The position numbers were made by a program, and so were the translations under genes. A DNA stretch of 64,000 bases from Aeromicrobium terrae (GTDB lineage Bacteria; Actinomycetota; Actinomycetes; Propionibacteriales; Nocardioidaceae), in NCBI RefSeq assembly GCF_008039565.1, contig NZ_VDUX01000003.1, positions 186,001-250,000 of the forward strand. The letters run 5' to 3'. Positions 1 through 64,000 of this stretch are shown here, piece by piece (the first letter of the stretch is position 1; each line of letters starts with the position of its first letter). The notes beneath the pieces were generated by a model. It was not told the origin of the DNA, made no database searches, and saw only the letters and a list, made by a program, of their open reading frames with translations.

Positions 1-211
1 CGACCTCGTCGTCGAGCTCGAGCTCACGCGCGGCCTCGAGGTCGTCCTGAGCCTGCTGCCACTCACGGTAGGTGCGGATGACGGCGGTCAGCTCGGCGTA
101 GCGCCGGCCGACCTTCTTGGCCTGCGCGGCGTCGGCGTGCAGGGCCGGATCAGCCATGCGCTGCTCAAGGGCGGCATGCTCCTCGATCAGCGTCTCGACG
201 GCTTCAAACAC
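1..211 (-). CDS. prfA: Peptide chain release factor 1, N-terminal part (cut by window edge)
   Basis: Only the first 70 codons lie in the window. They begin MFEAVETLIEEHAALE (GTG start) and continue through a helical segment containing YREWQQAQDDLEAARELE, the standard N-terminal coiled-coil region of RF1. RF1 recognises UAA/UAG stop codons and triggers peptide release; its GGQ and anticodon-like motifs lie outside the window. The GTG start is supported by a strong GAGGAGGT Shine-Dalgarno 6-8 nt upstream. It follows rpmE on the same strand, a common actinobacterial order. No start was visible to simple ORF calling because the gene runs off the end. Confidence 0.93.
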   Translation of the reverse strand, partial: MFEAVETLIEEHAALEQRMADPALHADAAQAKKVGRRYAELTAVIRTYREWQQAQDDLEAARELELDDEV

Positions 212-244
212 CTGCGCACCTCCTCACGAACCACGGGACAGAGA

Positions 245-283
245 ACGACGCCGACCCCTCCGGACGGAGGAGGTCGGCGTCGT
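245..283 (-). terminator. Hairpin between rpmE and prfA
   Basis: A 12-bp perfect stem (245-256 with 272-283) encloses a second 5-bp stem (cctcc/ggagg) with a GGAC loop. There is no U-tract, as is usual for actinobacterial terminators. It lies in the gap just downstream of rpmE and may attenuate rather than fully stop transcription into prfA. Confidence 0.6.
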
Positions 284-291
284 GGGCGCAG

Positions 292-498
292 CTACTTCTT
301 GCCGTAGCGCTTCTCGAACCGGGCCACGCGGCCGCCGGTGTCGAGGATCTTCTGCTTGCCCGTGTAGAAGGGGTGGCAGGCCGAGCACACCTCGGAACGG
401 ATCGTCCCGTCGGTGGCCGTGGATCGGGTGGTGAACGTGTTGCCACAGGTACAGGTGACCTGGGTCAAGACGTAGTCCGGGTGGATGTCCTTCTTCAT
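292..498 (-). CDS. rpmE: 50S ribosomal protein bL31 (zinc-binding form)
   Basis: This 68-aa protein begins [10 protein letters not shown] and is full length for bL31. It carries the zinc ribbon of the C+ paralogue: C16 and C18 (CxC) with C38 and C41 (CxxC). It binds the 50S central protuberance and bridges to the 30S head. Zinc-starved actinomycetes often carry a second Cys-free bL31, which is not in this window. It sits between rho/gpx and prfA, the usual actinobacterial context. Confidence 0.97.
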
Positions 499-615
499 GA
501 TGTCCTCTCGTGGTCGCTGGGTCGGGACGCGTCGCGTTCCGTGAACCAGAACCGGGGATCAATGGTGCCAGACGGCACCAGGTACAGCGAAATCGTGGCG
601 GTGCGTATTCCCCGG

Positions 616-1098
616 TCAGGCGGGGAGCAGAGCCTCGATGTCGTCGGCGATGTCCTCGGGCTTGGTCGCCGAGCCGTAGCGCTGGACGACGTTGCCCTCG
701 GGGTCGACGAGGAACTTGGTGAAGTTCCACTTGATCGCGCCGCCGAGCACGCCCTTCTTCTCGGTCTTGAGCCACTGGTAGAGCGGGTGGGCGTTCTTCC
801 CGTTGACCTCGACCTTGCTGAACATCGGGAACGTGACGCCGAAGCTGGTCTCGCAGAACGTCGCGATCTCGTCCTCGCTGCCGGGCTCCTGGTGACCGAA
901 CTGGTCGCACGGGAACCCGAGCACGACGAGGCCGCGCTCGGCGTACTGCTCGTACAGCTTCTCCAGCCCGCCGTACTGCGGGGTGAAGCCGCACTGCGAC
1001 GCCGTGTTGACGACGAGGACGACCTTGCCCTTGTAGTCGGCGAGCTGCTGCTCCACTCCGTCGATCGTGGTCGCGGAGAAGTCGTGGATCGTGGTCAT
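616..1098 (-). CDS. Glutathione peroxidase family thiol peroxidase
   Basis: A 160-aa thioredoxin-fold peroxidase. The catalytic tetrad of the family is visible: peroxidatic C36 (NTASQCGF), Q66 (FPCDQFG), W124 and N125 (KWNFTKF). C82 is placed like the resolving Cys of thioredoxin-dependent members. Actinomycetes usually lack glutathione, so reduction by thioredoxin is more likely than by GSH. I start at the ATG directly after the rho stop codon (GAAGG Shine-Dalgarno) rather than at the GTG 12 nt upstream, which overlaps rho. It is probably cotranscribed behind rho. Confidence 0.92.
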   Translation of the reverse strand: MTTIHDFSATTIDGVEQQLADYKGKVVLVVNTASQCGFTPQYGGLEKLYEQYAERGLVVLGFPCDQFGHQEPGSEDEIATFCETSFGVTFPMFSKVEVNGKNAHPLYQWLKTEKKGVLGGAIKWNFTKFLVDPEGNVVQRYGSATKPEDIADDIEALLPA

Positions 1099-1099
1099 G

Positions 1100-2827
1100 T
1101 CAGCCTTCACCGTCCGTCGCGTCCTGGGGCATCGTCTTGTTGATCGACATCAGGAACTCGGCGTTGGTGGGGTTCTTCTTGAGGCGCTCGAGCATGAGCT
1201 CCAGGCCCTGCTGGCCCTCCAGGCCGGACAGGACCCGGCGCAGCTTCCAGACGACCGCGAGCTCGTCCTTGCCCATCAGCAGCTCCTCGCGGCGGGTGCT
1301 GGACGCCTCGACGTCGATGGCCGGGAAGATCCGCTTGTCGGCGAAGTCGCGACGCAGCCGCAGCTCCATGTTGCCGGTGCCCTTGAACTCCTCGAAGATC
1401 ACCTCGTCCATGCGCGAGCCGGTCTCGACGAGCGCCGTGGCGAGGATGGTCAGCGAGCCGCCGTCCTCGATGTTGCGCGCGGCGCCGAAGAACTTCTTCG
1501 GCGGGTACAGCGCGGAGGAGTCGACGCCGCCGGACATGATCCGGCCGCTGGCGGGGGCCGACAGGTTGTAGGCGCGGCCCAGGCGGGTGATGCCGTCGAG
1601 CAGCACGACGACGTCGTGGCCCAGCTCGACAAGGCGCTTGGCGCGCTCGATGGCGAGCTCGGCGACCGTGGTGTGGTCGGAGGCCGGACGGTCGAACGTG
1701 GACGAGATGACCTCGCCCTTCACGGTGCGCTGGAAGTCGGTGACCTCCTCCGGACGCTCGTCGACGAGGACGATCATCAGGTGGCACTCGGGGTTGTTGG
1801 CCGTGATGGCGTTCGCGATGGACTGCATGATCATCGTCTTGCCGGCCTTGGGCGGCGACACGATGAGGCCGCGCTGACCCTTGCCGATCGGCGACATCAG
1901 GTCGATGATCCGGCCGGCCATGTTGCTCGCGTCCGTCTCGAGGCGCAGGCGCTCGGACGGGTAGAGCGGCGTGAGCTTGGAGAACTCGATGCGCTTCTTG
2001 GCCTCGTCGATCGACATGCCGTTGACCGAGTCGACCCGCACCATCGGGTTGAACTTCTCCTTGCGCTCGCCCTCGCGCGGCTGGCGGACCTGGCCGACGA
2101 CGGCGTCGCCCTTGCGGAGGCCCCACTTGCGGACCATCGACAGGGAGACGTACACGTCGTTCTCGCTCGGCAGGTAGCCGGTGGTGCGCACGAACGCGTA
2201 GTTGTCGAGGATGTCGAGGATGCCGGCGGCCGGCACCAGGACGTCGTCCTCGGTGTACGTGGGCTCGCCGTCCGGGCCGCGGTTGCCGCGGTTGCGGCCA
2301 CGACGGTTGCGACGGCGACCGCCGCCATCCTCGTCGTCCTGGGAGTTCTGGCCGCCCTGACGGTTGCCCTGCTGGCCCTGGTTGCGGTTCTGGTTGCCGC
2401 CCTGGCGGTTGCCCTGCTGGCGGTTGTCGTGGTTCTTCTGCTGGCCGTTCTTCGGCTCGTCCTGCGGCTGCTCGGCGGAGGGAGCGTCGTCGGTCTTCTC
2501 GACGCGCTCGGTCTTCTCGACGCGCTCAGCCCGCTCGGTCTTCTCGACCGGCTCGGTCTTCTCGATCGGCTCGGTCTTCTCGATCGGCTCGGCCTTCGCC
2601 TCCGGGGCCGGGGCGCTGCCACCGGCCTGGGCCGCCTTGATGGCGTCGATCAGCTCGCCCTTGCGCATCTTGGACGCGCCGGCGATGCCGAGACCGCCGG
2701 CGATCTCCTGCAGCTCGGCCAGCACCTTGCCACCGAGTCCGCCGCCACTCCTGCGGGCGGGGGCGGCCGGAGCGGCCGCTGCTGCCTCGTCAGGGACGGT
2801 GGGCTCGGTCGTGGTGGTATCAGTCAC
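1100..2827 (-). CDS. rho: Transcription termination factor Rho with actinobacterial insertion
   Basis: Hexameric RNA helicase/ATPase that ends untranslated transcripts. Visible in order are a Rho_N helix-extended domain (about residues 30-70), a long low-complexity insertion (about 72-190) and the RNA-binding OB domain. The RecA-like motor follows, with Walker A SPPKAGKT near residue 325, a Walker B-like VVVLLDGITR, and LILATALVETG-like core segments. The insertion starts with short EKTEP/VEKTER repeats and then becomes Asn/Gln/Arg-rich, ending in an RGRNRG stretch. Inserts of this kind are known in high-GC Gram-positive Rho. I prefer the GTG at 2827, preceded by GAAGG, over an upstream GTG at 2851. 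Length is 575 aa. Confidence 0.97.
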   Translation of the reverse strand: MTDTTTTEPTVPDEAAAAAPAAPARRSGGGLGGKVLAELQEIAGGLGIAGASKMRKGELIDAIKAAQAGGSAPAPEAKAEPIEKTEPIEKTEPVEKTERAERVEKTERVEKTDDAPSAEQPQDEPKNGQQKNHDNRQQGNRQGGNQNRNQGQQGNRQGGQNSQDDEDGGGRRRNRRGRNRGNRGPDGEPTYTEDDVLVPAAGILDILDNYAFVRTTGYLPSENDVYVSLSMVRKWGLRKGDAVVGQVRQPREGERKEKFNPMVRVDSVNGMSIDEAKKRIEFSKLTPLYPSERLRLETDASNMAGRIIDLMSPIGKGQRGLIVSPPKAGKTMIMQSIANAITANNPECHLMIVLVDERPEEVTDFQRTVKGEVISSTFDRPASDHTTVAELAIERAKRLVELGHDVVVLLDGITRLGRAYNLSAPASGRIMSGGVDSSALYPPKKFFGAARNIEDGGSLTILATALVETGSRMDEVIFEEFKGTGNMELRLRRDFADKRIFPAIDVEASSTRREELLMGKDELAVVWKLRRVLSGLEGQQGLELMLERLKKNPTNAEFLMSINKTMPQDATDGEG

Positions 2828-2967
2828 GTGGTTTCCTTCGTGCGAGATCACCGTCGTCCGGGACTCCGGACCTCAGGGGACGTGACCTCGTCAACAGACA
2901 TCGCCCGTTGCTACGGGCTGAGTGAATGGATGGTGTCGGGGAGATGGATCTCGACTCCGACCTCGTC

Positions 2968-2973
2968 ACTGTA
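2968..2973 (-). promoter_or_regulatory. Possible -10 element for rho
   Basis: TACAGT on the minus strand, about 140 nt upstream of the preferred rho start. It implies a long 5' leader for rho. No convincing -35 was found. The rest of the 198-nt gap between thrB and rho shows no gene. Confidence 0.3.
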
Positions 2974-3025
2974 ACACTCCGCAACCGTCCGTCATTCCCT
3001 GACCGGCCAAACGGAGGAACGCGCG

Positions 3026-3886
3026 TCAGGCCTCCACGACGTGGGCGCCGCGTGCCGCGACGGCGAGCTCCTTCAGCTCCCATCCGTCCGGCGCGACGTG
3101 CTCGAGCCCGCGAGCGAACGCGAGCACCGTGGGCCCGGCGCCGGAGATGACGGCGGGCACGTTGCGCGCCCGCAGGGCCCGCACCAGTGAATAGGAGTCC
3201 GGCATCGCCGACGCGCGGTACGACTGGTGCAGCCGGTCGTCGGTGGCGGCGAGCAGGTGCTCCGGCGCCCCGGTGAGCGCGGCGACCAGCAGGGCCGCGC
3301 GACCGGCGTTCGCGGCGGCGTCGGCGTGCGGGACGTCGGCCGGCAGCAGGTCACGGGCGACCTCGGTCGAGACCGGCTCCGGCGGCACGAGCACGGTGAC
3401 CGGGACGGACGTGTCGAGGCGCTGCGCGACGGCACGGTCGCCGTCGAGCCACGCGATGGTCAGCCCGCCGAGGAGGGCGGCCGCGACGTTGTCGGGGTGC
3501 CCCTCGAGCTCGTGGGCGAGCTGCAGCGCGGCGGCGTCGTCGAGCCGCTCCGAGCCACCGTCGACCAGGGCACGCGCCAGCACGATGCCGCCGACGATGG
3601 CGGCGGACGACGACCCGAGGCCGCGGGCGTGCGGGATGGCGTTCCGGCACGTCAGGCGCAGGCCGGCAGGCTGCTCCCCCAGGACGTCGAAGGTCGACCG
3701 CATGGCCCGGACGACCAGGTGGCTCTCGTCGCGCGGCACGTCGTCGGCGCCTTCACCCTCGACGACGACCTCGAGCCCACCGTCGGTGATCTCGCCGGTG
3801 AGCTGGTCGTGCAGGTCGAGCGCGAGGCCCAGCGCGTCGAACCCGGGCCCGAGGTTCGCGCTGGACGCCGGGACGGCAACCTTCAT
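3026..3886 (-). CDS. thrB: Homoserine kinase
   Basis: A 286-aa GHMP kinase that phosphorylates L-homoserine with ATP, the step before threonine synthase. The GHMP ATP-binding glycine/serine loop GLGSSSAA is at residues 89-96. The N-terminal [14 protein letters not shown] motif and the C-terminal [10 protein letters not shown] motif are also present. The gene overlaps thrC by 4 bp (ATGA), so the two are translationally coupled. It ends 175 nt or more before rho. Confidence 0.97.
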
Positions 3887-4947
3887 GCCAGACCGGCGGC
3901 CGATGCCGCCGCGTCGACATCGGCGTCGATGACCGAGTCGACCACCGAGTCGACGCCGGACAGAGCGGTCTCGGTGTCCTTGAGGCCGTGGCCGGTGACC
4001 GTGATGGTGATCGTCAGGCCCGGCTCGACCTCGCCGTTCTCGGCGGCCGCGAGCAGTCCGGCCACACCCGCGGCGGACGCCGGCTCGACGAAGACGCCCT
4101 CGCGGGAGCCGAGGTCGCGCTGGGCGGCGAGGATCTGCTCGTCCTCGACGGCGCCGATGCGGCCGCCGGACTCGTCACGGGCGGCCTCGGCGAGCTTCCA
4201 CGACGCCGGGTTGCCGATGCGGATGGCGGAGGCGACCGTCTCCGGGTGCGGCACGGGCGCGCCCTGGACGATGGGCGCCGCGCCGGCGGCCTGGAAGCCC
4301 CACAGCTGCGGGGTGCCGTCGGCGAGACCGGTCTCGGCGTACTCGCGGAAGCCGATCCAGTAGGCGGAGATGTTGCCCGCGTTGCCGACCGGGAGGACGT
4401 GCAGGTCGGGCGCCTTGCCGAGCACGTCGATGATCTCGAACGACGCCGTCTTCTGGCCCTGGAGCCGGACCGGGTTGACCGAGTTGACCAGCGCCACCGG
4501 GTACTCGTCGGCGAGTCCGCGGGAGAGCTGCAGGCACTCGTCGAAGCCGCCGCGCACCTGGATGACCTCGGCGCCGTGCATCACGGCCTGCGCCATCTTG
4601 CCGGCGGCGATGCGGCCGTGCGGCACGAGGACGATCGGCGTGAGGCCGGCGCGGGCCGCGTACGCGGTCATGGACGCGGACGTGTTGCCGGTGGACGCGC
4701 ACACGACGGCCTTGGCGCCCTCGCCGGCAGCGACCGAGATCGCGGCGGTCATGCCGCGGTCCTTGAACGAGCCGGTGGGGTTGTCGCCCTCGACCTTCAG
4801 GAAGACGTCACCGCGCACCACGCCGGAGAGCCACGCGGAGTGCACGAGCGGCGTGCCGCCCTCGCCGAGCGTGATCACCGGGGTGTGCTCGTCGACCGGG
4901 AGCCACTCGCGGTACTCCTCGATGACACCTCTCCACAGCTGAGCCAC
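3883..4947 (-). CDS. thrC: Threonine synthase
   Basis: A PLP enzyme of 354 aa that converts O-phosphohomoserine to threonine. The PLP lysine is K62 in the motif GSFKDRGM. Downstream glycine-rich segments such as STGNTSAS and VGNAGNIS fit the phosphate-binding loops of the short, actinobacterial-type threonine synthases. It starts 2 nt after hom and overlaps thrB by 4 bp, making a hom-thrC-thrB operon. Confidence 0.97.
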
Positions 4948-4949
4948 GA

Positions 4950-6281
4950 CTAGGACATCCCTTCGACTCGCATCGCGGACGAGACGTCGCGGACCATGTC
5001 GAGCTCGCGCAGCGCGGCGACGGTGGCGGACAGCGCGGCGTCCTCGGCCTCGTGGGTGACGATGACGAGCTGGGCGTCGTCGCCGTGCCCCTCCTGGCGC
5101 ACCGTCTTGATGGAGACGCCGAACTCGGCGAACGCCTGCGCGACCGTGGCGAGCACGCCCGCGCGGTCGTCGACGTCGATGGCGACGTGGTACCGGGTGC
5201 GGGCCCGGCCGATGTCGAGCACCTCGAGCTGGGCGTGGGTGGACTCCCCTGGCCCGACGACGCCGCGGACGCGGTTGCGGGCGACGGACACGACGTCGCC
5301 CAGGACGGCGCTGGCGGTGGGTGCACCGCCGGCCCCGGGGCCGTAGAACATCAGCTGCCCGGCGGACTCGCTCTCGACGAACACTGCGTTGTAGGCCTCG
5401 CGGACGCTGGCGAGCGGGTGCGTGTCCGGGATCATCGCGGGGTGCACGCGTGCCGAGACGGCCGGGCCGTCGGGCGTGTCGATGCGCTCGCAGATGGCGA
5501 GCAGCTTCACGACGCAGCCCATCTCGCTCGCCGAGCGGACGTCGGCGGCGCTGACCTCGGTGATGCCCTCACGGTGCACGTCGCCGATCGAGACGCGGGT
5601 GTGGAACGCCAGGCCGGCGATGATCGCGGCCTTGGAGGCGGCGTCGAAGCCCTCGATGTCGGCCGTCGGATCGGCCTCGGCGTATCCGAGCCGCTGCGCC
5701 TCGTCGAGCGCCTCGGTGAAGCCCGAGCCCGTGGTGGTCATGGCGTCGAGCACGAAGTTGGTGGTGCCGTTGACGATCCCGAGCACCCGCTCGACGGCGT
5801 CTCCGGCGAGCGACTCGCGGAGCGGACGGACGATCGGGATGGCGCCGGCGACGGCAGCCTCGAACGCGAGGTCGCGGTCGACCTTCTCGGCCGCCTCGTA
5901 CAGCGTGGCGGCGTCCTCGGCGAGCAGCGCCTTGTTGGCCGTGACGACGGACGCGCCGTTCTCGAGCGCGGTGAGGATCAGCTCGCGGGCCGGCTCGATG
6001 CCGCCGATCACCTCGATGACGACGTCGATGTCGCCGCGGCTCACCAGGCCCTTGGCGTCGGTGGTGAACAGGTCGGCCGGCAGCTCGGCGTCGCGCTCGC
6101 GGTCGATGCGCCGCACGGCGATGCCGGCGAGCTCGAGCGGCGCGCCCACCCGGTGGGCGAGCTCGGCGGCGTCGCGGACGAGGAGTCGCGCGACCTCCGT
6201 GCCCACGACGCCACAGCCCAGCAGGGCGACCTTCAGCGGTCGGCCCGCTCCGGACGCGTCGGACGAGGGCGATGCACTCAC
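4950..6281 (-). CDS. hom: Homoserine dehydrogenase
   Basis: A 443-aa oxidoreductase that reduces aspartate semialdehyde to homoserine, the branch to threonine and methionine. The N-terminal Rossmann motif is [10 protein letters not shown] (residues 21-30). The catalytic region has [12 protein letters not shown]-terminal ACT domain (about 360-435, starting near [14 protein letters not shown]) gives allosteric control, usually by threonine. The GTG start lies exactly 6 nt after a TACCCT -10, so the mRNA is probably leaderless. First gene of hom-thrC-thrB. Confidence 0.97.
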
Positions 6282-6287
6282 CGGTCA

Positions 6288-6293
6288 AGGGTA
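6288..6293 (-). promoter_or_regulatory. -10 element of hom (leaderless start predicted)
   Basis: TACCCT on the minus strand with 6 nt to the GTG start of hom. Transcription should begin at or next to the start codon. Confidence 0.55.
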
Positions 6294-6421
6294 TCGGCGG
6301 GGAGCGTCGGAGGACGACGTACCCGTAGGCTTGGACACCGGCCATAGCCCCGACGCGCTGCAGTCGTTGGACGAGCCAGCGGGCGGGCACCCGACCCGCC
6401 GTCCACCCCGAGAGGTCTTGC

Positions 6422-6964
6422 ATGCGGATCCCCGACTGGTCACGTCGCACCTGGATCGCGGTCATCGCGGTCGCCGTAGGAGCCGTCGTGATCGTGCTCG
6501 CCCTCATCGGTGGGTCAGGCGGCGACGACTCCACGAACGGGTCGAACGGCTCGTCCACGGACGACCTCCCCCAGGGCGCGCAGACGAACCTCACGCCGAG
6601 CCCGCTCCCGTCCGGCGACTTCGGCTCGAAGTCGGGCGGCACCCCACTGCTCGACACGCTGAAGAACCCGTTCTCCGCGGGGTACGGCAGCAACATCCCG
6701 CACAAGGTGACCGTCACCCTGCGCGCCGACGGCGCCTTCCGGTTCGGCATCCGGTTCCGCGACGGCAAGGGCACGATCGAGAAGCTCGCGACCGGCCAGT
6801 ACACCATCACCCGCACCGTGAAGGGACAGTTCCCGGTCGCTCAGGTGGGCATGCAGAACGGGTTCGACGTCACCGGCGGCAGCTGCTCGATCACGATCGA
6901 CGGCGTGGAGTTCGCCCACAACCCGTCGAGGGGACGCTTCGGCGTCGCGGTCTGTCTCGGCTGA
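6422..6964 (+). CDS. Membrane-anchored protein of unknown function
   Basis: A 180-aa protein divergent from hom. Residues 11-31 (TWIAVIAVAVGAVVIVLALI) form one transmembrane or signal-anchor helix after a basic N-terminus. A Gly/Ser/Asp/Asn-rich linker follows, then about 110 extracytoplasmic residues predicted to be beta-rich. Two cysteines, one in GGSCSITID and one three residues from the C-terminus (AVCLG), could form a disulfide that closes the domain. There is no lipobox and no family I recognise. The Shine-Dalgarno is GAGAGGT. It is followed directly by the soxR operator. Confidence 0.75.
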   Translation: MRIPDWSRRTWIAVIAVAVGAVVIVLALIGGSGGDDSTNGSNGSSTDDLPQGAQTNLTPSPLPSGDFGSKSGGTPLLDTLKNPFSAGYGSNIPHKVTVTLRADGAFRFGIRFRDGKGTIEKLATGQYTITRTVKGQFPVAQVGMQNGFDVTGGSCSITIDGVEFAHNPSRGRFGVAVCLG

Positions 6965-6969
6965 CCAGA

Positions 6970-6987
6970 CCTCAACTATGCTTGAGG
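6970..6987. promoter_or_regulatory. SoxR box covering the soxR -10 element
   Basis: The 18-bp dyad has outer halves CCTCAA and TTGAGG, identical to the outer six bases on each side of the E. coli soxS SoxR operator. It ends one base before the soxR ATG and contains TATGCT (6977-6982), which sits 6 nt before the ATG. The operator therefore overlies the predicted -10 of a leaderless soxR, suggesting autorepression. Confidence 0.75.
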
Positions 6988-6988
6988 T

Positions 6989-7438
6989 ATGTCCAACGCC
7001 GAGGTGCGCCGCCGCGAGCTGACGCCCAAGGAGGTCGCCGACCGCGCTGACGTCGCCGTGTCCGCTCTCCACTTCTACGAGCGCGAGGGCCTGATCGAGA
7101 GCCGCCGGACGTCGGGCAACCAGCGTCGCTACCACCGCGACGTGCTGCGCCGCGTGGCGTTCATCCGGTTCTCCCAGCGGCTCGGCATCGCGCTCGGCGA
7201 GATCCGCGAGGCCCTGGAGTCCCTGCCGGCCGGGCGGACGCCGACGAAGGCCGACTGGGCGGCGCTGTCCGCGCACTGGAAGGACGACCTCGACCTGCGC
7301 ATCGCGCGCCTGCAGAGCCTGCGCGACGACCTCGACGGCTGCATCGGCTGCGGCTGCCTGTCCCTGCAGAGCTGCGCGATCTACAACAACGAGGACAACC
7401 TGGCCCGCTGGGGCAACGGCCCGGTCCGACTCCCCTAG
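6989..7438 (+). CDS. soxR: Redox-sensitive transcriptional regulator SoxR
   Basis: A 149-aa MerR-family dimeric regulator. The N-terminal winged helix contains DVAVSALHFYEREGLI and the SGNQRRY wing. The C-terminal [2Fe-2S] motif CIGCGCLSLQSC has the CxxCxCx5C spacing unique to SoxR. In actinomycetes SoxR responds to redox-cycling compounds rather than driving soxS. The only SoxR box seen nearby is its own. The gene converges on lysA with a 4-bp overlap at their stop codons. Confidence 0.95.
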   Translation: MSNAEVRRRELTPKEVADRADVAVSALHFYEREGLIESRRTSGNQRRYHRDVLRRVAFIRFSQRLGIALGEIREALESLPAGRTPTKADWAALSAHWKDDLDLRIARLQSLRDDLDGCIGCGCLSLQSCAIYNNEDNLARWGNGPVRLP

Positions 7439-8832
7439 CCCTGGTCGAGAGCGAGCAGGTCGTCGTCGGTCTCGCGACGCAGGAGGAGCCGGGCCTCGCC
7501 GTCGCGGACGGCGACGACAGCCGCGCGGGGCACGTGGTTGTAGTTGCTGGCCAGCGAGCGGCAGTAGGCGCCGGTGCCCGGGACGGCCAGCAGGTCGCCG
7601 GCCTGCACGTCGCCGGGCAGGTATTCGTCCTTGACGACGATGTCGCCGCTCTCGCAGTGCTTGCCTACAACGCGGCTCAGCACCGGCGGGGCGGACGACG
7701 CGCGCGAGGCGAGCGTGCACGAGTAGTCGGCGCTGTACAGGGCGGGGCGGATGTTGTCGCTCATCCCGCCGTCGACCGAGACGTAGCGTCGCGACGCCCC
7801 ACCGTCGAGCGCGACCGACTTGGTGGTGCCCACCTCGTAGAGCGTGAACGTGGACGGGCCGGCGATCGCGCGACCGGGCTCGACCGAGAGACGCGGGACG
7901 TCGACGCCCATGGCCGCGCACTCGTCGTCGACGATCTTGCGGATGCCGCGGGCGAGGTCCTCGGGGGCGGACGGGTCGTCCTGCGTGGTGTACGCGATGC
8001 CGAAGCCACCGCCGAGGTCGAGCTCGGGCAGGTCGGCGCCGAGCGTCTGGACGATCTCGGCGTGCAACCGCAGCACACGACGGGCGGCGACCTCGAACCC
8101 GTCGGTGACGAAGATCTGCGAGCCGATGTGCGAGTGCAGGCCGAGCAGGCGGAGGCCGGGCGCGGCCAGCACCTGGCGGACGGCCGCGAGCGCATCGCCG
8201 CCGGAGATGGAGAAGCCGAACTTCTGGTCCTCGTGCGACGTGGAGATGTACTCGTGCGTGTGCGCCTCGACGCCGGCGGTGACGCGCACCATCACGTTAG
8301 CGGTGACGCCGAGCTCGGCCGTCAGCGCGGTGAGCCGCTCGATCTCCTCGGTGGAGTCGACGATGATCCGTCCGACGCCGGCCTCGAGGGCGCGTCGCAG
8401 CTCGGCCACCGACTTGTTGTTGCCGTGCAGGCCGATCCGCTCCGGCGGGAACTCCGCCCGCAGCGCGACGGCCAGCTCGCCGCCGGTGCACACGTCGAGG
8501 TTCAGCCCCTCCTCCGCCACCCATCGAGCGGTGGCGACGCAGAGGAACGCCTTGCCCGCGTAGTAGACGTCGGCGTCGGCGAAGGCCTCGCGGAACGACC
8601 GGGCCCGCGCCCGGAAGTCGTCCTCGTCGACGACGTAGAGCGGCGTGCCGAACTCCTCGGCCAGGTCCGCGACGGACTCCCCCGCGACCGTCAGGACGCC
8701 GTCGACCTTCGAGACGCCGGACGCCCACAGGTGCGGGACCAGCGCGTTCGAGTCCTCCGGGACGCGCAGCCACGCGGGTCCGCGGTCGCCGGCCTGGCCG
8801 TGCAGCGCACCGGCCTCGTGCGCGCGCATCAC
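7435..8832 (-). CDS. lysA: Diaminopimelate decarboxylase
   Basis: A fold-III PLP enzyme (465 aa) that decarboxylates meso-DAP to L-lysine, the last lysine step. The PLP lysine is K94 in YYAGKAFLC. The glycine loop GGGFGIAY and the active-site CESGD motif are present. The start is GTG at 8832 or ATG at 8829, both served by GAGGAGCG. It follows argS by 21 nt on the same strand, so argS-lysA are likely cotranscribed, a conserved actinobacterial pair. Confidence 0.97.
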   Translation of the reverse strand: MMRAHEAGALHGQAGDRGPAWLRVPEDSNALVPHLWASGVSKVDGVLTVAGESVADLAEEFGTPLYVVDEDDFRARARSFREAFADADVYYAGKAFLCVATARWVAEEGLNLDVCTGGELAVALRAEFPPERIGLHGNNKSVAELRRALEAGVGRIIVDSTEEIERLTALTAELGVTANVMVRVTAGVEAHTHEYISTSHEDQKFGFSISGGDALAAVRQVLAAPGLRLLGLHSHIGSQIFVTDGFEVAARRVLRLHAEIVQTLGADLPELDLGGGFGIAYTTQDDPSAPEDLARGIRKIVDDECAAMGVDVPRLSVEPGRAIAGPSTFTLYEVGTTKSVALDGGASRRYVSVDGGMSDNIRPALYSADYSCTLASRASSAPPVLSRVVGKHCESGDIVVKDEYLPGDVQAGDLLAVPGTGAYCRSLASNYNHVPRAAVVAVRDGEARLLLRRETDDDLLALDQG

Positions 8833-8853
8833 CTGCGCTCCTCTGTCATCTGG

Positions 8854-10515
8854 TCACATCCGTTCCGGTGCCGAGACGCCGAGCAGGCCGAGCCCGTTGG
8901 CGAGGACCTGGCGCGTGGCGGCGACGAGCACGAGCCGCGCGCGGTGCAGGTCGGTGACGTCCTCGTCGCCCTGCGGCAGCACGCGGCAGGTGTCGTAGAA
9001 CTTGTGGAACGTCGAGGCGGTGTCCTCGAGGTACCGCGCGACGCGGTGCGGCTCGCGCAGCTCGGCGGCGCGCGCGACCACTCGCGGGAGCTCGGCGAGC
9101 GCCCGCAGCAGGTCGCCCTCGCGCTCGGTGGACAGCTGGCTCGCGTCGTACGACCCGTCCACCGTGATGCCGAGATCCGCGGCGTTCCGCAGGATGCTCG
9201 CAAGACGCGCGTGGGCGTACTGCACGTAGTAGACGGGGTTGTCGTTGCTCTTGCTCGTCATGTCGGCGACGTCGAGCGTGAGCGGTGAGTCGACCGGGTA
9301 GCGGATCAACGTGTAGCGGAGCGGGTCGACGCCGATCAGGTCGATCAGCTCGCGGAGCGACACGATCGTGCCGGCCCGCTTCGAGAGCTTGAGCTCCTCA
9401 CCGTCCTGCAGGATCTTCACGAGCTGCCCGATGAGGACCTCGAGCTGCTCCCCCGGCGTGTCGCCGACGCAGGCCGCCATGGCGGACAGCCGGCCGACGT
9501 AGCCGTGGTGGTCGGCGCCGAGCAGGTAGATGCAGGGGTCGAAGCCGCGCTCGCGCTTGTTGACGTAGTACGCGGTGTCGGACGCGAAGTACGTGAGCTC
9601 GCCGTTGGAGCGGACCAGGACCCGGTCCTTGTCGTCGCCGAAGTCGGTGGTGCGCATCCAGGTGGCGCCGTCGGCCTCGAACAGCCGGCCCTGCTCGCGC
9701 AGCCGGTCGAAGCCGTGCTCCACGGAGTCGGAGTCGTGCAGCGAGCGCTCGGAGAACCAGACGTCGAAGTGGGTGCGGAGCTCGTCGAGCTCGGCCTGCT
9801 GCTCGGCGAGCTGGAGCCGGTACCCGGTCTCGCGGAACGTGACGAGCTGCTCGTCGGCCGGCTGGTCGAGCACGCCGGGCACCTCGGCGACGACCTTCGC
9901 GGCGAGGTCGGCGACGTACGCGCCGTGGTAGCCGTCGTCCGGCGGCTCCTCGCCGTGCGCGCGCGCCATCAGGGACGCGCCGAACACGTCCATCTGGTTG
10001 CCGCGGTCGTTGACGTAGAACTCGCGCGTGACCTCGGCGCCGGTGGCCTCGATGACCCGCGCCATCGCGTCGCCGACGGCGGCCCAGCGGGTGTGGCCGA
10101 GGTGCAGCGGGCCGGTGGGGTTGGCGGAGATGAACTCGAGGTTGACCTTCTGGCCGGCGTTGACGTCGCTGCGGCCGTAGGAGTCGCCTGCGGTGACGAC
10201 CTGGCCGGCCAGTGCGCCCTGCGCACCGGCGCTGACCCGCAGGTTGAGGAAGCCGGGCCCGGCGACCTCGGCCGAGGCGACGCCGTCGTCCGTGACAATC
10301 TCCTCGGCGAGCTGCTGGGCGAGGTCGCGCGGGTTGACGCCCGCGCGCTTCGCGAGCTGCAGGGCGATGTTGGTGGCGTAGTCACCGTGCTCCCGGACCT
10401 TGGGCCGCTCGACGAGCACCGTCGAGGGGACGCCGTCGGGCAGCGTCAGGCGGCCGTCGTCGACCAGGCGGGTGAGCGCGGCGACGAGGGCGGACGAAAG
10501 CTGCTCAGGAGTCAC
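8854..10515 (-). CDS. argS: Arginyl-tRNA synthetase
   Basis: A 553-aa class I synthetase that charges tRNA-Arg. It shows the N-terminal Add1 domain, the HIGH-class signature HLGH (residues 138-141) after NPTGP, a KMSK-like ELKLSKRAG, and a C-terminal DALR anticodon-binding domain ending near the C-terminus. Its GTG start overlaps the stop of the upstream response regulator (GTGA), so its translation is coupled to that gene. A tRNA-Arg(CCG) lies 460 bp away on the other strand. Confidence 0.97.
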   Translation of the reverse strand: MTPEQLSSALVAALTRLVDDGRLTLPDGVPSTVLVERPKVREHGDYATNIALQLAKRAGVNPRDLAQQLAEEIVTDDGVASAEVAGPGFLNLRVSAGAQGALAGQVVTAGDSYGRSDVNAGQKVNLEFISANPTGPLHLGHTRWAAVGDAMARVIEATGAEVTREFYVNDRGNQMDVFGASLMARAHGEEPPDDGYHGAYVADLAAKVVAEVPGVLDQPADEQLVTFRETGYRLQLAEQQAELDELRTHFDVWFSERSLHDSDSVEHGFDRLREQGRLFEADGATWMRTTDFGDDKDRVLVRSNGELTYFASDTAYYVNKRERGFDPCIYLLGADHHGYVGRLSAMAACVGDTPGEQLEVLIGQLVKILQDGEELKLSKRAGTIVSLRELIDLIGVDPLRYTLIRYPVDSPLTLDVADMTSKSNDNPVYYVQYAHARLASILRNAADLGITVDGSYDASQLSTEREGDLLRALAELPRVVARAAELREPHRVARYLEDTASTFHKFYDTCRVLPQGDEDVTDLHRARLVLVAATRQVLANGLGLLGVSAPERM

Positions 10516-10928
10516 CGACCCAGGGTATCGGCGGCCTTGCGGACGGTTTCCACGAGCACGTCCGGATCGAACGGCTTGGTGACGTAGGCGTCGACGCCGG
10601 CGTCCATCCCGCGCTGGATGTCGTGCGGGTGGTTCTGCGTGCTGACCATGACGATCGCGATGCCCGCCGTCCGCGGGTTCTTGCGGATGGACGCGACCGT
10701 GGCGATCCCGTCCTGGCGCGGCATCATCACGTCGACGGTGATGACGTCCGGCAGCACCTCGGCGCTCTCGAGCTGCTCGATCGCGTCGATGCCGTCCACG
10801 GCCTCCTCGACCTCGAATCCCGCGAGCTCGAGGTTCGTCCGGATCAGCAGGCGGATGGACGCCGCGTCGTCCACCACGAGGACCCTGGCGGGGGTGCCGG
10901 GCTCCCGGCGGCTGGTGGACTCAGGCAT
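10512..10928 (-). CDS. Stand-alone response regulator receiver domain (CheY-like)
   Basis: 138 aa with a single receiver domain and no output domain. Acidic residues D20/D21, phospho-acceptor D66 (ITVDVMMP), a hydroxyl residue in MVSTQN, and K118 (VTKPFD) complete the active site. No kinase is adjacent, so the partner is unknown. The gene overlaps argS by 4 bp, so expression of argS would follow this regulator's promoter. The start is the ATG 6 nt after a TACGCT -10; longer in-frame extension upstream would run through the tRNA gene and is not credible. Confidence 0.92.
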   Translation of the reverse strand: MPESTSRREPGTPARVLVVDDAASIRLLIRTNLELAGFEVEEAVDGIDAIEQLESAEVLPDVITVDVMMPRQDGIATVASIRKNPRTAGIAIVMVSTQNHPHDIQRGMDAGVDAYVTKPFDPDVLVETVRKAADTLGR

Positions 10929-10934
10929 TGCGCC

Positions 10935-10940
10935 AGCGTA
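10935..10940 (-). promoter_or_regulatory. -10 element of the receiver-argS operon
   Basis: TACGCT on the minus strand, 6 nt before the ATG. It predicts a leaderless transcript driving the receiver gene, argS and lysA. Confidence 0.5.
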
Positions 10941-10953
10941 GTGGGCGCTGGGG

Positions 10954-10959
10954 TACGCT
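10954..10959 (+). promoter_or_regulatory. -10 element of tRNA-Arg
   Basis: TACGCT, 13 nt upstream of the mature tRNA 5' end. The -35 is not clear. Confidence 0.45.
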
Positions 10960-10972
10960 CGGTCCGGTTGCG

Positions 10973-11044
10973 GCCCCCGTAGCTCAGGGGATAGAGCACC
11001 GCCCTCCGGAGGCGGGAGCGCAGGTTCGAATCCTGCCGGGGGCG
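10973..11044 (+). tRNA. tRNA-Arg (CCG anticodon)
   Basis: All cloverleaf arms pair. The acceptor is GCCCCCG with CGGGGGC plus discriminator G, and the D arm is GCTC/GAGC. The anticodon stem is CCGCC/GGCGG with loop CTCCGGA, so the anticodon is CCG at 11006-11008. The T arm is GCAGG/CCTGC with loop TTCGAAT. CCA is not encoded. It reads CGG arginine codons, which are common at this GC content. Confidence 0.97.
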
Positions 11045-11053
11045 CCCCAATCT

Positions 11054-11449
11054 CTAGGACTCGGCCAGCTCGGCGTCCGAGCGCAGGACGCAGAACTGGT
11101 TGCCCTCCGGGTCCGCGAGCGTCACCCAGCCGGTGCCCGGGCCGTACTTCCCGCGGTGGTCCGCGACGAGCTGGGCACCGCGCTCCAGCAGCCACTCGAC
11201 CTCCTCGTCCCGGCGACGCTCGCGCGGCCGCACGTCGAGGTGGATCCGTTTGGCCGGCAGCTCGGTGTCCGGAACCTCGATGAAGAGCAGGTGGTGCCCG
11301 GTGTCCGGGTCGTGGATCATGCACTCCTCGTGCCCCGGTTCGTTCGGGTCGTCGGGGTCCATCTCGTAGGCGAGGACCTCGCGCCACCACTCACTGAGGG
11401 CGAAGGCGTCGTGACAGTCGATGGTCGTGTGCGAGACGCGGACGGACAT
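11054..11449 (-). CDS. Glyoxalase/bleomycin-resistance (VOC) family protein
   Basis: 131 aa with the paired beta-alpha-beta modules of the vicinal oxygen chelate fold. The first begins VSHTTIDCHD, and the second ends in WVTLADPEGNQFCVL, a standard VOC C-terminal signature. Possible metal ligands are H8, a His in the second strand region (IHLDV) and the Glu of LADPEG. Many such proteins are of unknown substrate. The start ATG lies 7 nt after a TACCGT -10. It is divergent from the OsmC gene. Confidence 0.85.
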   Translation of the reverse strand: MSVRVSHTTIDCHDAFALSEWWREVLAYEMDPDDPNEPGHEECMIHDPDTGHHLLFIEVPDTELPAKRIHLDVRPRERRRDEEVEWLLERGAQLVADHRGKYGPGTGWVTLADPEGNQFCVLRSDAELAES

Positions 11450-11456
11450 GGTCCGG

Positions 11457-11462
11457 ACGGTA
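11457..11462 (-). promoter_or_regulatory. -10 element of the VOC gene
   Basis: TACCGT on the minus strand, 7 nt from the ATG, again the leaderless arrangement. The divergent OsmC gene has its own TAGGCT at 11471-11476. Confidence 0.45.
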
Positions 11463-11506
11463 ACGGTCGCTAGGCTCGAACGCACACCACCACGACGGGA
11501 GACCTC

Positions 11507-11950
11507 ATGCCTACTCGCACCGCTCGCACCGCCTGGGACGGCGGCTTCCAGGACGGCACCGGCCAGGTCGAGCTCACCAGCTCGGGGGCGGCGACGTTCG
11601 ACGTGTCGTGGCCCAAGCGTGTCGCCGACGACAACCACGACACCACGACGCCGGAAGAGCTCGTCGGTGCGGCGCACTCGGCCTGCTTCTCGATGGCCTT
11701 CAGCAAGGTCCTCGAGGACAGCGGCGCCACGCCGCGGTCGCTCGACGTCACGGCCGACGTCTCCTTCGGCCCGGACCCGAACGGCGGGATGAAGATCACC
11801 GGGATCAAGCTGACCGTGCGTGGCGAGGCCGAGGGGATCGACGCGGCCGGATTCGAGGAGGCCGCCCAGGCCGCCAAGGCCGGGTGCCCGGTCAGCAAGG
11901 CCCTCACCGGCGTCGACATCACCCTCGACGCCACCCTCGAGACGGCCTGA
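11507..11950 (+). CDS. OsmC/Ohr family peroxiredoxin
   Basis: 147 aa. The two reactive cysteines of the OsmC fold are C60 (AHSACFSMAF) and C127 (KAGCPVSKAL). The E51 region (TPEELVGAAH) supplies the usual acidic partner. These enzymes reduce organic hydroperoxides with lipoylated or thiol reductants. By sequence it is nearer the OsmC subgroup than Ohr. A TAGGCT -10 at 11471-11476 and a GGGAGACC Shine-Dalgarno precede it. The next gene starts 1 nt after its stop, so they are probably cotranscribed. Confidence 0.93.
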   Translation: MPTRTARTAWDGGFQDGTGQVELTSSGAATFDVSWPKRVADDNHDTTTPEELVGAAHSACFSMAFSKVLEDSGATPRSLDVTADVSFGPDPNGGMKITGIKLTVRGEAEGIDAAGFEEAAQAAKAGCPVSKALTGVDITLDATLETA

Positions 11951-11951
11951 C

Positions 11952-12998
11952 GTGACGCTGGCGCTGGTCCCGTACCGCCTGCGGGCCCAGCGCCTCGTCG
12001 GGCCTCCGCTCGACTCCCCCGCCGACGTGGTCGGCCACCTCGGTGCCGTCCAGTCGCAGGACCACGGCACGTCGCTGTGGTCCATCGGCCGTCGCTGCGA
12101 CGCGACGATCACCGAGGTCGAGGCCGCGTTCGCCGCCGGCGACTTCGTCCGCACCCACGTGCTGCGCCCCACGTGGCACCACGTCCGGGTCGACGACCTG
12201 CCCGACCTGCTCGCGGTCACGTCGCCCCGCGTCCAGCAGCAGCTCGTGGGATCGGTACGGCGGATGGGGATCGACGAGAAGCGGCTCGAGACCGGGACCT
12301 CCGTCGTGGCGGAGGCGGTCCGTGCCCACGGTCCGACCACCCGGGCCGAGGTCGCCGAGCACCTCGCCGACGCCGGCCTCGAGCACACCGGCAGCCCGCT
12401 GGCGCACTACGTCATGAACGCGGAGCTCGCCGGGCTGGTCGCGAGCGGCCCCATGCGCGGCAAGCAGCACACGTACGTGCCGCTCGACCTGCCCGCGCCG
12501 CGCGGCACCGACGACGAGCGACTCGCGTGGATCGCCCGGGTCTACGCGCGAGGTCACGGGCCGTTCGACCCCCGCGACCTCGCCTGGTGGACCACGCTCA
12601 CGCTCACCGACGCCCGCCGCGCCGTCGAGCTGGCCGACCTGGCGACCGTCGAGATCGACGGACAGACGCTGCACACCGACGCCGACGTCGAGCCCGTCGA
12701 GGTCCCCGCCGCGATGCTGCTGTCGAACTTCGACGAGCTGATCTCCTACACGCGCGACCCCGCTGACCTGGACCGACTGGGGCCCGGCCGCGAGCAGATC
12801 TTCCGGGCGAGCGGGCTGCTGCTCCTGGACGGGGCGCTCGCCGGCAGCTGGACCCGCACCGTGCGCCCGGAGACCGTCGAGATCGACGTCCGAGCAGTCG
12901 TCCCGGTGCCTCGGAGAGCGCGCTCGGCGATCGAGCTCGAGGCGGCCCGATTCGGCCGGTTCCTGCAGCGCGAACCGGTGCTCTCCGTCGCCTCCTGA
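11952..12998 (+). CDS. Winged-helix DNA-binding protein of the AlkZ/YcaQ (HTH_42) family
   Basis: 348 aa with a GTG start 1 nt after the OsmC stop. The layout fits HTH_42 proteins: an N-terminal region with GAVQSQDHGTSLWS, winged-helix modules, then a C-terminal beta domain (about 230-340). The Q34-S-Q36 pair lies where AlkZ-type glycosylases have their catalytic QxQ motif. AlkZ unhooks bulky N7-alkylguanine adducts and interstrand crosslinks. Many family members are unstudied, so DNA glycosylase activity is inference. Pairing with an oxidative-stress peroxiredoxin is consistent with a damage-defence role. Confidence 0.8.
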   Translation: MTLALVPYRLRAQRLVGPPLDSPADVVGHLGAVQSQDHGTSLWSIGRRCDATITEVEAAFAAGDFVRTHVLRPTWHHVRVDDLPDLLAVTSPRVQQQLVGSVRRMGIDEKRLETGTSVVAEAVRAHGPTTRAEVAEHLADAGLEHTGSPLAHYVMNAELAGLVASGPMRGKQHTYVPLDLPAPRGTDDERLAWIARVYARGHGPFDPRDLAWWTTLTLTDARRAVELADLATVEIDGQTLHTDADVEPVEVPAAMLLSNFDELISYTRDPADLDRLGPGREQIFRASGLLLLDGALAGSWTRTVRPETVEIDVRAVVPVPRRARSAIELEAARFGRFLQREPVLSVAS

Positions 12999-13037
12999 AT
13001 GGTCCGAACCTGCCCGCGCGTGACTGGCGTGCCGCGC

Positions 13038-13043
13038 TAGGCT
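13038..13043 (+). promoter_or_regulatory. Possible -10 element of kgd
   Basis: TAGGCT, about 56 nt upstream of the kgd GTG. It implies a leader of about 50 nt with a purine-rich ribosome-binding site. Confidence 0.4.
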
Positions 13044-13099
13044 GTGGACAGCGTTTCACCTGCGCACCGGCGACCTGAACGGAAGAGGCGATCGAGGCC

Positions 13100-16000
13100 G
13101 TGGCCGAGCCCTCACACGACACATCCACCCCTGACTTCGGCACCAACCAGTGGCTCGTCGAAGAGATGTACGACCGGTACCAGGAGGACCCCGGCTCGGT
13201 CGACGCGTCGTGGAAGTCCTTCTTCGAGAACGGCGGCTCGCCGGGCTCGAACGGCAGCGGTCCCGCCACCGAGGTGACGGCCGATCCCGCCCCGGCCCCG
13301 GCGGCCACGAAGGCCCCCGAGCCCCCGAAGCAGGAGGCGCCGAAGCAGGAGGCGCCGAAGGCCGAGCCGAAGCAGGAGGCGAAGGCCGAGCCGAAGCCCG
13401 AGGCCAAGCAGCCCGAGCCCGCCAAGCCGGCACCGGCCAAGGAGCCGGCCCCGCAGGAGACGCCGGCCGAGCCCGTGGGCCCCGGCGAGGTCGAGCGCGT
13501 CACGCTGCGCGGCGCGGCGGCCCGCACCGTCGCCAACATGGACACCAGCCTCACCGTGCCCACGGCCACCAGCGTCCGCTCGGTGCCGGTCAAGCTGCTC
13601 TTCGACAACCGCACCGTCATCAACAACCACCTCGCCCGCGCCCGCGGCGGCAAGGTCTCCTTCACGCACCTGATCGGCTACGCCGTCGTCAAGGCGCTCG
13701 CCGCGATGCCCGAGATGAACACCGGGTACGACACGGACGAGAAGGGCAAGCCGGTCCAGCTGAAGCCGGAGCACGTCAACTTCGGCCTGGCCATCGACCT
13801 GCAGAAGCCCGACGGCTCCCGCCAGCTGCTCGTGCCGTCGATCAAGGCCGCCGAGACGATGGGCTTCGCCGAGTTCTGGCAGGCCTACGAGACGATGGTC
13901 CGCAAGGCCCGCGACGGCAAGCTCGAGGTCTCCGACTTCCAGGGCACCACCGCGAGCCTCACCAACCCGGGCGGCATCGGCACCAACCACTCCGTGCCGC
14001 GCCTGATGAAGGGCCAGGGCGTCATCGTCGGCGTCGGCTCCATGGACTACCCGCCGGAGTTCCAGGGCGCGTCCGACCACACCATCGCGCAGATGGCCGT
14101 GTCGAAGATGATGACGCTGACCTCCACCTACGACCACCGCGTCATCCAGGGCGCCCAGTCCGGTGAGTTCCTGCGCCGCATCCACCAGCTCCTGCTCGGC
14201 GAGGACGGCTTCTACGACGAGATCTTCCGGGCCCTCCGCATCCCGTACGAGCCCATCCGCTGGGCCCGCGACATCGCCGTCAGCCACGACGACGAGGTGC
14301 ACCGCCAGGCGCGCGTGCTGGAGCTGATCCACGCGTTCCGCGTCCGCGGCCACCTGATGGCCGACACCAACCCGCTGGAGTACCGCCAGCGCAGCCACCC
14401 GGACCTCGACACCGCGTCGCACGGCCTCACGCTGTGGGACCTGGACCGCGAGTTCGCCACCGGATCGTTCGCCAGCCAGTCGGGCAAGCGGTTCATGAAG
14501 CTGCGCGAGATCCTCGGCGTCCTGCGCGACTCCTACTGCCGCACGATCGGCCTGGAGTACATGCACATCCAGGACCCGTCCGAGCGCCAGTGGCTCCAGG
14601 AGCGCATCGAGATCGGGCACACCAAGCCGCCCCGCGAGGAGCAGCTGCGCATCCTGCTGAAGCTGAACCAGGCCGAGGCGTTCGAGACGTTCCTGCAGAC
14701 CAAGTTCGTCGGCCAGAAGCGCTTCAGCCTCGAGGGCGGCGAGACCACCATCCCGCTGCTCGACGAGATCTGCGAGGCCGCCGCCGCCGACGAGCTCGAC
14801 GAGGTCTGCATCGGCATGGCGCACCGCGGACGCCTCAACGTCCTGGTGAACATCGCCGGCAAGAGCCCGAGCCAGGTGTTCCGCGAGTTCGAGGGCAACA
14901 TCGATCCCCGAACCGTCCAGGGCTCCGGCGACGTCAAGTACCACCTGGGCGTCGAGGGCGAGTTCACCTCGCTCGACGGCGACAAGATCAAGGTCTCCGT
15001 GGCCGCCAACCCGTCGCACCTCGAGGTCGTCGACCCGGTGCTCGAGGGCATCACCCGCGCCAAGCAGGACCGCCTCAACCGTGGCGCCGCGTACCCGGTG
15101 CTGCCCGTTCTCGTGCACGGTGACGCGGCCTTCGCCGGCCAGGGCGTCGTGGCGGAGACGCTGAACCTCAGCCAGCTGCGCGGCTACCGCACCGGCGGCA
15201 CCATCCACGTCATCGTCAACAACCAGGTCGGCTTCACCACCGCCCCGTCGTCGTCGCGCTCGTCGGTCTACTGCACCGACGTCGCCAAGATGATCCAGGC
15301 GCCGATCTTCCACGTGAACGGCGACGATCCCGAGGCGTGCATCCGGGTGGCCCAGCTGGCCTACGAGTACCGGAAGACGTTCAACAAGGACATCGTCATC
15401 GACCTCATCTGCTACCGCCGCCGCGGTCACAACGAGGGCGACGACCCCAGCTTCACCCAGCCGCTGATGTACGACACGATCAACAACAAGAAGTCGGTGC
15501 GCAAGCTCTACACCGAGGCCCTGGTCGGACGTGGCGACATCACGATCGAGGAGGCCGAGGAGGCGCTGGCCGACTACCAGTCGCAGCTCGAGCGCAACTT
15601 CACCGAGGTCAAGAAGGCCGACGACACCCCGTCCGGCTACACCCGCACCCCGGACTACCCGTCCAAGCCGGAGCCGGAGGGCGAGCTGGAGACGGCCATC
15701 ACGCCCGAGACGCTCAAGGCCATCGCCGACGCGTACACCGCCGTCCCCGAGGGCTTCACGGTGCACCCGAAGGTGCTCCCCCAGCTGCAGCGCCGCGCGG
15801 CGTCCATCACCGCCGGCCCGATCGACTGGGGCACCGGCGAGATCCTCGCGATGGGCTCGCTGCTGCTCGACGGGCGACCGGTCCGCATGGCCGGCCAGGA
15901 CTCGCGTCGCGGCACGTTCTCGTCGCGGTTCGCCACGATCATCGACCGCAACAACGGCAGCGAGTGGACGCCTCTGGCCCACATCGACGAGGACCAGGAG

Positions 16001-16849
16001 ACGTTCTACATCTACGACTCGCTGCTGAGCGAGTACGCCGCCCTCGGCTTCGAGTACGGCTACTCCGTCGCGCGACCGGAGGCGCTCACCCTGTGGGAGG
16101 CGCAGTTCGGCGACTTCGTCAACGGCGCCCAGTCCGTCATCGACGAGTACATCTCCGCCGGTGAGACGAAGTGGGGCCAGAAGTCCGGCGTCGTCCTGCT
16201 CCTGCCGCACGGCTACGAGGGCCAGGGCCCGGACCACTCCTCCGCCCGGATCGAGCGGTTCCTGCTGCTCGGCGCCGACGACGCGATGCGCATCGCGCAG
16301 CCGTCCACCCCGGCGTCCTACTTCCACCTGCTGCGACGCCAGTCGCTCGGCAAGGAGCACCGCCCGCTCGTCGTCTTCACGCCGAAGTCGATGCTGCGCA
16401 GCAAGGCGGCGGCGTCACAGCCCGACGAGTTCACGTCCGGCACGTGGCGCCCGGTGATCGGCGACGACACCGTCCAGGCCGACCAGGTCCAGCGTGTGCT
16501 GGTGTGCTCCGGCAAGATCACCTGGGAGCTCATGGCCGAGCGCGCCAAGCGCGAGGAGGGCCAGAACCGCACCGCCATCGTGCGGATGGAGCAGCTCTAC
16601 CCGCGGCCGCTCGAGGAGCTCAACGCCGAGCTGGCGAAGTTCACCTCGGCCACCGAGGTGCGCTGGGTGCAGGACGAGCCGGCCAACCAGGGCCCGTGGC
16701 CGCACGTCGCGCTGCACTACACCGGTGCGCTCGACCGCGACCTCCCGCTGTCCCTGGTCTCGCGCCCGGAGTCGTCGGCGCCGTCGGTGGGCTCGCACAA
16801 CCGGCACGTCGAGGAGCACGCGACGCTGATGGACCAGGCCTTCGCCTAG
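13100..16849 (+). CDS. kgd: Multifunctional 2-oxoglutarate decarboxylase/dehydrogenase (Kgd)
   Basis: A 1249-aa TCA-cycle enzyme with E1o activity and a fused E2-like domain, as in mycobacterial Kgd. The N-terminal helix (GTNQWLVEEMYDRYQ) is followed by a Pro/Ala/Lys/Glu linker (about 50-130). The acyltransferase domain (about 130-380) ends in TYDHRVIQGA; the usual Asp of DHRxxDG is Gln, as in the mycobacterial enzyme. The ThDP-dependent E1o domain (about 420-1249) has MAHRGRLNVLVN, the GDAAFAGQG cofactor motif and NNQVGFTT. The lipoyl domain is absent, so it works with a separate E2. The start is GTG. Confidence 0.96.
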   Translation: MAEPSHDTSTPDFGTNQWLVEEMYDRYQEDPGSVDASWKSFFENGGSPGSNGSGPATEVTADPAPAPAATKAPEPPKQEAPKQEAPKAEPKQEAKAEPKPEAKQPEPAKPAPAKEPAPQETPAEPVGPGEVERVTLRGAAARTVANMDTSLTVPTATSVRSVPVKLLFDNRTVINNHLARARGGKVSFTHLIGYAVVKALAAMPEMNTGYDTDEKGKPVQLKPEHVNFGLAIDLQKPDGSRQLLVPSIKAAETMGFAEFWQAYETMVRKARDGKLEVSDFQGTTASLTNPGGIGTNHSVPRLMKGQGVIVGVGSMDYPPEFQGASDHTIAQMAVSKMMTLTSTYDHRVIQGAQSGEFLRRIHQLLLGEDGFYDEIFRALRIPYEPIRWARDIAVSHDDEVHRQARVLELIHAFRVRGHLMADTNPLEYRQRSHPDLDTASHGLTLWDLDREFATGSFASQSGKRFMKLREILGVLRDSYCRTIGLEYMHIQDPSERQWLQERIEIGHTKPPREEQLRILLKLNQAEAFETFLQTKFVGQKRFSLEGGETTIPLLDEICEAAAADELDEVCIGMAHRGRLNVLVNIAGKSPSQVFREFEGNIDPRTVQGSGDVKYHLGVEGEFTSLDGDKIKVSVAANPSHLEVVDPVLEGITRAKQDRLNRGAAYPVLPVLVHGDAAFAGQGVVAETLNLSQLRGYRTGGTIHVIVNNQVGFTTAPSSSRSSVYCTDVAKMIQAPIFHVNGDDPEACIRVAQLAYEYRKTFNKDIVIDLICYRRRGHNEGDDPSFTQPLMYDTINNKKSVRKLYTEALVGRGDITIEEAEEALADYQSQLERNFTEVKKADDTPSGYTRTPDYPSKPEPEGELETAITPETLKAIADAYTAVPEGFTVHPKVLPQLQRRAASITAGPIDWGTGEILAMGSLLLDGRPVRMAGQDSRRGTFSSRFATIIDRNNGSEWTPLAHIDEDQETFYIYDSLLSEYAALGFEYGYSVARPEALTLWEAQFGDFVNGAQSVIDEYISAGETKWGQKSGVVLLLPHGYEGQGPDHSSARIERFLLLGADDAMRIAQPSTPASYFHLLRRQSLGKEHRPLVVFTPKSMLRSKAAASQPDEFTSGTWRPVIGDDTVQADQVQRVLVCSGKITWELMAERAKREEGQNRTAIVRMEQLYPRPLEELNAELAKFTSATEVRWVQDEPANQGPWPHVALHYTGALDRDLPLSLVSRPESSAPSVGSHNRHVEEHATLMDQAFA

Positions 16850-16855
16850 AACGCG

Positions 16856-17029
16856 ATGTACTTCACCGATCGCGGCATCGAGGAGCTGCAGTCCCGCCGC
16901 GGCGACGAGGAGATCTCGTTCGCCTGGCTGGCCGAGCGGCTCGTCGAGTTCGTCGACCTGAACCCGGAGTTCGAGGTCCCCGTCGAGCGCCTGGCCACCT
17001 GGTTGGCTCGGTTGGATGATGAGGATTGA
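16856..17029 (+). CDS. DUF6104-type small protein downstream of kgd
   Basis: A 57-aa acidic protein (begins MYFTDRGIEELQSRRGDEE, ends RLDDED) starting 6 nt after the kgd stop. I recognise it as a small conserved actinobacterial family usually found at this position behind kgd. Two amphipathic helices are predicted and there is no signal peptide. Function is unknown. Close coupling suggests an accessory or regulatory peptide of the 2-oxoglutarate enzyme, which is inference. It is too short for many ORF filters. Confidence 0.85.
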   Translation: MYFTDRGIEELQSRRGDEEISFAWLAERLVEFVDLNPEFEVPVERLATWLARLDDED

Positions 17030-17035
17030 GTCGCT

Positions 17036-17079
17036 TCGGTCGCAGAGCTCCCTCCCGCGGCTCCGCCGCTAGCGACCGA
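17036..17079. terminator. Nested hairpin between convergent genes
   Basis: The outer stem TCGGTCGC/GCGACCGA (17036-17043 with 17072-17079) encloses an inner GCGGC-TCC-GCCGC hairpin. It lies between the stops of the DUF6104 gene and the oxidoreductase on the other strand, so it can serve both directions. Confidence 0.6.
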
Positions 17080-17084
17080 GACTT

Positions 17085-18050
17085 CTATCGCGTCAGGACG
17101 ATCTTCCCGAACACGTCGCCCTCGGCGACGGCGCGGAGGCCCTCGGCGGCCTGGTCCATGGGGATCTCGCGGTCGATGAGCGGCCGCACGCCGGTGACGT
17201 CGAGGAACTGGGCGAGGCGGTGCAGCTCGTCGCGGGTGCCCATCGTCGAGCCGACGACGCGCTTCTGCTGGAAGAAGATGTACGACAGCTCGGTCGGTGA
17301 GGCGTCGCCCGACGTCGCGCCGGAGACCACCACGGTCCCGCCAGGGCGCAGGGACTTCACCGAGTGCGACCAGGTGGCCTTGCCGACGGTCTCCATCACC
17401 GCGTCCATGCGGACCGGGAGGCGTTCGCCGGTCTCGACGACCTCGTGGGCACCGATGTCGAGCGCGCGCTTGCGCTTGTCCTCGTCGCGGCTGGTGGCGT
17501 AGACGCGGTAGCCCGCGGCACGCGCCAGCATGATGAGCGCCGTGGCCACGCCGCCGCCGGCGCCCTGCACGAGCACCGAGTCGCCCGGGTTGAGGCCGGA
17601 CTGCGTGAAGAGCATGCGGTAGGCCGTGAGCCACGCCGTGGGCAGGCAGGCGGCCTCCGCCAGCGACAGGCCCTCCGGCTTCGGGATCACGTTGTGCCTC
17701 GGGACGGCCACCTTCTCGGCGAACGTGCCCTGGAACTTCTCCGACAGCAGCGACCGCCTGGGGTCGAGCGTCTCGTCGCCGCGCCACGACGGGTCGCTGA
17801 TCACGGCGTGCACGAGCACCTCGTTGCCGTCCTCGTCGAGACCGGCGGCGTCGCAGCCGAGGATCATCGGCAGCGCCTCCTCGCGCAGGCCGACGCCGCG
17901 CAGGCTCCACACGTCGTGATGGTTGATGGAGGCCGCCTTGACCTCCACCGTGGTCCAGCCGTCGGGGACGTCAGGGTCGGGCCGCTCGCCCACCTCCAGT
18001 CCCGCGATCGGGTCGTCCGTGCTGAAACCGGTGGCGTAGACGGCGAACAT
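17085..18050 (-). CDS. Medium-chain alcohol dehydrogenase/quinone oxidoreductase-like protein
   Basis: A 321-aa MDR protein. The N-terminal GroES-like domain has SINHHDVWSLRG, and the Rossmann domain has GAGGGVATALIMLA. The catalytic zinc ligands of true alcohol dehydrogenases are missing and the structural-zinc cysteine cluster is absent, placing it among zinc-independent NADPH quinone/enone reductases. R and K residues after the second strand (TSRDEDKRKRA) suggest NADPH. The Shine-Dalgarno is AGGAGCTCG. It lies 10 nt downstream of the malic enzyme gene on the same strand and may share its transcript. Confidence 0.88.
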   Translation of the reverse strand: MFAVYATGFSTDDPIAGLEVGERPDPDVPDGWTTVEVKAASINHHDVWSLRGVGLREEALPMILGCDAAGLDEDGNEVLVHAVISDPSWRGDETLDPRRSLLSEKFQGTFAEKVAVPRHNVIPKPEGLSLAEAACLPTAWLTAYRMLFTQSGLNPGDSVLVQGAGGGVATALIMLARAAGYRVYATSRDEDKRKRALDIGAHEVVETGERLPVRMDAVMETVGKATWSHSVKSLRPGGTVVVSGATSGDASPTELSYIFFQQKRVVGSTMGTRDELHRLAQFLDVTGVRPLIDREIPMDQAAEGLRAVAEGDVFGKIVLTR

Positions 18051-18060
18051 CGAGCTCCTG

Positions 18061-19260
<1,200 letters not shown>

Positions 19261-19588
19261 GAGGTCGGGATTCTGTGAGGTTCCAGTCGGTCCACGAACC
19301 GGTGGGTCCGGGTGCGGCTCTCGGGGGCCGCGGGCCCGCCGCAGCGGAGCCGGAGAGGGATGTGAAGCCCGACGTTCAGTCTGTCACAGGGCGGCCGCGC
19401 CCTGACCGCTCGGGGCAGAAAGTGTGGTTCGTCTCCGCAGGTCGGGTGCGGGGCGTGTGACCGATTCGACAGGTGGCCGACAAGGCGAACCCTTGTTTAT
19501 CACCGCAATTGTTGAAACCATGATCATGCGGCCGTGCGCCACCTGCGCAGCGTGCCGTAAATCCACCATCGGGAAGGAGAAGATCGTC
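19261..19588 (+). other. Gene-free 328-nt region upstream of whiB1
   Basis: It separates the divergent malic enzyme and whiB1 genes. It contains a CRP-like half match, TGTGA-N6-CGACA at 19456-19471, against the TGTGA-N6-TCACA consensus known to control whiB1 in mycobacteria. It also contains an AT-richer stretch around 19493-19525 likely to hold the whiB1 promoter. An in-frame extension of whiB1 exists here, but its composition is unlike a WhiB N-terminus. I see no other gene. Confidence 0.5.
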
Positions 19589-19840
19589 ATGGACTGGCGC
19601 CATCACAGCGCATGCCTCGACGAGGACCCTGAGCTCTTCTTCCCCATCGGCAACACCGGCCCTGCCATCCTTCAGATCGAAGAGGCCAAGGTCGTCTGCC
19701 GTCGTTGTGACGTCCGCGACCAGTGCCTGCAGTGGGCCCTCGAGTCCGGTCAGGATCATGGCGTCTGGGGAGGCATGAGCGAGGACGAACGTCGCGCGCT
19801 CAAGCGTCGCAACGCACGGGCACGTATTCGTACGGCCTGA
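19589..19840 (+). CDS. whiB1: WhiB-family [4Fe-4S] transcription factor, WhiB1 orthologue
   Basis: 83 aa beginning MDWRHHSACLDEDPELFFP. The four cluster cysteines are C9, C37, C40 and C46. The beta-turn motif GVWGGMSEDERR and the basic tail KRRNARARIR follow. Length and sequence match WhiB1, the NO-sensitive, essential partner of the primary sigma factor in mycobacteria. The start is fixed by a GGGAAGGAG Shine-Dalgarno. A PdtaS-type kinase gene is next, as beside whiB1 in Mycobacterium. Confidence 0.95.
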   Translation: MDWRHHSACLDEDPELFFPIGNTGPAILQIEEAKVVCRRCDVRDQCLQWALESGQDHGVWGGMSEDERRALKRRNARARIRTA

Positions 19841-19856
19841 GCACTCGCAGCCACGA

Positions 19857-19880
19857 CCCCGCACCGTCCGGTGCGGGGTT
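19857..19880 (+). terminator. Intrinsic terminator of whiB1
   Basis: A 9-bp perfect GC-rich stem (CCCCGCACC/GGTGCGGGG) with a GTCC loop, followed by TT. It starts 16 nt after the whiB1 stop. Confidence 0.8.
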
Positions 19881-19897
19881 CGTCATGTCACGGGGGT

Positions 19898-20022
19898 GTC
19901 GGTTTACCCGGTTAAGTGGGTAAACCGACGGCGCGCGTCGACGTCCCACGGCAAACCTGCACACCTCATGGCAAATTTGCCGGGTGATGTGTCGGTTTAC
20001 CCACTTAACCGGGTAAACCGAC
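19898..20022. repeat. Intergenic long inverted-repeat element, copy A
   Basis: Two perfect 32-bp inverted arms (19898-19929 and 19991-20022) are separated by 61 bp. Each arm is itself a near-palindrome with ends GGTTTACCC and GGGTAAACC. The centre holds the perfect 12-bp palindrome GGCAAATTTGCC (19970-19981), followed by a GATGTGTC block. It sits between convergent whiB1 and pdtaS. A second copy, with different but still complementary arms, is at 29995-30094. No ORF or transposase lies within it. Confidence 0.9.
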
Positions 20023-20030
20023 CATGCCGA

Positions 20031-21440
20031 TCACACCGTCAGGGAGATGGCGACGGTGGTGCCGCCGCGGGGGCGCTGCTCGAACGCGAGCGTGCCGCCC
20101 AGCTCGGTCTCCACGAGCGTGCTGACGATCGACAGGCCGAGGCTCTCACTGACGTCGAAGTCCTTCGGCAGACCCACGCCGTCGTCGGTGACGCGCAGCC
20201 GCAGCCGGTCGCGGATCCGGTTCACCGCCACCGTGAGCCGCCCGCCGCGCTCGGGGAACGCGTGCTGCGCGGCGTTCTGGATGAGCTCGGTGAGCACCAT
20301 GGCCAGCGGCGTCGCGATCTCCCCGCGGACCAGCCCGAACGTGCCGATCCGCTCGGCCACGACGCCCTCGCCGGCGACGTCGAGCACCGTGCGCAGGAGC
20401 CGGTCGGCGATCTCGTCGAACGACACCTGCTCGTCGAACGACTGGCTGAGGGTCTCGTGCACGACGGCGATCGACCCGACCCGCCGGACGGCCTCCTCCA
20501 GGGCGGCCCGCGCCTCGGGCACGTCCATGCGGCGGCCCTGCAGCCGGAGCAGCGCCGCGACGGTCTGCAGGTTGTTCTTGACCCGGTGGTGGATCTCCCG
20601 GATCGTCGCCTCCTTCGAGACGAGCTCCCGCTCGCGGAGCCGCAGCTCGGTGACGTCGCGCAGCAGGACCACGGCGCCGTCGGACCGGCTCTCGGTGGTG
20701 AGCGGGATGACGCGCAGGAGCACGAACGCGCGCGCGTTCTCGATCTCCGCCTCGCCGGGCGACGTCCCGGTGAGGAGCCCGCGGGCGCCGCGGTCGGTGG
20801 GCCGGCGGTCGACGAGACCGGACGTGACGTCGGCGAGGTTCGAGTCGACCAGGTCGCCGCTGAGCCCCAGCCGACGGTAGGCGGACAGCGCGTTGGGGCT
20901 CGCGTAGGTGACCGAGCCGGTGGCGTCGGTGCGGATGAACCCGTCGCCGACCCGGAGGGAGTCGGCGAGGTCGGACCGCGGCCCGGGCAGGGGGAACTCG
21001 CCACGGTGGATCATCTGCACGAGGTCGTCGGCCGCCTGCCGGTACGTGACCTCGAGCGCTCCCCCGCCGCGTCCGGAGCCCGCTGCCGCCCGGATGGCCA
21101 GGACGGCCATGGCGTCGCTCTCACCCGGGACCGGCACCAGCCGCTCGTCGTCGTGCTCCGCGATGCGCCCGGACACCATGACCTCGTCCAGGGCATGGGA
21201 GCCGCTCGTCGGCACGAACGTGCCCACGACGTCCTCCAGCAGCGTCGTCGGACCCGTGGTGGGGCGGATCTGCGCGGCCGCCCACATGCCCTTGGACTCC
21301 GCGTCCGGGAGCCACAGCACGAGGTCGGCGAAGGCCAGGTCGGCGATGATCTGCCAGTCGGTCACCAGCGCGTGCAGCCGGGCGACGTCGCCGGCGGACA
21401 ACGTCGTCTGGAAACGCGCGATGTCGTCCAGCGTGGGCAC
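20031..21440 (-). CDS. pdtaS: PdtaS-type sensor histidine kinase
   Basis: 469 aa and soluble, with no transmembrane segment. Order: an N-terminal GAF-like domain (about 10-150), a PAS-like domain (about 160-270), a HisKA_2 dimerisation/phosphotransfer region with H in IREIHHRVKNNLQTV (about residue 286), and HATPase_c with an N-box TELIQNAAQH and DDGVGLP. In mycobacteria PdtaS phosphorylates PdtaR, an RNA-binding ANTAR regulator; no pdtaR is in this window. Its GTG start is 6 nt after a TACCCT -10, predicting a leaderless mRNA. Confidence 0.92.
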   Translation of the reverse strand: MPTLDDIARFQTTLSAGDVARLHALVTDWQIIADLAFADLVLWLPDAESKGMWAAAQIRPTTGPTTLLEDVVGTFVPTSGSHALDEVMVSGRIAEHDDERLVPVPGESDAMAVLAIRAAAGSGRGGGALEVTYRQAADDLVQMIHRGEFPLPGPRSDLADSLRVGDGFIRTDATGSVTYASPNALSAYRRLGLSGDLVDSNLADVTSGLVDRRPTDRGARGLLTGTSPGEAEIENARAFVLLRVIPLTTESRSDGAVVLLRDVTELRLRERELVSKEATIREIHHRVKNNLQTVAALLRLQGRRMDVPEARAALEEAVRRVGSIAVVHETLSQSFDEQVSFDEIADRLLRTVLDVAGEGVVAERIGTFGLVRGEIATPLAMVLTELIQNAAQHAFPERGGRLTVAVNRIRDRLRLRVTDDGVGLPKDFDVSESLGLSIVSTLVETELGGTLAFEQRPRGGTTVAISLTV

Positions 21441-21446
21441 GTCATC

Positions 21447-21452
21447 AGGGTA
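21447..21452 (-). promoter_or_regulatory. -10 element of pdtaS
   Basis: TACCCT on the minus strand, 6 nt before the GTG start codon. Confidence 0.5.
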
Positions 21453-21487
21453 GTGCGGACTTTGGGCCGTCCCCGGCGTCTGGCACC

Positions 21488-22414
21488 ATGGCCACGATGT
21501 CCGAGGCGTACTGGCTGGCAGTGATGCAATCCGGTCGCGAGGTGCCGGCCGACCGGTCCCTCGACGAGCTCACCGTGGACCTGGTCGAGATGCTCGGCCA
21601 CCCGAACCCGCGCCTTCGCGAGGACCTGGCCTACCCGCTGCTGACCACCTGGATCGGCAACGGCGTCTACGACGACCTGCTCACCGGCCTGGGCGACGGC
21701 ATCGTCCCGGGGCTCCGCTACGGGTTGGGGCACGACGGCGACGTCTCGGTGATCCGGCGCAGCTACAGCGCACTGATGCTGGCCGAGATCATCGGCCGCG
21801 ACAACGACCAGCACCTGCTGCCGGAGTCGTCGGTGCTCGACTGGGGAGACCGCGCCACCAGCTGGTACATCCGCGAGCAGGACCACCGCGGCTGGATCCC
21901 CGAGCAGGGCTGGGCGCACGCGATCGCGCACGGCGCCGACCTGCTCGCGGCGCTCGCCCGCTCCCGGCACTTCGGCCGGCTGGAGCTCACCGTGCTCCTC
22001 GACGTCATCGCCGACCGCGTGCTGACGCCGACGTCCTACATCTGGCGGCACGGTGAGGACGACCGCCTCGCCTATGCCGTCATGACGCTCCTGCACCGCA
22101 ACGCCCTCGACCCGGGCATCGTCGAGCCGTGGCTCAACCGGCTGGGCCAGGGCATCAAGCCGCCGCGCACCCGCGGGCACCTGGAGGCGGAGTGGCCGTC
22201 GCCGTCGGCGGGCAACACGTCCGGGTTCCTGCGCGCGCTGCACCTGCAGCTGGCGCTCGGCGTGCAGGGCCGCGCCGACCTGCGCAGCGACGAGGAGCTG
22301 TTCGCCGAGCAGCCGGCCCACCGCGCCGACCTGCTGCTCGCCGTGCTCGACCAGATCCGCGCCGAGAGCCCATGGCTGTACCGCCCCACGACGCGCGCCA
22401 AGCCGGTCGAGTGA
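21488..22414 (+). CDS. DUF2785 domain protein
   Basis: 308 aa, soluble and rich in helices. It contains an acidic N-terminal segment, HPNPRLREDLAYPLL, and the WGWI-like segment DHRGWIPEQGWAHAIAHGADL, which I associate with DUF2785, a family of unknown function. HEAT-like helical repeats are plausible. There is a second possible start at the ATG 9 nt downstream. It is divergent from pdtaS and upstream of a ThDP enzyme. No role can be assigned from context. Confidence 0.8.
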   Translation: MATMSEAYWLAVMQSGREVPADRSLDELTVDLVEMLGHPNPRLREDLAYPLLTTWIGNGVYDDLLTGLGDGIVPGLRYGLGHDGDVSVIRRSYSALMLAEIIGRDNDQHLLPESSVLDWGDRATSWYIREQDHRGWIPEQGWAHAIAHGADLLAALARSRHFGRLELTVLLDVIADRVLTPTSYIWRHGEDDRLAYAVMTLLHRNALDPGIVEPWLNRLGQGIKPPRTRGHLEAEWPSPSAGNTSGFLRALHLQLALGVQGRADLRSDEELFAEQPAHRADLLLAVLDQIRAESPWLYRPTTRAKPVE

Positions 22415-22434
22415 GGTCGAGGTTGACCGGGCAG

Positions 22435-22440
22435 TAACCT
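22435..22440 (+). promoter_or_regulatory. -10 element of the ThDP enzyme gene
   Basis: TAACCT, 6 nt before the ATG, the same leaderless geometry as at hom and pdtaS. Confidence 0.5.
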
Positions 22441-22446
22441 GCGAAC

Positions 22447-24138
22447 ATGACGCAGGCTGACGATCAGACCACCGAGAGCGCCACGACCGACGTCCACGGC
22501 GGGATCCTCGCCCTCGACGTCGCGCGGGCGCACGGGGTCGATGCCATGTTCACCCTCTCGGGTGCGCACGTGTTCCCCATGTACGACGCGGCGGTGAAGA
22601 CCGAGCCGAACGTGCCGATCATCGACGTCCGGCACGAGCCGACCGCCGTGTTCGCCGCCGAGGCGATCGGCAAGCTGACCCGCACGCCCGGCCTCGCCGT
22701 GCTGACGGCGGGCCCCGGCGTCACGAACGGCGTGAGCCCGGTGGCGCAGGCGAGCTTCGCCGGGTCGCCGCTCGTGGTGATCGGCGGTCGCGCCCCGGCC
22801 GGCCGCTGGGGCAGCGGCAGCCTGCAGGAGATCGACCAGCCGCCGATCTTCACCACCATCACCAAGTCGGCCGCCACGGCACACGCCGTCGAGGACATCG
22901 CGCCCACCATCGACGAGGCGTTCACGCTGGCCGGCTCGTCGCACCGCGGCCCGACGTTCGTCGACATCCCGATGGACCAGTTCTTCGCGAGCGCGCCCGC
23001 CGCATCGTCGGCCGGCAACACCACCGCGGCGATCGAGCCCGACGGCGACGACCTCCGCCGCGTCGCCGAGCTGATCCGCGGCGCCGAACGACCCGTCCTG
23101 GTGCTCGGCACCGACGTGTGGGCCGACCACGCCGAGGAGGCCGCGCTGCGCTTCGTCGAGGAGACCGGCATGCCGGTCCTCGCCAACGGCATGGGCCGCG
23201 GCATCGTGCCCGGCGGCCACCCGCAGCTGGTGACCAAGGCACGCTCGGCGTCGTTCAACCAGGCCGACCTGGTGATCGTCGTCGGCACGCCGCTCGACTT
23301 CCGCCTCGGCTACGGCGTCTTCGGCGGGAAGGACGGCGGCACCCCGGCCCGGACCGTCCACATCGCCGACTCCCCCGGGCAGGTCTCGCAGCACGCCGAG
23401 CTCGCCGCGTCGGCGTCCGGCGACCTCACCGCGGTCTTCACGGGCATCTACGACGCGTTGACCGCCCCCGCCGAGCACGGGCGCCGTCCCGACTGGACGC
23501 CGTGGCTCCAGTCACTGCAGACCGAGGTCGCCGCGGCCAACGCGCGCGACGACGAGCTGCTGAAGGCCGAGGCCGACCCGATCCACCCGGCCCGCATCTA
23601 CGGCGAGCTGCTCCCCCGCCTCGCGGACGACGCGATCGTCATCGGCGACGGCGGCGACTTCGTGTCGTTCGCGGGCAAGTTCGTCGAGCCGCAGCGCCCC
23701 GGCGGCTGGCTCGACCCCGGCCCGTACGGCTGCCTCGGCGCCGGCATGGGAGCGGCGATGGCCGCGCGCCTCACCCGGCCCTCCGCGCAGGTCGTCCTGC
23801 TCTACGGCGACGGCGCCGCCGGCATGTCGCTGGTCGACGTCGACACCCTCGTCCGCCACAACCTGCCGGTCGTGATGGTCGTCGGCAACAACTCGGCCTG
23901 GGGCCTGGAGAAGGGCCCGATGCAGCTCCTCTACGGCTACGACGTCGCCGCCGACCTCGCCCCGAGCACCCGCTACGACCAGGTCGTCACGGCGCTCGGC
24001 GGTGGCGGCGAGATGGTCACCGACCCGCGCGAGATCGGTCCGGCCCTGGACCGCGCGTTCGCGTCCGGCGTCCCGTACCTGGTCAACGTCATCACCGACG
24101 TGAACGCCGCGTACCCCCGCAACACGCTCGGTGTCTGA
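22447..24138 (+). CDS. Thiamine diphosphate-dependent enzyme, acetolactate synthase-like
   Basis: 563 aa with the three-domain POX/ALS layout. The N-terminal Pyr domain has activating E64 in VRHEPTAVFAAEA and the TAGPGVTNG loop. A central Rossmann-like domain (about 195-330) follows. The C-terminal PP domain has the cofactor motif GDGAAG ending in NNSAW. Candidate activities are acetolactate synthase, oxalyl-CoA decarboxylase or a related lyase; the sequence does not decide. No small regulatory subunit gene is adjacent, which argues against the biosynthetic IlvB role. The GNAT gene overlaps its end. Confidence 0.88.
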   Translation: MTQADDQTTESATTDVHGGILALDVARAHGVDAMFTLSGAHVFPMYDAAVKTEPNVPIIDVRHEPTAVFAAEAIGKLTRTPGLAVLTAGPGVTNGVSPVAQASFAGSPLVVIGGRAPAGRWGSGSLQEIDQPPIFTTITKSAATAHAVEDIAPTIDEAFTLAGSSHRGPTFVDIPMDQFFASAPAASSAGNTTAAIEPDGDDLRRVAELIRGAERPVLVLGTDVWADHAEEAALRFVEETGMPVLANGMGRGIVPGGHPQLVTKARSASFNQADLVIVVGTPLDFRLGYGVFGGKDGGTPARTVHIADSPGQVSQHAELAASASGDLTAVFTGIYDALTAPAEHGRRPDWTPWLQSLQTEVAAANARDDELLKAEADPIHPARIYGELLPRLADDAIVIGDGGDFVSFAGKFVEPQRPGGWLDPGPYGCLGAGMGAAMAARLTRPSAQVVLLYGDGAAGMSLVDVDTLVRHNLPVVMVVGNNSAWGLEKGPMQLLYGYDVAADLAPSTRYDQVVTALGGGGEMVTDPREIGPALDRAFASGVPYLVNVITDVNAAYPRNTLGV

Positions 24139-24649
24139 CCTGCTCCTGCGTCGGGCCCGACCCGACGAGGCAGCGGCGGTCGGAGCGCTGACGGTGGCCG
24201 GCTACGACGCGAACGGGTACCTGGTGCGACCCGACGGGAGCCGCGACCACGACTACGCCGCCGTGCTCGGCGACGGCGCGACGCGGGCGGACGATGCCGT
24301 CGTCATGGTCGCCGTGGACGCCGACGCTCCGGACACGCTGCTCGGCACCGTCACCTGGTGCCCGGAGGGCTCGTCGTTGCGCGAGCTCGCCGTCCGCGAC
24401 GACCAGGGCGAGTTCCGCATGCTCACCGTCGCCCCCGAGGCCCGGCGCCGGGGTGTCGGTGCGGCGCTGCTCGACTGGTGCGTCACGGAGGCGCGGTCCA
24501 CCGGCCTGCGGGAGATCGTGCTGAGCACCTTGCCCGAGATGACGGACGCCCATCGCCTGTACGAGTCGCGCGGATTCCGCCACCGTCCGGAGCTCGACTG
24601 GGAGCCGCTCGACGGCGTCGTGCTCTGGGGCTTCTCGCTCTCGCTCTGA
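24131..24649 (+). CDS. GNAT family N-acetyltransferase
   Basis: 172 aa. The acetyl-CoA pyrophosphate loop is in LTVAPEARRRGVGAALLDWC (R/QxxGxG/A type), with a C-terminal ESRGFRH that is the usual beta6-beta7 signature. The substrate is unknown. The GTG start overlaps the ThDP gene by 8 bp, so the two are translationally coupled. Confidence 0.9.
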   Translation: MSDLLLRRARPDEAAAVGALTVAGYDANGYLVRPDGSRDHDYAAVLGDGATRADDAVVMVAVDADAPDTLLGTVTWCPEGSSLRELAVRDDQGEFRMLTVAPEARRRGVGAALLDWCVTEARSTGLREIVLSTLPEMTDAHRLYESRGFRHRPELDWEPLDGVVLWGFSLSL

Positions 24650-24680
24650 GCGGATCAGCAGCGCGTGCCAGAGTGTGGCC

Positions 24681-25061
24681 ATGGCTGAACCACGCAGCGC
24701 CACCGTCACGCACACCGTCTCCGACGCCGACACCGCCGCAGCGCTGGGCAGCGGCGACCTCGCCGTGCTCGGCACGCCGCGCCTCGTCGCGTGGTGCGAG
24801 GAGGCGACCTGCGCCGCGCTGGACCTCGACCCGGCGAGCACCAGCGTCGGCACCCGGGTCGACGTCGAGCACCTGGCGGCCTCGCCGGTGGGCGCGGAGG
24901 TCACCGCCACCGCCACGCTCGTGCACGAGGACGGCCGGCTCCTGCGGTTCCAGGTCGTCGCGCACGACGCGGGCGGCACCCTGCTGGGCACCGGGGAGAT
25001 CCGCCGGGTCGTCGTGGACCGTGAGCGGTTCCTGGCGCGGGTGCCCGGTGTGGGAGACTAG
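24681..25061 (+). CDS. Hotdog-fold thioesterase (FlK-like)
   Basis: 126 aa. The central hotdog helix contains WCEEATCAAL, and the following strands carry SVGTRVDVEHLAASPVG. The Glu in the helix and the His of VEHLA fit the catalytic pair of the fluoroacetyl-CoA thioesterase-like family. Its physiological substrate is unknown. I use the ATG at 24681, which is 6 nt after a CAGAGT box; an in-frame GTG lies two codons earlier. Confidence 0.87.
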   Translation: MAEPRSATVTHTVSDADTAAALGSGDLAVLGTPRLVAWCEEATCAALDLDPASTSVGTRVDVEHLAASPVGAEVTATATLVHEDGRLLRFQVVAHDAGGTLLGTGEIRRVVVDRERFLARVPGVGD

Positions 25062-25097
25062 GACGTCCCGACAGCGTCATCAGGTGGGGAGGATCCC

Positions 25098-25172
25098 ATG
25101 GGCAAGACCGGCCGCAAGCGCCGCGCGCGTCGCAAGAAGAGCGCGAACCACGGCAAGCGCCCCAACGCTTGA
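25098..25172 (+). CDS. Ribosomal protein bL37 (24-aa actinobacterial subunit)
   Basis: A 24-codon gene encoding a very basic peptide that begins MGKTGRKRRARRKK and ends ANHGKRPNA. The C-terminal ANHGKRPN block matches bL37, the 24-residue protein seen in mycobacterial 50S structures and encoded next to the SigH/RshA genes there. Here it also lies next to the sigma/anti-sigma pair. A strong GGGGAGGA Shine-Dalgarno and a terminator just after the stop support a real gene. It is too short for ordinary ORF callers. Confidence 0.92.
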   Translation: MGKTGRKRRARRKKSANHGKRPNA

Positions 25173-25180
25173 CACACGAA

Positions 25181-25205
25181 GACCCCCGTCACCGCGACGG
25201 GGGTC
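25181..25205. terminator. Terminator between bL37 and the anti-sigma gene
   Basis: A 10-bp perfect stem GACCCCCGTC/GACGGGGGTC with loop ACCGC, followed on the plus strand by CTTCTCTGTCT. It lies between convergent genes and can serve both. Confidence 0.85.
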
Positions 25206-25214
25206 CTTCTCTGT

Positions 25215-25487
25215 CTACTGCTGCCGGCGGCTCTGGGTGATCTGCACCTCGACGGTGCGGATCGAGTAGAGCACCTTCTCGCGCAGCGGCTGCGGGGCGA
25301 CCTCGGAGCACGAGCGCGAGACGAGCGCCTTGACCACGCGCTCGAGGTCGTACTCGGTCAGGCAGTGCGAGCAGCTGTCGATGTGCGCCTGGATCTCGGA
25401 GACCGTGGCGGAGTCGATCTCCTCGTCGATGAAGGCGTACAGGTTCTGCAGGGCCTTCTCGCAGTCGGGTCCGTCGCAGGGGCTCAT
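25215..25487 (-). CDS. Zinc-binding redox-sensing anti-sigma factor (RsrA/RshA type)
   Basis: 90 aa. The ZAS motif HIDSCSHC (H35, C39, C42) and additional cysteines C4, C9 and C60 match RsrA/RshA, which bind SigR/SigH in the reduced, zinc-loaded state and release it on thiol oxidation. It overlaps the sigma gene by 4 bp (ATGA), giving stoichiometric synthesis. The adjacent bL37 gene reproduces the mycobacterial order. Confidence 0.94.
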
Positions 25488-26125
25488 GCGTTCTCACCTG
25501 CTCCCGTGGTGACGGCCATGCCGCGCTCGCGCGCGTAGTCGGCGAGCCGCTCGCGCAGCTGCCGGCGACCGCGGTGCAGCCGCGACATCACCGTGCCGAT
25601 GGGCGTGTCCATGATCTCGGCGATCTCCTTGTACGGGAATCCCTCGACGTCGGCGAGGTAGACCGCGTAGCGGAAGTCTTCCGGCAGCGCCTGCAGGGCG
25701 TCCTTGACGTCGCTGTCGGGCAGGTGCTCGAGCGCCTCCATCTCGGCGGACTTGAGCCCGGACGAGCTGTGGGACTCGGCGGCGGCGACCTGCCAGTCCT
25801 CGATCTCGTCGGTGACCTGCTGCGGCTGGCGCTGCTTCTTGCGGTACGAGTTGATGTACGTGTTGGTCAGGATGCGGTACAGCCACGCCTTGAGGTTGGT
25901 GCCGGGCGTGAACTGGTGGAAGGCGCTGAACGCCTTCGCGTACGTCTCCTGGACGAGGTCCTCGGCGTCCTGGGGGCTGCGGGTCATGCGCAGGCCGGCG
26001 GAGTAGAGCTGGTCCAGGAAGGGCAGGGCGTCGGCCTCGAACCGGGCCTGGCGTTGTTCAGGCGTCTCGGTCTCGAGGTCGATCTCAGGAAGCTGTGCCC
26101 CTTCTGAGGGCGAGGTGTCGGTCAT
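25484..26125 (-). CDS. sigR: ECF sigma factor of the SigR/SigH thiol-stress type
   Basis: 213 aa. Region 2 includes [14 protein letters not shown] and [13 protein letters not shown]. Region 4 includes [44 protein letters not shown]. Pairing with the RsrA-type gene identifies it as the thiol-oxidative-stress sigma factor. The MTDTSPS start is chosen because a TAGGCT box lies 8 nt upstream; a longer frame upstream lacks support. I found no GGGAAT/GTT autoregulatory promoter directly upstream. Confidence 0.94.
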
Positions 26126-26133
26126 CGTGCCCC

Positions 26134-26139
26134 AGCCTA
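26134..26139 (-). promoter_or_regulatory. Possible -10 element of sigR
   Basis: TAGGCT on the minus strand, 8 nt before the ATG, which would give a leaderless or near-leaderless mRNA. A GGAGTAGG purine run also overlaps here, so a conventional leader remains possible. Confidence 0.4.
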
Positions 26140-26231
26140 CTCCGGGGCGCAGACGGACGTCGGGGCGCTGAGCAGCGGTTGGACGTTCGGGACACGCGAG
26201 CATGTCTAGTGGAACGAGGCGCCGGTGCCGC

Positions 26232-26966
26232 CTATTCCGAGGCGCCGTCCTCGAGGGGGATCGGCTGGACGAGCTCGGGGCCGTTGTTGCGCACGTTGTT
26301 GACCGCCTTGGAGACCGGCCAGGCGTCCAGCAGACCGGGCGCCGCGGGGACCAGGAGGCCGAGCAGCTCGTCGGTGGGGTGTGGGGCCGGGTCGAGCCAG
26401 GCGTCCAGGTCGTCGGGCTGCACGAGCAGGGGCATCCGGTCGTGCAGGTGGCCGAGGTCGTCGGTGGCCGACGTGGTGAGGATCGTGAAGGTGATCAGCC
26501 AGTCGGCGTCGTCCGACTCCTTCCAGAACTCGTACAGGCCGGCCATCGCGAGCACGGAGCGGTCCTTGGGCGTGATGAAGAACGGCTGCTTGGGCTGCTT
26601 GCTGCCCTTCAGCGCGGGCTCGCCGCCGGCGTACCACTCGTAGTAGCCGTCGGCCGGGACGATCGCGCGGCGCCGGGCGAACGCCTTCTTGAACGCCGGC
26701 TTCTCGGCCACCGTCTCGCTGCGGGCGTTGATCATGCGGTTGCCGATCTTGCGGTCCTTGGCCCAGCTGGGAACCAGCCCCCACGTGGCGGTGAGCGCCT
26801 CCCGATGCTCTCCGTCGTCGGTGGAGCGCGTGATGACGAGTGGCGCCTCCTTGGTGGGCGCCATGTTGTAGTCCGGCTCCAGCTCGACGAACGAGTTGGC
26901 CAGCTCGACCCCGAACGCGTCGTTCAGCGACGCCGAGGTCTGCGTCGTGGCATAGCGACCGCACAT
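26232..26966 (-). CDS. SOS response-associated peptidase (SRAP/HMCES-YedK family)
   Basis: 244 aa beginning MCGRYATT. After Met removal, C2 is the nucleophile that forms a thiazolidine link with abasic sites in single-stranded DNA. Other active-site residues are N80 (NRMINARSE), E110 (DGYYEW) and H175 (HDRMP). The family protects abasic sites and can self-release. In-frame extension upstream runs through a repeat (RSLSLSKG peptide) and is not real. Confidence 0.95.
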
Positions 26967-27026
26967 GCGGCCAGACTCCCACAGCGTTCCGACTCCCATG
27001 GTCGTTGATCCTGTCGAAGCGACTCC

Positions 27027-27041
27027 TTTCGACAAGCTCAA
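27027..27041. repeat. 15-mer dispersed repeat, copy 1
   Basis: TTTCGACAAGCTCAA, identical to one arm of the palindrome at 38333-38379. Here only a short partner arm (TGTCGAA at 27012-27018) is present. It lies in the gap upstream of the SRAP gene. Confidence 0.75.
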
Positions 27042-27100
27042 GGAACGGGAGCTGCCGACCCGGTCTCGCGTCCACCCCTGGAGGCGCGGGACCGGGCCGG

Positions 27101-27757
27101 TCAGCGGGTCAGGCCGGCCATCGTCCAGACGACGTCGTCCTCCTCGGGCGGCAGCTCCTCGACCCACGTGCGCGGTGGAGGACTCCCCGCCGTCGTGTGT
27201 CTCAGGAGCACGCCGAGCAGGCCGAGCGTGGTGGCGTCCGCACGATCACGACGCGCCAGGACGGCGAACCGACCGGTGGCGACCTGCGCCACGGTCTCGT
27301 CGCCGGTGAACACCGTGCGCAGCGCGCCCGCGACCTCGAGCGCCCACAGGGACGACTCGAGGGCGTTGGTGGCGTCGGGCCGCGTGAGCTCGACGACCAC
27401 CAACGCGTGACGGTCCGGCACGAGGTGACCCGCTCCCTCTCGGGACGCCTCGCGGTACACGTCACCCAGACGGGCGCGCAGGTGCGGCACGGTGCTCAAC
27501 GACGTCAACGGGTCCTCGCACGACACGTCGTGCAGGGACCTGGACGTCTCCTCGGCCCAGGCGACGCAGGCCGCCCGGACCGTGCTGTGGTCGGGCACGC
27601 CGGCGTACGCCCGCTCCACGAGGTCGATCACCTCATGGAGCGGGACGCCCCTGGCTGCTGCACTCGCTCCCACCTCGTGTGCAACAGCGCCGACGTCGGG
27701 TCCGCCGTCGCGGACGGCGTCCACCAGCTGCTGTGCGCCGGTGATCGAACCGTCCAT
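27101..27757 (-). CDS. Uncharacterised protein with degenerate GGDEF-like C-terminal half
   Basis: 218 aa from the ATG with a GGGGAGGTC Shine-Dalgarno. The N-terminal half (about 1-85) is helical, like the output-regulator helices that precede cyclase domains. The C-terminal half starts CEDPLTSLSTVPHLRARLGDVY, recalling the DxLTGLxNR opening of GGDEF domains, but no GG[D/E]EF active site is visible, so it should be catalytically inactive. It is divergent from the sigma/anti-sigma fusion gene, 131 nt apart. Function unknown. Confidence 0.65.
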   Translation of the reverse strand: MDGSITGAQQLVDAVRDGGPDVGAVAHEVGASAAARGVPLHEVIDLVERAYAGVPDHSTVRAACVAWAEETSRSLHDVSCEDPLTSLSTVPHLRARLGDVYREASREGAGHLVPDRHALVVVELTRPDATNALESSLWALEVAGALRTVFTGDETVAQVATGRFAVLARRDRADATTLGLLGVLLRHTTAGSPPPRTWVEELPPEEDDVVWTMAGLTR

Positions 27758-27888
27758 GACGACCTCCCCTCTCAATGGCCTGACAGTGAGGAGACGTGGG
27801 AGGACACTGGTCATGACGCGGGTCCGGCGAACTTTTTCGTGACCCGGAGCCGTGCCGCTCGTTCGAGCAGGTGACAGGAGGGGTGCAC

Positions 27889-29487
27889 GTGTCGGACGTG
27901 GTGGAAGGCCAGGACGCGTCCGCGGCGTCGGTCGAGCTGGACGACGCCGCGCTGATCAGTGCTGTCCGGTCCGGCGACACCGCCGCGTACGGGACCCTGT
28001 TCGATCGGCACCGCGACGCGGCCACGCGGCTCGCGCGTCAGCTGTCGCCCTCCGACGCCGACGACCTGGTGGCCGAGTCGTTCACCCGGGTGCTCGCGCT
28101 GCTCCAGGACGGCAAGGGTCCGGAGCTGGCGTTCCGCGCCTACCTGCTCACGGCCGTCCGCCGCCTGCACGTCGACCGCGTGCGGTCCACGGCCAAGGTC
28201 CGGCCCACGGACGACGACGTCGAGCTCGACCGGCCGACCCCGTCCGCCGACCGCTCGGAGATCGCCTTCGAGAGCGCGGCCGCGGCCGCCGCGTACGCCG
28301 CGCTGCCCGAGCGCTGGCAGATGGTGCTCTGGCACCTCGACGTGGAGGGCGAGAAGCCGGCCGCCGTCGCGCCGCTGCTCGGGATGTCGCCCAACGGCGT
28401 CTCCGCACTCGCCTACCGGGCCCGTGAGGGGCTCCGTCAGTCGTACCTCCAGCACCACCTCTCGATCACCCAGGACGCGGACTGCCGCAGCTGCACGAGC
28501 CGGCTCGCCGCCTACGTGCGCCGTGGGCTCTCCGCGCGCGCCGGTGCCGAGGTCGAGGCGCACCTCGACCACTGCCGACGGTGCACGGGCCTCTACCTGG
28601 AGCTGATCGAGGTCAACCGTGACCTCGGCGGCATGCTCGTCCCGGCCGTGCTCGGCGTCTCCGCCACCGGCTACCTCACCGCCGCCGCTGCGGCCGGGGC
28701 CGCGGGGGTCGCCGGCACCGCGGCCGGCGCGGTCGGGATCAAGGTCGTGCTGTCCACGGCCGCCAAGGCGATGGTGGAGCCGGTCAAGGCCGCCGGGACG
28801 GCGCTCGGCCCGAGCGGGGTCGCGGCCAGTGCCGTCGTCGCCACCGTCGCGACCGCCGGCATCGTCACCGTGGCCACCCAGAGCAAGGACGTGGACCCTC
28901 CTCCGGCCGCCGTGGCGTCGTCCCCCGCGCCGACCGCGACGCCGGAGGCCTCCCCGAGCCCGACGCCGGAGCCGTCGCCCAGCGAGGAGGCGCTCGTGGT
29001 GCCGCTCCCCACTCCCTCGCCGACGCTCACACCTGAGCCCGTCGTCGAGGAGCCGGCCGCCACCGAGACCCCTGAGCCCGAGCCCACCGTGGAGCCGCCG
29101 CCCGTCGGGGTGACCGACTTCGGCATCGGCACGGCGACGGTGAGCCGCGACACCGCCTTCTGGCAGCGTCGCGTGACGGTCCCGGTCACCGCGCACGCCG
29201 AGCCGCACCCGGTGGCGCGCACCGTCTCGCTCCGCGTCGACTTCGACCGTCGTGAGCGGTTCCGCGGCACGATCAGCCCCGGGTGGGCGTGCAACGCGGC
29301 CGTGGGCCAGCGGCTCCGCAGCGTCACCTGCACCGCCACGCTCGCACCGGGCGAGGGCGGGACGCTCGTGTTCCGCGTCCTCGGCCTGTCCGCGCCCGGC
29401 ACGGCCCGGGTCACCGCGCCCGACGACCCCGATCCGGCCAACGACGCCCGCCGGCTCGTCGCCAGGCTCGGCCTGCTCGCGTTGTGA
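27889..29487 (+). CDS. Sigma-70 family ECF sigma factor fused to zinc-finger, membrane and surface domains
   Basis: 532 aa in one frame. Region 2 (about 18-100) includes DADDLVAESFTRVLALL and RLHVDRVRS. Region 4 (about 135-190) includes LPERWQMVLWHLDVEGEKPAAVAPLLGMS. A zf-HC2 anti-sigma module follows (CRSC at about 199-202, then HLDHCRRC near 225-232). Two hydrophobic Ala-rich stretches (about 250-290 and 310-332), a Pro/Thr/Ser/Glu spacer (about 335-415) and a C-terminal beta-rich domain complete it. It joins sigma, anti-sigma and a probable surface sensor in one chain. The GTG start is set by AGGAGGGG. Confidence 0.85.
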   Translation: MSDVVEGQDASAASVELDDAALISAVRSGDTAAYGTLFDRHRDAATRLARQLSPSDADDLVAESFTRVLALLQDGKGPELAFRAYLLTAVRRLHVDRVRSTAKVRPTDDDVELDRPTPSADRSEIAFESAAAAAAYAALPERWQMVLWHLDVEGEKPAAVAPLLGMSPNGVSALAYRAREGLRQSYLQHHLSITQDADCRSCTSRLAAYVRRGLSARAGAEVEAHLDHCRRCTGLYLELIEVNRDLGGMLVPAVLGVSATGYLTAAAAAGAAGVAGTAAGAVGIKVVLSTAAKAMVEPVKAAGTALGPSGVAASAVVATVATAGIVTVATQSKDVDPPPAAVASSPAPTATPEASPSPTPEPSPSEEALVVPLPTPSPTLTPEPVVEEPAATETPEPEPTVEPPPVGVTDFGIGTATVSRDTAFWQRRVTVPVTAHAEPHPVARTVSLRVDFDRRERFRGTISPGWACNAAVGQRLRSVTCTATLAPGEGGTLVFRVLGLSAPGTARVTAPDDPDPANDARRLVARLGLLAL

Positions 29488-29516
29488 ACCTCTGAAGGCG
29501 TGCCAAGAATGGAGGC

Positions 29517-29984
29517 ATGACCCTTCTGCGCTCCGTGGCCCGTCCGATGCTCGCGTCGATGTTCGTCTACGGGGGTGTGAACGCCCTGCGCAACGCCTCG
29601 GCGATGGCGCCCAAGGCGCAACCGGTCGCCGATCTCATCACCAAGGCGGCCCCCGACGCGCCGACGATCTCCGCGGCCAACCTGGTGCGGGCCAACGGCG
29701 CCATCCACGTCGTCGCCGGCACCGCGCTCGCCACCGGCCGCCTGCCGCGCCTGTCGGCACTCGTCCTGGCCGGCACGCTCGTGCCCACCACGGCGATGGG
29801 TCACCAGTTCTGGGACCAGGACGACCCCGCGGCCGCGCAGAACCAGCGCATCCACTTCACCAAGAACCTGTCGATGATCGGCGGCCTGCTGATGGCCACG
29901 CTCGACCCCGACCCGCACAAGAAGATCCTTCCCCGCCGGGCGAAGGACAAGGTCGCCGAAGGCATCGAGCACCTGAAGGGCTGA
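29517..29984 (+). CDS. DoxX family membrane protein
   Basis: 155 aa with four hydrophobic helices, starting with SVARPMLASMFVYGGVNAL and including the conserved VRANGAIHVVAGTALATGRLPRLSAL region. DoxX-like proteins are small integral membrane proteins linked in some actinobacteria to thiol and oxidative-stress membrane complexes. The C-terminal tail (KKILPRRAKDKVAEG) is cytosolic and basic. A GGAGGC Shine-Dalgarno is 1 nt or more from the ATG. It sits alone between the sigma fusion and repeat copy B. Confidence 0.88.
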   Translation: MTLLRSVARPMLASMFVYGGVNALRNASAMAPKAQPVADLITKAAPDAPTISAANLVRANGAIHVVAGTALATGRLPRLSALVLAGTLVPTTAMGHQFWDQDDPAAAQNQRIHFTKNLSMIGGLLMATLDPDPHKKILPRRAKDKVAEGIEHLKG

Positions 29985-29994
29985 CTGACGTCGG

Positions 29995-30094
29995 GTCTGC
30001 GGTTTACCAGGTTCAGTGGGCAAACGAGCACCCCTCCGGGCAAATTTGCCTTGAGATGTGTCAGCTTGCCCACTGAACCTGGTAAACCGCAGAC
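29995..30094. repeat. Intergenic long inverted-repeat element, copy B
   Basis: Perfect 29-bp inverted arms (29995-30023 and 30066-30094) are separated by 42 bp. The centre repeats the palindrome GGCAAATTTGCC (30039-30050) and the GATGTGTC block seen in copy A. The arms differ from copy A at several positions (for example GGTTCAGT instead of GGTTAAGT), and each change is matched in the partner arm. It lies between codirectional DoxX and aroA genes. Confidence 0.9.
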
Positions 30095-30116
30095 GAGCGC
30101 GAGACGGGATCGGCCC

Positions 30117-30122
30117 TAGAGT
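30117..30122 (+). promoter_or_regulatory. -10 element of aroA
   Basis: TAGAGT, 8 nt before the aroA ATG. No Shine-Dalgarno is visible, in keeping with a leaderless mRNA. Confidence 0.45.
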
Positions 30123-30130
30123 TGGGCGCG

Positions 30131-31411
30131 ATGAACTCACCCGCGCCCTGGCTCGCGCCGCGCTGCACGACGCCCTTGGACGCACGGGTGAGGCTGCCCG
30201 GGTCGAAGTCGCTGACCAACCGGCTGCTCGTGCTGGCGGCGATCGCCGACGGGCCGTCGGTGATCGCGCGGCCGCTCGACTCCCGCGACACGACGCTGAT
30301 GGCGGACGCGCTGGAGGCGCTCGGCGCGACGATCGAGCGCGGCGACGACGCCTGGACCGTCACGCCGATCCCGGCGGACGCACCGCCACGGAACGCGTCC
30401 GTCGACTGCGGCCTGGCCGGCACCGTCATGCGGTTCGTGCCCGCGCTCGCGGCCCTCACGGCGGCGACGGTGACGTTCGACGGCGACGAGCGGGCCCGCG
30501 TGCGGCCGATGGCGACGACGATCGACACCCTGCGCGCCCTCGGCGTGACGGTCGAGGACGACGGCCGCGGCTCGCTCCCGTTCACCGTGCACGGCACGGG
30601 CCGGGTGAAGGGCGGGCCGCTCGAGGTCGACGCCTCCGCGTCCAGCCAGTTCGTCTCCGCGCTGCTGCTCGCGGCACCGCACCTCACCGAGGGCCTCGAC
30701 CTGCGTCACGTCGGGCCGCCGCTGCCGTCGCTCCCCCACGTCCTGATGACCGTCACCGAGCTGCGCCGTCGCGGGGTGGTCGTCGACGACTCCACCCCCG
30801 ACCGGTGGACCGTCGCCCCCGGCCCGGTCGCCGCGCTGGACGCGGAGGTCGAGGCCGACCTCTCGAATGCCGGGGCCTTCGTCGCGGCCGCCCTGGTCAC
30901 CGGCGGCTCCGTGCGGGTCGAGGCCTGGCCGGAACGCACCGAGCAGGCGGGCGACGCCTGGCGGAGCATCGCGGCGGCGTTCGGCGGCACGGTGGAGCGG
31001 GACGGCACCGACCTCGTCGTCTCGGCGCAGGGACCGCTGACCGGCGTGGAGCTGGACCTGCACGACGTCGGCGAGCTGACCCCGGTCGTGGCGGCGGTGG
31101 CGGCGCTCGCCGAGGGACCGTCCCGGCTCACCGGCATCGCCCACCTCCGCGGGCACGAGACCGACCGACTGGCCGCCCTGGCCACCGAGATCACCAAGCT
31201 CGGCGGCGACGTCACGGAGCTCGACGACGGCCTGGAGATCCGGCCGCGGCCGCTGCACGGCGGGACGTTCGCCACGTACGACGACCACCGGATGGCTCAT
31301 GCCGGCGCCGTGCTCGGTCTCCGCGTCCCGGACCTGTACCTCGACGACGTCGGCACCACGGCCAAGACCTGGCCGGGCTTCGCCGACGCGTGGAAGGAGC
31401 TCGTGTCGTGA
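30131..31411 (+). CDS. aroA: 3-phosphoshikimate 1-carboxyvinyltransferase (EPSP synthase)
   Basis: 426 aa. It transfers the enolpyruvyl group from PEP to shikimate-3-phosphate. Visible motifs are LPGSKSLTNRLLVLAA, the GLAGTVMRF segment around the PEP site (the usual GNAGT is GLAGT, as in many actinobacterial enzymes), ASASSQFVSALLLAAP, and the C-terminal TYDDHRMAHAGAVLGL. It overlaps rsgA by 4 bp (GTGA), an actinobacterial pairing. Confidence 0.97.
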   Translation: MNSPAPWLAPRCTTPLDARVRLPGSKSLTNRLLVLAAIADGPSVIARPLDSRDTTLMADALEALGATIERGDDAWTVTPIPADAPPRNASVDCGLAGTVMRFVPALAALTAATVTFDGDERARVRPMATTIDTLRALGVTVEDDGRGSLPFTVHGTGRVKGGPLEVDASASSQFVSALLLAAPHLTEGLDLRHVGPPLPSLPHVLMTVTELRRRGVVVDDSTPDRWTVAPGPVAALDAEVEADLSNAGAFVAAALVTGGSVRVEAWPERTEQAGDAWRSIAAAFGGTVERDGTDLVVSAQGPLTGVELDLHDVGELTPVVAAVAALAEGPSRLTGIAHLRGHETDRLAALATEITKLGGDVTELDDGLEIRPRPLHGGTFATYDDHRMAHAGAVLGLRVPDLYLDDVGTTAKTWPGFADAWKELVS

Positions 31412-32385
31412 GGAACGACGACGAGCACGCCGCGTTCGAGCGTCCCAAGCGACGCTCGCGACCGCGCACCAAGGACCGCCCGGACTACCGCGATGCCCCG
31501 GAGGGCCGCGTCATCACGATCGACCGGGGCCGGTACACCGTCGCCCTCGCCGAAGACGACCGCGTCATCACGGCGATGAAGTCGCGCCCGCTCGGCAAGC
31601 AAGGTGTCGTGGTGGGCGACGAGGTGAAGCTCGATGGCGACGTCAGCGGCGCGGAGGGCACCCTCGCGCGGATCGTCGAGGTCCTTCCCCGCCGCACCGT
31701 CCTGCGGCGCACGGCGGACGACGACGACCCGATCGAGCGCGTCGTGGTGGCGAACGCCGACCAGCTGGTCGTGGTCGCGGCGCTCGCCGACCCGCCGCTG
31801 CGGCTCGCCCTCGTCGACCGGTGCCTGGTGGCCGCGTTCGACGCCGGCATGGAGCCGCTGGTCTGCCTCACCAAGGCCGACCTCGCGCCCGCGGACGAGG
31901 TCGTCGCCCTGCTCGAGCCGCTCGACGTCCGCACCGTCGTCACGTCCCGCGACGGCGATCTCAGCGAGCTGCGCGACCTCCTCACCGGCCGCACGAGCGT
32001 GCTCGTCGGGCACAGCGGGGTGGGCAAGTCCACGCTGGTCAACGCCCTGATCCCCGACGCCGAACGCCGCACCAGCCACGTCAACGAGGTCACCGGCCGC
32101 GGGCGGCACACCTCCACGTCGGCGATCGCGCTCGAGCTGGACGGCGACGGCTGGATCATCGACACCCCGGGATTCCGTTCGTTCGGGCTCGCGCACGTCG
32201 ACGTCGACCACGTCATCCGCGCGTTCCCGGACCTGGACGAGGCCAGCGCCGGCTGCCCCCGAGGCTGCACCCACGCGGCCACCGAGCCGGAGTGCGCGCT
32301 CGACGCCGGCGTCGCGGACGGCACCCTGCGGGCCGACCGGGTCGCCTCGTTCCGGCGGATCCTCAGCAGCCGGGACAGCGACTAA
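31408..32385 (+). CDS. rsgA: Ribosome small-subunit-dependent GTPase RsgA
   Basis: 325 aa. A circularly permuted GTPase for late 30S maturation. An N-terminal basic tail and OB-fold (about 35-105) precede G4 (LTKAD), G1 (GHSGVGKST, about residue 200) and G3 (DTPGFRSFG). The C-terminal zinc motif is CPRGCTHATEPEC-like, reading C, C, H, C. The GTG start overlaps the aroA stop. It converges on the ferredoxin gene with a 4-bp overlap. Confidence 0.96.
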   Translation: MRNDDEHAAFERPKRRSRPRTKDRPDYRDAPEGRVITIDRGRYTVALAEDDRVITAMKSRPLGKQGVVVGDEVKLDGDVSGAEGTLARIVEVLPRRTVLRRTADDDDPIERVVVANADQLVVVAALADPPLRLALVDRCLVAAFDAGMEPLVCLTKADLAPADEVVALLEPLDVRTVVTSRDGDLSELRDLLTGRTSVLVGHSGVGKSTLVNALIPDAERRTSHVNEVTGRGRHTSTSAIALELDGDGWIIDTPGFRSFGLAHVDVDHVIRAFPDLDEASAGCPRGCTHAATEPECALDAGVADGTLRADRVASFRRILSSRDSD

Positions 32386-32585
32386 GCGTTCTCGGGCACC
32401 TCGTAGAGGGCGCTCATCGGGCAGACCGAGATGCCCTCGCGGGCGTCGTCCTCGCGTCCCTCGGGGACGTCCTTCGCCGGACCGATGTTGCTGTACCCGT
32501 CGTCGTCGAGCGTGAAGAAGTCGGCCCACACCTCCTCGCACTGCGCCTGACCCGCGCACTGGTCGTTGTCCACGCCCACCTTCAT
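32382..32585 (-). CDS. [3Fe-4S] ferredoxin
   Basis: 67 aa beginning MKVGVDNDQCAGQAQC. Cluster ligands are C10, C16 and C55 (SVCPMSAL). The position between C10 and C16 that would be the fourth ligand is not Cys, which gives a 3Fe-4S cluster of the kind that donates electrons to actinobacterial cytochromes P450. No P450 gene is in this window, so the partner is elsewhere. The Shine-Dalgarno is GAGAGGAAC. Confidence 0.93.
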   Translation of the reverse strand: MKVGVDNDQCAGQAQCEEVWADFFTLDDDGYSNIGPAKDVPEGREDDAREGISVCPMSALYEVPENA

Positions 32586-32741
32586 GCTCGTTCCTCTCGT
32601 CGACGGTCGTTGTCAGCAACGTACTCGTGATCAGCCTCGATGGGGCGTCACGGCTCGCGCCGGATTTCACCCGCGCGGATCGAGCCGCTACGGTGGACGA
32701 CGGTCCGCCTCACGAGGGCGGGCGCCCACGAGGAGCTCTCT

Positions 32742-33116
32742 GTGCGTACCAGCAAGACCTACCGCATCACCGCGGCCGCCGTCATGGCGACGGTCGCCGC
32801 CGCCACCGTCGTGACGTTCGCCCGGGCCGACGACAGCCCGAAGCCGACCGCCGCTCCGGCGCTCCCGGCCGTCTCGGACACCTTCCCGGCGCCGAACGTG
32901 AGCAGCCCGGAGCCGACGCAGGACGCGGACCCCACCACGGCCCCGCAGGTCGTCGTGCCGGTCTCGCCGAGCCCGAGCGCCACCACGGCCACCAGTCGCT
33001 CGTCCACGCGCAAGACCACCAAGCCGAAGCCGACGCACTCGCCGTCGCCGTCGCCCTCGCCGAGCCCCGAGGGTCATCACCCGCTCCGCGACCTCATCGA
33101 AGCGCTCTTCGACTGA
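32742..33116 (+). CDS. Small secreted Pro/Ser/Thr-rich protein
   Basis: 124 aa. A short basic start (VRTSKTYR) and a hydrophobic segment ITAAAVMATVAAATVVTFARA form a signal peptide or anchor. About 90 residues of low-complexity Pro/Ser/Thr sequence follow, including several SPSPSPS repeats and a KKTTKPKP-like basic patch. There is no lipobox or LPXTG. The GTG start follows AGGAG. The 3' end overlaps the convergent enoyl-CoA hydratase gene by 23 bp. Function unknown. Confidence 0.65.
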   Translation: MRTSKTYRITAAAVMATVAAATVVTFARADDSPKPTAAPALPAVSDTFPAPNVSSPEPTQDADPTTAPQVVVPVSPSPSATTATSRSSTRKTTKPKPTHSPSPSPSPSPEGHHPLRDLIEALFD

Positions 33117-33894
33117 CCTGTCCGGCGCCGAACTCCGGACGCCGCTTCTCCAGGAACGCCGCGACACCCTCGACCCCGTCCGGCTCCGCCGCCCGCTCAC
33201 GGATCGACAGCGTCTCCGCGCGCATCGCCCGCTCCGGTGCCGGGTCAGCCGTGCTGCGGAGCAGCCGCTTCGTCGCGGCGAACGCCGCCGCCGGTCCTGC
33301 GGCCAGCTTCTGCGCGAGCGCGTCCGCAGCGCCGGCCAGCTCCGCGTCGTCGTGCACCTGGGCGACGAGCCCGGCGGCCTGAGCCTGCTCGGCGTCCAGG
33401 ACGTCGTTCAGCAGGGCCAGCCGCAGCATGCGGTGCAGCCCGAGGGTGTGGACCAGCAGACTCGTCCCGCCGTCGACGCTGAAGCCGATCTTCGTGTAGC
33501 CGAGGGTGAACGACGCCGACCGCGAGGCCAGCACGATGTCCGCGGCGGCGGCCAGCGGGAAGCCGGCCCCGGCGGCGGCGCCCTGCACCACGCTGACGAC
33601 CACGGCGTCATTGCGGACGAGGTCGCTCACCGCGCGGTGCAGCGCCTCGGCGAGGTCGTCGATGTACGCGCCGACGTCGTCGACGGACCCGAACGAGCCG
33701 AGGTCGCCGCCGACGCAGAAGAACCGCCCGGTCGACGACAGCAGGATCACGCGGGCGGCGTCGGAGCGCGAGCGACGCACCGCGTCCTGCAGCTCGGCCA
33801 CCATCGCGGTGTTGATCGGGTTGCCGTGGTCGCCGTCGCACAGCGTGATCCGGGCGATGCCGTCGGCGAAGGCGTAGTCGACGTGAGAAGCCAT
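33094..33894 (-). CDS. Enoyl-CoA hydratase/isomerase family protein (crotonase fold)
   Basis: 266 aa. The oxyanion-hole segments are FFCVGGDLGSF and GAAAGAGFPLAAAADI. The catalytic Glu of typical enoyl-CoA hydratase (the PExxL site) is not conserved: the region reads GYTKIGFSVDGGTS, leaving the Asp of VDGG. This makes an isomerase (PaaG-like) or other crotonase activity more likely than hydratase. A TAGGCT lies 6 nt before the ATG. Confidence 0.88.
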   Translation of the reverse strand: MASHVDYAFADGIARITLCDGDHGNPINTAMVAELQDAVRRSRSDAARVILLSSTGRFFCVGGDLGSFGSVDDVGAYIDDLAEALHRAVSDLVRNDAVVVSVVQGAAAGAGFPLAAAADIVLASRSASFTLGYTKIGFSVDGGTSLLVHTLGLHRMLRLALLNDVLDAEQAQAAGLVAQVHDDAELAGAADALAQKLAAGPAAAFAATKRLLRSTADPAPERAMRAETLSIRERAAEPDGVEGVAAFLEKRRPEFGAGQVSRRALR

Positions 33895-33900
33895 GTCGGG

Positions 33901-33906
33901 AGCCTA
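33901..33906 (-). promoter_or_regulatory. -10 element of the crotonase-family gene
   Basis: TAGGCT on the minus strand, 6 nt before the ATG, a leaderless arrangement. Confidence 0.5.
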
Positions 33907-33962
33907 GTGCGGCTCCTGATGGGTTCGGACGGTGGAGACCGGCGAAGAACTTCGGTTGGATG

Positions 33963-33987
33963 TGTCGTATCGGCGGCACCTCGTTCG
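33963..33987 (+). promoter_or_regulatory. ECF42-type promoter upstream of the YCII-sigma operon
   Basis: -35 like TGTCGTAT (33963-33970), 11 nt, then -10 like CGTTCG (33982-33987). The same two boxes at the same spacing, followed by the same GTGGAC and GTGAGAGGCAG blocks, occur at 35644-35668. This points to autoregulation by the ECF sigma factor encoded just downstream. Confidence 0.7.
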
Positions 33988-34038
33988 TGGACCAGGTGAG
34001 AGGCAGTCAGCCTGCTGCCGCCGACGAGAGGAACGACC

Positions 34039-34386
34039 ATGACGCAGTACCTGTTGTCCGTGCACCCGGACCAGTCTGTGTACGACCTGCCCGACGAGGA
34101 GAAGCAGGAGTCCTGGGACGCCACCGGCGTCTTCAACGAGGAGATCCAGGCCGAGGGCATCTGGGTCTTCGCGAACGGGCTCACCCGTGCCTCCGACGCC
34201 ACGACCGTCGACGCCACCGGCAGCGAGGTCGTCGTCACCGACGGCCCGTTCGCCGAGGCCAAGGAGCACCTCGGCGGGTTCTGGATCATCGACGTCCCCG
34301 ACCTCGATGCGGCCCTGGCCGTCGCCGAGCGCGCCTCGAAGGCGTGCGGCGAGGCCGTCGAGGTCCGCCCCTTCGAGGGCGAGTGA
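34039..34386 (+). CDS. YCII (DGPF) domain protein
   Basis: 115 aa. The DGPF motif is present in VVTDGPFAEAKEHLGGFWII, followed by DLDAALAVAERA and the C-terminal VEVRPF strand. DGPF/YCII proteins are the hallmark neighbours of ECF42 sigma factors; their biochemical function is not established. It overlaps the sigma gene by 4 bp (GTGA). The Shine-Dalgarno is GAGAGGAACG. Confidence 0.93.
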   Translation: MTQYLLSVHPDQSVYDLPDEEKQESWDATGVFNEEIQAEGIWVFANGLTRASDATTVDATGSEVVVTDGPFAEAKEHLGGFWIIDVPDLDAALAVAERASKACGEAVEVRPFEGE

Positions 34387-35624
34387 GCGCTCCCGCCGAC
34401 GTCCACGCGGAGATCTCCCGGATCGTCCGCGAGGAGCACGGCATCGTGGTGGCCTCGCTCGCCCGGCGCTTCGGTGATCTCGACATCGCCGAGGACGCCG
34501 TGGCGGAGGCCCTCCTGATCGCCGTGGAGCGGTGGCCGGTCGACGGCTTCCCCCCGAACCCGGCGGCGTGGCTCACCACCACCGCCGGCAACAAGGCCAT
34601 CGACCGCATCCGCCGCGAGTCCAAGCGGGACGAGAAGCACCAGGCCGCTCTCATGATCACCGACGACACCCCACCCGAGCCGACCGGGCCGGTCGAGGAC
34701 GACCGGCTCCGGCTGGTCTTCACCTGCTGCCACCCCGCCCTCTCCCCCGAGGCTCGCGTGGCCCTGACGCTGCGCCTGCTCGGCGGCCTCACAGTGGCCG
34801 AGATCGCCCGCGCGTTCTTCGTCCCCGAGACCACGATGGCGCAGCGCATCACCCGAGCGAAGGCCAAGATCAAGGCCGCGAAGATCCCGTACCGGGTGCC
34901 GGACACGTCCGACCTCGCCGGGCGGCTCGGCGCCGTGCTCGCAGTGGTCTACCTCGTGTTCAACGAGGGCTACCTCGCCGGCTCCGGCGACGAAGCCCTG
35001 CGTGTCGACCTCTCCGACGAGGCGATCCGGCTCGGCCGGGTGCTGCGCCAGCTGCTGCCCGACGAGGGCGAGGTGGCCGGGCTCCTGGCGCTGATGCTGC
35101 TCACCGACGCCCGGCGCGAGGCCCGCGTCGCGGGCGGGGAGCTGGTCACGCTCGACGAGCAGGACCGCGGCAGCTGGGATCGCGCGCTCATCGCCGAGGG
35201 CCACACGCTGGTGCGCGAGTGCCTCGAGCGCGTGGCGTCCGGCGGCACCGGACCCGGTCAGTACCAGCTGATGGCGGCCATCAACGCGGTGCACACGGAC
35301 GCCCCGGACGCGCGCGACACCGACTGGAGCCAGGTCGTGGCGCTCTACGACCAGCTCATGGCGGTCGCGCCCACCCCGGTCGTCGAGCTGAACCGCGCGA
35401 TCGCGATGGCCGAGCTCGACGGCCCGGACGTCGGCCTCGCCCTGGTCGACCGGCTCGACCTCGACGGGTACCACGCGTGGCACGTCGCCCGCGCCGACCT
35501 GCTGCGACGCCTCGGCCGCGGGTCCGAGGCCCGGGCGGAGTACGACGCCGCGATCGCCGCGACGGAGAACCCCGCGGAGCGGGCCCATCTCACGCGGCGC
35601 CGCGACCAGATCTCGAACGCCTGA
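34383..35624 (+). CDS. ECF42-type sigma factor with C-terminal helical extension
   Basis: 413 aa. Sigma region 2 (about 10-80, with DIAEDAVAEALLIAVERW and KAIDRIRRESKR) and region 4 (about 115-170, with LRLLGGLTVAEIARAFFVPETTMAQRITRAKAKI) are followed by a 230-aa TPR-like extension typical of ECF42. The family motif FTCCHPALSPE and the C-terminal LNRAIAMAELDGP block are visible. No anti-sigma gene is adjacent; in this group the C-terminal domain is thought to control activity. The GTG start is coupled to the DGPF gene. Confidence 0.92.
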   Translation: MSAPADVHAEISRIVREEHGIVVASLARRFGDLDIAEDAVAEALLIAVERWPVDGFPPNPAAWLTTTAGNKAIDRIRRESKRDEKHQAALMITDDTPPEPTGPVEDDRLRLVFTCCHPALSPEARVALTLRLLGGLTVAEIARAFFVPETTMAQRITRAKAKIKAAKIPYRVPDTSDLAGRLGAVLAVVYLVFNEGYLAGSGDEALRVDLSDEAIRLGRVLRQLLPDEGEVAGLLALMLLTDARREARVAGGELVTLDEQDRGSWDRALIAEGHTLVRECLERVASGGTGPGQYQLMAAINAVHTDAPDARDTDWSQVVALYDQLMAVAPTPVVELNRAIAMAELDGPDVGLALVDRLDLDGYHAWHVARADLLRRLGRGSEARAEYDAAIAATENPAERAHLTRRRDQISNA

Positions 35625-35634
35625 GAATTTTTTT
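35611..35634 (+). terminator. Weak terminator after the ECF42 sigma gene
   Basis: A short TCTC/GAGA stem overlapping the stop codon is followed by seven consecutive T (35628-35634), a rare run in this GC-rich sequence. It would separate the sigma operon from the next promoter. Confidence 0.35.
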
Positions 35635-35643
35635 CCGCCGACC

Positions 35644-35668
35644 TGTCGTATCCGGTCCCCGGCGTTCG
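35644..35668 (+). promoter_or_regulatory. Second ECF42-type promoter, upstream of the DUF6069 gene
   Basis: TGTCGTAT (35644-35651), 11 nt, CGTTCG (35663-35668), then GTGGAC and GTGAGAGGCAG, matching the promoter at 33963. The 11-nt spacer sequence differs between copies while the boxes are identical. Confidence 0.7.
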
Positions 35669-35719
35669 TGGACAGGGTGAGAGGCAGCACCGGGCTGCCG
35701 CACCGTCCAGGAGCTCGAC

Positions 35720-36145
35720 ATGACCAGCATCACCGCCACCCCCTTCGGCACCACCACCCGCACCACCCGTCCCGCCGTCTGGCGCCCGACCGTCGTCGCC
35801 GGCCTCGCCGCCGCCGTCGTGACCAGCGCCCTCGCCGCGGCCCTGCACGCCGCCGGCGTCTCGTTCGAGATCGACGGGGAGGCCATCCCGACCGCGGGCT
35901 TCGCCAACATGGTCCTCATGTGCGTCGCCGCCGGCGACGCGCTCGCCCTCGGCGTCCGTCGCTTCGCGAGCGACCCGCGCCGCACGTTCGTCCGCACCAC
36001 CGTCGGCCTGACCGTCCTGTCGTTCGTGCCGGACCTGACGTTCCCGATGGACGTCGAGACGCGCTGCTCGCTGATCGCGCTGCACGTCGTCGCCGCGGCC
36101 ATCGTCATCCCCGCCATGGCGCGCGCCCTCGGCGAGCGACGCTGA
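35720..36145 (+). CDS. DUF6069-like membrane protein, putative ECF42 target
   Basis: 141 aa with four hydrophobic helices: VVAGLAAAVVTSALAAALHAA, FANMVLMCVAAGDALALGV, VGLTVLSFVPDLTF and LHVVAAAIVIPAMARAL. The topology and the SFVPDLTFPMD segment resemble DUF6069 proteins, small actinobacterial membrane proteins of unknown function. Its promoter copies that of the preceding sigma operon, so it is likely a direct target. The Shine-Dalgarno is CAGGAG. Confidence 0.8.
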   Translation: MTSITATPFGTTTRTTRPAVWRPTVVAGLAAAVVTSALAAALHAAGVSFEIDGEAIPTAGFANMVLMCVAAGDALALGVRRFASDPRRTFVRTTVGLTVLSFVPDLTFPMDVETRCSLIALHVVAAAIVIPAMARALGERR

Positions 36146-36212
36146 GATCAACCCTCCTCGCTCCTCGCGGACCCGGATACCATCGGCATCCGGGGACCCG
36201 CGAGGAGGCGTC

Positions 36213-37718
36213 ATGTCACGGACACCGGACCACGAGATCGTCGTCATCGGCGCCGGCTTCTCCGGCATCGGGGCGGCGATCGGCCTCGACAAGGCCGGCT
36301 TCACGGACTTCCTGATCATCGAGGAGGGCGACGGCGTCGGCGGCGCGTGGCACTGGAACACCTACCCCGGCGTCGCGGTCGACATCCCGTCCTTCAGCTA
36401 CCAGTTCTCGTTCGACCAGCGGGACACCTGGTCCCGGGTCTACGCGCCCGGCCAGGAGCTCAAGGCCTACGCGGAGGACTGCACCGACGAGTACGGCCTG
36501 CGCGGCCGCCTCCGCCTCGGCACCCGCGTCGTCGGCGCGACGTTCGACGACACCGACCACCTCTGGACGCTGACCACCAGCGCCGGCGACGAGGTCGTCA
36601 CCCGATTCATCGTCGGCGCCACCGGCGTCCTCACCCAGCCGAAGCCACCGAGCATCCCCGGCCTCGACGACTTCACCGGCACCGTCATGCACACCGCGCG
36701 CTGGGACCACGACGTCGACCTGCGCGGCAAGCGGGTCGCGATCATCGGCACCGGCGCCTCGGCGGTGCAGGTCATCCCGTCCATCGCACCGGAGGTCGAG
36801 CACCTCACCGTCTTCCAGCGCACGCCGATCTGGTGCCTGCCCAAGCCGGACGCCCCGATGTCCAGGGCCGCCCGCGGGGCGCTCCGGATCCCAGGAGCCA
36901 AGCGCGTGTCGCGGCTGATCAGCCAGGCCTACGTCGAGCTGAACTTCGCAATCCCGGCCCACTTCGAGGGCGTCGTGCCGATCGCCCGCGCCGGCGAGCG
37001 CATCGGCCGCAAGCACCTGGCGAAGTCCGTGCACGACCCGGTCGTGCGCGAGAAGCTCACCCCGCGCTACAGCCTCGGCTGCAAGCGCCCGAGCTTCTCC
37101 AACGAGTACCTGCCCACGTTCAACCGCGAGAACGTCACCCTCGAGACCGACGACATCCAGGGCATCACCGCGGCCGGCGTCCTGACGGCGAGCGGCACCG
37201 AGCACGCGGCGGACGTGCTGATCCTGGCCACCGGCTTCAAGGTCTTCGAGGTCGGCAACATGCCGCCGTTCCCGATCAAGGGGGCCGGGGGCCGCGACCT
37301 CGAGACGTTCTGGCTGGAGAACCGCTTCCAGGCCTACCAGGGCGTCAGCGTGCCGGGGTTCCCGAACTTCTTCTCGATCCTCGGTCCGTACGGGTTCAAC
37401 GGGTCGTCGTACTTCAACCTGATCGAGACCCAGACGCGGCACATCGTGCGCTGTCTACGCGAGGCACGGCGCCGGAGCGCCACGCGCGTCGAGATCACCG
37501 AGCAGGCGAACGCCGAGTACTTCGCGAAGATGCTCGGCCGCCGCCACAACCAGGTGTTCTTCACCGGCAGCTGCGCGGACGCGAACAGCTACTACTTCGA
37601 CGTGCACGGCGACGTGCCGTTCCGCGCGTCGGCCACCCTCGAGACGATGTGGACCAGCCGGCGCTTCGACCTCTCGGCCTACGACTTCACCGCCGCGGAC
37701 GTGTACGCACCGGCCTGA
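36213..37718 (+). CDS. Flavin-containing monooxygenase, Baeyer-Villiger type
   Basis: 501 aa. FAD-binding motif IGAGFSGIGAAIGL at about residues 13-26. The BVMO fingerprint FxGxxxHxxxWD is seen in FTGTVMHTARWD. A second Rossmann motif IIGTGASAVQVIPSIA binds NADPH. Length and motifs fit class B monooxygenases that insert oxygen next to a ketone. The substrate is unknown. It carries a GAGGAGG Shine-Dalgarno and stands apart from the catabolic island downstream. Confidence 0.92.
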   Translation: MSRTPDHEIVVIGAGFSGIGAAIGLDKAGFTDFLIIEEGDGVGGAWHWNTYPGVAVDIPSFSYQFSFDQRDTWSRVYAPGQELKAYAEDCTDEYGLRGRLRLGTRVVGATFDDTDHLWTLTTSAGDEVVTRFIVGATGVLTQPKPPSIPGLDDFTGTVMHTARWDHDVDLRGKRVAIIGTGASAVQVIPSIAPEVEHLTVFQRTPIWCLPKPDAPMSRAARGALRIPGAKRVSRLISQAYVELNFAIPAHFEGVVPIARAGERIGRKHLAKSVHDPVVREKLTPRYSLGCKRPSFSNEYLPTFNRENVTLETDDIQGITAAGVLTASGTEHAADVLILATGFKVFEVGNMPPFPIKGAGGRDLETFWLENRFQAYQGVSVPGFPNFFSILGPYGFNGSSYFNLIETQTRHIVRCLREARRRSATRVEITEQANAEYFAKMLGRRHNQVFFTGSCADANSYYFDVHGDVPFRASATLETMWTSRRFDLSAYDFTAADVYAPA

Positions 37719-37768
37719 GCGGGTACGCCTGCAGGAGACCGATCTCCCCCGTACAGGAAGGTCCCCGC

Positions 37769-38329
37769 ATGCCCGAGTCCAAGAAGATCGCCTTCGTCAT
37801 CGCCCCGGAGGGCACCGAGCGCGTCGAGCTCACCGACCCGTGGAAGGCCGTCGAGGACGCCGGCCACGAGCCCGTCCTGCTGAGCACCACCGACGGCAAG
37901 GCCGAGCTGTTCGACCATCTCGACCGCGCCGAGACCCAGGCCATCGACGGCCAGGTCGGCTCCGCGAGCGTCGACGAGTTCGACGCCCTCGTGCTGCCCG
38001 GTGGCGTCGCCAACCCGGACGCGCTGCGCCTCGACCAGGGCGCCGTCTCGTTCATCGCCGACTTCGTCGCCTCCGGCAAGCCGGTCGCGGCCATCTGCCA
38101 CGCACCGTGGACGCTCGTCGAGGCCGACGTGCTGAAGGGCCGGCAGCTCACCTCGTGGCCGAGCCTGCAGACCGACATCCGCAACGCCGGCGGCGAGTGG
38201 GTCGACGAGCGCGTCGTCGTCGACGGCAACCTCGTGACCAGCCGCAAGCCCGACGACCTCCCGGCGTTCATCGACGCCCTGCTGGAGGCCGTCAACCACG
38301 GCGTCGCGGCGAACCCGGACGAGAACTAG
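37769..38329 (+). CDS. DJ-1/PfpI family protein (type 1 glutamine amidotransferase-like)
   Basis: 186 aa. The nucleophile elbow is C110-H111 in AAICHAPW, with an acidic partner near E17 (APEGTERVEL). The overall layout (VLPGGVANPD, SWPSLQTDIRNAGGEWVD) is that of PfpI/YhbO proteins, which are reported as stress-linked proteases or deglycases. Exact activity is uncertain. The gene starts 50 nt after the monooxygenase and has an ACAGGAAGG Shine-Dalgarno. Confidence 0.92.
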   Translation: MPESKKIAFVIAPEGTERVELTDPWKAVEDAGHEPVLLSTTDGKAELFDHLDRAETQAIDGQVGSASVDEFDALVLPGGVANPDALRLDQGAVSFIADFVASGKPVAAICHAPWTLVEADVLKGRQLTSWPSLQTDIRNAGGEWVDERVVVDGNLVTSRKPDDLPAFIDALLEAVNHGVAANPDEN

Positions 38330-38332
38330 TCG

Positions 38333-38379
38333 TTTCGACAAGCTCAACGACCGTGACACGGTCCTTGAGCTTGTCGAAA
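38333..38379. repeat. 47-nt palindrome, likely bidirectional terminator; dispersed-repeat copy 2
   Basis: Arms TTTCGACAAGCTCAA (38333-38347) and its exact complement (38365-38379) enclose an inner GACCGTG-A-CACGGTC stem. Only one central pair (C/C) and the loop base are unpaired. It sits 3 nt after the PfpI stop and 10 nt before the convergent phospholipase stop. The same 15-mer occurs at 27027. Confidence 0.85.
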
Positions 38380-38389
38380 GGACGTTTGG

Positions 38390-39841
38390 CTACGGGATCG
38401 CGTAGTCGATCCACGCCCCACTCGCTCCGGCGGCCGCGTGCAGTCGCGCGTTCTGGTCGCCGGCGCGGGGAAGCGAGAACTCCGATCCCAGGCCGGCGCA
38501 GGCTGCTGAGGCGTCCGCGAACGCCACCGGCTCGGTCAGCGTCCACGTGCTGCCGTTGTCGGAGCAGGCGGCGGGGTGCGGGTCCGCGCACGGGGCGGCG
38601 ACCCACCTGCCGTCGGCATTCTGCAGCGTGCACTCACCTGCTCCGGCCTTCGGCTCGTCCGGCGCCCAGCTCCAGAGCGTGGCCTGGATGCGGCCGTCCT
38701 CGGGCAGGATCTGGTCGAGTCCGAACAGGTTCACCCCGCACTGGGTCATCGAGTGGACCTTCTTCGGCGTGAGCGCCTCCGGGTCGACCGGCGGCCGCGT
38801 CGGATTCAGCAGCGCCGAGACCAGCGTCGTGTCCTCGAAGTAGCGGACCAGCTGCGAGGCGTAGACGTCGTCGCCGTAGGTGGCGTCGCACTGCGGGAAC
38901 GGCTGGTAGCCGGACGTCGAGCCGCTCTCGACGTGGGTGGTGTCCCAGTCGAAGACGTCGGCCGACCACCCGGGCACGCAGTTGCCCACCAGCATGACCT
39001 GGGCGCCGGCGGCACGGATGTCGTCGCGGCTGACGCCGAGCGGCATGGGAGCGCAGCCGTTGGCGGCCTTGTCGGCAGGCTTCGGCCGGTAGATCAGGCT
39101 GCTGCCGTTGGGGCGCTTGAGCACCGAGTCGAGCGTGGAGATCACCGACGGGTACGCCTTGGCGTTCTTCATCTCGTCCTCGAGGTACAGCAGCACGACC
39201 TCGTCCGGGTGCGCGTTCAGCCAGCCCGCGATCTTCGGGAGGACCTTGGTGAACAGCGGCTCGAAGGTGCAGCCGAGGTCGCCGAGCTCCGGCCCCTGGC
39301 CGTGGCAGACCGTGACCCCGCGGGCCCCGAGCAGCTCGAGCCGCGGGATGAAGTGCAGGTCGAGCTCGATCGACCGGACGTCGATGTCCAGCTGCTGGGT
39401 CAGCGACAGCTGCTGGTTGGAGTCCGCGTGCGACACCGTGAAGGAGTCCGCGAGGCTGTTGAACGAGTTGTGCGTCCCGATCCACTGGGCGTCGCGCAGG
39501 GGCAGCGGGTCGCCGAGCCGGTACTGAAACTGTGCGACCTGGTGCGCCCACGACTGCAGGTACGCGTCACGCGCCGCCTGGGTGACCCGGTGCGCGAGCG
39601 GCAGGGTGCAGAGCGCGTCGGGGATGTTCACGCGGCGGCACTCGGCGCCGACGGCGTCGACCACCTTGTTCAGCAGGATGCACGGGATCGCTATCGGGCT
39701 GAGCGCGTCGCACGGGGCGGTGGGAGACGGCGGTGCCGGGACGTCGTCCGTGTCGGCCTGGGCGGCGGGAGCGGACATGACGACCAGGAGGACGGCGGCC
39801 ACCGTGACCAGGGCGTGCCGCGTCCATCGGAGGGAGCGCAT
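38390..39841 (-). CDS. Secreted phosphatidylinositol-specific phospholipase C-like protein
   Basis: 483 aa with a signal peptide (hydrophobic TVAAVLLVVMSAPAAQA, cleavage about residue 30). The catalytic X-domain starts QWIGTHNSFNSL with the general-acid/base His. SIELDLHF and VCHGQG supply the other usual active-site residues. A C-terminal region of about 100 residues, with cysteines in ECTL, APCADP, AACSDN and AACAGLG, may be a disulfide-stabilised lectin-like module. The start is the ATG giving MRSLRW; a GTG five codons earlier is possible. Confidence 0.85.
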   Translation of the reverse strand: MRSLRWTRHALVTVAAVLLVVMSAPAAQADTDDVPAPPSPTAPCDALSPIAIPCILLNKVVDAVGAECRRVNIPDALCTLPLAHRVTQAARDAYLQSWAHQVAQFQYRLGDPLPLRDAQWIGTHNSFNSLADSFTVSHADSNQQLSLTQQLDIDVRSIELDLHFIPRLELLGARGVTVCHGQGPELGDLGCTFEPLFTKVLPKIAGWLNAHPDEVVLLYLEDEMKNAKAYPSVISTLDSVLKRPNGSSLIYRPKPADKAANGCAPMPLGVSRDDIRAAGAQVMLVGNCVPGWSADVFDWDTTHVESGSTSGYQPFPQCDATYGDDVYASQLVRYFEDTTLVSALLNPTRPPVDPEALTPKKVHSMTQCGVNLFGLDQILPEDGRIQATLWSWAPDEPKAGAGECTLQNADGRWVAAPCADPHPAACSDNGSTWTLTEPVAFADASAACAGLGSEFSLPRAGDQNARLHAAAGASGAWIDYAIP

Positions 39842-39897
39842 GAGGCACTGTTGCACAGCTCACCGACATTCCGTGAGGGTTCGCGCGAAGCGAGGAG

Positions 39898-40542
39898 TCA
39901 GCCGAGGCCGGCCTCGTGGGCGAGGATCGCGGCCTGCACGCGGTCGCGGAGGTCGAGCTTCATCAGCACGCGCGCGACGTGCGTCTTCACCGTCGTCTCG
40001 CCGATGAACAGCTCCGCGGCGATCTCCGCGTTGGAGAGTCCGCGGCCGAGCAGGCGCAGCACGTCGACCTCGCGCTCGGTGAGCCGGTCGAGCCCGGCGG
40101 CGGTGGGGCGCGGCGGGCCGGCAGCGTAGCGGTCGACGAGTCGCCGGGTGAGGGCCGGTGCGAGCAGGGCGTCGGCGCCGCGGGCCACCTGGCGGATGGC
40201 CGTGACGATGTCCTCCCCCGCCATGTCCTTGAGCAGGAACCCCGACGCCCCCGCCCGCATCGCGCGGTAGACGTACTCGTCCAGGTCGAACGTCGTCAGC
40301 ATGAGTACCCGGGTGGCGGACTCCGACGCGGCGATCTGCTCCATCGCGGCGAGCCCGTCGACGCCGGGCATCTGGACGTCGAGCAGCAGGACGTCCGGGT
40401 GCTCGGCGGTCACGAGCTCGACGGCCGCGGTGCCGTCCGCCGCCTCGCCGACCACCTCGAGGTCGCTCTCGCCCTCGACGATCATCCGTAGCCCGCTGCG
40501 GACCAGCGGCTGGTCGTCGGCCAGCGCCACGCGGATGCTCAT
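39898..40542 (-). CDS. NarL/FixJ family response regulator
   Basis: 214 aa. The receiver domain has acidic D9/D10 and phospho-acceptor D55 (VLLLDVQMPG). The C-terminal LuxR-type HTH (about 150-205) reads LTEREVDVLRLLGRGLSNAEIAAELFIGETTVKTHV. It overlaps the kinase gene by 4 bp (ATGA), so it is the cognate regulator of the kinase. Targets are unknown. The divergent membrane protein gene at 42514 is a candidate. Confidence 0.95.
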   Translation of the reverse strand: MSIRVALADDQPLVRSGLRMIVEGESDLEVVGEAADGTAAVELVTAEHPDVLLLDVQMPGVDGLAAMEQIAASESATRVLMLTTFDLDEYVYRAMRAGASGFLLKDMAGEDIVTAIRQVARGADALLAPALTRRLVDRYAAGPPRPTAAGLDRLTEREVDVLRLLGRGLSNAEIAAELFIGETTVKTHVARVLMKLDLRDRVQAAILAHEAGLG

Positions 40543-42365
40543 GCCGAGACCACGCTCGCCACCGGCACCAGCGCGCGGACCTGAAAGCCGCCGTCGCCGG
40601 TCGGGCCCCAGGTGACTGCGCCGCCACCTGCGGCGACGCGCTCCTCCAGCCCGGCCAGGCCGCGACGGGTGCCTGGTCCGGACCCGGCCGCGGTCGGCGC
40701 CGTGTTCGCGACGACCACCTCGACCGAGCCCTCCACCCGCCGCACCAGCACGTGAGCCCGGGAGCCCGGCGCGTGCCGCAGCACGTTGGTCAACGCCTCC
40801 TGCACGACACTGAAGGCCGCCGCCCGCTGGTCGGGGCTGAGGCCGTCGTCGACCTGCGCCTCGACGCCGAGCCCGGTGGCGCGCACCCGGTCGAGCAGAC
40901 CGCCCAGGTCGCCGTCAGTGCCGTCCAGCGCCAGGGACGCCACCCCGCTGCGCGCGGCCGCGGCGACGGTCCGCATCACCTCACGCGCCCGCCCCGGGTC
41001 GGCATCGGCGAGCCGGCGGGCCGCACCGGCCTGCAGCGCGACGACGGTGAGGCTGTGACCGATCGCGTCGTGCAGCTCGCGCGCGAGCCGGAGCCGCTCC
41101 TCGACCACGGCACGCAGAGCCGCCGCGGCCTCCTGCTGCGCCATTAGCTCGTTGTTGGCCCGGGTCTGCTCGACCAGCCGGCTCGCCTCGTTCACCGCAA
41201 GACCGCCCAGCCAGGCCAGGAGCAGGAAGACGCCGTCGCCGAGCGGGTCGTCGGTGCCGACGCCGCCGAGCTGGCCGGCCCAGCAGACGACGAGACCGAC
41301 GACGGCCACCGTGCGTGTCGACAGGGCTGACACCGCGAACGCCGCGGCGAACGCGAAGCCGGTCTCGCTCAGGCTCCCGTCGAGCGGGGCCACGCCGCGG
41401 GAGAAGATCGCGGCTCCCACCCACGCGAGCGTCACCGCGAGAACGGGGCGCCACCACGCCAGCACGAGCGGCGCGCCGACGGCGAGCGCCGCGGGCACCA
41501 CCGCCCAGTCGGCGCCCACGTCGAGGACCCGTGACTCGGCCACGAGCCCCGCCACGAGCGCGCCGGCACCGATCACCGTCCACGGCTGCGCGGCGGACCG
41601 CACGACGGCGAGGTGGTCGACGTCGGCGACGTCCGGCCCCGCCGGTTCGTCGACCGGCGCCGTGAGCGTCACGACCTCCTCACGGGTGCGGGTGAGCAGC
41701 TCGCGCGCCGACGTCTCGATGGCCCCGGCGTCGCCACCGGACTCCGCCGCCGCGGCGAGGCTCTGCAGACCGTCCACGAGGGTGGGTTGCAGGCGCTCGA
41801 CGGTCTGCAGCCGCTCGGTGAGGACCGCCGACTCCCGCTCCCCCTGCCGGGCTCGCAGGATCCGTTCGCGCTGGTCATGGAGGATCCGCAGGCGATCAGC
41901 GCGGATCCGCACCATCCGGCCGATCACCGTGGGGAGGACTCCGACGAAGAGCGTCACGAACAGGATGCCGCTGACGCGTGCCCAACCGGTCCGGGTGGTC
42001 ACGTCGGCGAACATCACGACGACGAGCGGCAGCAGAGCCCCGAGGATGACCGACCGTCCGCTGCCGTGCGCACCGAGCGAGTACGCGGCCAGCATGAGCG
42101 CGAAGATCCAGACGCCCGCTCCGTCGGGCGACCCCGGCCAGACCAGCCCGACGACGACGGTCCCGAACACGCCGGCCACGGTGATCACGCAGATCGGGAC
42201 GACCGGGCGGCGACGTCGCAGGGCGAGCGAGAACAGCCAGGACGCGCCGGCGACGTTGAAGGCGAGCAGCCCGGGCGTCGCGTGGAACCGGACGACGGAC
42301 TCGATGACGGCCGCCAGCACGAAGCCGGCCGCCAGCACCAGGTCCGCGTTGATTGCGCGCCGCAT
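40539..42365 (-). CDS. Sensor histidine kinase (HisKA_3 type)
   Basis: 608 aa. Two blocks of transmembrane helices are visible (about 8-160 and 250-390) with a cytosolic helical linker between them. The HisKA_3 phosphoacceptor lies in LARELHDAIGHSLTVVALQ (about residue 427), and the C-terminal HATPase_c includes VVQEALTNVLRHAPG and GTRRGLAGLEERV. The double membrane block is unusual; many NarL-type kinases have only one. The ATG is 6 nt after a TAACCT -10. Confidence 0.92.
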   Translation of the reverse strand: MRRAINADLVLAAGFVLAAVIESVVRFHATPGLLAFNVAGASWLFSLALRRRRPVVPICVITVAGVFGTVVVGLVWPGSPDGAGVWIFALMLAAYSLGAHGSGRSVILGALLPLVVVMFADVTTRTGWARVSGILFVTLFVGVLPTVIGRMVRIRADRLRILHDQRERILRARQGERESAVLTERLQTVERLQPTLVDGLQSLAAAAESGGDAGAIETSARELLTRTREEVVTLTAPVDEPAGPDVADVDHLAVVRSAAQPWTVIGAGALVAGLVAESRVLDVGADWAVVPAALAVGAPLVLAWWRPVLAVTLAWVGAAIFSRGVAPLDGSLSETGFAFAAAFAVSALSTRTVAVVGLVVCWAGQLGGVGTDDPLGDGVFLLLAWLGGLAVNEASRLVEQTRANNELMAQQEAAAALRAVVEERLRLARELHDAIGHSLTVVALQAGAARRLADADPGRAREVMRTVAAAARSGVASLALDGTDGDLGGLLDRVRATGLGVEAQVDDGLSPDQRAAAFSVVQEALTNVLRHAPGSRAHVLVRRVEGSVEVVVANTAPTAAGSGPGTRRGLAGLEERVAAGGGAVTWGPTGDGGFQVRALVPVASVVSA

Positions 42366-42371
42366 CCAATC

Positions 42372-42377
42372 AGGTTA
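42372..42377 (-). promoter_or_regulatory. -10 element of the two-component operon
   Basis: TAACCT on the minus strand, 6 nt before the kinase ATG, the leaderless arrangement. Confidence 0.5.
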
Positions 42378-42513
42378 GGTCGCGGAGGGCCTCCTGGGGT
42401 CCTCCTTGCGGAGGACGCCCGACGGACGACGAGGACGGTCTCCGAGGCGGACGACCCGGCGTCCGGCCGTTCCTAGCGTCGATCAGGACAGCTCCACCCA
42501 GAAGGGAACTCCC

Positions 42514-43089
42514 ATGACCGACTCGATCAGCACCCTCCCCGACCGGGCTCGCACCGACGCGTCGTCGCTGCGCCTGCTCAACGGCTCGCTCCTGCTCGCC
42601 GCCGCCTGCTCCGTCGTCATGTTCATCACCTTGAACTTCACGACGACCAGCGACCGCGACTTTCACCACACGGCCGACTACTGGCTCACGGGCAACGGCC
42701 TGCCGTTCGCGCTCGCCGGCATCGGCATGGTCCTCGCGGTCCATCGGCTGCACCACGGCGCCGACGGGCGCCTCGGGACCGTCGGCACCTGGATCAACAC
42801 CATCGCGCTGGTCGAGCTGTTCGTCCAGTGCACGGCCTCGTTGTTCGAGTCGTCCGAGGTCCGCTGGGGTCCGTCCTACCCGGTCTTCACCGCGCTGACG
42901 TTCCTCGGCGTCGCCCTGGTCGCCGCGGGTGCCTGGCGGGCCGGCCTGGTGCCACGCTGGCTGCTCGGCGTCTGGCCGCTCGCCTGGGTCCTCGGCAGCT
43001 TCGCCGCCTTCGGCCCGATGCCGCTGGTGCTCATCGCGTTCGTCGGCGTGCTCGGCGTCGCGCTGAACCAGCGGACCGGCCGCCGCTGA
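42514..43089 (+). CDS. Integral membrane protein of unknown function
   Basis: 191 aa with about five hydrophobic helices, for example GSLLLAAACSVVMFITLNF, GLPFALAGIGMVLAVHRL, LVELFVQCTASLF, LTFLGVALVAAGAW and VLIAFVGVLGVAL. No family is recognised. The GAAGGGAAC Shine-Dalgarno fixes the ATG. It is divergent from the two-component operon with 148 nt between them, a common arrangement for a regulator and its target. Confidence 0.8.
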   Translation: MTDSISTLPDRARTDASSLRLLNGSLLLAAACSVVMFITLNFTTTSDRDFHHTADYWLTGNGLPFALAGIGMVLAVHRLHHGADGRLGTVGTWINTIALVELFVQCTASLFESSEVRWGPSYPVFTALTFLGVALVAAGAWRAGLVPRWLLGVWPLAWVLGSFAAFGPMPLVLIAFVGVLGVALNQRTGRR

Positions 43090-43092
43090 CGG

Positions 43093-44532
43093 TCAGGGGC
43101 GGGCCCGCGGCACCGCGACGTACTGGGTCTCCAGGTACTCGTCGATGCCCGTGGGTCCGCCCTCGCGTCCCAGCCCGGAGGCCTTCATGCCCCCGAACGG
43201 AGCCGCCGGGTCGGACACGACGCCCTGGTTGACGCCGACCATGCCGGTCTCGAGCCGTTCGGCGAACCGCAGCGCACGGTCGAGGTCGGCGGAGTACACG
43301 TAGGCCGCGAGGCCGAACTCGGTGCCGTCAGCCCGCTGGAACGCCTCCTCCTCCGTGGCGAAGGTGCTGACCGCGGCGACCGGGCCGAAGATCTCCTCGG
43401 CCGCGATCCGGGCAGTCTCGGGCACGTCGGCCACGACGGTCGGCGCGTAGTAGAAGCCGCCGCCGTCGAGCCGCCGGCCGCCGGTCACCACCCGGGCGCC
43501 GTGCGCCACGGCGTCGTCCACCAGTCCGGCGATCTTCTCCAGCGCTGGTGCGCTGATCACCGGGCCCACGTCCGTCGCTGGGTCCGTGGCCGCGCCGACC
43601 ACCGACACCGCCATCCGATCGGCGAGGCCGTCGACGAACGCGTCGGCGACCGACTCGTGGACGAGGAAGCGGTTGGCCGCCGTGCACGCCTGACCGACGT
43701 TCCGGAGCTTCGCGATCATCGCGCCGTCGATCGCCCGCTCCACGTCGGCGTCCTCGAGCACGACGAACGGGGCGTTGCCGCCCAGCTCCATCGACGTGCG
43801 CAGCACGCGCGGCGCGGCGTCGGCCAGCAGCTGCCGGCCCACCGCGGTGGACCCGGTGAAGGTGAGCTTCCGCAGGCGCGGGTCACCGAGCAGCGGACCG
43901 GTCACCTCGGCCGGGCGCGTGGTGGTGACGACGTTCAGCACGCCGTCCGGCAGCCCGGCCTCGGCCAGCAGCCCGGCCAGCTCCAGCGACGTCAGCGGCG
44001 CGAGCTCCGCCGGCTTGAGCACGACGGTGCACCCGGCCGCCAGCGCGGGGGCGACCTTGCGGGCCGCCATCGCGAGCGGAAAGTTCCACGGCGTGATCGC
44101 GAGCACCGGTCCCACCGGGCGGCGGGACGTGACGATCCGTGACGCCCCGCTCGGCGACGGGCCGAACGACCCGTGCAGCCGCACCGCCTCCTCGGCGAAC
44201 CAGAGGAAGAACTCCGCGCCGTAGGCGACCTCGCCCCGCGCCTCGGCCAGGGGCTTGCCCATCTCCAGCGACATCAGCGTCGCGAGCGACTCGGTCCGCT
44301 CGAGCAGCCGGTCGTGGACGGCCCGCAGCACCGCAGCCCGTTCGCGCGGCGACGTCGCCGCCCACCCGGCCTGGGCCCGGGCCGCGGCGTCCATCGCGGC
44401 ACGGGCGACCTCGGGGCCGACGTCGGCGACCTCGGCGAGGACGCCGCCCGTGGACGGGTCGAGCACCGCGAAGTGCTCGCCGGCCTCGACCCACTCGCCG
44501 TCGACGAACGAGCCCGTGGGCCCGACCGCCAG
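43093..44532 (-). CDS. NAD(P)-dependent aldehyde dehydrogenase (succinate-semialdehyde dehydrogenase-like), unusual start
   Basis: 479 aa if started at CTG. Catalytic Cys is in NVGQACTAANRF and general base Glu in SMELGGNAPF; ITPWNFPLAM and FTGSTAVGRQ bind the cofactor. The N-terminal strand typical of the family (GSFVDGEWVEAGEHFAVLDP) is encoded, yet no ATG, GTG or TTG precedes it after the last in-frame stop. The first standard start is GTG at 44466, which would lose that strand. A CTG overlapping the upstream gene's stop region is the best candidate. Last gene of the island's first operon. Confidence 0.85.
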   Translation of the reverse strand: MAVGPTGSFVDGEWVEAGEHFAVLDPSTGGVLAEVADVGPEVARAAMDAAARAQAGWAATSPRERAAVLRAVHDRLLERTESLATLMSLEMGKPLAEARGEVAYGAEFFLWFAEEAVRLHGSFGPSPSGASRIVTSRRPVGPVLAITPWNFPLAMAARKVAPALAAGCTVVLKPAELAPLTSLELAGLLAEAGLPDGVLNVVTTTRPAEVTGPLLGDPRLRKLTFTGSTAVGRQLLADAAPRVLRTSMELGGNAPFVVLEDADVERAIDGAMIAKLRNVGQACTAANRFLVHESVADAFVDGLADRMAVSVVGAATDPATDVGPVISAPALEKIAGLVDDAVAHGARVVTGGRRLDGGGFYYAPTVVADVPETARIAAEEIFGPVAAVSTFATEEEAFQRADGTEFGLAAYVYSADLDRALRFAERLETGMVGVNQGVVSDPAAPFGGMKASGLGREGGPTGIDEYLETQYVAVPRARP

Positions 44533-44533
44533 G

Positions 44534-44968
44534 TCAGTGCTGATTGGCCTGCACCTTCAGGAAGTGCTCGACGGCGGCCTCGGCCACCTCGAGGTCCTGG
44601 ATCGCGGTACCCGAGCTGATGCCGATGCCGCCGACGACCTCGCCGTCGACCTCGACCGGCAGACCGCCGCCGATGATCGAGAACCGGCCGCTGTTGGTGT
44701 TGTGGATGCCGAACGTCGGCTCCCCCGGCACGCAGAGCTGGTTGTAGACGTGGGTGCCCTTGCGCGCCGTCGCACCCGTCCACGCCTTGTCGATCGCGGT
44801 CTGGATGCTGCTGACCTTGGCGCCGTCCATCTGCTCGAACAGGATCAGGTGGCCGGCCGGGTCGGTCACGGCGATGCTCATCGGGATGCCCATCTCGACG
44901 GACTTCTCGCGCGCGCCGTCGACGAGGACGGCCGCGTCGTCGCGGTCCAGGCGGGTGGTGGTCAGCAT
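44534..44968 (-). CDS. GlcG/HbpS family heme-binding-like protein
   Basis: 144 aa. The conserved core reads MGIPMSIAVTDPAGHLILFEQMDGAKVSSIQTAIDKAWTGA and ends with GGGLPVEVDGEVVGGIGISSG, the GlcG/HbpS fold. Such proteins occur beside glycolate, diol and aromatic degradation genes, and some bind heme or cobalamin. Their catalytic role is unsettled. There is no signal peptide. It overlaps the DapA-family gene by 1 nt (TGATG). Confidence 0.92.
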   Translation of the reverse strand: MLTTTRLDRDDAAVLVDGAREKSVEMGIPMSIAVTDPAGHLILFEQMDGAKVSSIQTAIDKAWTGATARKGTHVYNQLCVPGEPTFGIHNTNSGRFSIIGGGLPVEVDGEVVGGIGISSGTAIQDLEVAEAAVEHFLKVQANQH

Positions 44969-45891
44969 CAGCTCTCCTTGGTGGGTCGGTCGGTCATCAG
45001 GTCGGTGGTCATCAGGTAGGACTTGAGCGCGTCGAGGTCGTCGCCCTCGATCGGCCGGTACGGCGGGTACGGGTCGCCCGCCGGGATGCCGAGCAGGTTC
45101 ATCGACGCCTTCATCGTCGGCAGGAGCCCGTGCTTCATCCAGCGCGCCGGGTACAGCGAGAACTGCTGCTGCAGCCGCGCCGCCTCGGCGTATTCGCCGG
45201 CCTGGAACGCCTCCAGGAGGAAGCGGGCGATCCGCGCGACCGGCGGCGGCAGCGTGACGCCGGAGCCGCCCAGCTGCAGGGTGGCCAGCATCATCTGCAC
45301 CGTCGTGAAGTAGTGCGCGAGTCCCTCGCGGTCGATCTCCTCGATCAGCCGGCCGACGCGCGACAGGTCGCGCGAGCTCTCCTTCACGTACTGCACGGCC
45401 TCGTGCGACGCGAGCGCGATCGTCGCGTCGACGGACACGTTAGCCCCGGAGCCGGGGTTCAGGTAGAGCATCACCGGCAGCGAGGTCTCCTGCGACACGA
45501 GGTCGACGTACCGCTCGAGGTCCTGGGCCGTCGGCTCGCCGCCGAACGGCCGCAGCGGCATGAGCAGCTGGATCGCGTCCGCGCCCGACTCCTCCGCGAG
45601 CTGCGCCAGCCCGGCGCTGACCTTGAACGACGGGTGCGAGACGCCGACGACCACGGGCCGGCGACCGCCGACCAGCTCGATCGTCCGCGTGATCAGCTCG
45701 CGCCGCTGCGGCAGGTCGAGGTACTGGTACTCCTGCGCCTCGACGCCGGCCGCGATCACCATCGCGGCGTCGCAGTCCTCGACCACGTAGTCGACGCCCT
45801 GGGCCAGCGCGTCGTAGTCGACCGTCTGGTCGGCCGCGTACGGCGTCAGCGGCGGGACGACGAGCCCGGGGATCCTCAGGTCGCCGCTCAT
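44968..45891 (-). CDS. Dihydrodipicolinate synthase/N-acetylneuraminate lyase family protein
   Basis: 307 aa TIM-barrel class I aldolase. The Schiff-base lysine is K170 (VQYVKESSRD) and the catalytic tyrosine is Y143 (MLYLNPGSG). Lysine biosynthesis is not its likely role, since it is embedded between catabolic genes. Relatives include hydratase-aldolases of aromatic degradation and sugar-acid dehydratases. It overlaps the upstream monooxygenase by 4 bp (ATGA). Confidence 0.9.
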   Translation of the reverse strand: MSGDLRIPGLVVPPLTPYAADQTVDYDALAQGVDYVVEDCDAAMVIAAGVEAQEYQYLDLPQRRELITRTIELVGGRRPVVVGVSHPSFKVSAGLAQLAEESGADAIQLLMPLRPFGGEPTAQDLERYVDLVSQETSLPVMLYLNPGSGANVSVDATIALASHEAVQYVKESSRDLSRVGRLIEEIDREGLAHYFTTVQMMLATLQLGGSGVTLPPPVARIARFLLEAFQAGEYAEAARLQQQFSLYPARWMKHGLLPTMKASMNLLGIPAGDPYPPYRPIEGDDLDALKSYLMTTDLMTDRPTKES

Positions 45892-47153
45892 ACGAGGGAC
45901 GCCCGCTTCTTGAGCTCGTCGACCTGGAAACCGGCCACCGAGCGGTAGCGCTCGCCGATCGCCTTCAGCTCCTCGTCGGAGATGAGGTCGCTGAGCTGGT
46001 CGAACGGCTTGTCGCCGCTGCGCTCGTGAACCTCGCGCAGGATCGCGTCCGGCGGGTTGGCCCGGTTCATCCGGACGACCTTCGCCGTGGCCTCGACGCG
46101 CACGCCGTCGTACTCGCGCAGCGCCTCCTCGGTGACGCCGTGGCGCTTGATCGCGCCGGCGAGGAAGCGGGCGTCGAGGATGGCCTGGCCGGCGCCGTTC
46201 GAGCCGCGCGGGTACATCGGGTGCGCGGCGTCGCCCAGCAGGGTGGCCCGGCCGAGCGTCCACGTCGGCAGCGGGTCCCGGTCGACCATCGGGTAGATCA
46301 TGATCTTCTCGGTCTTCTTGAGCATGCCCGGGATGTCGAGGAAGTCGAAGTCCCAGTCGGCGTAGTAGGAGTAGAAGTCCTCCAGCCGGCCCTCGGCGTT
46401 CCAGTCGTAGGAGTCCGGTCGCGGGCGCTCGAGCGTGGCGACGAAGTTCATCAGCTGATTTCCCTGGCCGTCGATGTCGTCACGGATCGGGTAGACCATC
46501 AGCTTGCCCACGCTCATCCAGCCGATGCGGATCGTGTTCGCACCGCTCAGGAACGGCGGCATGGGGGTGGCACCGCGCCAGATCGTCAGGCCGGAGTAGA
46601 TCGGGTCGCCCTCGTCGGGGTAGAACGTCGAGCGCAGCACGGACTTGATGCCGTCGGCGCCGATCAGCATCGAGGCGCGGACGGACGGCAGCTCGTTGCC
46701 CTGCGGATCGACGAAGTGCGCCGTCACCGCGTCGTCGTGCAGGTCGACGTCGACGAGACGGTGGCCGGTGACCACGCTGTCCTGACCGAGCCGCTCGCGG
46801 ACGGCGTCCAGGAAGACCATCTGCATGTCGCCGCGGTGCAGCGAGAACTGCGGCCACGGGTAGCCGGCCGCCTCCCCCGCCGGCTCGGTGAAGATGTGCT
46901 GGCCGAAGCGGTTGTAGTACGACGCGTCCTTGGTGCGGATGCCGACCTGGTCGAGGGCCGGCACCAGGTCGAGCTCGTCGAGCTCGCGGACGGCGTGCGG
47001 CAGCAGGTTGATGCCGACGCCGACGGCCTTGAGCTCCGGCACGGCGTCGTAGACGCGGCAGCTCACCCCGATCTCGTGAAGGCTGAGAGCGAGGATCAGG
47101 CCTCCGGCGCCCGCTCCGACGATGAGGACCTCGGTCTCCTGAGGTGGTTGCAC
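45888..47153 (-). CDS. FAD-dependent monooxygenase (salicylate hydroxylase-like)
   Basis: 421 aa. The FAD motif VLIVGAGAGGLILALSLHEIG is N-terminal, LIGADGIKSVLR is the DG motif, and LGDAAHPMYPRGSNGAGQAI is the GD motif that binds FAD ribityl. These three place it in group A flavoprotein aromatic hydroxylases. The C-terminal REVHERSGDKPFDQL segment is seen in the 'flavin-dependent oxidoreductase' subgroup. It is the first gene after operator 1, with a GTG start and an AAGGAG Shine-Dalgarno. Confidence 0.92.
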   Translation of the reverse strand: MQPPQETEVLIVGAGAGGLILALSLHEIGVSCRVYDAVPELKAVGVGINLLPHAVRELDELDLVPALDQVGIRTKDASYYNRFGQHIFTEPAGEAAGYPWPQFSLHRGDMQMVFLDAVRERLGQDSVVTGHRLVDVDLHDDAVTAHFVDPQGNELPSVRASMLIGADGIKSVLRSTFYPDEGDPIYSGLTIWRGATPMPPFLSGANTIRIGWMSVGKLMVYPIRDDIDGQGNQLMNFVATLERPRPDSYDWNAEGRLEDFYSYYADWDFDFLDIPGMLKKTEKIMIYPMVDRDPLPTWTLGRATLLGDAAHPMYPRGSNGAGQAILDARFLAGAIKRHGVTEEALREYDGVRVEATAKVVRMNRANPPDAILREVHERSGDKPFDQLSDLISDEELKAIGERYRSVAGFQVDELKKRASLV

Positions 47154-47190
47154 GATGGGCTCCTTGTGGGATGGATCACTAAGATATGTG

Positions 47191-47207
47191 ACTTAAGTTA
47201 AATAATT
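47191..47207 (-). promoter_or_regulatory. Island operator 1 (AT-rich 17-mer)
   Basis: Reads AATTATTTAACTTAAGT on the minus strand. Two near-identical copies stand at 54494-54510 and 55926-55942; 12 of 17 positions agree in all three. This copy lies between marR and the first FAD monooxygenase and would control the operon running from 47153 to 43093. Confidence 0.7.
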
Positions 47208-47249
47208 AGCGGCAGCACGTCAACCCCATGCGGGGGATTGATGGGTGCG

Positions 47250-47972
47250 CTAGCCCCGGTCGGCGTCGACGGCGGAGCGGACCAGGCTGATGACGGCGTC
47301 CACGTCGGACTCCACGAGCGGCACGCCGACGTAGAAGGCCATGACGGTGAGGGCCGCGGCGCGGTCCTCCTCGGTCAGCTGGGAGTGGAAGTACCCGACG
47401 TGGCGGCGCAGTCCCTCCGACACCCGGAGCAGGACCCCACGGCCCTCGTCCGTGGCGTCCACGAGGATCACGCGGCGGTCCTTCTCCGACGCCCGCCGCT
47501 GGACGAGCCCCTTGTGCTCGAGCTCCTGGACCAGGCGCGACGCGAAGGCCGACGTGACGTCCAGCCGGTCGGCGATGCGACTCACCGCCAGCGGCCCCTC
47601 GGTCACTCCCCCGCCGACGATCTGGATCAGCGCCTGGTGCTGCAGCGGCTCGAGGTCGGCCTGGCGGGCGACCTCGTCGAAGATCCGGAACGTGCGGCGG
47701 ATGATGTAGCGCGCGCGGGCGACGCCCTCGAAGTAGGCGTCCTGCTCGTCGCGGGTGCGTCCGGCACCGCCGTGGAGCGCGGCGATCGTGGCGGAGACGC
47801 CGGGACCGACGTCCTCACCCTGGTGCCGGGACAGTGTTCCCACTGGCCTACCTACTCTCCGAGCCCTGCGGACGGTGTGTGCAGTGGACATCTTCCTCCG
47901 CTCGGCGGGCGACACGCCGGTTTCCAGCGAGTTCGGCGCGCCCCGCTCGGTGTTCGGGTCGCGCTCAGCCAT
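47250..47972 (-). CDS. MarR family transcriptional regulator
   Basis: 240 aa with an N-terminal extension of about 75 residues before the MarR fold. The winged helix includes PLQHQALIQIVGG, VSRIADRLDVTSAFASRLVQELEHKGLV and the wing DRRVILVDATDEGR. MarR proteins usually bind palindromes near their own catabolic genes and respond to aromatic ligands. GGAGG 7 nt upstream supports this start; an internal ATG at 47891 also has a purine-rich lead. It overlaps the EthD-like gene by 8 bp and is cotranscribed from the ABC operon. Confidence 0.92.
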   Translation of the reverse strand: MAERDPNTERGAPNSLETGVSPAERRKMSTAHTVRRARRVGRPVGTLSRHQGEDVGPGVSATIAALHGGAGRTRDEQDAYFEGVARARYIIRRTFRIFDEVARQADLEPLQHQALIQIVGGGVTEGPLAVSRIADRLDVTSAFASRLVQELEHKGLVQRRASEKDRRVILVDATDEGRGVLLRVSEGLRRHVGYFHSQLTEEDRAAALTVMAFYVGVPLVESDVDAVISLVRSAVDADRG

Positions 47973-48624
47973 GGAGCGCCTCCCGTGCGTCGTCGAACCG
48001 GGGGACGCCGCCGGCGACGAACCGGGTGCTCTCGTTGAACCAGGCCTTCTCCGCGAGCCGCTCGCGGCCCGGGGTGTCCACGGCGGCCTTCCGCTCCGGC
48101 GACGACAGCGCCGACTCGTCGGCCAGCCGGTGCAACGCGACGCGCGTCCACCCCGTGTTGGAGTCCGACACGTCGATGAGCCGCACGCCGAGCCACGCGT
48201 CGGCCTTGAGCAGGCCGGGGACGTGCTCGCTCTCGTACCAGGCGTCCAGCTCGGCCATGTCCTCCGCGGGCGTCGTGAACGCGACGACGAACAGCAGGGG
48301 CGCCGGGCCGGCGGCCTCGCCGTGCTCCTGCACGACCTCGCCGGTGACCCGGACGAACTGCCGGAGCCCGCCCATCCGCGTCTGGGTGGCCTCGGCGGTG
48401 GCCGCCTGCAGCTCCTTGTACTTGGGCGTGGTGAGGACGTCCAGGTCGTCGAGCTCGTAGACGAGGATGCCGCGGTCGGGGTCGTCCTCGGTCCGGTACC
48501 GGTGCGCGTCGGTGAAGCCGGGCACGCCCAGGCGGCCGGTCACGTGCTCGGCCTCGTACCAGGAGTAGAAGTCCGGCACGTCGGACGGCTCCGGACGCAG
48601 GACGGCGAGCAGCACGGCACTCAT
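47965..48624 (-). CDS. Tandem EthD-like (dimeric alpha-beta barrel) protein
   Basis: 219 aa made of two similar halves. The first has YSWYEAEHVTGRLGVPGF and the second has DAWYESEHVPGLLKADAW at the same place in each ferredoxin-like module. It therefore looks like an internal duplication forming a pseudo-dimer. Family members are found with oxidative degradation genes and may act on reactive ring-oxidation products. It overlaps the MFS gene by 4 bp. Confidence 0.8.
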   Translation of the reverse strand: MSAVLLAVLRPEPSDVPDFYSWYEAEHVTGRLGVPGFTDAHRYRTEDDPDRGILVYELDDLDVLTTPKYKELQAATAEATQTRMGGLRQFVRVTGEVVQEHGEAAGPAPLLFVVAFTTPAEDMAELDAWYESEHVPGLLKADAWLGVRLIDVSDSNTGWTRVALHRLADESALSSPERKAAVDTPGRERLAEKAWFNESTRFVAGGVPRFDDAREALHG

Positions 48625-49853
48625 GAGGACGTTCCCTTCGAGGTCAGGGCCGCGTCCGGGTGCGCGGCCTCGGTGGTGCGCCGGCGCTGGACGGACCAGC
48701 AGCCGGTGATGACGACGAGCAGCGCTGTGAGCGCGCCCGCGTAGGACCAGGCGCCGGCATAGCCCGACGCGGAGTCGACGACCACGCCGAACGTGATCGG
48801 GCCGACCATGAAGCCCAGGTAGAGCCCGAGTGCGGCGCGGCCCGTGGCACGGCCGACGGAGCCCGCGTCCGCGGACCGGACCACCGACGACATGATCACG
48901 GCGTTCGCCGCGAGGGCGCTGAAGCCGAATGCGACGGCGCCGAGCCACATCAGGACGTCGGGGCCGGGTGCTGCGACACCGCAGCAGGCGATGCCGAGCC
49001 CGGCGAGCAGTGCCAGGCCCATGAGCAGGAGCGGCACGTCCTCGACACGGTCGATGACGCGACCCCAGCCGAGCCGGGCGGCGACGCCGGTGCCGCCGAG
49101 GACCGCGGCCACCAGGCCGGCCTGACCGACGGGCAGGCCGATCGAGTCGTGCGCGAACAGCGGCAGGTAGACGTTGACGGCCTGGATGACGGCGCCGACG
49201 ACGAACGCGTAGGCGGTGAGCCACCAGACGGCGGCGTCGATCCGGGCGGGGCCGCGCTCCGACGTGGCGGACGGAGGAGCCTCCGGCCCGACCACCCACG
49301 CGGTGGCCATCAGACCCAGGACGGCGAGGACGACGCAGACCAGAACGGCGGGCCGCCAGCCCAACGCGACGGCGAGGCCGGGCAGCGCGAGTCCGGCGAG
49401 CACCTGGCTCCCCTGCACCCCGGACTGCTTGGCCCCGATGACGACGCCCTGGTTCCCGCGGTCGACGCCGCGCGCGACCGCGAGGTTCGTGGACGGGTTG
49501 GAGATGGCCACGGCGAGACCGGCGAGCGTGACGCCGACCAGCAGCGTGAACAGCGAGCCGCTCAGCCCCACGGTCACGATGGCCGCGCCGGCCGTGATGA
49601 ACGTCCACTGCAGCATCCGGCGCGGGCCGAGCCGGTCGGTGAGCCGTCCGGCGACGGGCGTGCCCACCGCGGCGGCGCCGAACGCGACCAGCCAGAGCTC
49701 ACCGAACTGCGTCGCCGAGAGGTCGAGGTCGTCGACGACCAGCGGCCCCAGCGCGCTCAACGAGTAGTGCGCGAGCGGCCCGACGCCCATGGCAAGGGCA
49801 AGGTAGCCGGCGAGGGCGGGGACGCCGACCGGCCGCGTGGTGGTGCTCGTCAT
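48621..49853 (-). CDS. MFS transporter
   Basis: 410 aa with 12 predicted transmembrane helices. The loop 2-3 signature GRLTDRLGPRRML is present, and a related GRVIDRVEDV occurs in the second half. It may import the island's substrate or export a product. Both neighbours overlap it by 4 bp, so it is translated as part of the ABC/monooxygenase operon. Confidence 0.92.
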   Translation of the reverse strand: MTSTTTRPVGVPALAGYLALAMGVGPLAHYSLSALGPLVVDDLDLSATQFGELWLVAFGAAAVGTPVAGRLTDRLGPRRMLQWTFITAGAAIVTVGLSGSLFTLLVGVTLAGLAVAISNPSTNLAVARGVDRGNQGVVIGAKQSGVQGSQVLAGLALPGLAVALGWRPAVLVCVVLAVLGLMATAWVVGPEAPPSATSERGPARIDAAVWWLTAYAFVVGAVIQAVNVYLPLFAHDSIGLPVGQAGLVAAVLGGTGVAARLGWGRVIDRVEDVPLLLMGLALLAGLGIACCGVAAPGPDVLMWLGAVAFGFSALAANAVIMSSVVRSADAGSVGRATGRAALGLYLGFMVGPITFGVVVDSASGYAGAWSYAGALTALLVVITGCWSVQRRRTTEAAHPDAALTSKGTSS

Positions 49854-51052
49854 CCGGTGACGTGCGGCTCCCGCACGCTCTCCAGGAGCGACGTCCGGCG
49901 CAGGAACCTGCGCTGGGACTCCTCGTCCGCGGCGATCTCGCGGAGCTCGTCCAGGCGCTGCGCCCGCAGCTCCGGGTCGGTCTCCTCGAGGCGTCGCTTG
50001 TTGCCGACGGTCTGCTCCTGCACGTAGCGGATGTTCAGGTCGCGGCGGCGCGTCTCGTAGGCGTCGAGGACGTCGGTGGACGCGCCGCCCTCGTGCGCCC
50101 GGAGCGCCTCCATGAGCTCGACGGCGTCGTGGATGCCGCAGTTCAGGCCGAGGCCGCCGATCGGGTTGTTGACGTGGGCGGCGTCGCCGGAGAGCAGCAC
50201 GCGGCCGACGCGGAACTTCTGCGCCACCCGCTGGTGCACCCGGTAGAGCTTCCCGTGCACGACCTCGCCGGCCGACGCACCGGGCCAGACGGCCTCCATG
50301 CGGCGGCGCACGGACTCGTCGCTGAGCGCCTCCTCGTCGGACTCCCCTGGACGGGCAGGAAACACGACGCGCCAGCGACCCTTGAGGTCGTCGCCCGCCA
50401 CCTTGAACAGGTTCGACCACTCCACCGGGTCGGCGAAGTACGCGCGGTAGCTGCAGTCCATCGCCTCGGCGAAGTCGAAGAGCGTGGTCAGGACGACGAA
50501 CCGCTCGTCCCACGTGTAGCCCTCGAACTCGATGTCCATCGACTTGCGCACCGTGCTTCGCGCGCCGTCGCAGCCGATGACCCAGTCGCCGGCGAGGTCG
50601 ACCGGTCCGCCCGGGCCCTCGGCGTGCACCGTGGCGGTGCCGGCCGACTGCTCCACGCCGGTGACGCGGGTGCCGAGCCGGACGTCGACGTTCGGCAGCG
50701 CTTCCAGGCGGTCGAGGCCGAGCCGGGCGATCTTGTGCTGCTCGGTCTGCACCACGAACGGGAAGCGGGTCTCGTCGCGCAGGACCTCGTGGTCCAGCCG
50801 GGCGACGAGGCTGCGGTTCGGCTTGTCCCAGAAGTCGAAGTACCGGGCGGTCAGGCCGAGCCGCAGGACCTCGTCGAGCAGCCCGAGGTCGTCGAGCATC
50901 TCCAGCGTCGGCGGGTGCAGGGTCGAGGCGCGGGGGTCGTCCTGCACCTCGGTCGCGGCCTCGACGATGGTGACGTCGAATCCGCTGCGCGCGGCGTCCA
51001 GCGCCGCGACGGTCCCCACGGGACCGCCACCGACGACGATCACGTGGGTCAT
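49850..51052 (-). CDS. FAD-dependent aromatic monooxygenase (MhpA/PheA-like group A)
   Basis: 400 aa. FAD motifs are VIVVGGGPVGTVAALDAARSG (N-terminal), VIGCDGARSTVRKS (DG motif) and LLSGDAAHVNNPIGGLGLN (GD motif). The NNPIGGLGLNCGIHDA stretch is typical of hydroxylases acting on phenolic or hydroxylated heteroaromatic acids. It is a second, distinct monooxygenase from that at 45888. It overlaps both neighbours by 4 bp. Confidence 0.92.
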   Translation of the reverse strand: MTHVIVVGGGPVGTVAALDAARSGFDVTIVEAATEVQDDPRASTLHPPTLEMLDDLGLLDEVLRLGLTARYFDFWDKPNRSLVARLDHEVLRDETRFPFVVQTEQHKIARLGLDRLEALPNVDVRLGTRVTGVEQSAGTATVHAEGPGGPVDLAGDWVIGCDGARSTVRKSMDIEFEGYTWDERFVVLTTLFDFAEAMDCSYRAYFADPVEWSNLFKVAGDDLKGRWRVVFPARPGESDEEALSDESVRRRMEAVWPGASAGEVVHGKLYRVHQRVAQKFRVGRVLLSGDAAHVNNPIGGLGLNCGIHDAVELMEALRAHEGGASTDVLDAYETRRRDLNIRYVQEQTVGNKRRLEETDPELRAQRLDELREIAADEESQRRFLRRTSLLESVREPHVTG

Positions 51053-51768
51053 CGCAGCTCCTCCAGGTACGCGAGCGACTCCTGCAGGCTCACGACGTCG
51101 GCGTACTTCTGGTCCATGTCGAGCAGGTTGACGCGGTGCGACAGCTGGATCCGGTCGAACGTGCACTCGGCGATGACGCCCATGCGGTAGTTCAGCGAGA
51201 ACCCGTCGAGCACGGTCGCGCGCACGCAGCCGCTCGTCGTGGATCCGCAGACCAGAACGGTGTCCGCGCCCAGCTCGACGAGCAGGCTCGCCAGCTGCGT
51301 CGCGAAGAACGCGCTCGGCTTGGGCTTGGCGATCACGATGTCGGCCTCGGTGGGCGCAATCTGCGGCATGATCCGGTTCCCCACGCCACGGTGGGCGCCG
51401 GTGTCCTCGCCGCGCCGGCGGTTCTTGTCGGCCCACCGGCCGGAGTCGAGCCCGTCGGGCCGCGGGTCCTGACCGGTCGTGTAGATCACCGGGATGCCGG
51501 ACCGCCGCGCGGCGTCGATGACCCGCCGCAGGTGCGGCAGCGCCTCCCACGCGTGCTCGCCACAGCTGTTGCGCCAGGTCTGCACCGACTCGAGGATCGG
51601 CGCGGGCTGGTCGCCGCAGAAGTTGTGGTTCACGTCGACGACGAGGAGCACCGGGGACGCGCCGAAGCCCGCCCGCTGTCCGTAGCCGGCCGCCGCCAGG
51701 ACCTCCCGCTCGTGCTCGGAGAGCAGATCGGTCGGCGTGGCGACGTCGGCGTTCTGGACCACCGTCAC
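51049..51768 (-). CDS. Cysteine hydrolase, isochorismatase fold (N-carbamoylsarcosine amidase/maleamate hydrolase-like)
   Basis: 239 aa. The catalytic triad is visible as D45 (LVVDVNHNF), a Lys of IAKPKPSAF (K148 or K150) and C181 (GSTTSGCVRAT). The conserved SGCVRAT elbow and RIMPQIAPTEAD segment are those of amide-cleaving members rather than true isochorismatase. It probably releases ammonia or carbamate from an amide made by ring opening. The GTG start overlaps the permease stop. Confidence 0.92.
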   Translation of the reverse strand: MTVVQNADVATPTDLLSEHEREVLAAAGYGQRAGFGASPVLLVVDVNHNFCGDQPAPILESVQTWRNSCGEHAWEALPHLRRVIDAARRSGIPVIYTTGQDPRPDGLDSGRWADKNRRRGEDTGAHRGVGNRIMPQIAPTEADIVIAKPKPSAFFATQLASLLVELGADTVLVCGSTTSGCVRATVLDGFSLNYRMGVIAECTFDRIQLSHRVNLLDMDQKYADVVSLQESLAYLEELR

Positions 51769-52610
51769 TCCGGGTCCCTCCCGCCGCTCACGCCGGCGTA
51801 CCAGGGCGCCACGCGGGACTCGAGCCAGCCGACGCCGCGCGTCAGGCCGACGCCGAGCGCCATGAGCACGACCACCGGGACGAACAGGGCCGACGTGTCG
51901 AACTGCTGGCCGGCGTTGATGATCAGGCCGCCGAGACCGCCGATGGACGTGAAGAACTCGGCGATGACGATGCCGATGACGGCTCGGCCGATGCCCAGGC
52001 GCAGGCCCGTCATGATGTGCGGGACCGTCGACGGCAGGATGATCTTGCGCATCACCGCGGCCTCGCTGGCCATGAAGGACTTGCCCACCTCCACCAGCGA
52101 CTTCGGGACGGAGTTCACCCCCGCCCACGTGCTGATGACGATCGGGAACACGGTCATCACGACCACGACGGCGACCTTCACCGAGAAGCCCAGGCCGAAC
52201 CACAGGATGAGCAGCGGGATGAACGCCACCATCGGCATCGCGTATCCGGCGGTGATGTAGACGCCGAACGCGGCCTCGACGATGCGGTAGCGGCCGAGCA
52301 CCAGTCCGAGCGGGATGCCGCCCAGCGCGGCGATCAGGTAGCCGAGCGCCAGCGGCTTGAGGCTGTCGAACAGCGCTGTCTGCAGCGTCCCGTCCTGCAC
52401 CTCCGCCTTGAACGTCTTGGCGATGTCGGTCGGGTAGGACGCGAAGATCGGGTCCATCCGCCGGCCGAAGAACTCCCACGCGAGCATGAGGACGACCAGC
52501 GACGCGATCGTCACGAACGTGTAGCGCCGGTTCCACAGGAAGCGGCGCCAGAAGCCCCGTCCGGCCTCGGCGGTCTCCGCGGTCGTCGCGGTGCTGCTGG
52601 CGATGCTCAT
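51765..52610 (-). CDS. ABC transporter permease, NitT/TauT (SsuC-like) type
   Basis: 281 aa with about six transmembrane helices. The coupling (EAA) loop is seen in GKSFMASEAAVMRKIILPSTVPHIMTGLRLG. The FASYPTDIAKTFK and GRYRIVEAAFG segments are typical of the BPD_transp_1 SsuC family, which imports sulfonates, nitrate, taurine, thiamine precursors and aromatic acids. It works with the ATPase and lipoprotein genes upstream. Confidence 0.93.
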   Translation of the reverse strand: MSIASSTATTAETAEAGRGFWRRFLWNRRYTFVTIASLVVLMLAWEFFGRRMDPIFASYPTDIAKTFKAEVQDGTLQTALFDSLKPLALGYLIAALGGIPLGLVLGRYRIVEAAFGVYITAGYAMPMVAFIPLLILWFGLGFSVKVAVVVVMTVFPIVISTWAGVNSVPKSLVEVGKSFMASEAAVMRKIILPSTVPHIMTGLRLGIGRAVIGIVIAEFFTSIGGLGGLIINAGQQFDTSALFVPVVVLMALGVGLTRGVGWLESRVAPWYAGVSGGRDPE

Positions 52611-53470
52611 CGCTCCTCCTCACGGGGCGCGTCCCCGTGGACGCCGGCCATCAGCCGGCTCCAGATCGCGTAGCGGGTGTGGGCGAACTCGTCGAGGCCG
52701 CGGATGGCGAAGAAGTCCTCGCGCGGGCCCTTGATCGGGATGTCGAAGATCGTGTCGACACGGCCCGGGTTGGGGGCCATCAGCACGACCCGGTCGGCCA
52801 GCAGGACGGCCTCGTCGAGGTCGTGCGTGACGAAGACGATCGTCTTGCCGGTCTCGCGGTGGATGCGGAGGACCTCCATCTGGAGGCCCTCCCGCGTCTG
52901 CGCGTCGAGGGCGCCGAACGGCTCGTCCATCAGCAGGACCTCGGGCTCGATGCTGAGCGCGCGGGCCAGGCCGACGCGCTGCTTCATGCCTCCGGACAGC
53001 TGGTCGGGACGACGGTCCATCGCGTTGCCCAGGCCGACGAGCTCGAGCTTCTCCGTGGCGATCCGGCGGCGCTCGTCCGCCGGGACCCCCTTCACCTCGA
53101 GGCCGAACTCGACGTTCTGCAGCGCCGTGCGCCACGGGAACAGCTCGGCGTGCTGGAAGACCAGCCCCCGGTCGTACCCGCAGCCGGTGACGACCTTGTC
53201 GCCCACCGTGACGGTGCCGCTGGACGCCTTCTCCAGGCCCATGATGATGCGCAGGAGCGTCGTCTTGCCGCAGCCGCTCAGGCCGGTGAGGGCGACGATC
53301 TCGCCGTCCTCGACCTCCAGGGACACCCGGTCGAGTGCCTGGACCGTCGACGTCGACTTCCGCTCGGTGATGGTGAACCGCTTCGACACCTCGTCGATGA
53401 CGACGCGGGGCCGGCGGCCACCGTCTGCTGGTGTGGTCATGGGTTCACTGTCGAGCGTGCTGGTGGTCAT
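52607..53470 (-). CDS. ABC transporter ATP-binding protein, NitT/TauT type
   Basis: 287 aa. Walker A GLSGCGKTT (about 63-71), Q-loop VFQHAELFPW, signature LSGGMKQRVGLA, Walker B VLLMDEPFGALD and the H-loop VTHDLDEA are all intact. It belongs to the SsuB/TauB group. A second ATG (10 codons in) is an alternative start. It begins 1 nt after the lipoprotein stop. Confidence 0.95.
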   Translation of the reverse strand: MTTSTLDSEPMTTPADGGRRPRVVIDEVSKRFTITERKSTSTVQALDRVSLEVEDGEIVALTGLSGCGKTTLLRIIMGLEKASSGTVTVGDKVVTGCGYDRGLVFQHAELFPWRTALQNVEFGLEVKGVPADERRRIATEKLELVGLGNAMDRRPDQLSGGMKQRVGLARALSIEPEVLLMDEPFGALDAQTREGLQMEVLRIHRETGKTIVFVTHDLDEAVLLADRVVLMAPNPGRVDTIFDIPIKGPREDFFAIRGLDEFAHTRYAIWSRLMAGVHGDAPREEER

Positions 53471-53471
53471 G

Positions 53472-54479
53472 TCACTTCTCCAGACGCTTCAGAGCCGCCT
53501 GCTGGTACTGGTCGTCCACGAGCGACTTCACGTCGACCGGCTTCTTGAGCTGGCCGGACTCGCGGAGGATCTTCTCCAGGTACTCGAGCTTCGGCATGTC
53601 CACGCCGCCGTCCGGGTCGACGAGCTTCTTCTGGATGATCAGGTCCTGCGTGTAGGTGACCATCGGGTCGTCCGGCGAGACCTTGGCGGCCTTGGCCGAG
53701 ATCGCAGCGGCCTCGTCCGGGTGGTCGTAGGCGTAGCGCAGGCCCTCGATCAGACCGGCCATGTATCGGGTGGCCAGGTCGCCCTTGTTCTTCAGGCTGT
53801 CGTTGCGGGCGATGATCATGTACCGCGGGTAGTCCGGGATGACGTCCGCCGAGAGGGCCAGCACGTTGAGGCCGTCCTTCTCCGCCTTCGGCACGAAGTC
53901 CGTCGCGTCGGCCGTGGCGGCCACGGTGCCGGCCTTCACCGCGCGGTACCGGTCGGGGTTGCCGCCCGCGTTCACCGGCTTGATGTCCTTCCAGTCGACG
54001 CCCGCGTCGGACAGCATCAGCTGCGCGACGAGCGCCGGGAGCCCGGCCGGCGACGAGATGCCGATCGGCTTGCCCTTGAGGTCCTTGATGCTCTTGTACT
54101 TGCCCTGGGCGAAGATCGCGAACGGCATGCCCGCCATGGACGAGCCGATCACCTTGGCGCCGAGACCGCCCCGCGCCTCGGCGAGGTACAGGCCGCCCGG
54201 GCTCTGCTCGATGGCGTCGACCTCACCGGCGGCCAGGGCGGGGTACACCTGCTCCGCACTCTTCAGCTCGACGAACTTGACCTTGACGCCCTGCTTCTCG
54301 TAGAAGTCCTTCTCCTCCGACATGCGCAGGAAGCCGCAGTCGCTCGTGCACGGCATGCGGCCGACGACCCAGGTCTTGTCGTCGCCGCCACTGCCGGATC
54401 CCGAGCCGCACGCGCTGAGCGCGAGTGCCGCCATCACGGCGACCGCGGTGGCGAGGCTGGAGAGTGCTCTCGTCTTCAT
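53472..54479 (-). CDS. ABC transporter substrate-binding lipoprotein (NMT1/SsuA-like)
   Basis: 335 aa. The signal peptide ends in a lipobox with C24 (ALALSACGSG). The mature protein has the NMT1/THI5-like layout, with FVELKSAEQVYPALAAGEVDAI and KGKPIGISSPAGLPALVA. It delivers the island's substrate to the permease. The Shine-Dalgarno is AGGAGCC. First gene of the long operon down to marR, 15 nt downstream of operator 2. Confidence 0.93.
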   Translation of the reverse strand: MKTRALSSLATAVAVMAALALSACGSGSGSGGDDKTWVVGRMPCTSDCGFLRMSEEKDFYEKQGVKVKFVELKSAEQVYPALAAGEVDAIEQSPGGLYLAEARGGLGAKVIGSSMAGMPFAIFAQGKYKSIKDLKGKPIGISSPAGLPALVAQLMLSDAGVDWKDIKPVNAGGNPDRYRAVKAGTVAATADATDFVPKAEKDGLNVLALSADVIPDYPRYMIIARNDSLKNKGDLATRYMAGLIEGLRYAYDHPDEAAAISAKAAKVSPDDPMVTYTQDLIIQKKLVDPDGGVDMPKLEYLEKILRESGQLKKPVDVKSLVDDQYQQAALKRLEK

Positions 54480-54493
54480 GGGGGGCTCCTGGT

Positions 54494-54510
54494 AATTAGT
54501 TAACTGAAGT
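54494..54510 (+). promoter_or_regulatory. Island operator 2 (AT-rich 17-mer)
   Basis: AATTAGTTAACTGAAGT, with the 8-bp palindrome AGTTAACT at its centre. It lies just upstream of the ABC lipoprotein start codon, in the transcribed leader or on the promoter. It matches copies at 47191 and 55926. Confidence 0.75.
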
Positions 54511-54609
54511 TGATGATTTGAGTGAATGATCGGTACCGTAACGGGTTCGCCTGTGATGGACAACACATCAGCCGAACTTTCTTCAAAACCCCTGATCAGA
54601 GAGGGGAGA

Positions 54610-54954
54610 TCAGGCCTTGTAGCGGACCTCGAACGTGAGACAGCCGTCCTCCGAGGTCCACGGGCCGTGCTCCATGCCGGGCGGCCGGCAGGCGAAGCTG
54701 CCGGCCACGAAGGTCTCGTCCAACCGGGTGTCGTGGAGCGACCCCTCGAGGACGTAGACCTCCTCCCAGAAGTCGTGGACCTGGACGCCGTTGGGCGTCG
54801 TGTCGGTCCCGGGCTCGAACCGCAGGATGCGGGTCGCCACTCCCCCGTCGCCGTCGCGAGCCAGGATGCGCTCGGTCAGCTCGGGCACCACGCCTTCGCA
54901 CGGGGTGAACTCGACGGTGTCGACGGGACGGAACTCCAGCTCGGGCTTGGCCAT
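54610..54954 (-). CDS. Cupin domain protein
   Basis: 114 aa. The two cupin motifs appear as HDFWEEVYVLEGSLHD and GSFACRPPGMEHGPW. Metal ligands likely include the His and Glu residues in these, but motif 1 is not the canonical HxH. It resembles ChrR-like or acetylacetone-cleaving-type small cupins. It follows SBP2 by 39 nt on the same strand, ahead of operator 2. Confidence 0.88.
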   Translation of the reverse strand: MAKPELEFRPVDTVEFTPCEGVVPELTERILARDGDGGVATRILRFEPGTDTTPNGVQVHDFWEEVYVLEGSLHDTRLDETFVAGSFACRPPGMEHGPWTSEDGCLTFEVRYKA

Positions 54955-54993
54955 GGTGCTGCTCCTCAGGTGCGTGGGGTCAGGGCTGTGCGT

Positions 54994-55902
54994 TCAGGGT
55001 TGGGTGGCCGGGGTGGCCACGGCGGTGTCGAGGTCGGTGCCGGCCCCCGGCAGGCCGGCCCACTCCGCGAAGTCGCGGAGGCCGGCGAGAGCGGCGGGTG
55101 AGATGGCGGGCTCGTAGAACGGCAGGTCGCGCTCGATGATCCCCGCGATGAGTCCGGTCTCCATGTCCGGGAACAGCCCGGTGGCCACCTTCGTCGCGAG
55201 CGACGGGTCCTCGCGCAGGGCGTCCTGTGCGCGCACGAGGGCTCGTACCGCCGCCGCGGCGACGTCGGGCTGCTCCTCGGCCAGCTTCCGCGTGGTCATC
55301 AGGGCCGGGAACGTGGTCAGCGCCGGTTCCTGCTCGCCACGACGCGCGTCGAGGATCACCTTGCCGACGCCACGCTGGACGGCCACCTCCGCGCCCATGC
55401 CGTTGGCCCAGAACGCGTCGATGCGCCCGTGCGCGAGGGCGTCGGCGGCCGTGACGCCGAACGAGACGGAGTCGGAGTCGGTGCCGGGCACCGGGGCGAT
55501 GTCGATGCCCCGCTCCTCCACGTCGATGCCGGAGAGGGCGAACAGGCGGCGCAGCCCGTCGTCGGGCCCGGGGGCCGCCCCGATGCGGAGGTCGCGCAGC
55601 GACGACCAGGTCCCCGGCTCGAGCTCGGAGTCCGCCGGGACGACGAGGAACCAGTACATGTGCTGCGCGAGCGCGGCGAGGAGCACGGTGTCCGTCCAGC
55701 CGCGGGCGTCGTAGAGCGGAGCGTGCGCGGCACCCGCGAGGAGGTCGATCTCGCCGTCGCGCAGCGCGCCGGCGGCGTCGGTGACGGGGAACCGCAGCTC
55801 GAGGGTGACGTCCAGTCCCTCGTCGCGCAGCGTCCCGAGCTCCACCGCCGCGACGGCGGGGAAGTACGAGTTGGAGATCAGGTCTGGAACGGCGAGACGC
55901 AC
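54994..55902 (-). CDS. Substrate-binding-protein-like (NMT1/THI5 fold) without signal peptide
   Basis: 302 aa starting VRLAVPDLISNSYFP with an AGGAG Shine-Dalgarno. It has the ABC substrate-binding fold (TLRDEGLDVTLELRF, GEIDLLAGAAHAPLYD, RIDAFWANGMGAE), but the N-terminus goes straight into the first beta strand with no signal peptide or lipobox. It may be a cytosolic ligand-binding protein or an enzyme-like THI5 relative rather than a transporter subunit. It is divergent from the aldehyde dehydrogenase operon. Confidence 0.82.
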   Translation of the reverse strand: MRLAVPDLISNSYFPAVAAVELGTLRDEGLDVTLELRFPVTDAAGALRDGEIDLLAGAAHAPLYDARGWTDTVLLAALAQHMYWFLVVPADSELEPGTWSSLRDLRIGAAPGPDDGLRRLFALSGIDVEERGIDIAPVPGTDSDSVSFGVTAADALAHGRIDAFWANGMGAEVAVQRGVGKVILDARRGEQEPALTTFPALMTTRKLAEEQPDVAAAAVRALVRAQDALREDPSLATKVATGLFPDMETGLIAGIIERDLPFYEPAISPAALAGLRDFAEWAGLPGAGTDLDTAVATPATQP

Positions 55903-55925
55903 GTGGAACTCCTCGGTCGAATGTG

Positions 55926-55942
55926 ATTTAGTTAACGCAAGT
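55926..55942 (+). promoter_or_regulatory. Island operator 3 (AT-rich 17-mer)
   Basis: ATTTAGTTAACGCAAGT, between the divergent SBP2 and aldehyde dehydrogenase genes, 28 nt before the latter's ATG. It matches operators 1 and 2. Confidence 0.75.
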
Positions 55943-55970
55943 ACCATACTTAAGATCAAGGATTTGTCGA

Positions 55971-57476
55971 ATGTCCCTGGCAGACCAAGGTGCGGCCGCC
56001 GTGATGCGGTCCCTGGCTGATCGCGAGCCGGCGCTGCTCGTCGGGGACGACTGGTCCCCCGCCCGGTCCGGGGAGGTCCGCGAGACCGTGGACCCGTCCA
56101 CCGGGTCACCCTTCGCACGCTACGCCGTAGCCGGACCCGCGGACGTCGACGCCGTGGTCGCGGCAGCGCGCGAGGCTCAGCCGGCGTGGGCCGCACTGCC
56201 CGTGCAGGCGCGCGCGACCTGCCTCGAGCGGCTGGCCGACGTCATCGAGGAGCACGCCGAGGAGATCGCCCTCGTGGACGCGATCGACGCCGGGCTGCCG
56301 GTGGAGCGGATGCTCGGCGACGTCGCCGGTGCGGTCCGCGCGCTGCGCGGCTGGCGCGGCGTGGCCGAGACCCTGCGCGGCGAGGTGCTCCCGGACCCGG
56401 ACGTCCTCCACTACACGCGGTACCGCCCGTTCGGGGTCGTCGCCAAGATCGTCGCCTACAACCACCCGTTCCTGTTCGCGGTCAAGGGCAGCCTCGCCGC
56501 GCTGGTCGCGGGCAACACCGTCGTCGTGAAGGCCGCGGACCAGACGCCGATGTCGGCGCTGCTGCTCGCCGACCTCGTGCGCGGCGTCTTCCCGCCCGGC
56601 GTCTTCTCCGTCCTCACCGGTGACGGCCGGACCGGCGACGCCCTGGTCACCCATTCCAACGTGCGGCGCATCGGCTTCACCGGCAGCGCCGCGACCGGAC
56701 GCCTCATCCAGCGCCGCGCGGCCGAGGACGCCGTCCGCTCGGTGTCGCTCGAGCTCGGCGGCAAGAACGCGATGATCGTCTTCCCCGACGTCGACGTCCC
56801 GCGCGTCGCCCACGAGGTCGTCAAGGCGATGAACCTGCGGGCCAACGCCGGCCAGTCCTGCGGCTCCACGTCGCGACTCTTCCTCCACGACGAGGTCCAC
56901 GACGTCTTCGTCGACGCACTCCGCCAGGAGCTCGAGGCGTTGACCCTCGGTGCTGCGTACGACCGCGCCGCCGACATGGGCCCGGTGATCTCCGCCCAGC
57001 ACGCCGAGCGCGTCCGCGGGTTCATCGACGAGGCGTCCACGTCCGCGAAGCTCGTCACGGGCGGCCTCGACGACCGGCGCGTGCCCGACCGCGGCTTCTT
57101 CGTCGCCCCGACCGTGTTCACCGACGTCGACGACCAGGCCCCGCTCGCCACGGACGAGGTGTTCGGTCCGGTCATCGCCGGCTTCCGCTGGAACGACCGC
57201 GACGACATGCTCCGTCGCGTCAACGCCGTCGACCACGGCCTCACCGCGAGCATCTGGACGCGCGACGTGTCCGAGGCGATTCGCACGGCCGACGCCGTCG
57301 AGTCCGGCTACGTCTGGGTGAACGACAGCACCACCCACTACTGGGGCACCCCGTTCGGCGGCTGGAAGGACAGCGGCCTCGGCCGGGAGGAGTCCCGCGA
57401 GGAGCTGCTCGGCTACCTGCAGCTGAAGAGCGTGCACGTCCGGGTCGACGACCCCACCACGAAGGAGAACCGATGA
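55971..57476 (+). CDS. Aldehyde dehydrogenase
   Basis: 501 aa. Catalytic Cys in NAGQSCGSTSRL and general-base Glu in SLELGGKNAM. The usual PWNxP cofactor motif is AYNHPFLF, a change found in some substrate-specific branches. FTGSAATGRL is the NAD loop. First gene of a three-gene operon with a nitrilase and DUF2848, under operator 3. An aldehyde made in the pathway is the probable substrate. Confidence 0.93.
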   Translation: MSLADQGAAAVMRSLADREPALLVGDDWSPARSGEVRETVDPSTGSPFARYAVAGPADVDAVVAAAREAQPAWAALPVQARATCLERLADVIEEHAEEIALVDAIDAGLPVERMLGDVAGAVRALRGWRGVAETLRGEVLPDPDVLHYTRYRPFGVVAKIVAYNHPFLFAVKGSLAALVAGNTVVVKAADQTPMSALLLADLVRGVFPPGVFSVLTGDGRTGDALVTHSNVRRIGFTGSAATGRLIQRRAAEDAVRSVSLELGGKNAMIVFPDVDVPRVAHEVVKAMNLRANAGQSCGSTSRLFLHDEVHDVFVDALRQELEALTLGAAYDRAADMGPVISAQHAERVRGFIDEASTSAKLVTGGLDDRRVPDRGFFVAPTVFTDVDDQAPLATDEVFGPVIAGFRWNDRDDMLRRVNAVDHGLTASIWTRDVSEAIRTADAVESGYVWVNDSTTHYWGTPFGGWKDSGLGREESREELLGYLQLKSVHVRVDDPTTKENR

Positions 57477-58282
57477 GGACAGCGCTGGTGCAGGTGGAGA
57501 GCCCGCTCGACGAGCCCTGGCAGGAGCGGGTCGAGCGCGTCGGCTCGCTCGTGTCCGGGCTCGACGCGCCCGACCTGGTCGTGCTGCCCGAGCTCTGGGC
57601 CACCGGCTACTTCGCGTTCGACGGCTACGACGAGCTGGCACAGCCGATGACCGGCCCGCTCGTCGAGACGCTGCGCGGCTGGGCCAGTGACCTCGGCATC
57701 CACCTGGCTGCCGGCAGCGTGCTCGAGCGCGACGAGACCGGCCGGCTGCACAACACCGCCCTGCTCATCGGGCCGGACGGCGAGCTCACGCTGACGTACC
57801 GGAAGGTGCACGTCTTCGGCTACCAGTCGTTGGAGTCGAAGCTGCTCAGCCCCGGCGACGACGCGACCGTCGCGGAGACGGACCTCGGCACCGTCGGCAT
57901 GACCACCTGCTACGACCTCCGGTTCCCCGAGCTCTACCGCCACCTCGTCGACCAGGGCGCGCGGATCGTCATCGTGCCCGCCGCCTGGCCGGCCCCGCGC
58001 CTGGAGCACTGGCAGCTGTTCACGCGCGCCCGAGCCGTCGAGGACCAGGTCGTGCTGATCGCGTGCAACGCGGCGGGTCGTCAGGGCGACGTCGAGCTCG
58101 CCGGCCACAGCGCGGTCATCGACCCGTGGGGCCGCGTGCTCGCCGAGGCCGGGTCCGACGAAGAGGTGGTCGTCGTCGACGTCGACCTGGACGTCGTGGA
58201 CGCCACCCGCATCGAGTTCCCGGTGCTCGACGACCGTCGGCTCCGGACCACCAGCACCTTCGCCCGAGAGGACCTCGCATGA
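57473..58282 (+). CDS. Carbon-nitrogen hydrolase (nitrilase superfamily, amidase-like)
   Basis: 269 aa. The Glu-Lys-Cys triad is E40 (VVLPELWATGY), K111 (TYRKVHVFG) and C146 (GMTTCYDLRFPELYR). Length and the CYDLRFPE elbow fit the omega-amidase/Nit2-like branch, which cleaves linear amides, rather than true nitrilases. It overlaps both neighbours by 4 bp. Together with the cysteine hydrolase it gives the island two separate amide-cleaving enzymes. Confidence 0.93.
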   Translation: MRTALVQVESPLDEPWQERVERVGSLVSGLDAPDLVVLPELWATGYFAFDGYDELAQPMTGPLVETLRGWASDLGIHLAAGSVLERDETGRLHNTALLIGPDGELTLTYRKVHVFGYQSLESKLLSPGDDATVAETDLGTVGMTTCYDLRFPELYRHLVDQGARIVIVPAAWPAPRLEHWQLFTRARAVEDQVVLIACNAAGRQGDVELAGHSAVIDPWGRVLAEAGSDEEVVVVDVDLDVVDATRIEFPVLDDRRLRTTSTFAREDLA

Positions 58283-58935
58283 CCACGCTCACCGTCGCCG
58301 GCAGCCAGGAGACCCTGACGCTGACCGACCCCCGGCTCGTCGTGGCCGGCTACACGGCCCGCGACCAGGCTGCCGTCCGCGCCCACATCGACGAGCTCGC
58401 CGCGATCGGCGTCGCTCCCCCGCCGGCCGTGCCGATGTTCTACCCCCTCGACGCGTCGCTCATCACGACCGACAGCGCCATCACGGTGGCCGGCGCGCAG
58501 ACGTCCGGCGAGGTCGAACCGATCGTGGTCTGGTGCGGCGGGCAGCGCTACCTCGGCATCGGCAGCGACCACACCGACCGCGAGCTCGAGACCGAGAGCG
58601 TCGCCGACTCGAAGGCCGCCGCACCGAAGCCCATCGGCAGCAGCGTGCTGCCGCTCGACGACGCCGTGGCCCGGTGGGACGACATCGCCGTCCGCTCGTG
58701 GGTCGACGGCGAGCTGTACCAGGAGGGTCAGCTGTCCGCGATGCTCCGGCCCGACGACCTCATCGGCATGCTGACCGAGCGCGGCGAGCAGCCCACCGGG
58801 GACGCCGTGATGTTCTGCGGCACGGTTCCGCTGCTCGGTGGCACGTTCGTGCACGGCACGAAGTGGCGCATGGAGCTCGGCGTGCCCGGCGGCGACGCGA
58901 TCACCCTCGAGTACGAGGTGTCCGTCTCCGGCTGA
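58279..58935 (+). CDS. DUF2848 protein
   Basis: 218 aa. Recognised as DUF2848, a family related to the fumarylacetoacetate hydrolase fold, by the segments GIAPPPAVPMFYPLDASLITTD-like, IGSDHTDRELET and GTKWRMELGVPGGDAI. Asp/Glu/His residues in SDHTDRELE could bind a metal. The function is not established. It ends 0 nt from the convergent hydrolase gene. Its place after an aldehyde dehydrogenase and an amidase suggests a late ring-cleavage-product step. Confidence 0.85.
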   Translation: MTTLTVAGSQETLTLTDPRLVVAGYTARDQAAVRAHIDELAAIGVAPPPAVPMFYPLDASLITTDSAITVAGAQTSGEVEPIVVWCGGQRYLGIGSDHTDRELETESVADSKAAAPKPIGSSVLPLDDAVARWDDIAVRSWVDGELYQEGQLSAMLRPDDLIGMLTERGEQPTGDAVMFCGTVPLLGGTFVHGTKWRMELGVPGGDAITLEYEVSVSG

Positions 58936-59715
58936 TCAGCTCGCGGTCGCCGTCGTGCGGATGACGTCGGCGACCACGTCCGGGCAGTCGTGGTACGGCA
59001 GGTGACCTGCGTCGAGCGTGACGTGCCGGGCCTGCTTCAGCGCGGCGCGGGCCCGCGGCGCCTGCCGCTTGAACGGGAGGATGCGGTCCGCGTCGCCCCA
59101 GGCGACGGTGACTCGCGCGTCGTCCAGCTCGTGGCCGTCGACGAAGGTGTAGCCGTCGAAGGCCTTGAGCGCCGCGGCGAACGCCGGCGCGGCGAACGCG
59201 TCGCGGAACATGGCCCGGACGTCGTCCGCAGGGATCGAGGCAGGTCGCTTCACCATCACCCGGAGCGCGAACAGGCCGGGACGGGTGAGGGCCGCCGTGA
59301 TCACGCTCGACTGGATCCGACGCGGCGTGTGGGCGAGCGCGCCGAGGACGGTCTGGGTGTAGCGGCGCTCAGCCGGCGTCCAGAACCCGGCCGGCGAGAT
59401 CGCCGTCGCGGAGCGGACCGCCCCACGACGGGCCAGCTCCAGCACGATCGCGCCGCCCATCGAGTTCCCGGCCACGTGCGGACGGTCGAGCCCCTGCTCG
59501 GCGAAGAAGGCCTCGAACGCGTCGGCGTAGGCACCGATCGTCGGCTCGACGCTCTCGGGCAAGCGCTCAGACCTCCCGAAGCCGGGCGAGTCGCAGGAGT
59601 AGATGTCGAAGTCGTCGAGCCGCTCCATCACCGGCAGCCAGGCCTGCGCGTGGTGCCCGACGCCGTGCAGCAGCACGAGCGGCGGGCCGTCGGCCGGCTG
59701 TCGGAGGTGATGCAT
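58936..59715 (-). CDS. Alpha/beta hydrolase
   Basis: 259 aa. Nucleophile S85 in GNSMGG, acid Asp in AWGDADRILP, and His in DAGHLPYHDCP. The oxyanion motif HGVGHHAQAW is near residue 17. A lid region (about 130-185) is helical. The substrate is unknown. It starts within the stop of the DUF3089 gene (TGATG), so the two are coupled. Its stop abuts that of DUF2848 on the other strand. Confidence 0.9.
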   Translation of the reverse strand: MHHLRQPADGPPLVLLHGVGHHAQAWLPVMERLDDFDIYSCDSPGFGRSERLPESVEPTIGAYADAFEAFFAEQGLDRPHVAGNSMGGAIVLELARRGAVRSATAISPAGFWTPAERRYTQTVLGALAHTPRRIQSSVITAALTRPGLFALRVMVKRPASIPADDVRAMFRDAFAAPAFAAALKAFDGYTFVDGHELDDARVTVAWGDADRILPFKRQAPRARAALKQARHVTLDAGHLPYHDCPDVVADVIRTTATAS

Positions 59716-60860
59716 CACCCGTGCTGCGCCGTCCAGCCCTCGGCCTGCTGGTGCACGATGCTGACCAGCTTCTCCAGGCCGAGATTGACGTCGAACAGGT
59801 GCGTGCCCCACGTCGGCGGGAACTCCAGCGGGCGGCGCGACTGCGGACCCACCGGGTCGTAGCGGAAGACGTGCGTACCGCGGATGGTCTTGCACGCGCC
59901 CTGGTAGCGGTCCGGCGGGCTCACCCACGTCGTGTCGGCCTTCGGCACCTTGAGCTTCACGCTGTAGGCGATGCCGATGCTGATCGGCCCGGGCGCGAAC
60001 GGCTCGCTCGGGACGGTGACGCCGAACTCGCGGTGGTCGCCGCTGATGACGGCAGGGTCGGTGCAGGCGACCTCGCGCGGCGCCGGGCCGCGCTTGATCT
60101 TCACCAGGGGCGTCAGGAGGTCGATCTGCGCGTTGCCGAAGAACGGGATCACCGGGTCGGACGCGTAGGTCGAGTAGGCCACGACGCAGCCGACCTGACC
60201 CTGCTCCGTGCAGATCGGGATGTTCGCGAAGTCGCCACCGGTGGTGCTGCCCTTGGCGGTCAGCACGTTGCCGCCGAGCAGCAGGGCACCGACGAGCTGG
60301 TCGCGCACCGCCGGGTTCGGGTCGATCTCCTGCTGGATCAGCTTGCGTAGCATGATCGATCCCTGCGAGTGACCGATGAGCACGACGCCACGGCCGTGGT
60401 TGTCGTGGGCCAGGTAGTCGTTCCAGGCGTTGAGCACGTCGCGGTAGGCGAGCCGGTCGGTGCCGATCACGCCGCCGGGAAGACCAGCGAGGGTCATCTG
60501 CCGGTAGACCGGCGCGAACATCCGGCACTGGCTGGAGAACCGGGCCGCTTGGTACTTCGCGATCGACCGCACCTCCGGCGTCGCCCGACGGCGGGCGTTG
60601 AGGAACGGGTCGTTGGAGACCGTCGGATAGACGAAGAAGCAGTCGACCGGGCGCTCGTCCTCGGCGGGCCGCGGCAGCGTGCTCACCTCCGACGTCCCGT
60701 CGGCGTGCTGGTACGTGGTGTCGAGGCCGATCTCGCACGGGTTGTCGGCCAGGCCGGGCCGGCAGAGCCAGAGGATCGGGTCGGGAGCGGCGGAGGCCGG
60801 GACGGTCACCAGGAGCGGGGCGACGAGTGCCACGGCGAGCAGGACGATGCGTCGGGTCAC
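59715..60860 (-). CDS. Secreted DUF3089 lipase-like protein
   Basis: 381 aa with a signal peptide (RRIVLLAVALVAPLLVTVPASA). The nucleophile elbow is GHSQGS, and the DUF3089 layout is clear from CFFVYPTVSNDPF and FAPVYRQMTL. It is expected to be an exported alpha/beta hydrolase acting on lipids or esters. I choose the internal GTG (VTRRIV) because the signal peptide begins there; the frame can be extended by 7 codons. Confidence 0.85.
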   Translation of the reverse strand: MTRRIVLLAVALVAPLLVTVPASAAPDPILWLCRPGLADNPCEIGLDTTYQHADGTSEVSTLPRPAEDERPVDCFFVYPTVSNDPFLNARRRATPEVRSIAKYQAARFSSQCRMFAPVYRQMTLAGLPGGVIGTDRLAYRDVLNAWNDYLAHDNHGRGVVLIGHSQGSIMLRKLIQQEIDPNPAVRDQLVGALLLGGNVLTAKGSTTGGDFANIPICTEQGQVGCVVAYSTYASDPVIPFFGNAQIDLLTPLVKIKRGPAPREVACTDPAVISGDHREFGVTVPSEPFAPGPISIGIAYSVKLKVPKADTTWVSPPDRYQGACKTIRGTHVFRYDPVGPQSRRPLEFPPTWGTHLFDVNLGLEKLVSIVHQQAEGWTAQHG

Positions 60861-60900
60861 GGCGAGAGTTTCCCACGACAACCGCCTCGGACGCGCTGAC

Positions 60901-60906
60901 TAGTCT
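60901..60906 (+). promoter_or_regulatory. -10 element of the histidine phosphatase gene
   Basis: TAGTCT, 6 nt before the ATG, a leaderless arrangement. Confidence 0.5.
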
Positions 60907-60912
60907 CAGCAC

Positions 60913-61596
60913 ATGGCCACCGTCATCCTCGTCCGGCACGGACGCTCGACCGCGAACACCAGCGGGGTGCTGGCCGGCCGGGCCACGGGCATCACGCTCG
61001 ACGAGACCGGGGAGCAGCAGGCCGCGCGCGTGGCCGAGCGGCTCGCCGCGATCCCGCTCGTCGGCGTCGTGTCGAGTCCGCTGGAGCGCTGCCGTCTCAC
61101 CGCGCGCGCGATCCTCGAGCGCCAGGAGGGCGGGCTCGAGCTGATGACCGAGCCCGACGTCATCGAGTGCGACTACGGCGAGTGGGAGGGCCAGGAGATC
61201 AAGGACCTCGCCAAGCAGGACCTCTGGACCCTGGTGCAGACGCAGCCGTCGTCCGCGCGGTTCCCCGGGGGCGAGTCGCTCGCCGAGATGCAGCACCGGA
61301 CGGTGGCCGCGGTCCGCCGGCTCGACGCGGCGTTCGAGGCCGAGCACGGCACGAGCGCGGTCTGGGCCCTGGTCAGCCATGGCGACCCGATCAAGTCCGT
61401 CCTGGCCGACGCGCTCGGCATGCATCTCGACCTGTTCCAGCGTCTCGACGTCCATCCCGGATCGGCGTCGGTCGTCCGACACGGGACGCAACGGCCCGCC
61501 GTGATCGCCGTCAACACGGCCGAGGGCGACCTCGGCTGGCTGGCGTCGAAGCCGGAGGAGTCCGACGCCCGTGTCGGTGGTGGAGACGCCTCCTAG
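60913..61596 (+). CDS. Histidine phosphatase family protein (MSMEG_4193-type)
   Basis: 227 aa. The RHG motif is R8-H9-G10 (LVRHGRSTANT). Further catalytic residues are R in ERCRLTA, E in ECDYGEWEG, and H in LVSHGDPIK. It starts the conserved actinobacterial block histidine phosphatase-DUF3090-SCO1664, which in many genomes lies near mycothiol ligase. Substrate unknown. Confidence 0.93.
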   Translation: MATVILVRHGRSTANTSGVLAGRATGITLDETGEQQAARVAERLAAIPLVGVVSSPLERCRLTARAILERQEGGLELMTEPDVIECDYGEWEGQEIKDLAKQDLWTLVQTQPSSARFPGGESLAEMQHRTVAAVRRLDAAFEAEHGTSAVWALVSHGDPIKSVLADALGMHLDLFQRLDVHPGSASVVRHGTQRPAVIAVNTAEGDLGWLASKPEESDARVGGGDAS

Positions 61597-61599
61597 GAT
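61594..61599 (+). promoter_or_regulatory. -10 element of the DUF3090 gene
   Basis: TAGGAT overlapping the stop codon of the preceding gene, 7 nt before the DUF3090 ATG. DUF3090 may thus be transcribed from its own leaderless start as well as by read-through. Confidence 0.45.
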
Positions 61600-61606
61600 T
61601 GACGAC

Positions 61607-62164
61607 ATGAGCACCGTCGTCCACGGATTCGACTGGCCGGACCGGTTCGTCGTCGGCACGGTCGGCGAGCCCGGGGAGCGCACGTTCTACCTCCAGGCCC
61701 GCATGGGTTCGGAGCTGGTGAGCGTCGCGCTGGAGAAGCAGCAGTCCGCCCTCCTCGCCGATCGGATCGAGGAGATCCTCGACGACCTGATGACCGAGGA
61801 CGGCAACCCGTTCAGCATCCCCGCCACGGCGCCCGACGGCCTGATCGACAACGACCCGCTCGAGCAGCCAGTCGAGGAGCAGTTCCGCGCCGGCGCGATG
61901 GGGCTGGGCTGGGACCCGTCCACCGCGCAGATCGTCATCGAGGCGTTCCCGCTCGTCGACCTCCCCGACGACGCGGACGAGTCCGAGCTCGTCGAGATCG
62001 AGCCGGAGGAGGTCCTCGTCGTGCGGATCCCCGTCGGCAGCGCTCGGGCGTTCACCCGGCGCACGCGCGACGTCGTGCTGGCCGGCCGTCCCATCTGCCC
62101 GTTGTGCGAGCAGCCCATGGACGCCGACGGCCACGTCTGCACGTTGCCCGAAGGGTTCCAGTGA
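61607..62164 (+). CDS. DUF3090 protein
   Basis: 185 aa. Characteristic segments are GTVGEPGERTFYLQA near the N-terminus and the C-terminal zinc-ribbon-like CPLCEQPMDADGHVC. The family is actinobacterial and uncharacterised. An acidic patch (DLPDDADESELVEIEPEE) lies in the middle. It overlaps the SCO1664-type gene by 4 bp (GTGA). Confidence 0.92.
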   Translation: MSTVVHGFDWPDRFVVGTVGEPGERTFYLQARMGSELVSVALEKQQSALLADRIEEILDDLMTEDGNPFSIPATAPDGLIDNDPLEQPVEEQFRAGAMGLGWDPSTAQIVIEAFPLVDLPDDADESELVEIEPEEVLVVRIPVGSARAFTRRTRDVVLAGRPICPLCEQPMDADGHVCTLPEGFQ

Positions 62165-62925
62165 CGGTCGAGGTCGACCTGGCCGGGGAGCTCGAGCTGA
62201 CCGGCCGGATCGTCCCGGCGTCCAACGCCACCTTCGTCGGCACCATCGGCGACGTCCGCGTCGTCTACAAGCCGGTCGCCGGGGAGCGCCCGCTGTGGGA
62301 CTTCCCCGACGGCACGCTCGCGCTGCGGGAGGTGGCGTCGTACCTGGTGTCGGAGGCGTTCGGCTGGGACGTCGCGCCGCGCACCTGGCTGCGCGACGGC
62401 CCACACGGCGTCGGCATGGTACAGCTCTGGAAGGAGCCCGACCCGGCGCAGGAGGCTGTCACGGTGGTGGCGGCCGGTGAGGTGCCCGAGGGCCTGCTGC
62501 ACGTCTTCGACGGTCTCGACGGCGAGCAGCGCCCGGTGTCGCTCGTCCACGAGGACTCCCCGGCCCTGCGCCGCATGGCCGTGTTCGACGTCGTGGTCAA
62601 CAACGCCGACCGCAAGGGCGGCCACGTGCTCGAGATGCCCGGCGGTCACCGGCACGGCGTCGACCACGGGCTGACGTTCCACGACGAGCCCAAGCTGCGC
62701 ACCGTCCTGTGGGGCTGGCTCGGCCAGGAGCTCAGCGACGACGAGCTCGCCGGTGTCGAGCGCGTCCGGGCGGCCCTGGACAACGAGCTCACCGCGGCGG
62801 TGGCCGACCTGCTCAGCCCGCCCGAGCTCGACGCCCTCGTCGCGCGCTGCGACCGCCTGCTCACCGAGCGCCGCTTCCCGGGACCCGAGGGCGACATGCC
62901 CGCCGTCCCGTGGCCCCCGTTCTGA
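62161..62925 (+). CDS. SCO1664 family protein (kinase-like fold)
   Basis: 254 aa, GTG start. It contains VVYKPVAGERPLWDFPDG and VFDVVVNNADRKGGH followed by HGVDHGLTFH, which recall the nucleotide-binding, catalytic (D..N) and metal (D.G) elements of PI3/4-kinase-like enzymes. The family is conserved in actinobacteria with DUF3090 and the histidine phosphatase. Activity unknown. Confidence 0.92.
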   Translation: MTVEVDLAGELELTGRIVPASNATFVGTIGDVRVVYKPVAGERPLWDFPDGTLALREVASYLVSEAFGWDVAPRTWLRDGPHGVGMVQLWKEPDPAQEAVTVVAAGEVPEGLLHVFDGLDGEQRPVSLVHEDSPALRRMAVFDVVVNNADRKGGHVLEMPGGHRHGVDHGLTFHDEPKLRTVLWGWLGQELSDDELAGVERVRAALDNELTAAVADLLSPPELDALVARCDRLLTERRFPGPEGDMPAVPWPPF

Positions 62926-62929
62926 ACGA

Positions 62930-63337
62930 CTACCCCTCCGGCCCGACCAGCCGAGGCGTCCAGGTGATGGTGAACCTCACCCTGCGATCCCCGCGATGAG
63001 CGAAGACGACGTACGAACCCGTCGCGCTCATGCCGAAGTGCACGAGGCGAGCGACTTCGACGAGGCTCGGGGCGACTCCGAGCGCGCCCACGGCCGAGAG
63101 GACAGGAGCCAGGGCTTCCTCTGCCGGGCGCAGCGACCTCGACCGCATGGGCAGACCGCGGATGGCGAACCGCGCGGCGAGCCAATCGCTCGACGAGACC
63201 GCCGGAGCCGAACCCAGGTCCGGCCAGTCCGGGAACGTCGCCACCGAGCTCCGAAGCTCGTCGATTCGCTCAGGCTCGAGTCCGAGCTCGGCCTGCGACG
63301 ACAGCTGGCCGTCGTCGAACCGGGGTCGTCGAAACAT
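62930..63337 (-). CDS. Hypothetical protein
   Basis: 135 aa beginning MFRRPRFDDGQLSS. It has a hydrophobic-alternating C-terminal half with SYVVFAHRGDRRVRFTITW, likely beta strands. No family is recognised. The frame can be extended to 63469, but the extra residues are low-complexity Arg-rich sequence. The preferred ATG is 6 nt after a TACGGT box, the geometry used by many genes here. Codon third positions are somewhat less GC-rich than in neighbours. Confidence 0.6.
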   Translation of the reverse strand: MFRRPRFDDGQLSSQAELGLEPERIDELRSSVATFPDWPDLGSAPAVSSSDWLAARFAIRGLPMRSRSLRPAEEALAPVLSAVGALGVAPSLVEVARLVHFGMSATGSYVVFAHRGDRRVRFTITWTPRLVGPEG

Positions 63338-63343
63338 GCAGAC

Positions 63344-63349
63344 ACCGTA
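63344..63349 (-). promoter_or_regulatory. -10 element of the hypothetical gene
   Basis: TACGGT on the minus strand, 6 nt before the chosen ATG; it supports that start over the upstream one. Confidence 0.4.
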
Positions 63350-63442
63350 GGGCTGCGAGCGAGGTGTGCACCGACGTTTGCCGCCTCGACGCCGGAGACG
63401 GGTCGGCATGAGGAGGCCCGAGCGGGCGGTGCGTAACCGGCA

Positions 63443-63467
63443 GACCTCGGGCCTCAGGTTCGAGGTC
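63443..63467 (-). terminator. Hairpin downstream of the HtrA-like gene
   Basis: 7-bp stem GACCTCG/CGAGGTC with an 11-nt loop, 13 nt beyond the protease stop on the minus strand. Confidence 0.45.
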
Positions 63468-63479
63468 ATTATCACTCCG

Positions 63480-64000
63480 TCAGACGCGCTCGTCGAGTTC
63501 TCGGGGGACGGCGACGACGTCGACGAGGGCGCCGTTGCGCAGCACCGTGATCTCGACGCGCTGGCCGATGGCCTCCTCGACCATGAAGCGCTGCAGCTCG
63601 GTCGCGGACCGGACCGGCTCGCCGGCGGCCGCGACGATGAGGTCGCCCCGACGCAGGCCGGACGACGCCGCCGGGCTGCCCTTCACGAGCTCGGCGACGT
63701 AGAGACCGGTGCGTTGGCGGAACCGCTCCGCGACGTCGGCGGGCAGCGGTCGCTGCGACCCGGCGACGCCCAGCCATGCGCGCCGCACCCTGCCGTTCCG
63801 GGTCAGGGCGTCGATGATCGTCCGCGTCGTGGGGTTGATCGGCACGGCCAGCCCGAGGCCGACACCCGCGACGGCGGTGTTGACGCCGACGAGGTGGCCG
63901 CGGCTGTCGGCGAGCGCTCCTCCGCTGTTGCCGGGGTTGAGCGCGGCGTCGGTCTGGATGACCTCGTCGACGACGCGACCGTTGCTCGTCGGCAGCGACC
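63480..64000 (-). CDS. Trypsin-like serine protease with PDZ domain (HtrA/DegP type), C-terminal part
   Basis: Cut by the window end; about 173 C-terminal residues are visible. The catalytic serine motif is in TDAALNPGNSGGAL, followed by LGLAVPIN, the end of the protease domain. A PDZ domain follows (about the last 95 residues), with GLYVAELVKGSPAASSGLRRGDLIVAAAGE. His and Asp of the triad lie outside the window. The lack of a visible second PDZ domain suggests an actinobacterial PepD/HtrA-like form. Whether it has a membrane anchor cannot be seen. Confidence 0.93.
   Translation of the reverse strand, partial: SLPTSNGRVVDEVIQTDAALNPGNSGGALADSRGHLVGVNTAVAGVGLGLAVPINPTTRTIIDALTRNGRVRRAWLGVAGSQRPLPADVAERFRQRTGLYVAELVKGSPAASSGLRRGDLIVAAAGEPVRSATELQRFMVEEAIGQRVEITVLRNGALVDVVAVPRELDERV

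Follow-up and report, generated by a model that had tools for sequence, protein, structure and literature searches.

Gene content of the cluster

The window analyzed here, a 64,000-nt stretch of Aeromicrobium terrae DNA, harbors a cluster of ~16 kb at positions 43093–58935. Every component named for it in an earlier sequence-only reading was found there by gene calling and Pfam and NCBIfam searches: a NitT/TauT-type ABC system (binding lipoprotein, ATPase and permease), an MFS transporter, an isochorismatase-fold cysteine hydrolase (CysH), a CN_hydrolase (Nit), a DHDPS-family lyase (DapA), an HbpS-like protein, a Cupin_7 protein, two aldehyde dehydrogenases (ALDH1 and ALDH2), DUF2848 and two FAD hydroxylases (FAD1 and FAD2). 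The hydroxylases are indeed different, both matching FAD_binding_3 and falling into separate subfamilies. Missed in that reading were a MarR regulator, a second NMT1-family protein without a signal peptide (SBP2, 54994–55902), and the transcription units with their common promoter motif. The features are as follows.

43093–44526, minus strand: ALDH1, succinate-semialdehyde-dehydrogenase-like (Pfam Aldedh, 1.3e-160; start tentative, with the first in-frame ATG/GTG/TTG codon at 44466)
44534–44968, minus strand: HbpS/GlcG-like protein (PF03928, 2.9e-35)
44968–45891, minus strand: DapA-family class I lyase (PF00701, 6.5e-35)
45888–47153, minus strand: FAD1, a PRK07538-family flavin monooxygenase of group A (nearest solved structures 2rgj/3c96)
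47191–47206, minus strand: operator-like site upstream of the FAD1 operon (16-base pattern)
47250–47891, minus strand: MarR-family regulator (PF12802, 2.2e-10; longer start at 47972 possible)
47965–48624, minus strand: tandem EthD-like (DUF4286-type) protein with an internal repeat
48621–49853, minus strand: MFS transporter (PF07690, 6e-39)
49850–51052, minus strand: FAD2, PnpA/HspB-like flavin monooxygenase (PF01494, 3.4e-58)
51049–51768, minus strand: CysH, isochorismatase-fold amidohydrolase (PF00857, 8.6e-33)
51765–52610, minus strand: ABC permease (PF00528, 1.2e-28)
52607–53470, minus strand: ABC ATPase (PF00005, 3e-31)
53472–54479, minus strand: ABC substrate-binding lipoprotein (PF09084, 7.3e-24; N-terminal hydrophobic stretch with LSAC)
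54495–54510, plus strand: operator-like site upstream of the ABC–CysH–FAD2 operon (16-base pattern)
54610–54954, minus strand: Cupin_7 protein (PF12973, 3.6e-10)
54994–55902, minus strand: SBP2, binding-protein fold without signal peptide, candidate enzyme (PF13379/PF09084)
55927–55942, plus strand: operator-like site in the divergent promoter between SBP2 and ALDH2; it shares bases with the palindrome AAGTACCATACTT at 55939–55951
55971–57476, plus strand: ALDH2, aldehyde dehydrogenase (PF00171, 3.8e-140; 67% against a Georgenia homologue)
57473–58282, plus strand: Nit, nitrilase superfamily, closest solved structure NIT2 (PF00795, 9.4e-54)
58279–58935, plus strand: DUF2848, predicted fumarylpyruvate-hydrolase-like fold

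The NitT/TauT importer set is complete, with an exported NMT1-type binding protein, a permease and an ATPase, as judged from Pfam, NCBIfam and the N terminus. CysH, Nit, ALDH1, ALDH2 and DapA each carry motifs of catalytic type, at residues that we take to be the catalytic ones. The top NCBIfam match of ALDH1 is SSADH, at 543.6 bits below the cut-off of 646. The EthD-like gene has no Pfam match over cut-off (DUF4286, 21.1 versus 25.8 bits); its two halves align at a score of 72.5, whereas 500 shuffles gave at most 55.0, identifying a tandem repeat. The protein matches three proteobacterial homologues at 35–36% and a fourth at 27%, and a phylum sample at E 1e-15 contained it in 2 of 396 genomes, including the window's own. 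The alpha/beta hydrolase at 58936–59715 was dropped as a cluster member, as it overlaps the 59715–60881 gene by 1 base and none of the best 80 of 171 FAD2 loci matched it at E 1e-5.

The claim that the gene set is undescribed gains support, as no description was found in the titles and passages of open-access papers. Likewise, the stated lack of a classical ring-cleavage dioxygenase agrees with the Pfam matches of the cluster proteins, which include none of those families.

FAD2 alternates between two partner sets

The best solved match of FAD2 is PnpA (6ain, 2.3e-69), ahead of HspB (7da9, E 2.1e-59), whose alignment covers almost all of FAD2. Neighborhoods were compared across the best 80 of 171 FAD2 loci, which are no random sample; 57 of these exceed 15 kb and 23 are shorter than 15 kb, so that gene absences in the latter carry little weight. 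Two partner sets emerged. In 30 of the best 80, FAD2 is accompanied by an enamidase-like amidohydrolase, in a set that includes AA_synth and EthD; in 30 of the 80 its partner is SBP2, in a set with the cupin, DUF2848 and a putatively omega-amidase-like nitrilase. According to the laxer tblastn search underlying these counts, amidohydrolase and SBP2 meet in only one of the best 80 loci (L090; Fisher p 2.6e-7, which ignores relatedness), leaving 59 loci with either partner and 21 with neither. A stricter graph-based count of the same best 80 gave 30 with the amidohydrolase, 28 with SBP2 and none with both. On a quick-search tree of all 81 FAD2 sequences, in which the window's own branch is long and 22 rows are unlabeled (L090, which has both partners, and the 21 loci lacking both), the partner changes eight times, of which at least five changes are forced. 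EthD follows the enamidase-like module in 26 of the 27 EthD-bearing loci among the best 80. A single representative of the amidohydrolase (L042) matches enamidase (2vun) at 7.7e-100. Enamidase hydrolyzes 6-oxo-tetrahydronicotinate (PMC7356986). The enamidase-type partner is absent from the window, which has SBP2, the cupin, DUF2848 and Nit instead.

The window is of the SBP2 type. Georgenia subflava (L031) and Streptomyces SBT349 (L030) match it at 47–79% identity over a core of FAD2, CysH, the three ABC genes, the cupin, SBP2, Nit, DUF2848 and MarR. Seven Amycolatopsis, Actinomadura and Pseudonocardia loci among the best 80 carry FAD2, SBP2, the cupin, Nit and DUF2848; in these seven actinobacterial loci Nit occurs without CysH, which is found in 8 of the best 80. 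One of the 10 Nit matches in the best 80 (L100) is merely 29% identical. The proposal of a coherent catabolic cluster is thus supported by a core set kept adjacent in other genera and by promoters with a common site. The trio of DUF2848, GlcG and tandem EthD, suggested earlier as the markers for a neighborhood search, proved not to be the conserved unit; that unit consists of FAD2, SBP2, the cupin, DUF2848 and the nitrilase, while GlcG/HbpS partners FAD1–DapA, as seen in Salipiger.

SBP2 as a candidate enzyme

Export of SBP2 was assessed by simple hydropathy over all in-frame starts. For the window's SBP2, the best 12-residue value in the first 40 residues was 1.5 from either start, giving no export signal, compared to 2.38 plus a SAC motif for the true ABC binding protein. 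Among the 30 SBP2 matches in the loci, 28 stay below 2.0 whichever start within 60 codons is used (the exceptions are L069 at 2.04 and L090 at 2.23), and in 10 a stop codon precedes the match by 15 codons or fewer; of the 8 binding-protein homologues, 7 attain 2.0. The predicted SBP2 model (pLDDT 89.9) has the fold of the enzymes Thi5, MqnD and DszB, although no reaction common to these and SBP2 is known, and the sequence match to Thi5 is weak (E 0.008). The fold search alone was not taken to prove enzymatic function, since high scores go to enzymes, transporters and a regulatory domain alike. The SBP2 alignment (A5) comprises 25 of the 30 locus sequences and the window, trimmed at the first strand; it excludes L040, L067, L078, L092 and L100, which are near-duplicate or truncated. 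A plasmid search with SBP2 gave no match, and the phylum sample at E 1e-30 gave 1 of 396 genomes, the window's own.

Our boldest proposal, which we rate as less likely than not, is that SBP2 is the first member of a novel class of cytoplasmic enzymes built on the binding-protein fold. Together with the cupin, it may open or decarboxylate the N-heteroaromatic FAD2 product, acting as a non-homologous stand-in for enamidase-type ring opening that was swapped repeatedly in evolution, in an undescribed catabolic pathway of several phyla with DUF2848 as an acylpyruvate-type hydrolase. It is somewhat unlikely that SBP2 is instead no enzyme and serves as a cytoplasmic sensor, a transporter-regulating domain (like the CmpC/NrtC C-terminal domain) or a binding protein. 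Counting against a ring-opening role, neither SBP2 nor the cupin has a homologue whose known function points to that step. The hydropathy test speaks against an export signal.

DUF2848, the cupin and the amidases

The predicted fold of DUF2848 is that of fumarylpyruvate hydrolase, of the FAH superfamily. This modeled fold speaks against the ring-cleavage role suggested for DUF2848 in the sequence-only reading, and its candidacy as a ring-cleavage dioxygenase was dropped. Acidic residues E78, E80, D97, D100 and E104 are invariant in an alignment of 17 sequences (A6; 16 of 19 locus sequences and the window, with three plasmid loci left out). Searches with DUF2848 returned 0 matches among solved structures and no paper in the open-access literature searched, and the family occurs in 5 of 296 genomes sampled, including the window's own. 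In the Cupin_7 alignment (A7; 17 of 21 locus cupins and the window, 18 sequences), H60, E64, E65, H96 and E109 are invariant.

Nit has NIT2 (2w1v) as its best solved match (6.3e-40) and contains the E-K-C motifs, with all nine NCBIfam matches below cut-off. CysH matches 3ot4/3uao at 8.6e-26 and N-carbamoylsarcosine amidohydrolase at 6.6e-25; we take 3uao to be maleamate amidohydrolase (NicF).

Proposed pathway

Beyond the observed gene content, conserved neighborhood, common promoter sites, predicted folds and partner alternation, we infer an N-heterocyclic substrate, an order of steps and the single reactions. We see about an even chance that the whole block forms one regulon of MarR type, serving to take up and degrade an N-heteroaromatic acid or amide that resembles a hydroxypyridine. 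Substrate import would fall to the NitT/TauT ABC system and the MFS transporter, CysH would hydrolyze an amide and FAD2 would hydroxylate the ring. The product may then be transformed and opened by SBP2 and the cupin, and the resulting 2-oxo (acylpyruvate-type) acid cleaved by DUF2848 through fumarylpyruvate-hydrolase-type chemistry. Nit would release ammonia from an omega-amide, and ALDH2 would oxidize an aldehyde. In an additional arm, FAD1, DapA, HbpS and ALDH1 could perform a PhzS-like, possibly decarboxylating hydroxylation, followed by a Schiff-base lyase reaction and aldehyde oxidation.

The substrate had been described as aromatic or N-containing; the N-containing option is now favored over a plain aromatic, yet unproven. 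It draws on the enamidase-like alternative partner of FAD2, the proximity of FAD2 to HspB, of Nit to NIT2 and of DUF2848 to fumarylpyruvate hydrolase, the CysH match to 3uao, the UbiD and Mo-hydroxylase counts given below, and the kpi 4-hydroxypyridine route, whose enzyme types follow a parallel logic. Against it, PnpA, which presumably acts on a nitrophenol, surpasses HspB as the solved relative of FAD2, and no cluster enzyme is close to a characterized pyridine enzyme. Also counting against the proposed pathway, FAD1, DapA and HbpS have no close homologues in the best 80 of 171 FAD2 loci, CysH is found in 8 of these 80, and 21 have neither partner set.

A benzenoid pathway is unlikely. In it, a PnpA-like FAD2 would hydroxylate a nitrophenol, an aminophenol or a hydroxybenzoate, and the amidases would do no more than remove an amide group of the substrate. 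In its favor, besides the PnpA match, molecule names indicate benzenoid acids or phenols as the substrates of several solved structures related to FAD1 and FAD2. However, the alternative FAD2 partner is enamidase-like and meets SBP2 in just 1 of the best 80 of 171 loci, the NIT2-like Nit accompanies FAD2, SBP2 and the cupin where CysH is missing, and no benzenoid ring-cleavage family is among the Pfam matches of the cluster proteins. Our best reading is of a known catabolic type in a new variant, N-heteroaromatic breakdown without a classical ring-cleavage dioxygenase. If true, it would provide a role for DUF2848, for a signal-less binding-protein-like family and for a Cupin_7 group, in a degradation route present in several phyla; with partner sets that are not homologous alternating behind the same monooxygenase, there is also a direct test of which enzyme takes the FAD2 product.

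Promoter sites and the FAD1–DapA–HbpS–ALDH1 arm

The 16-base pattern is present in three promoter regions of the cluster; with up to one mismatch allowed, the 3.1-Mb genome contains no further copy. As it was derived by eye from its own three sites, these matches hold by construction, and the evidence lies in the uniqueness of the pattern and in the cross-genus palindrome. The MarR protein would bind the three operator-like sites. Because the pattern is confined to the three cluster promoter regions, FAD1–DapA–HbpS–ALDH1 probably belongs to the same regulon as the FAD2 units.

FAD1 exceeds the curated PRK07538 cut-off (542.3 versus 400 bits) and matches 2rgj at 7e-86, compared to 3e-27 for NicC (5eow). 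We assume 2rgj/3c96, deposited as a flavin-containing monooxygenase, to be PhzS; FAD1, in contrast, shares an operon of catabolic appearance with lyase and ALDH genes and is not part of phenazine synthesis. DapA is 59% identical to a Salipiger protein and has only distant DapA-family matches in the PDB (best 3.5e-22). FAD1 alone has 60–61% matches in two Variovorax plasmids.

That two unrelated operons lie side by side, with FAD1–DapA–HbpS–ALDH1 serving another pathway, is rather improbable. FAD1–DapA–HbpS–EthD does form a separate operon in Salipiger, and none of the best 80 of 171 FAD2 loci contains the FAD1–DapA–HbpS unit, as FAD1 matches there reach at most 35%, DapA has none and HbpS matches two loci at 29–30%; however, the same operator-like pattern lies upstream of both operons, with no further match in the genome.

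Comparison with known systems

The MarR, MFS, FAD hydroxylase, putative NicF-like hydrolase and FAH-fold proteins recall the nic and kpi layouts, but a divergent version of an established nicotinate-type (nic) or 4-hydroxypyridine (kpi) pathway is very improbable, as the Pfam matches of the cluster include neither a KpiC-type amidohydrolase nor a classical ring-cleavage dioxygenase and FAD1 is far nearer to 2rgj than to NicC. Specifically, no 2,5-dihydroxypyridine ring-cleavage dioxygenase family (nic) and no Amidohydro_1 match corresponding to the ring opener KpiC (kpi) were found among the cluster proteins, while the FAH-family hydrolase of kpi has a predicted counterpart in DUF2848.

HspB, the 6-hydroxy-3-succinoylpyridine 3-monooxygenase of nicotine catabolism, aligns with FAD2 but is distant, and its flanking pathway genes differ. 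For PnpA, the window contains no classical-family lower-pathway ring-cleavage genes among the cluster Pfam matches. The kpi cluster of Arthrobacter sp. IN13 resembles the window in combining an FAD_binding_3 monooxygenase, a non-classical ring opener, a hydrolase and an FAH-family protein (PMC7356986). By contrast, KpiA is reported as nearest to 2-heptyl-4-quinolone hydroxylase, KpiC is an amidohydrolase-family ring opener absent from the window, and the 16-ORF table lists neither a binding protein nor a cupin, nitrilase, isochorismatase or ABC gene (PMC7356986).

The genome of the window has no UbiD family member, and open-access listings contained no title describing a pyrrole-2-carboxylate cluster of this type. 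Mo-hydroxylase large-subunit matches occur in 18 of the best 80 of 171 FAD2 loci, many at 26–33% and some at locus ends, a count with no background control. UbiD genes occur in 15 of the same best 80, likewise with no background control and with no partner preference, each partner being present in 5 of the 15 (Fisher p 0.78). For some of these other loci a pyrrole-2-carboxylate route was considered, as UbiD, enamidase and SSADH would fit the chemistry of that route.

Organization and conservation of the block

The genes at 43093..58935, on a 465-kb contig of a high-GC, 3.1-Mb genome, fall by their coordinates into four tightly packed units:

54479 down to 47250, minus strand: unit 1, binding lipoprotein, ATPase, permease, isochorismatase-fold amidohydrolase (CysH), PnpA/HspB-like flavin monooxygenase (FAD2), MFS transporter, tandem EthD-like protein (EthD) and the regulator MarR
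47153 down to 43093, minus strand: unit 2, PhzS-like flavin monooxygenase (FAD1), DapA-family lyase (DapA), HbpS/GlcG-like protein (HbpS) and aldehyde dehydrogenase ALDH1
55902 down to 54610, minus strand: unit 3, NMT1-family binding-protein-fold protein without signal peptide (SBP2) and cupin
55971-58935, plus strand: unit 4, aldehyde dehydrogenase ALDH2, NIT2-like nitrilase-superfamily protein (Nit) and DUF2848

A scan for FAD2 in genome_contigs (84,980 species) gave 171 confirmed loci, and the best 80 were retained. Among these 80, the loci of Georgenia subflava and Streptomyces SBT349 have almost all core genes, with identities of 47-79%, and seven others (Amycolatopsis, three; Actinomadura, three; Pseudonocardia, one) combine FAD2, SBP2, cupin, Nit and DUF2848. 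The gene content given in the sequence-only reading is confirmed. The set is conserved and co-located, with catalytic-type motifs in place. The FAD1-DapA-HbpS unit was found in none of the best 80 loci. A plasmid search with DapA returned a single close match, in Salipiger abyssi (58%; next best, 37%), where FAD1 (64%), DapA, HbpS and EthD form one operon.

The nearest relatives of the window's FAD2 in the FAD2 tree are from Actinomycetota. Within its own genus FAD2 is rare (two of 49 genomes at E 1e-80 or better, counting the window's own). In the same-genus genome G035 (L130:9268-12751), the counterparts of the window's genes at 30122 and 60913 lie ~3.5 kb apart, versus 29.5 kb in the window (compared stretch, 31411-60913), so the block sits in a segment absent there. 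Another G035 stretch (L122:6678-19617) has an FAD2 relative (42%) near genes for two aldehyde dehydrogenases, one nitrilase-like protein (29%) and one CysH-like protein (37%), with no SBP2 match in that stretch. Elsewhere in the window, 13100-16849 is an open frame of 1249 aa with strong coding bias.

Shared promoter sites

Units 3 and 4 are divergent, with a 68-bp gap between them if SBP2 starts at the GTG at 55902. Alignment of the promoter gaps by eye revealed a common stretch of ~29 bp, located ahead of units 1 and 2 and in the gap separating units 3 and 4. For its core, WTTWKTTAACNNAAGT, the genome has exactly three matches at one mismatch or fewer (reversed control, none) and the window three at two or fewer, against an average of 0.00 over 100 shuffles; as the core was derived from these three sites, its sole evidential value is this uniqueness. 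The palindrome AAGTACCRTACTT occurs three times in 1.45 Mb (80 FAD2 loci plus the window):

Window, overlapping the third WTTWKTTAACNNAAGT site
Georgenia, gap between SBP2 and binding protein
Streptomyces, directly before a UbiD gene located between Nit and MarR

Both the Georgenia and Streptomyces loci encode a MarR homologue (47-48% identity). The block is probably one regulon, and we infer that MarR binds these putative operator sites. The UbiD-family gene preceded by the palindrome lies at L030:4280-5722 in Streptomyces sp. SBT349; the window's genome has no UbiD family member.

Two alternative partner sets of FAD2

Among the best 80 of 171 loci, an enamidase-like amidohydrolase is present in 30, accompanied by an AA_synth protein in 27 and EthD in 26; SBP2 is likewise present in 30, with cupin in 18, DUF2848 in 15 and a Nit match in 10. 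The amidohydrolase and SBP2 co-occur in one locus of the 80 (Fisher p 2.6e-7, ignoring relatedness) and EthD and SBP2 in none (p 7.9e-8, ignoring relatedness), so the window, carrying both EthD and SBP2, is unusual. A tree of the full 81 FAD2 sequences (amidohydrolase label, 29; SBP2 label, 30; no label, 22) requires at least eight partner changes, five of them forced by well-supported branches, versus ~20 for shuffled labels. Some sister FAD2 sequences have unlike partners (L073/L080 and L083/L087 are examples), which suggests one kind of FAD2 product on which both sets would act.

DUF2848, cupin and Nit in other contexts

On Priestia megaterium pMLY91_1 (L026:8310-10345), a DUF2848 gene is followed by a 386-aa CDS annotated 'nitrilase-related' whose end matches cupin (52%), an apparent Nit-cupin fusion that would link the two functions. 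An unannotated Arthrobacter sp. StoSoilB13 plasmid (L020:13128-16482) carries Nit (54%), DUF2848 (48%) and cupin (64%) together, with no FAD2 or SBP2 match in the 28.6-kb stretch. Three adjoining genes on a Bradyrhizobium sp. 187 plasmid (L117:8614-11281), FAD2-like, DUF2848 and cupin, possibly represent a minimal core. On Pantoea, Thioclava, Phyllobacterium and Paracoccus plasmids (L114-L116 and L021), an amidase adjoins DUF2848, which gives a second, distinct context for this family; two of these loci also have a TRAP transporter and a 'putative hydro-lyase'.

Proposed pathway and substrate class

After uptake of the substrate, the route would comprise amide hydrolysis, hydroxylation by FAD2 and ring opening via SBP2 and/or cupin; DUF2848 would then cleave an acylpyruvate-type product, Nit would release ammonia and an aldehyde would be oxidized, with FAD1-DapA-ALDH1 as a putative side arm. 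The block reads as a variant of flavin-monooxygenase-initiated ring catabolism, with SBP2 and cupin as candidates for the ring-opening step. The earlier interpretation, an apparently undescribed pathway for an aromatic or N-containing compound, is partly supported: the catabolic set is conserved and probably one regulon, and substrate class and individual steps are our inferences.

An N-heterocycle is favoured because the alternative FAD2 partner is enamidase-like, the ring module is accompanied by a NIT2-like enzyme, HspB (6-hydroxy-3-succinoylpyridine 3-monooxygenase) is a near relative, and single loci (L042; Thioclava L118) add isochorismatase and arylmalonate-decarboxylase-family genes, the latter of maleate-isomerase type. 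Raw counts of UbiD (15) and Mo-hydroxylase (18) matches in the best 80 of 171 FAD2 loci fit a (hetero)aromatic acid. The kpi route for 4-hydroxypyridine of Arthrobacter sp. IN13 has the same logic as the block but differs in both monooxygenase type and ring opener (PMC7356986), and enamidase and omega-amidase have roles in pyridine breakdown in fungal nicotinate work (PMC9304392). Within the open-access library searched, no paper on DUF2848 was found, nor any description of this gene set under DUF4286 or gene plus compound names. At the Thioclava locus (L118:8944-14005), an FAD2-like gene (38%) is accompanied by genes for an arylmalonate decarboxylase, an Asp/Glu racemase and an isochorismatase.
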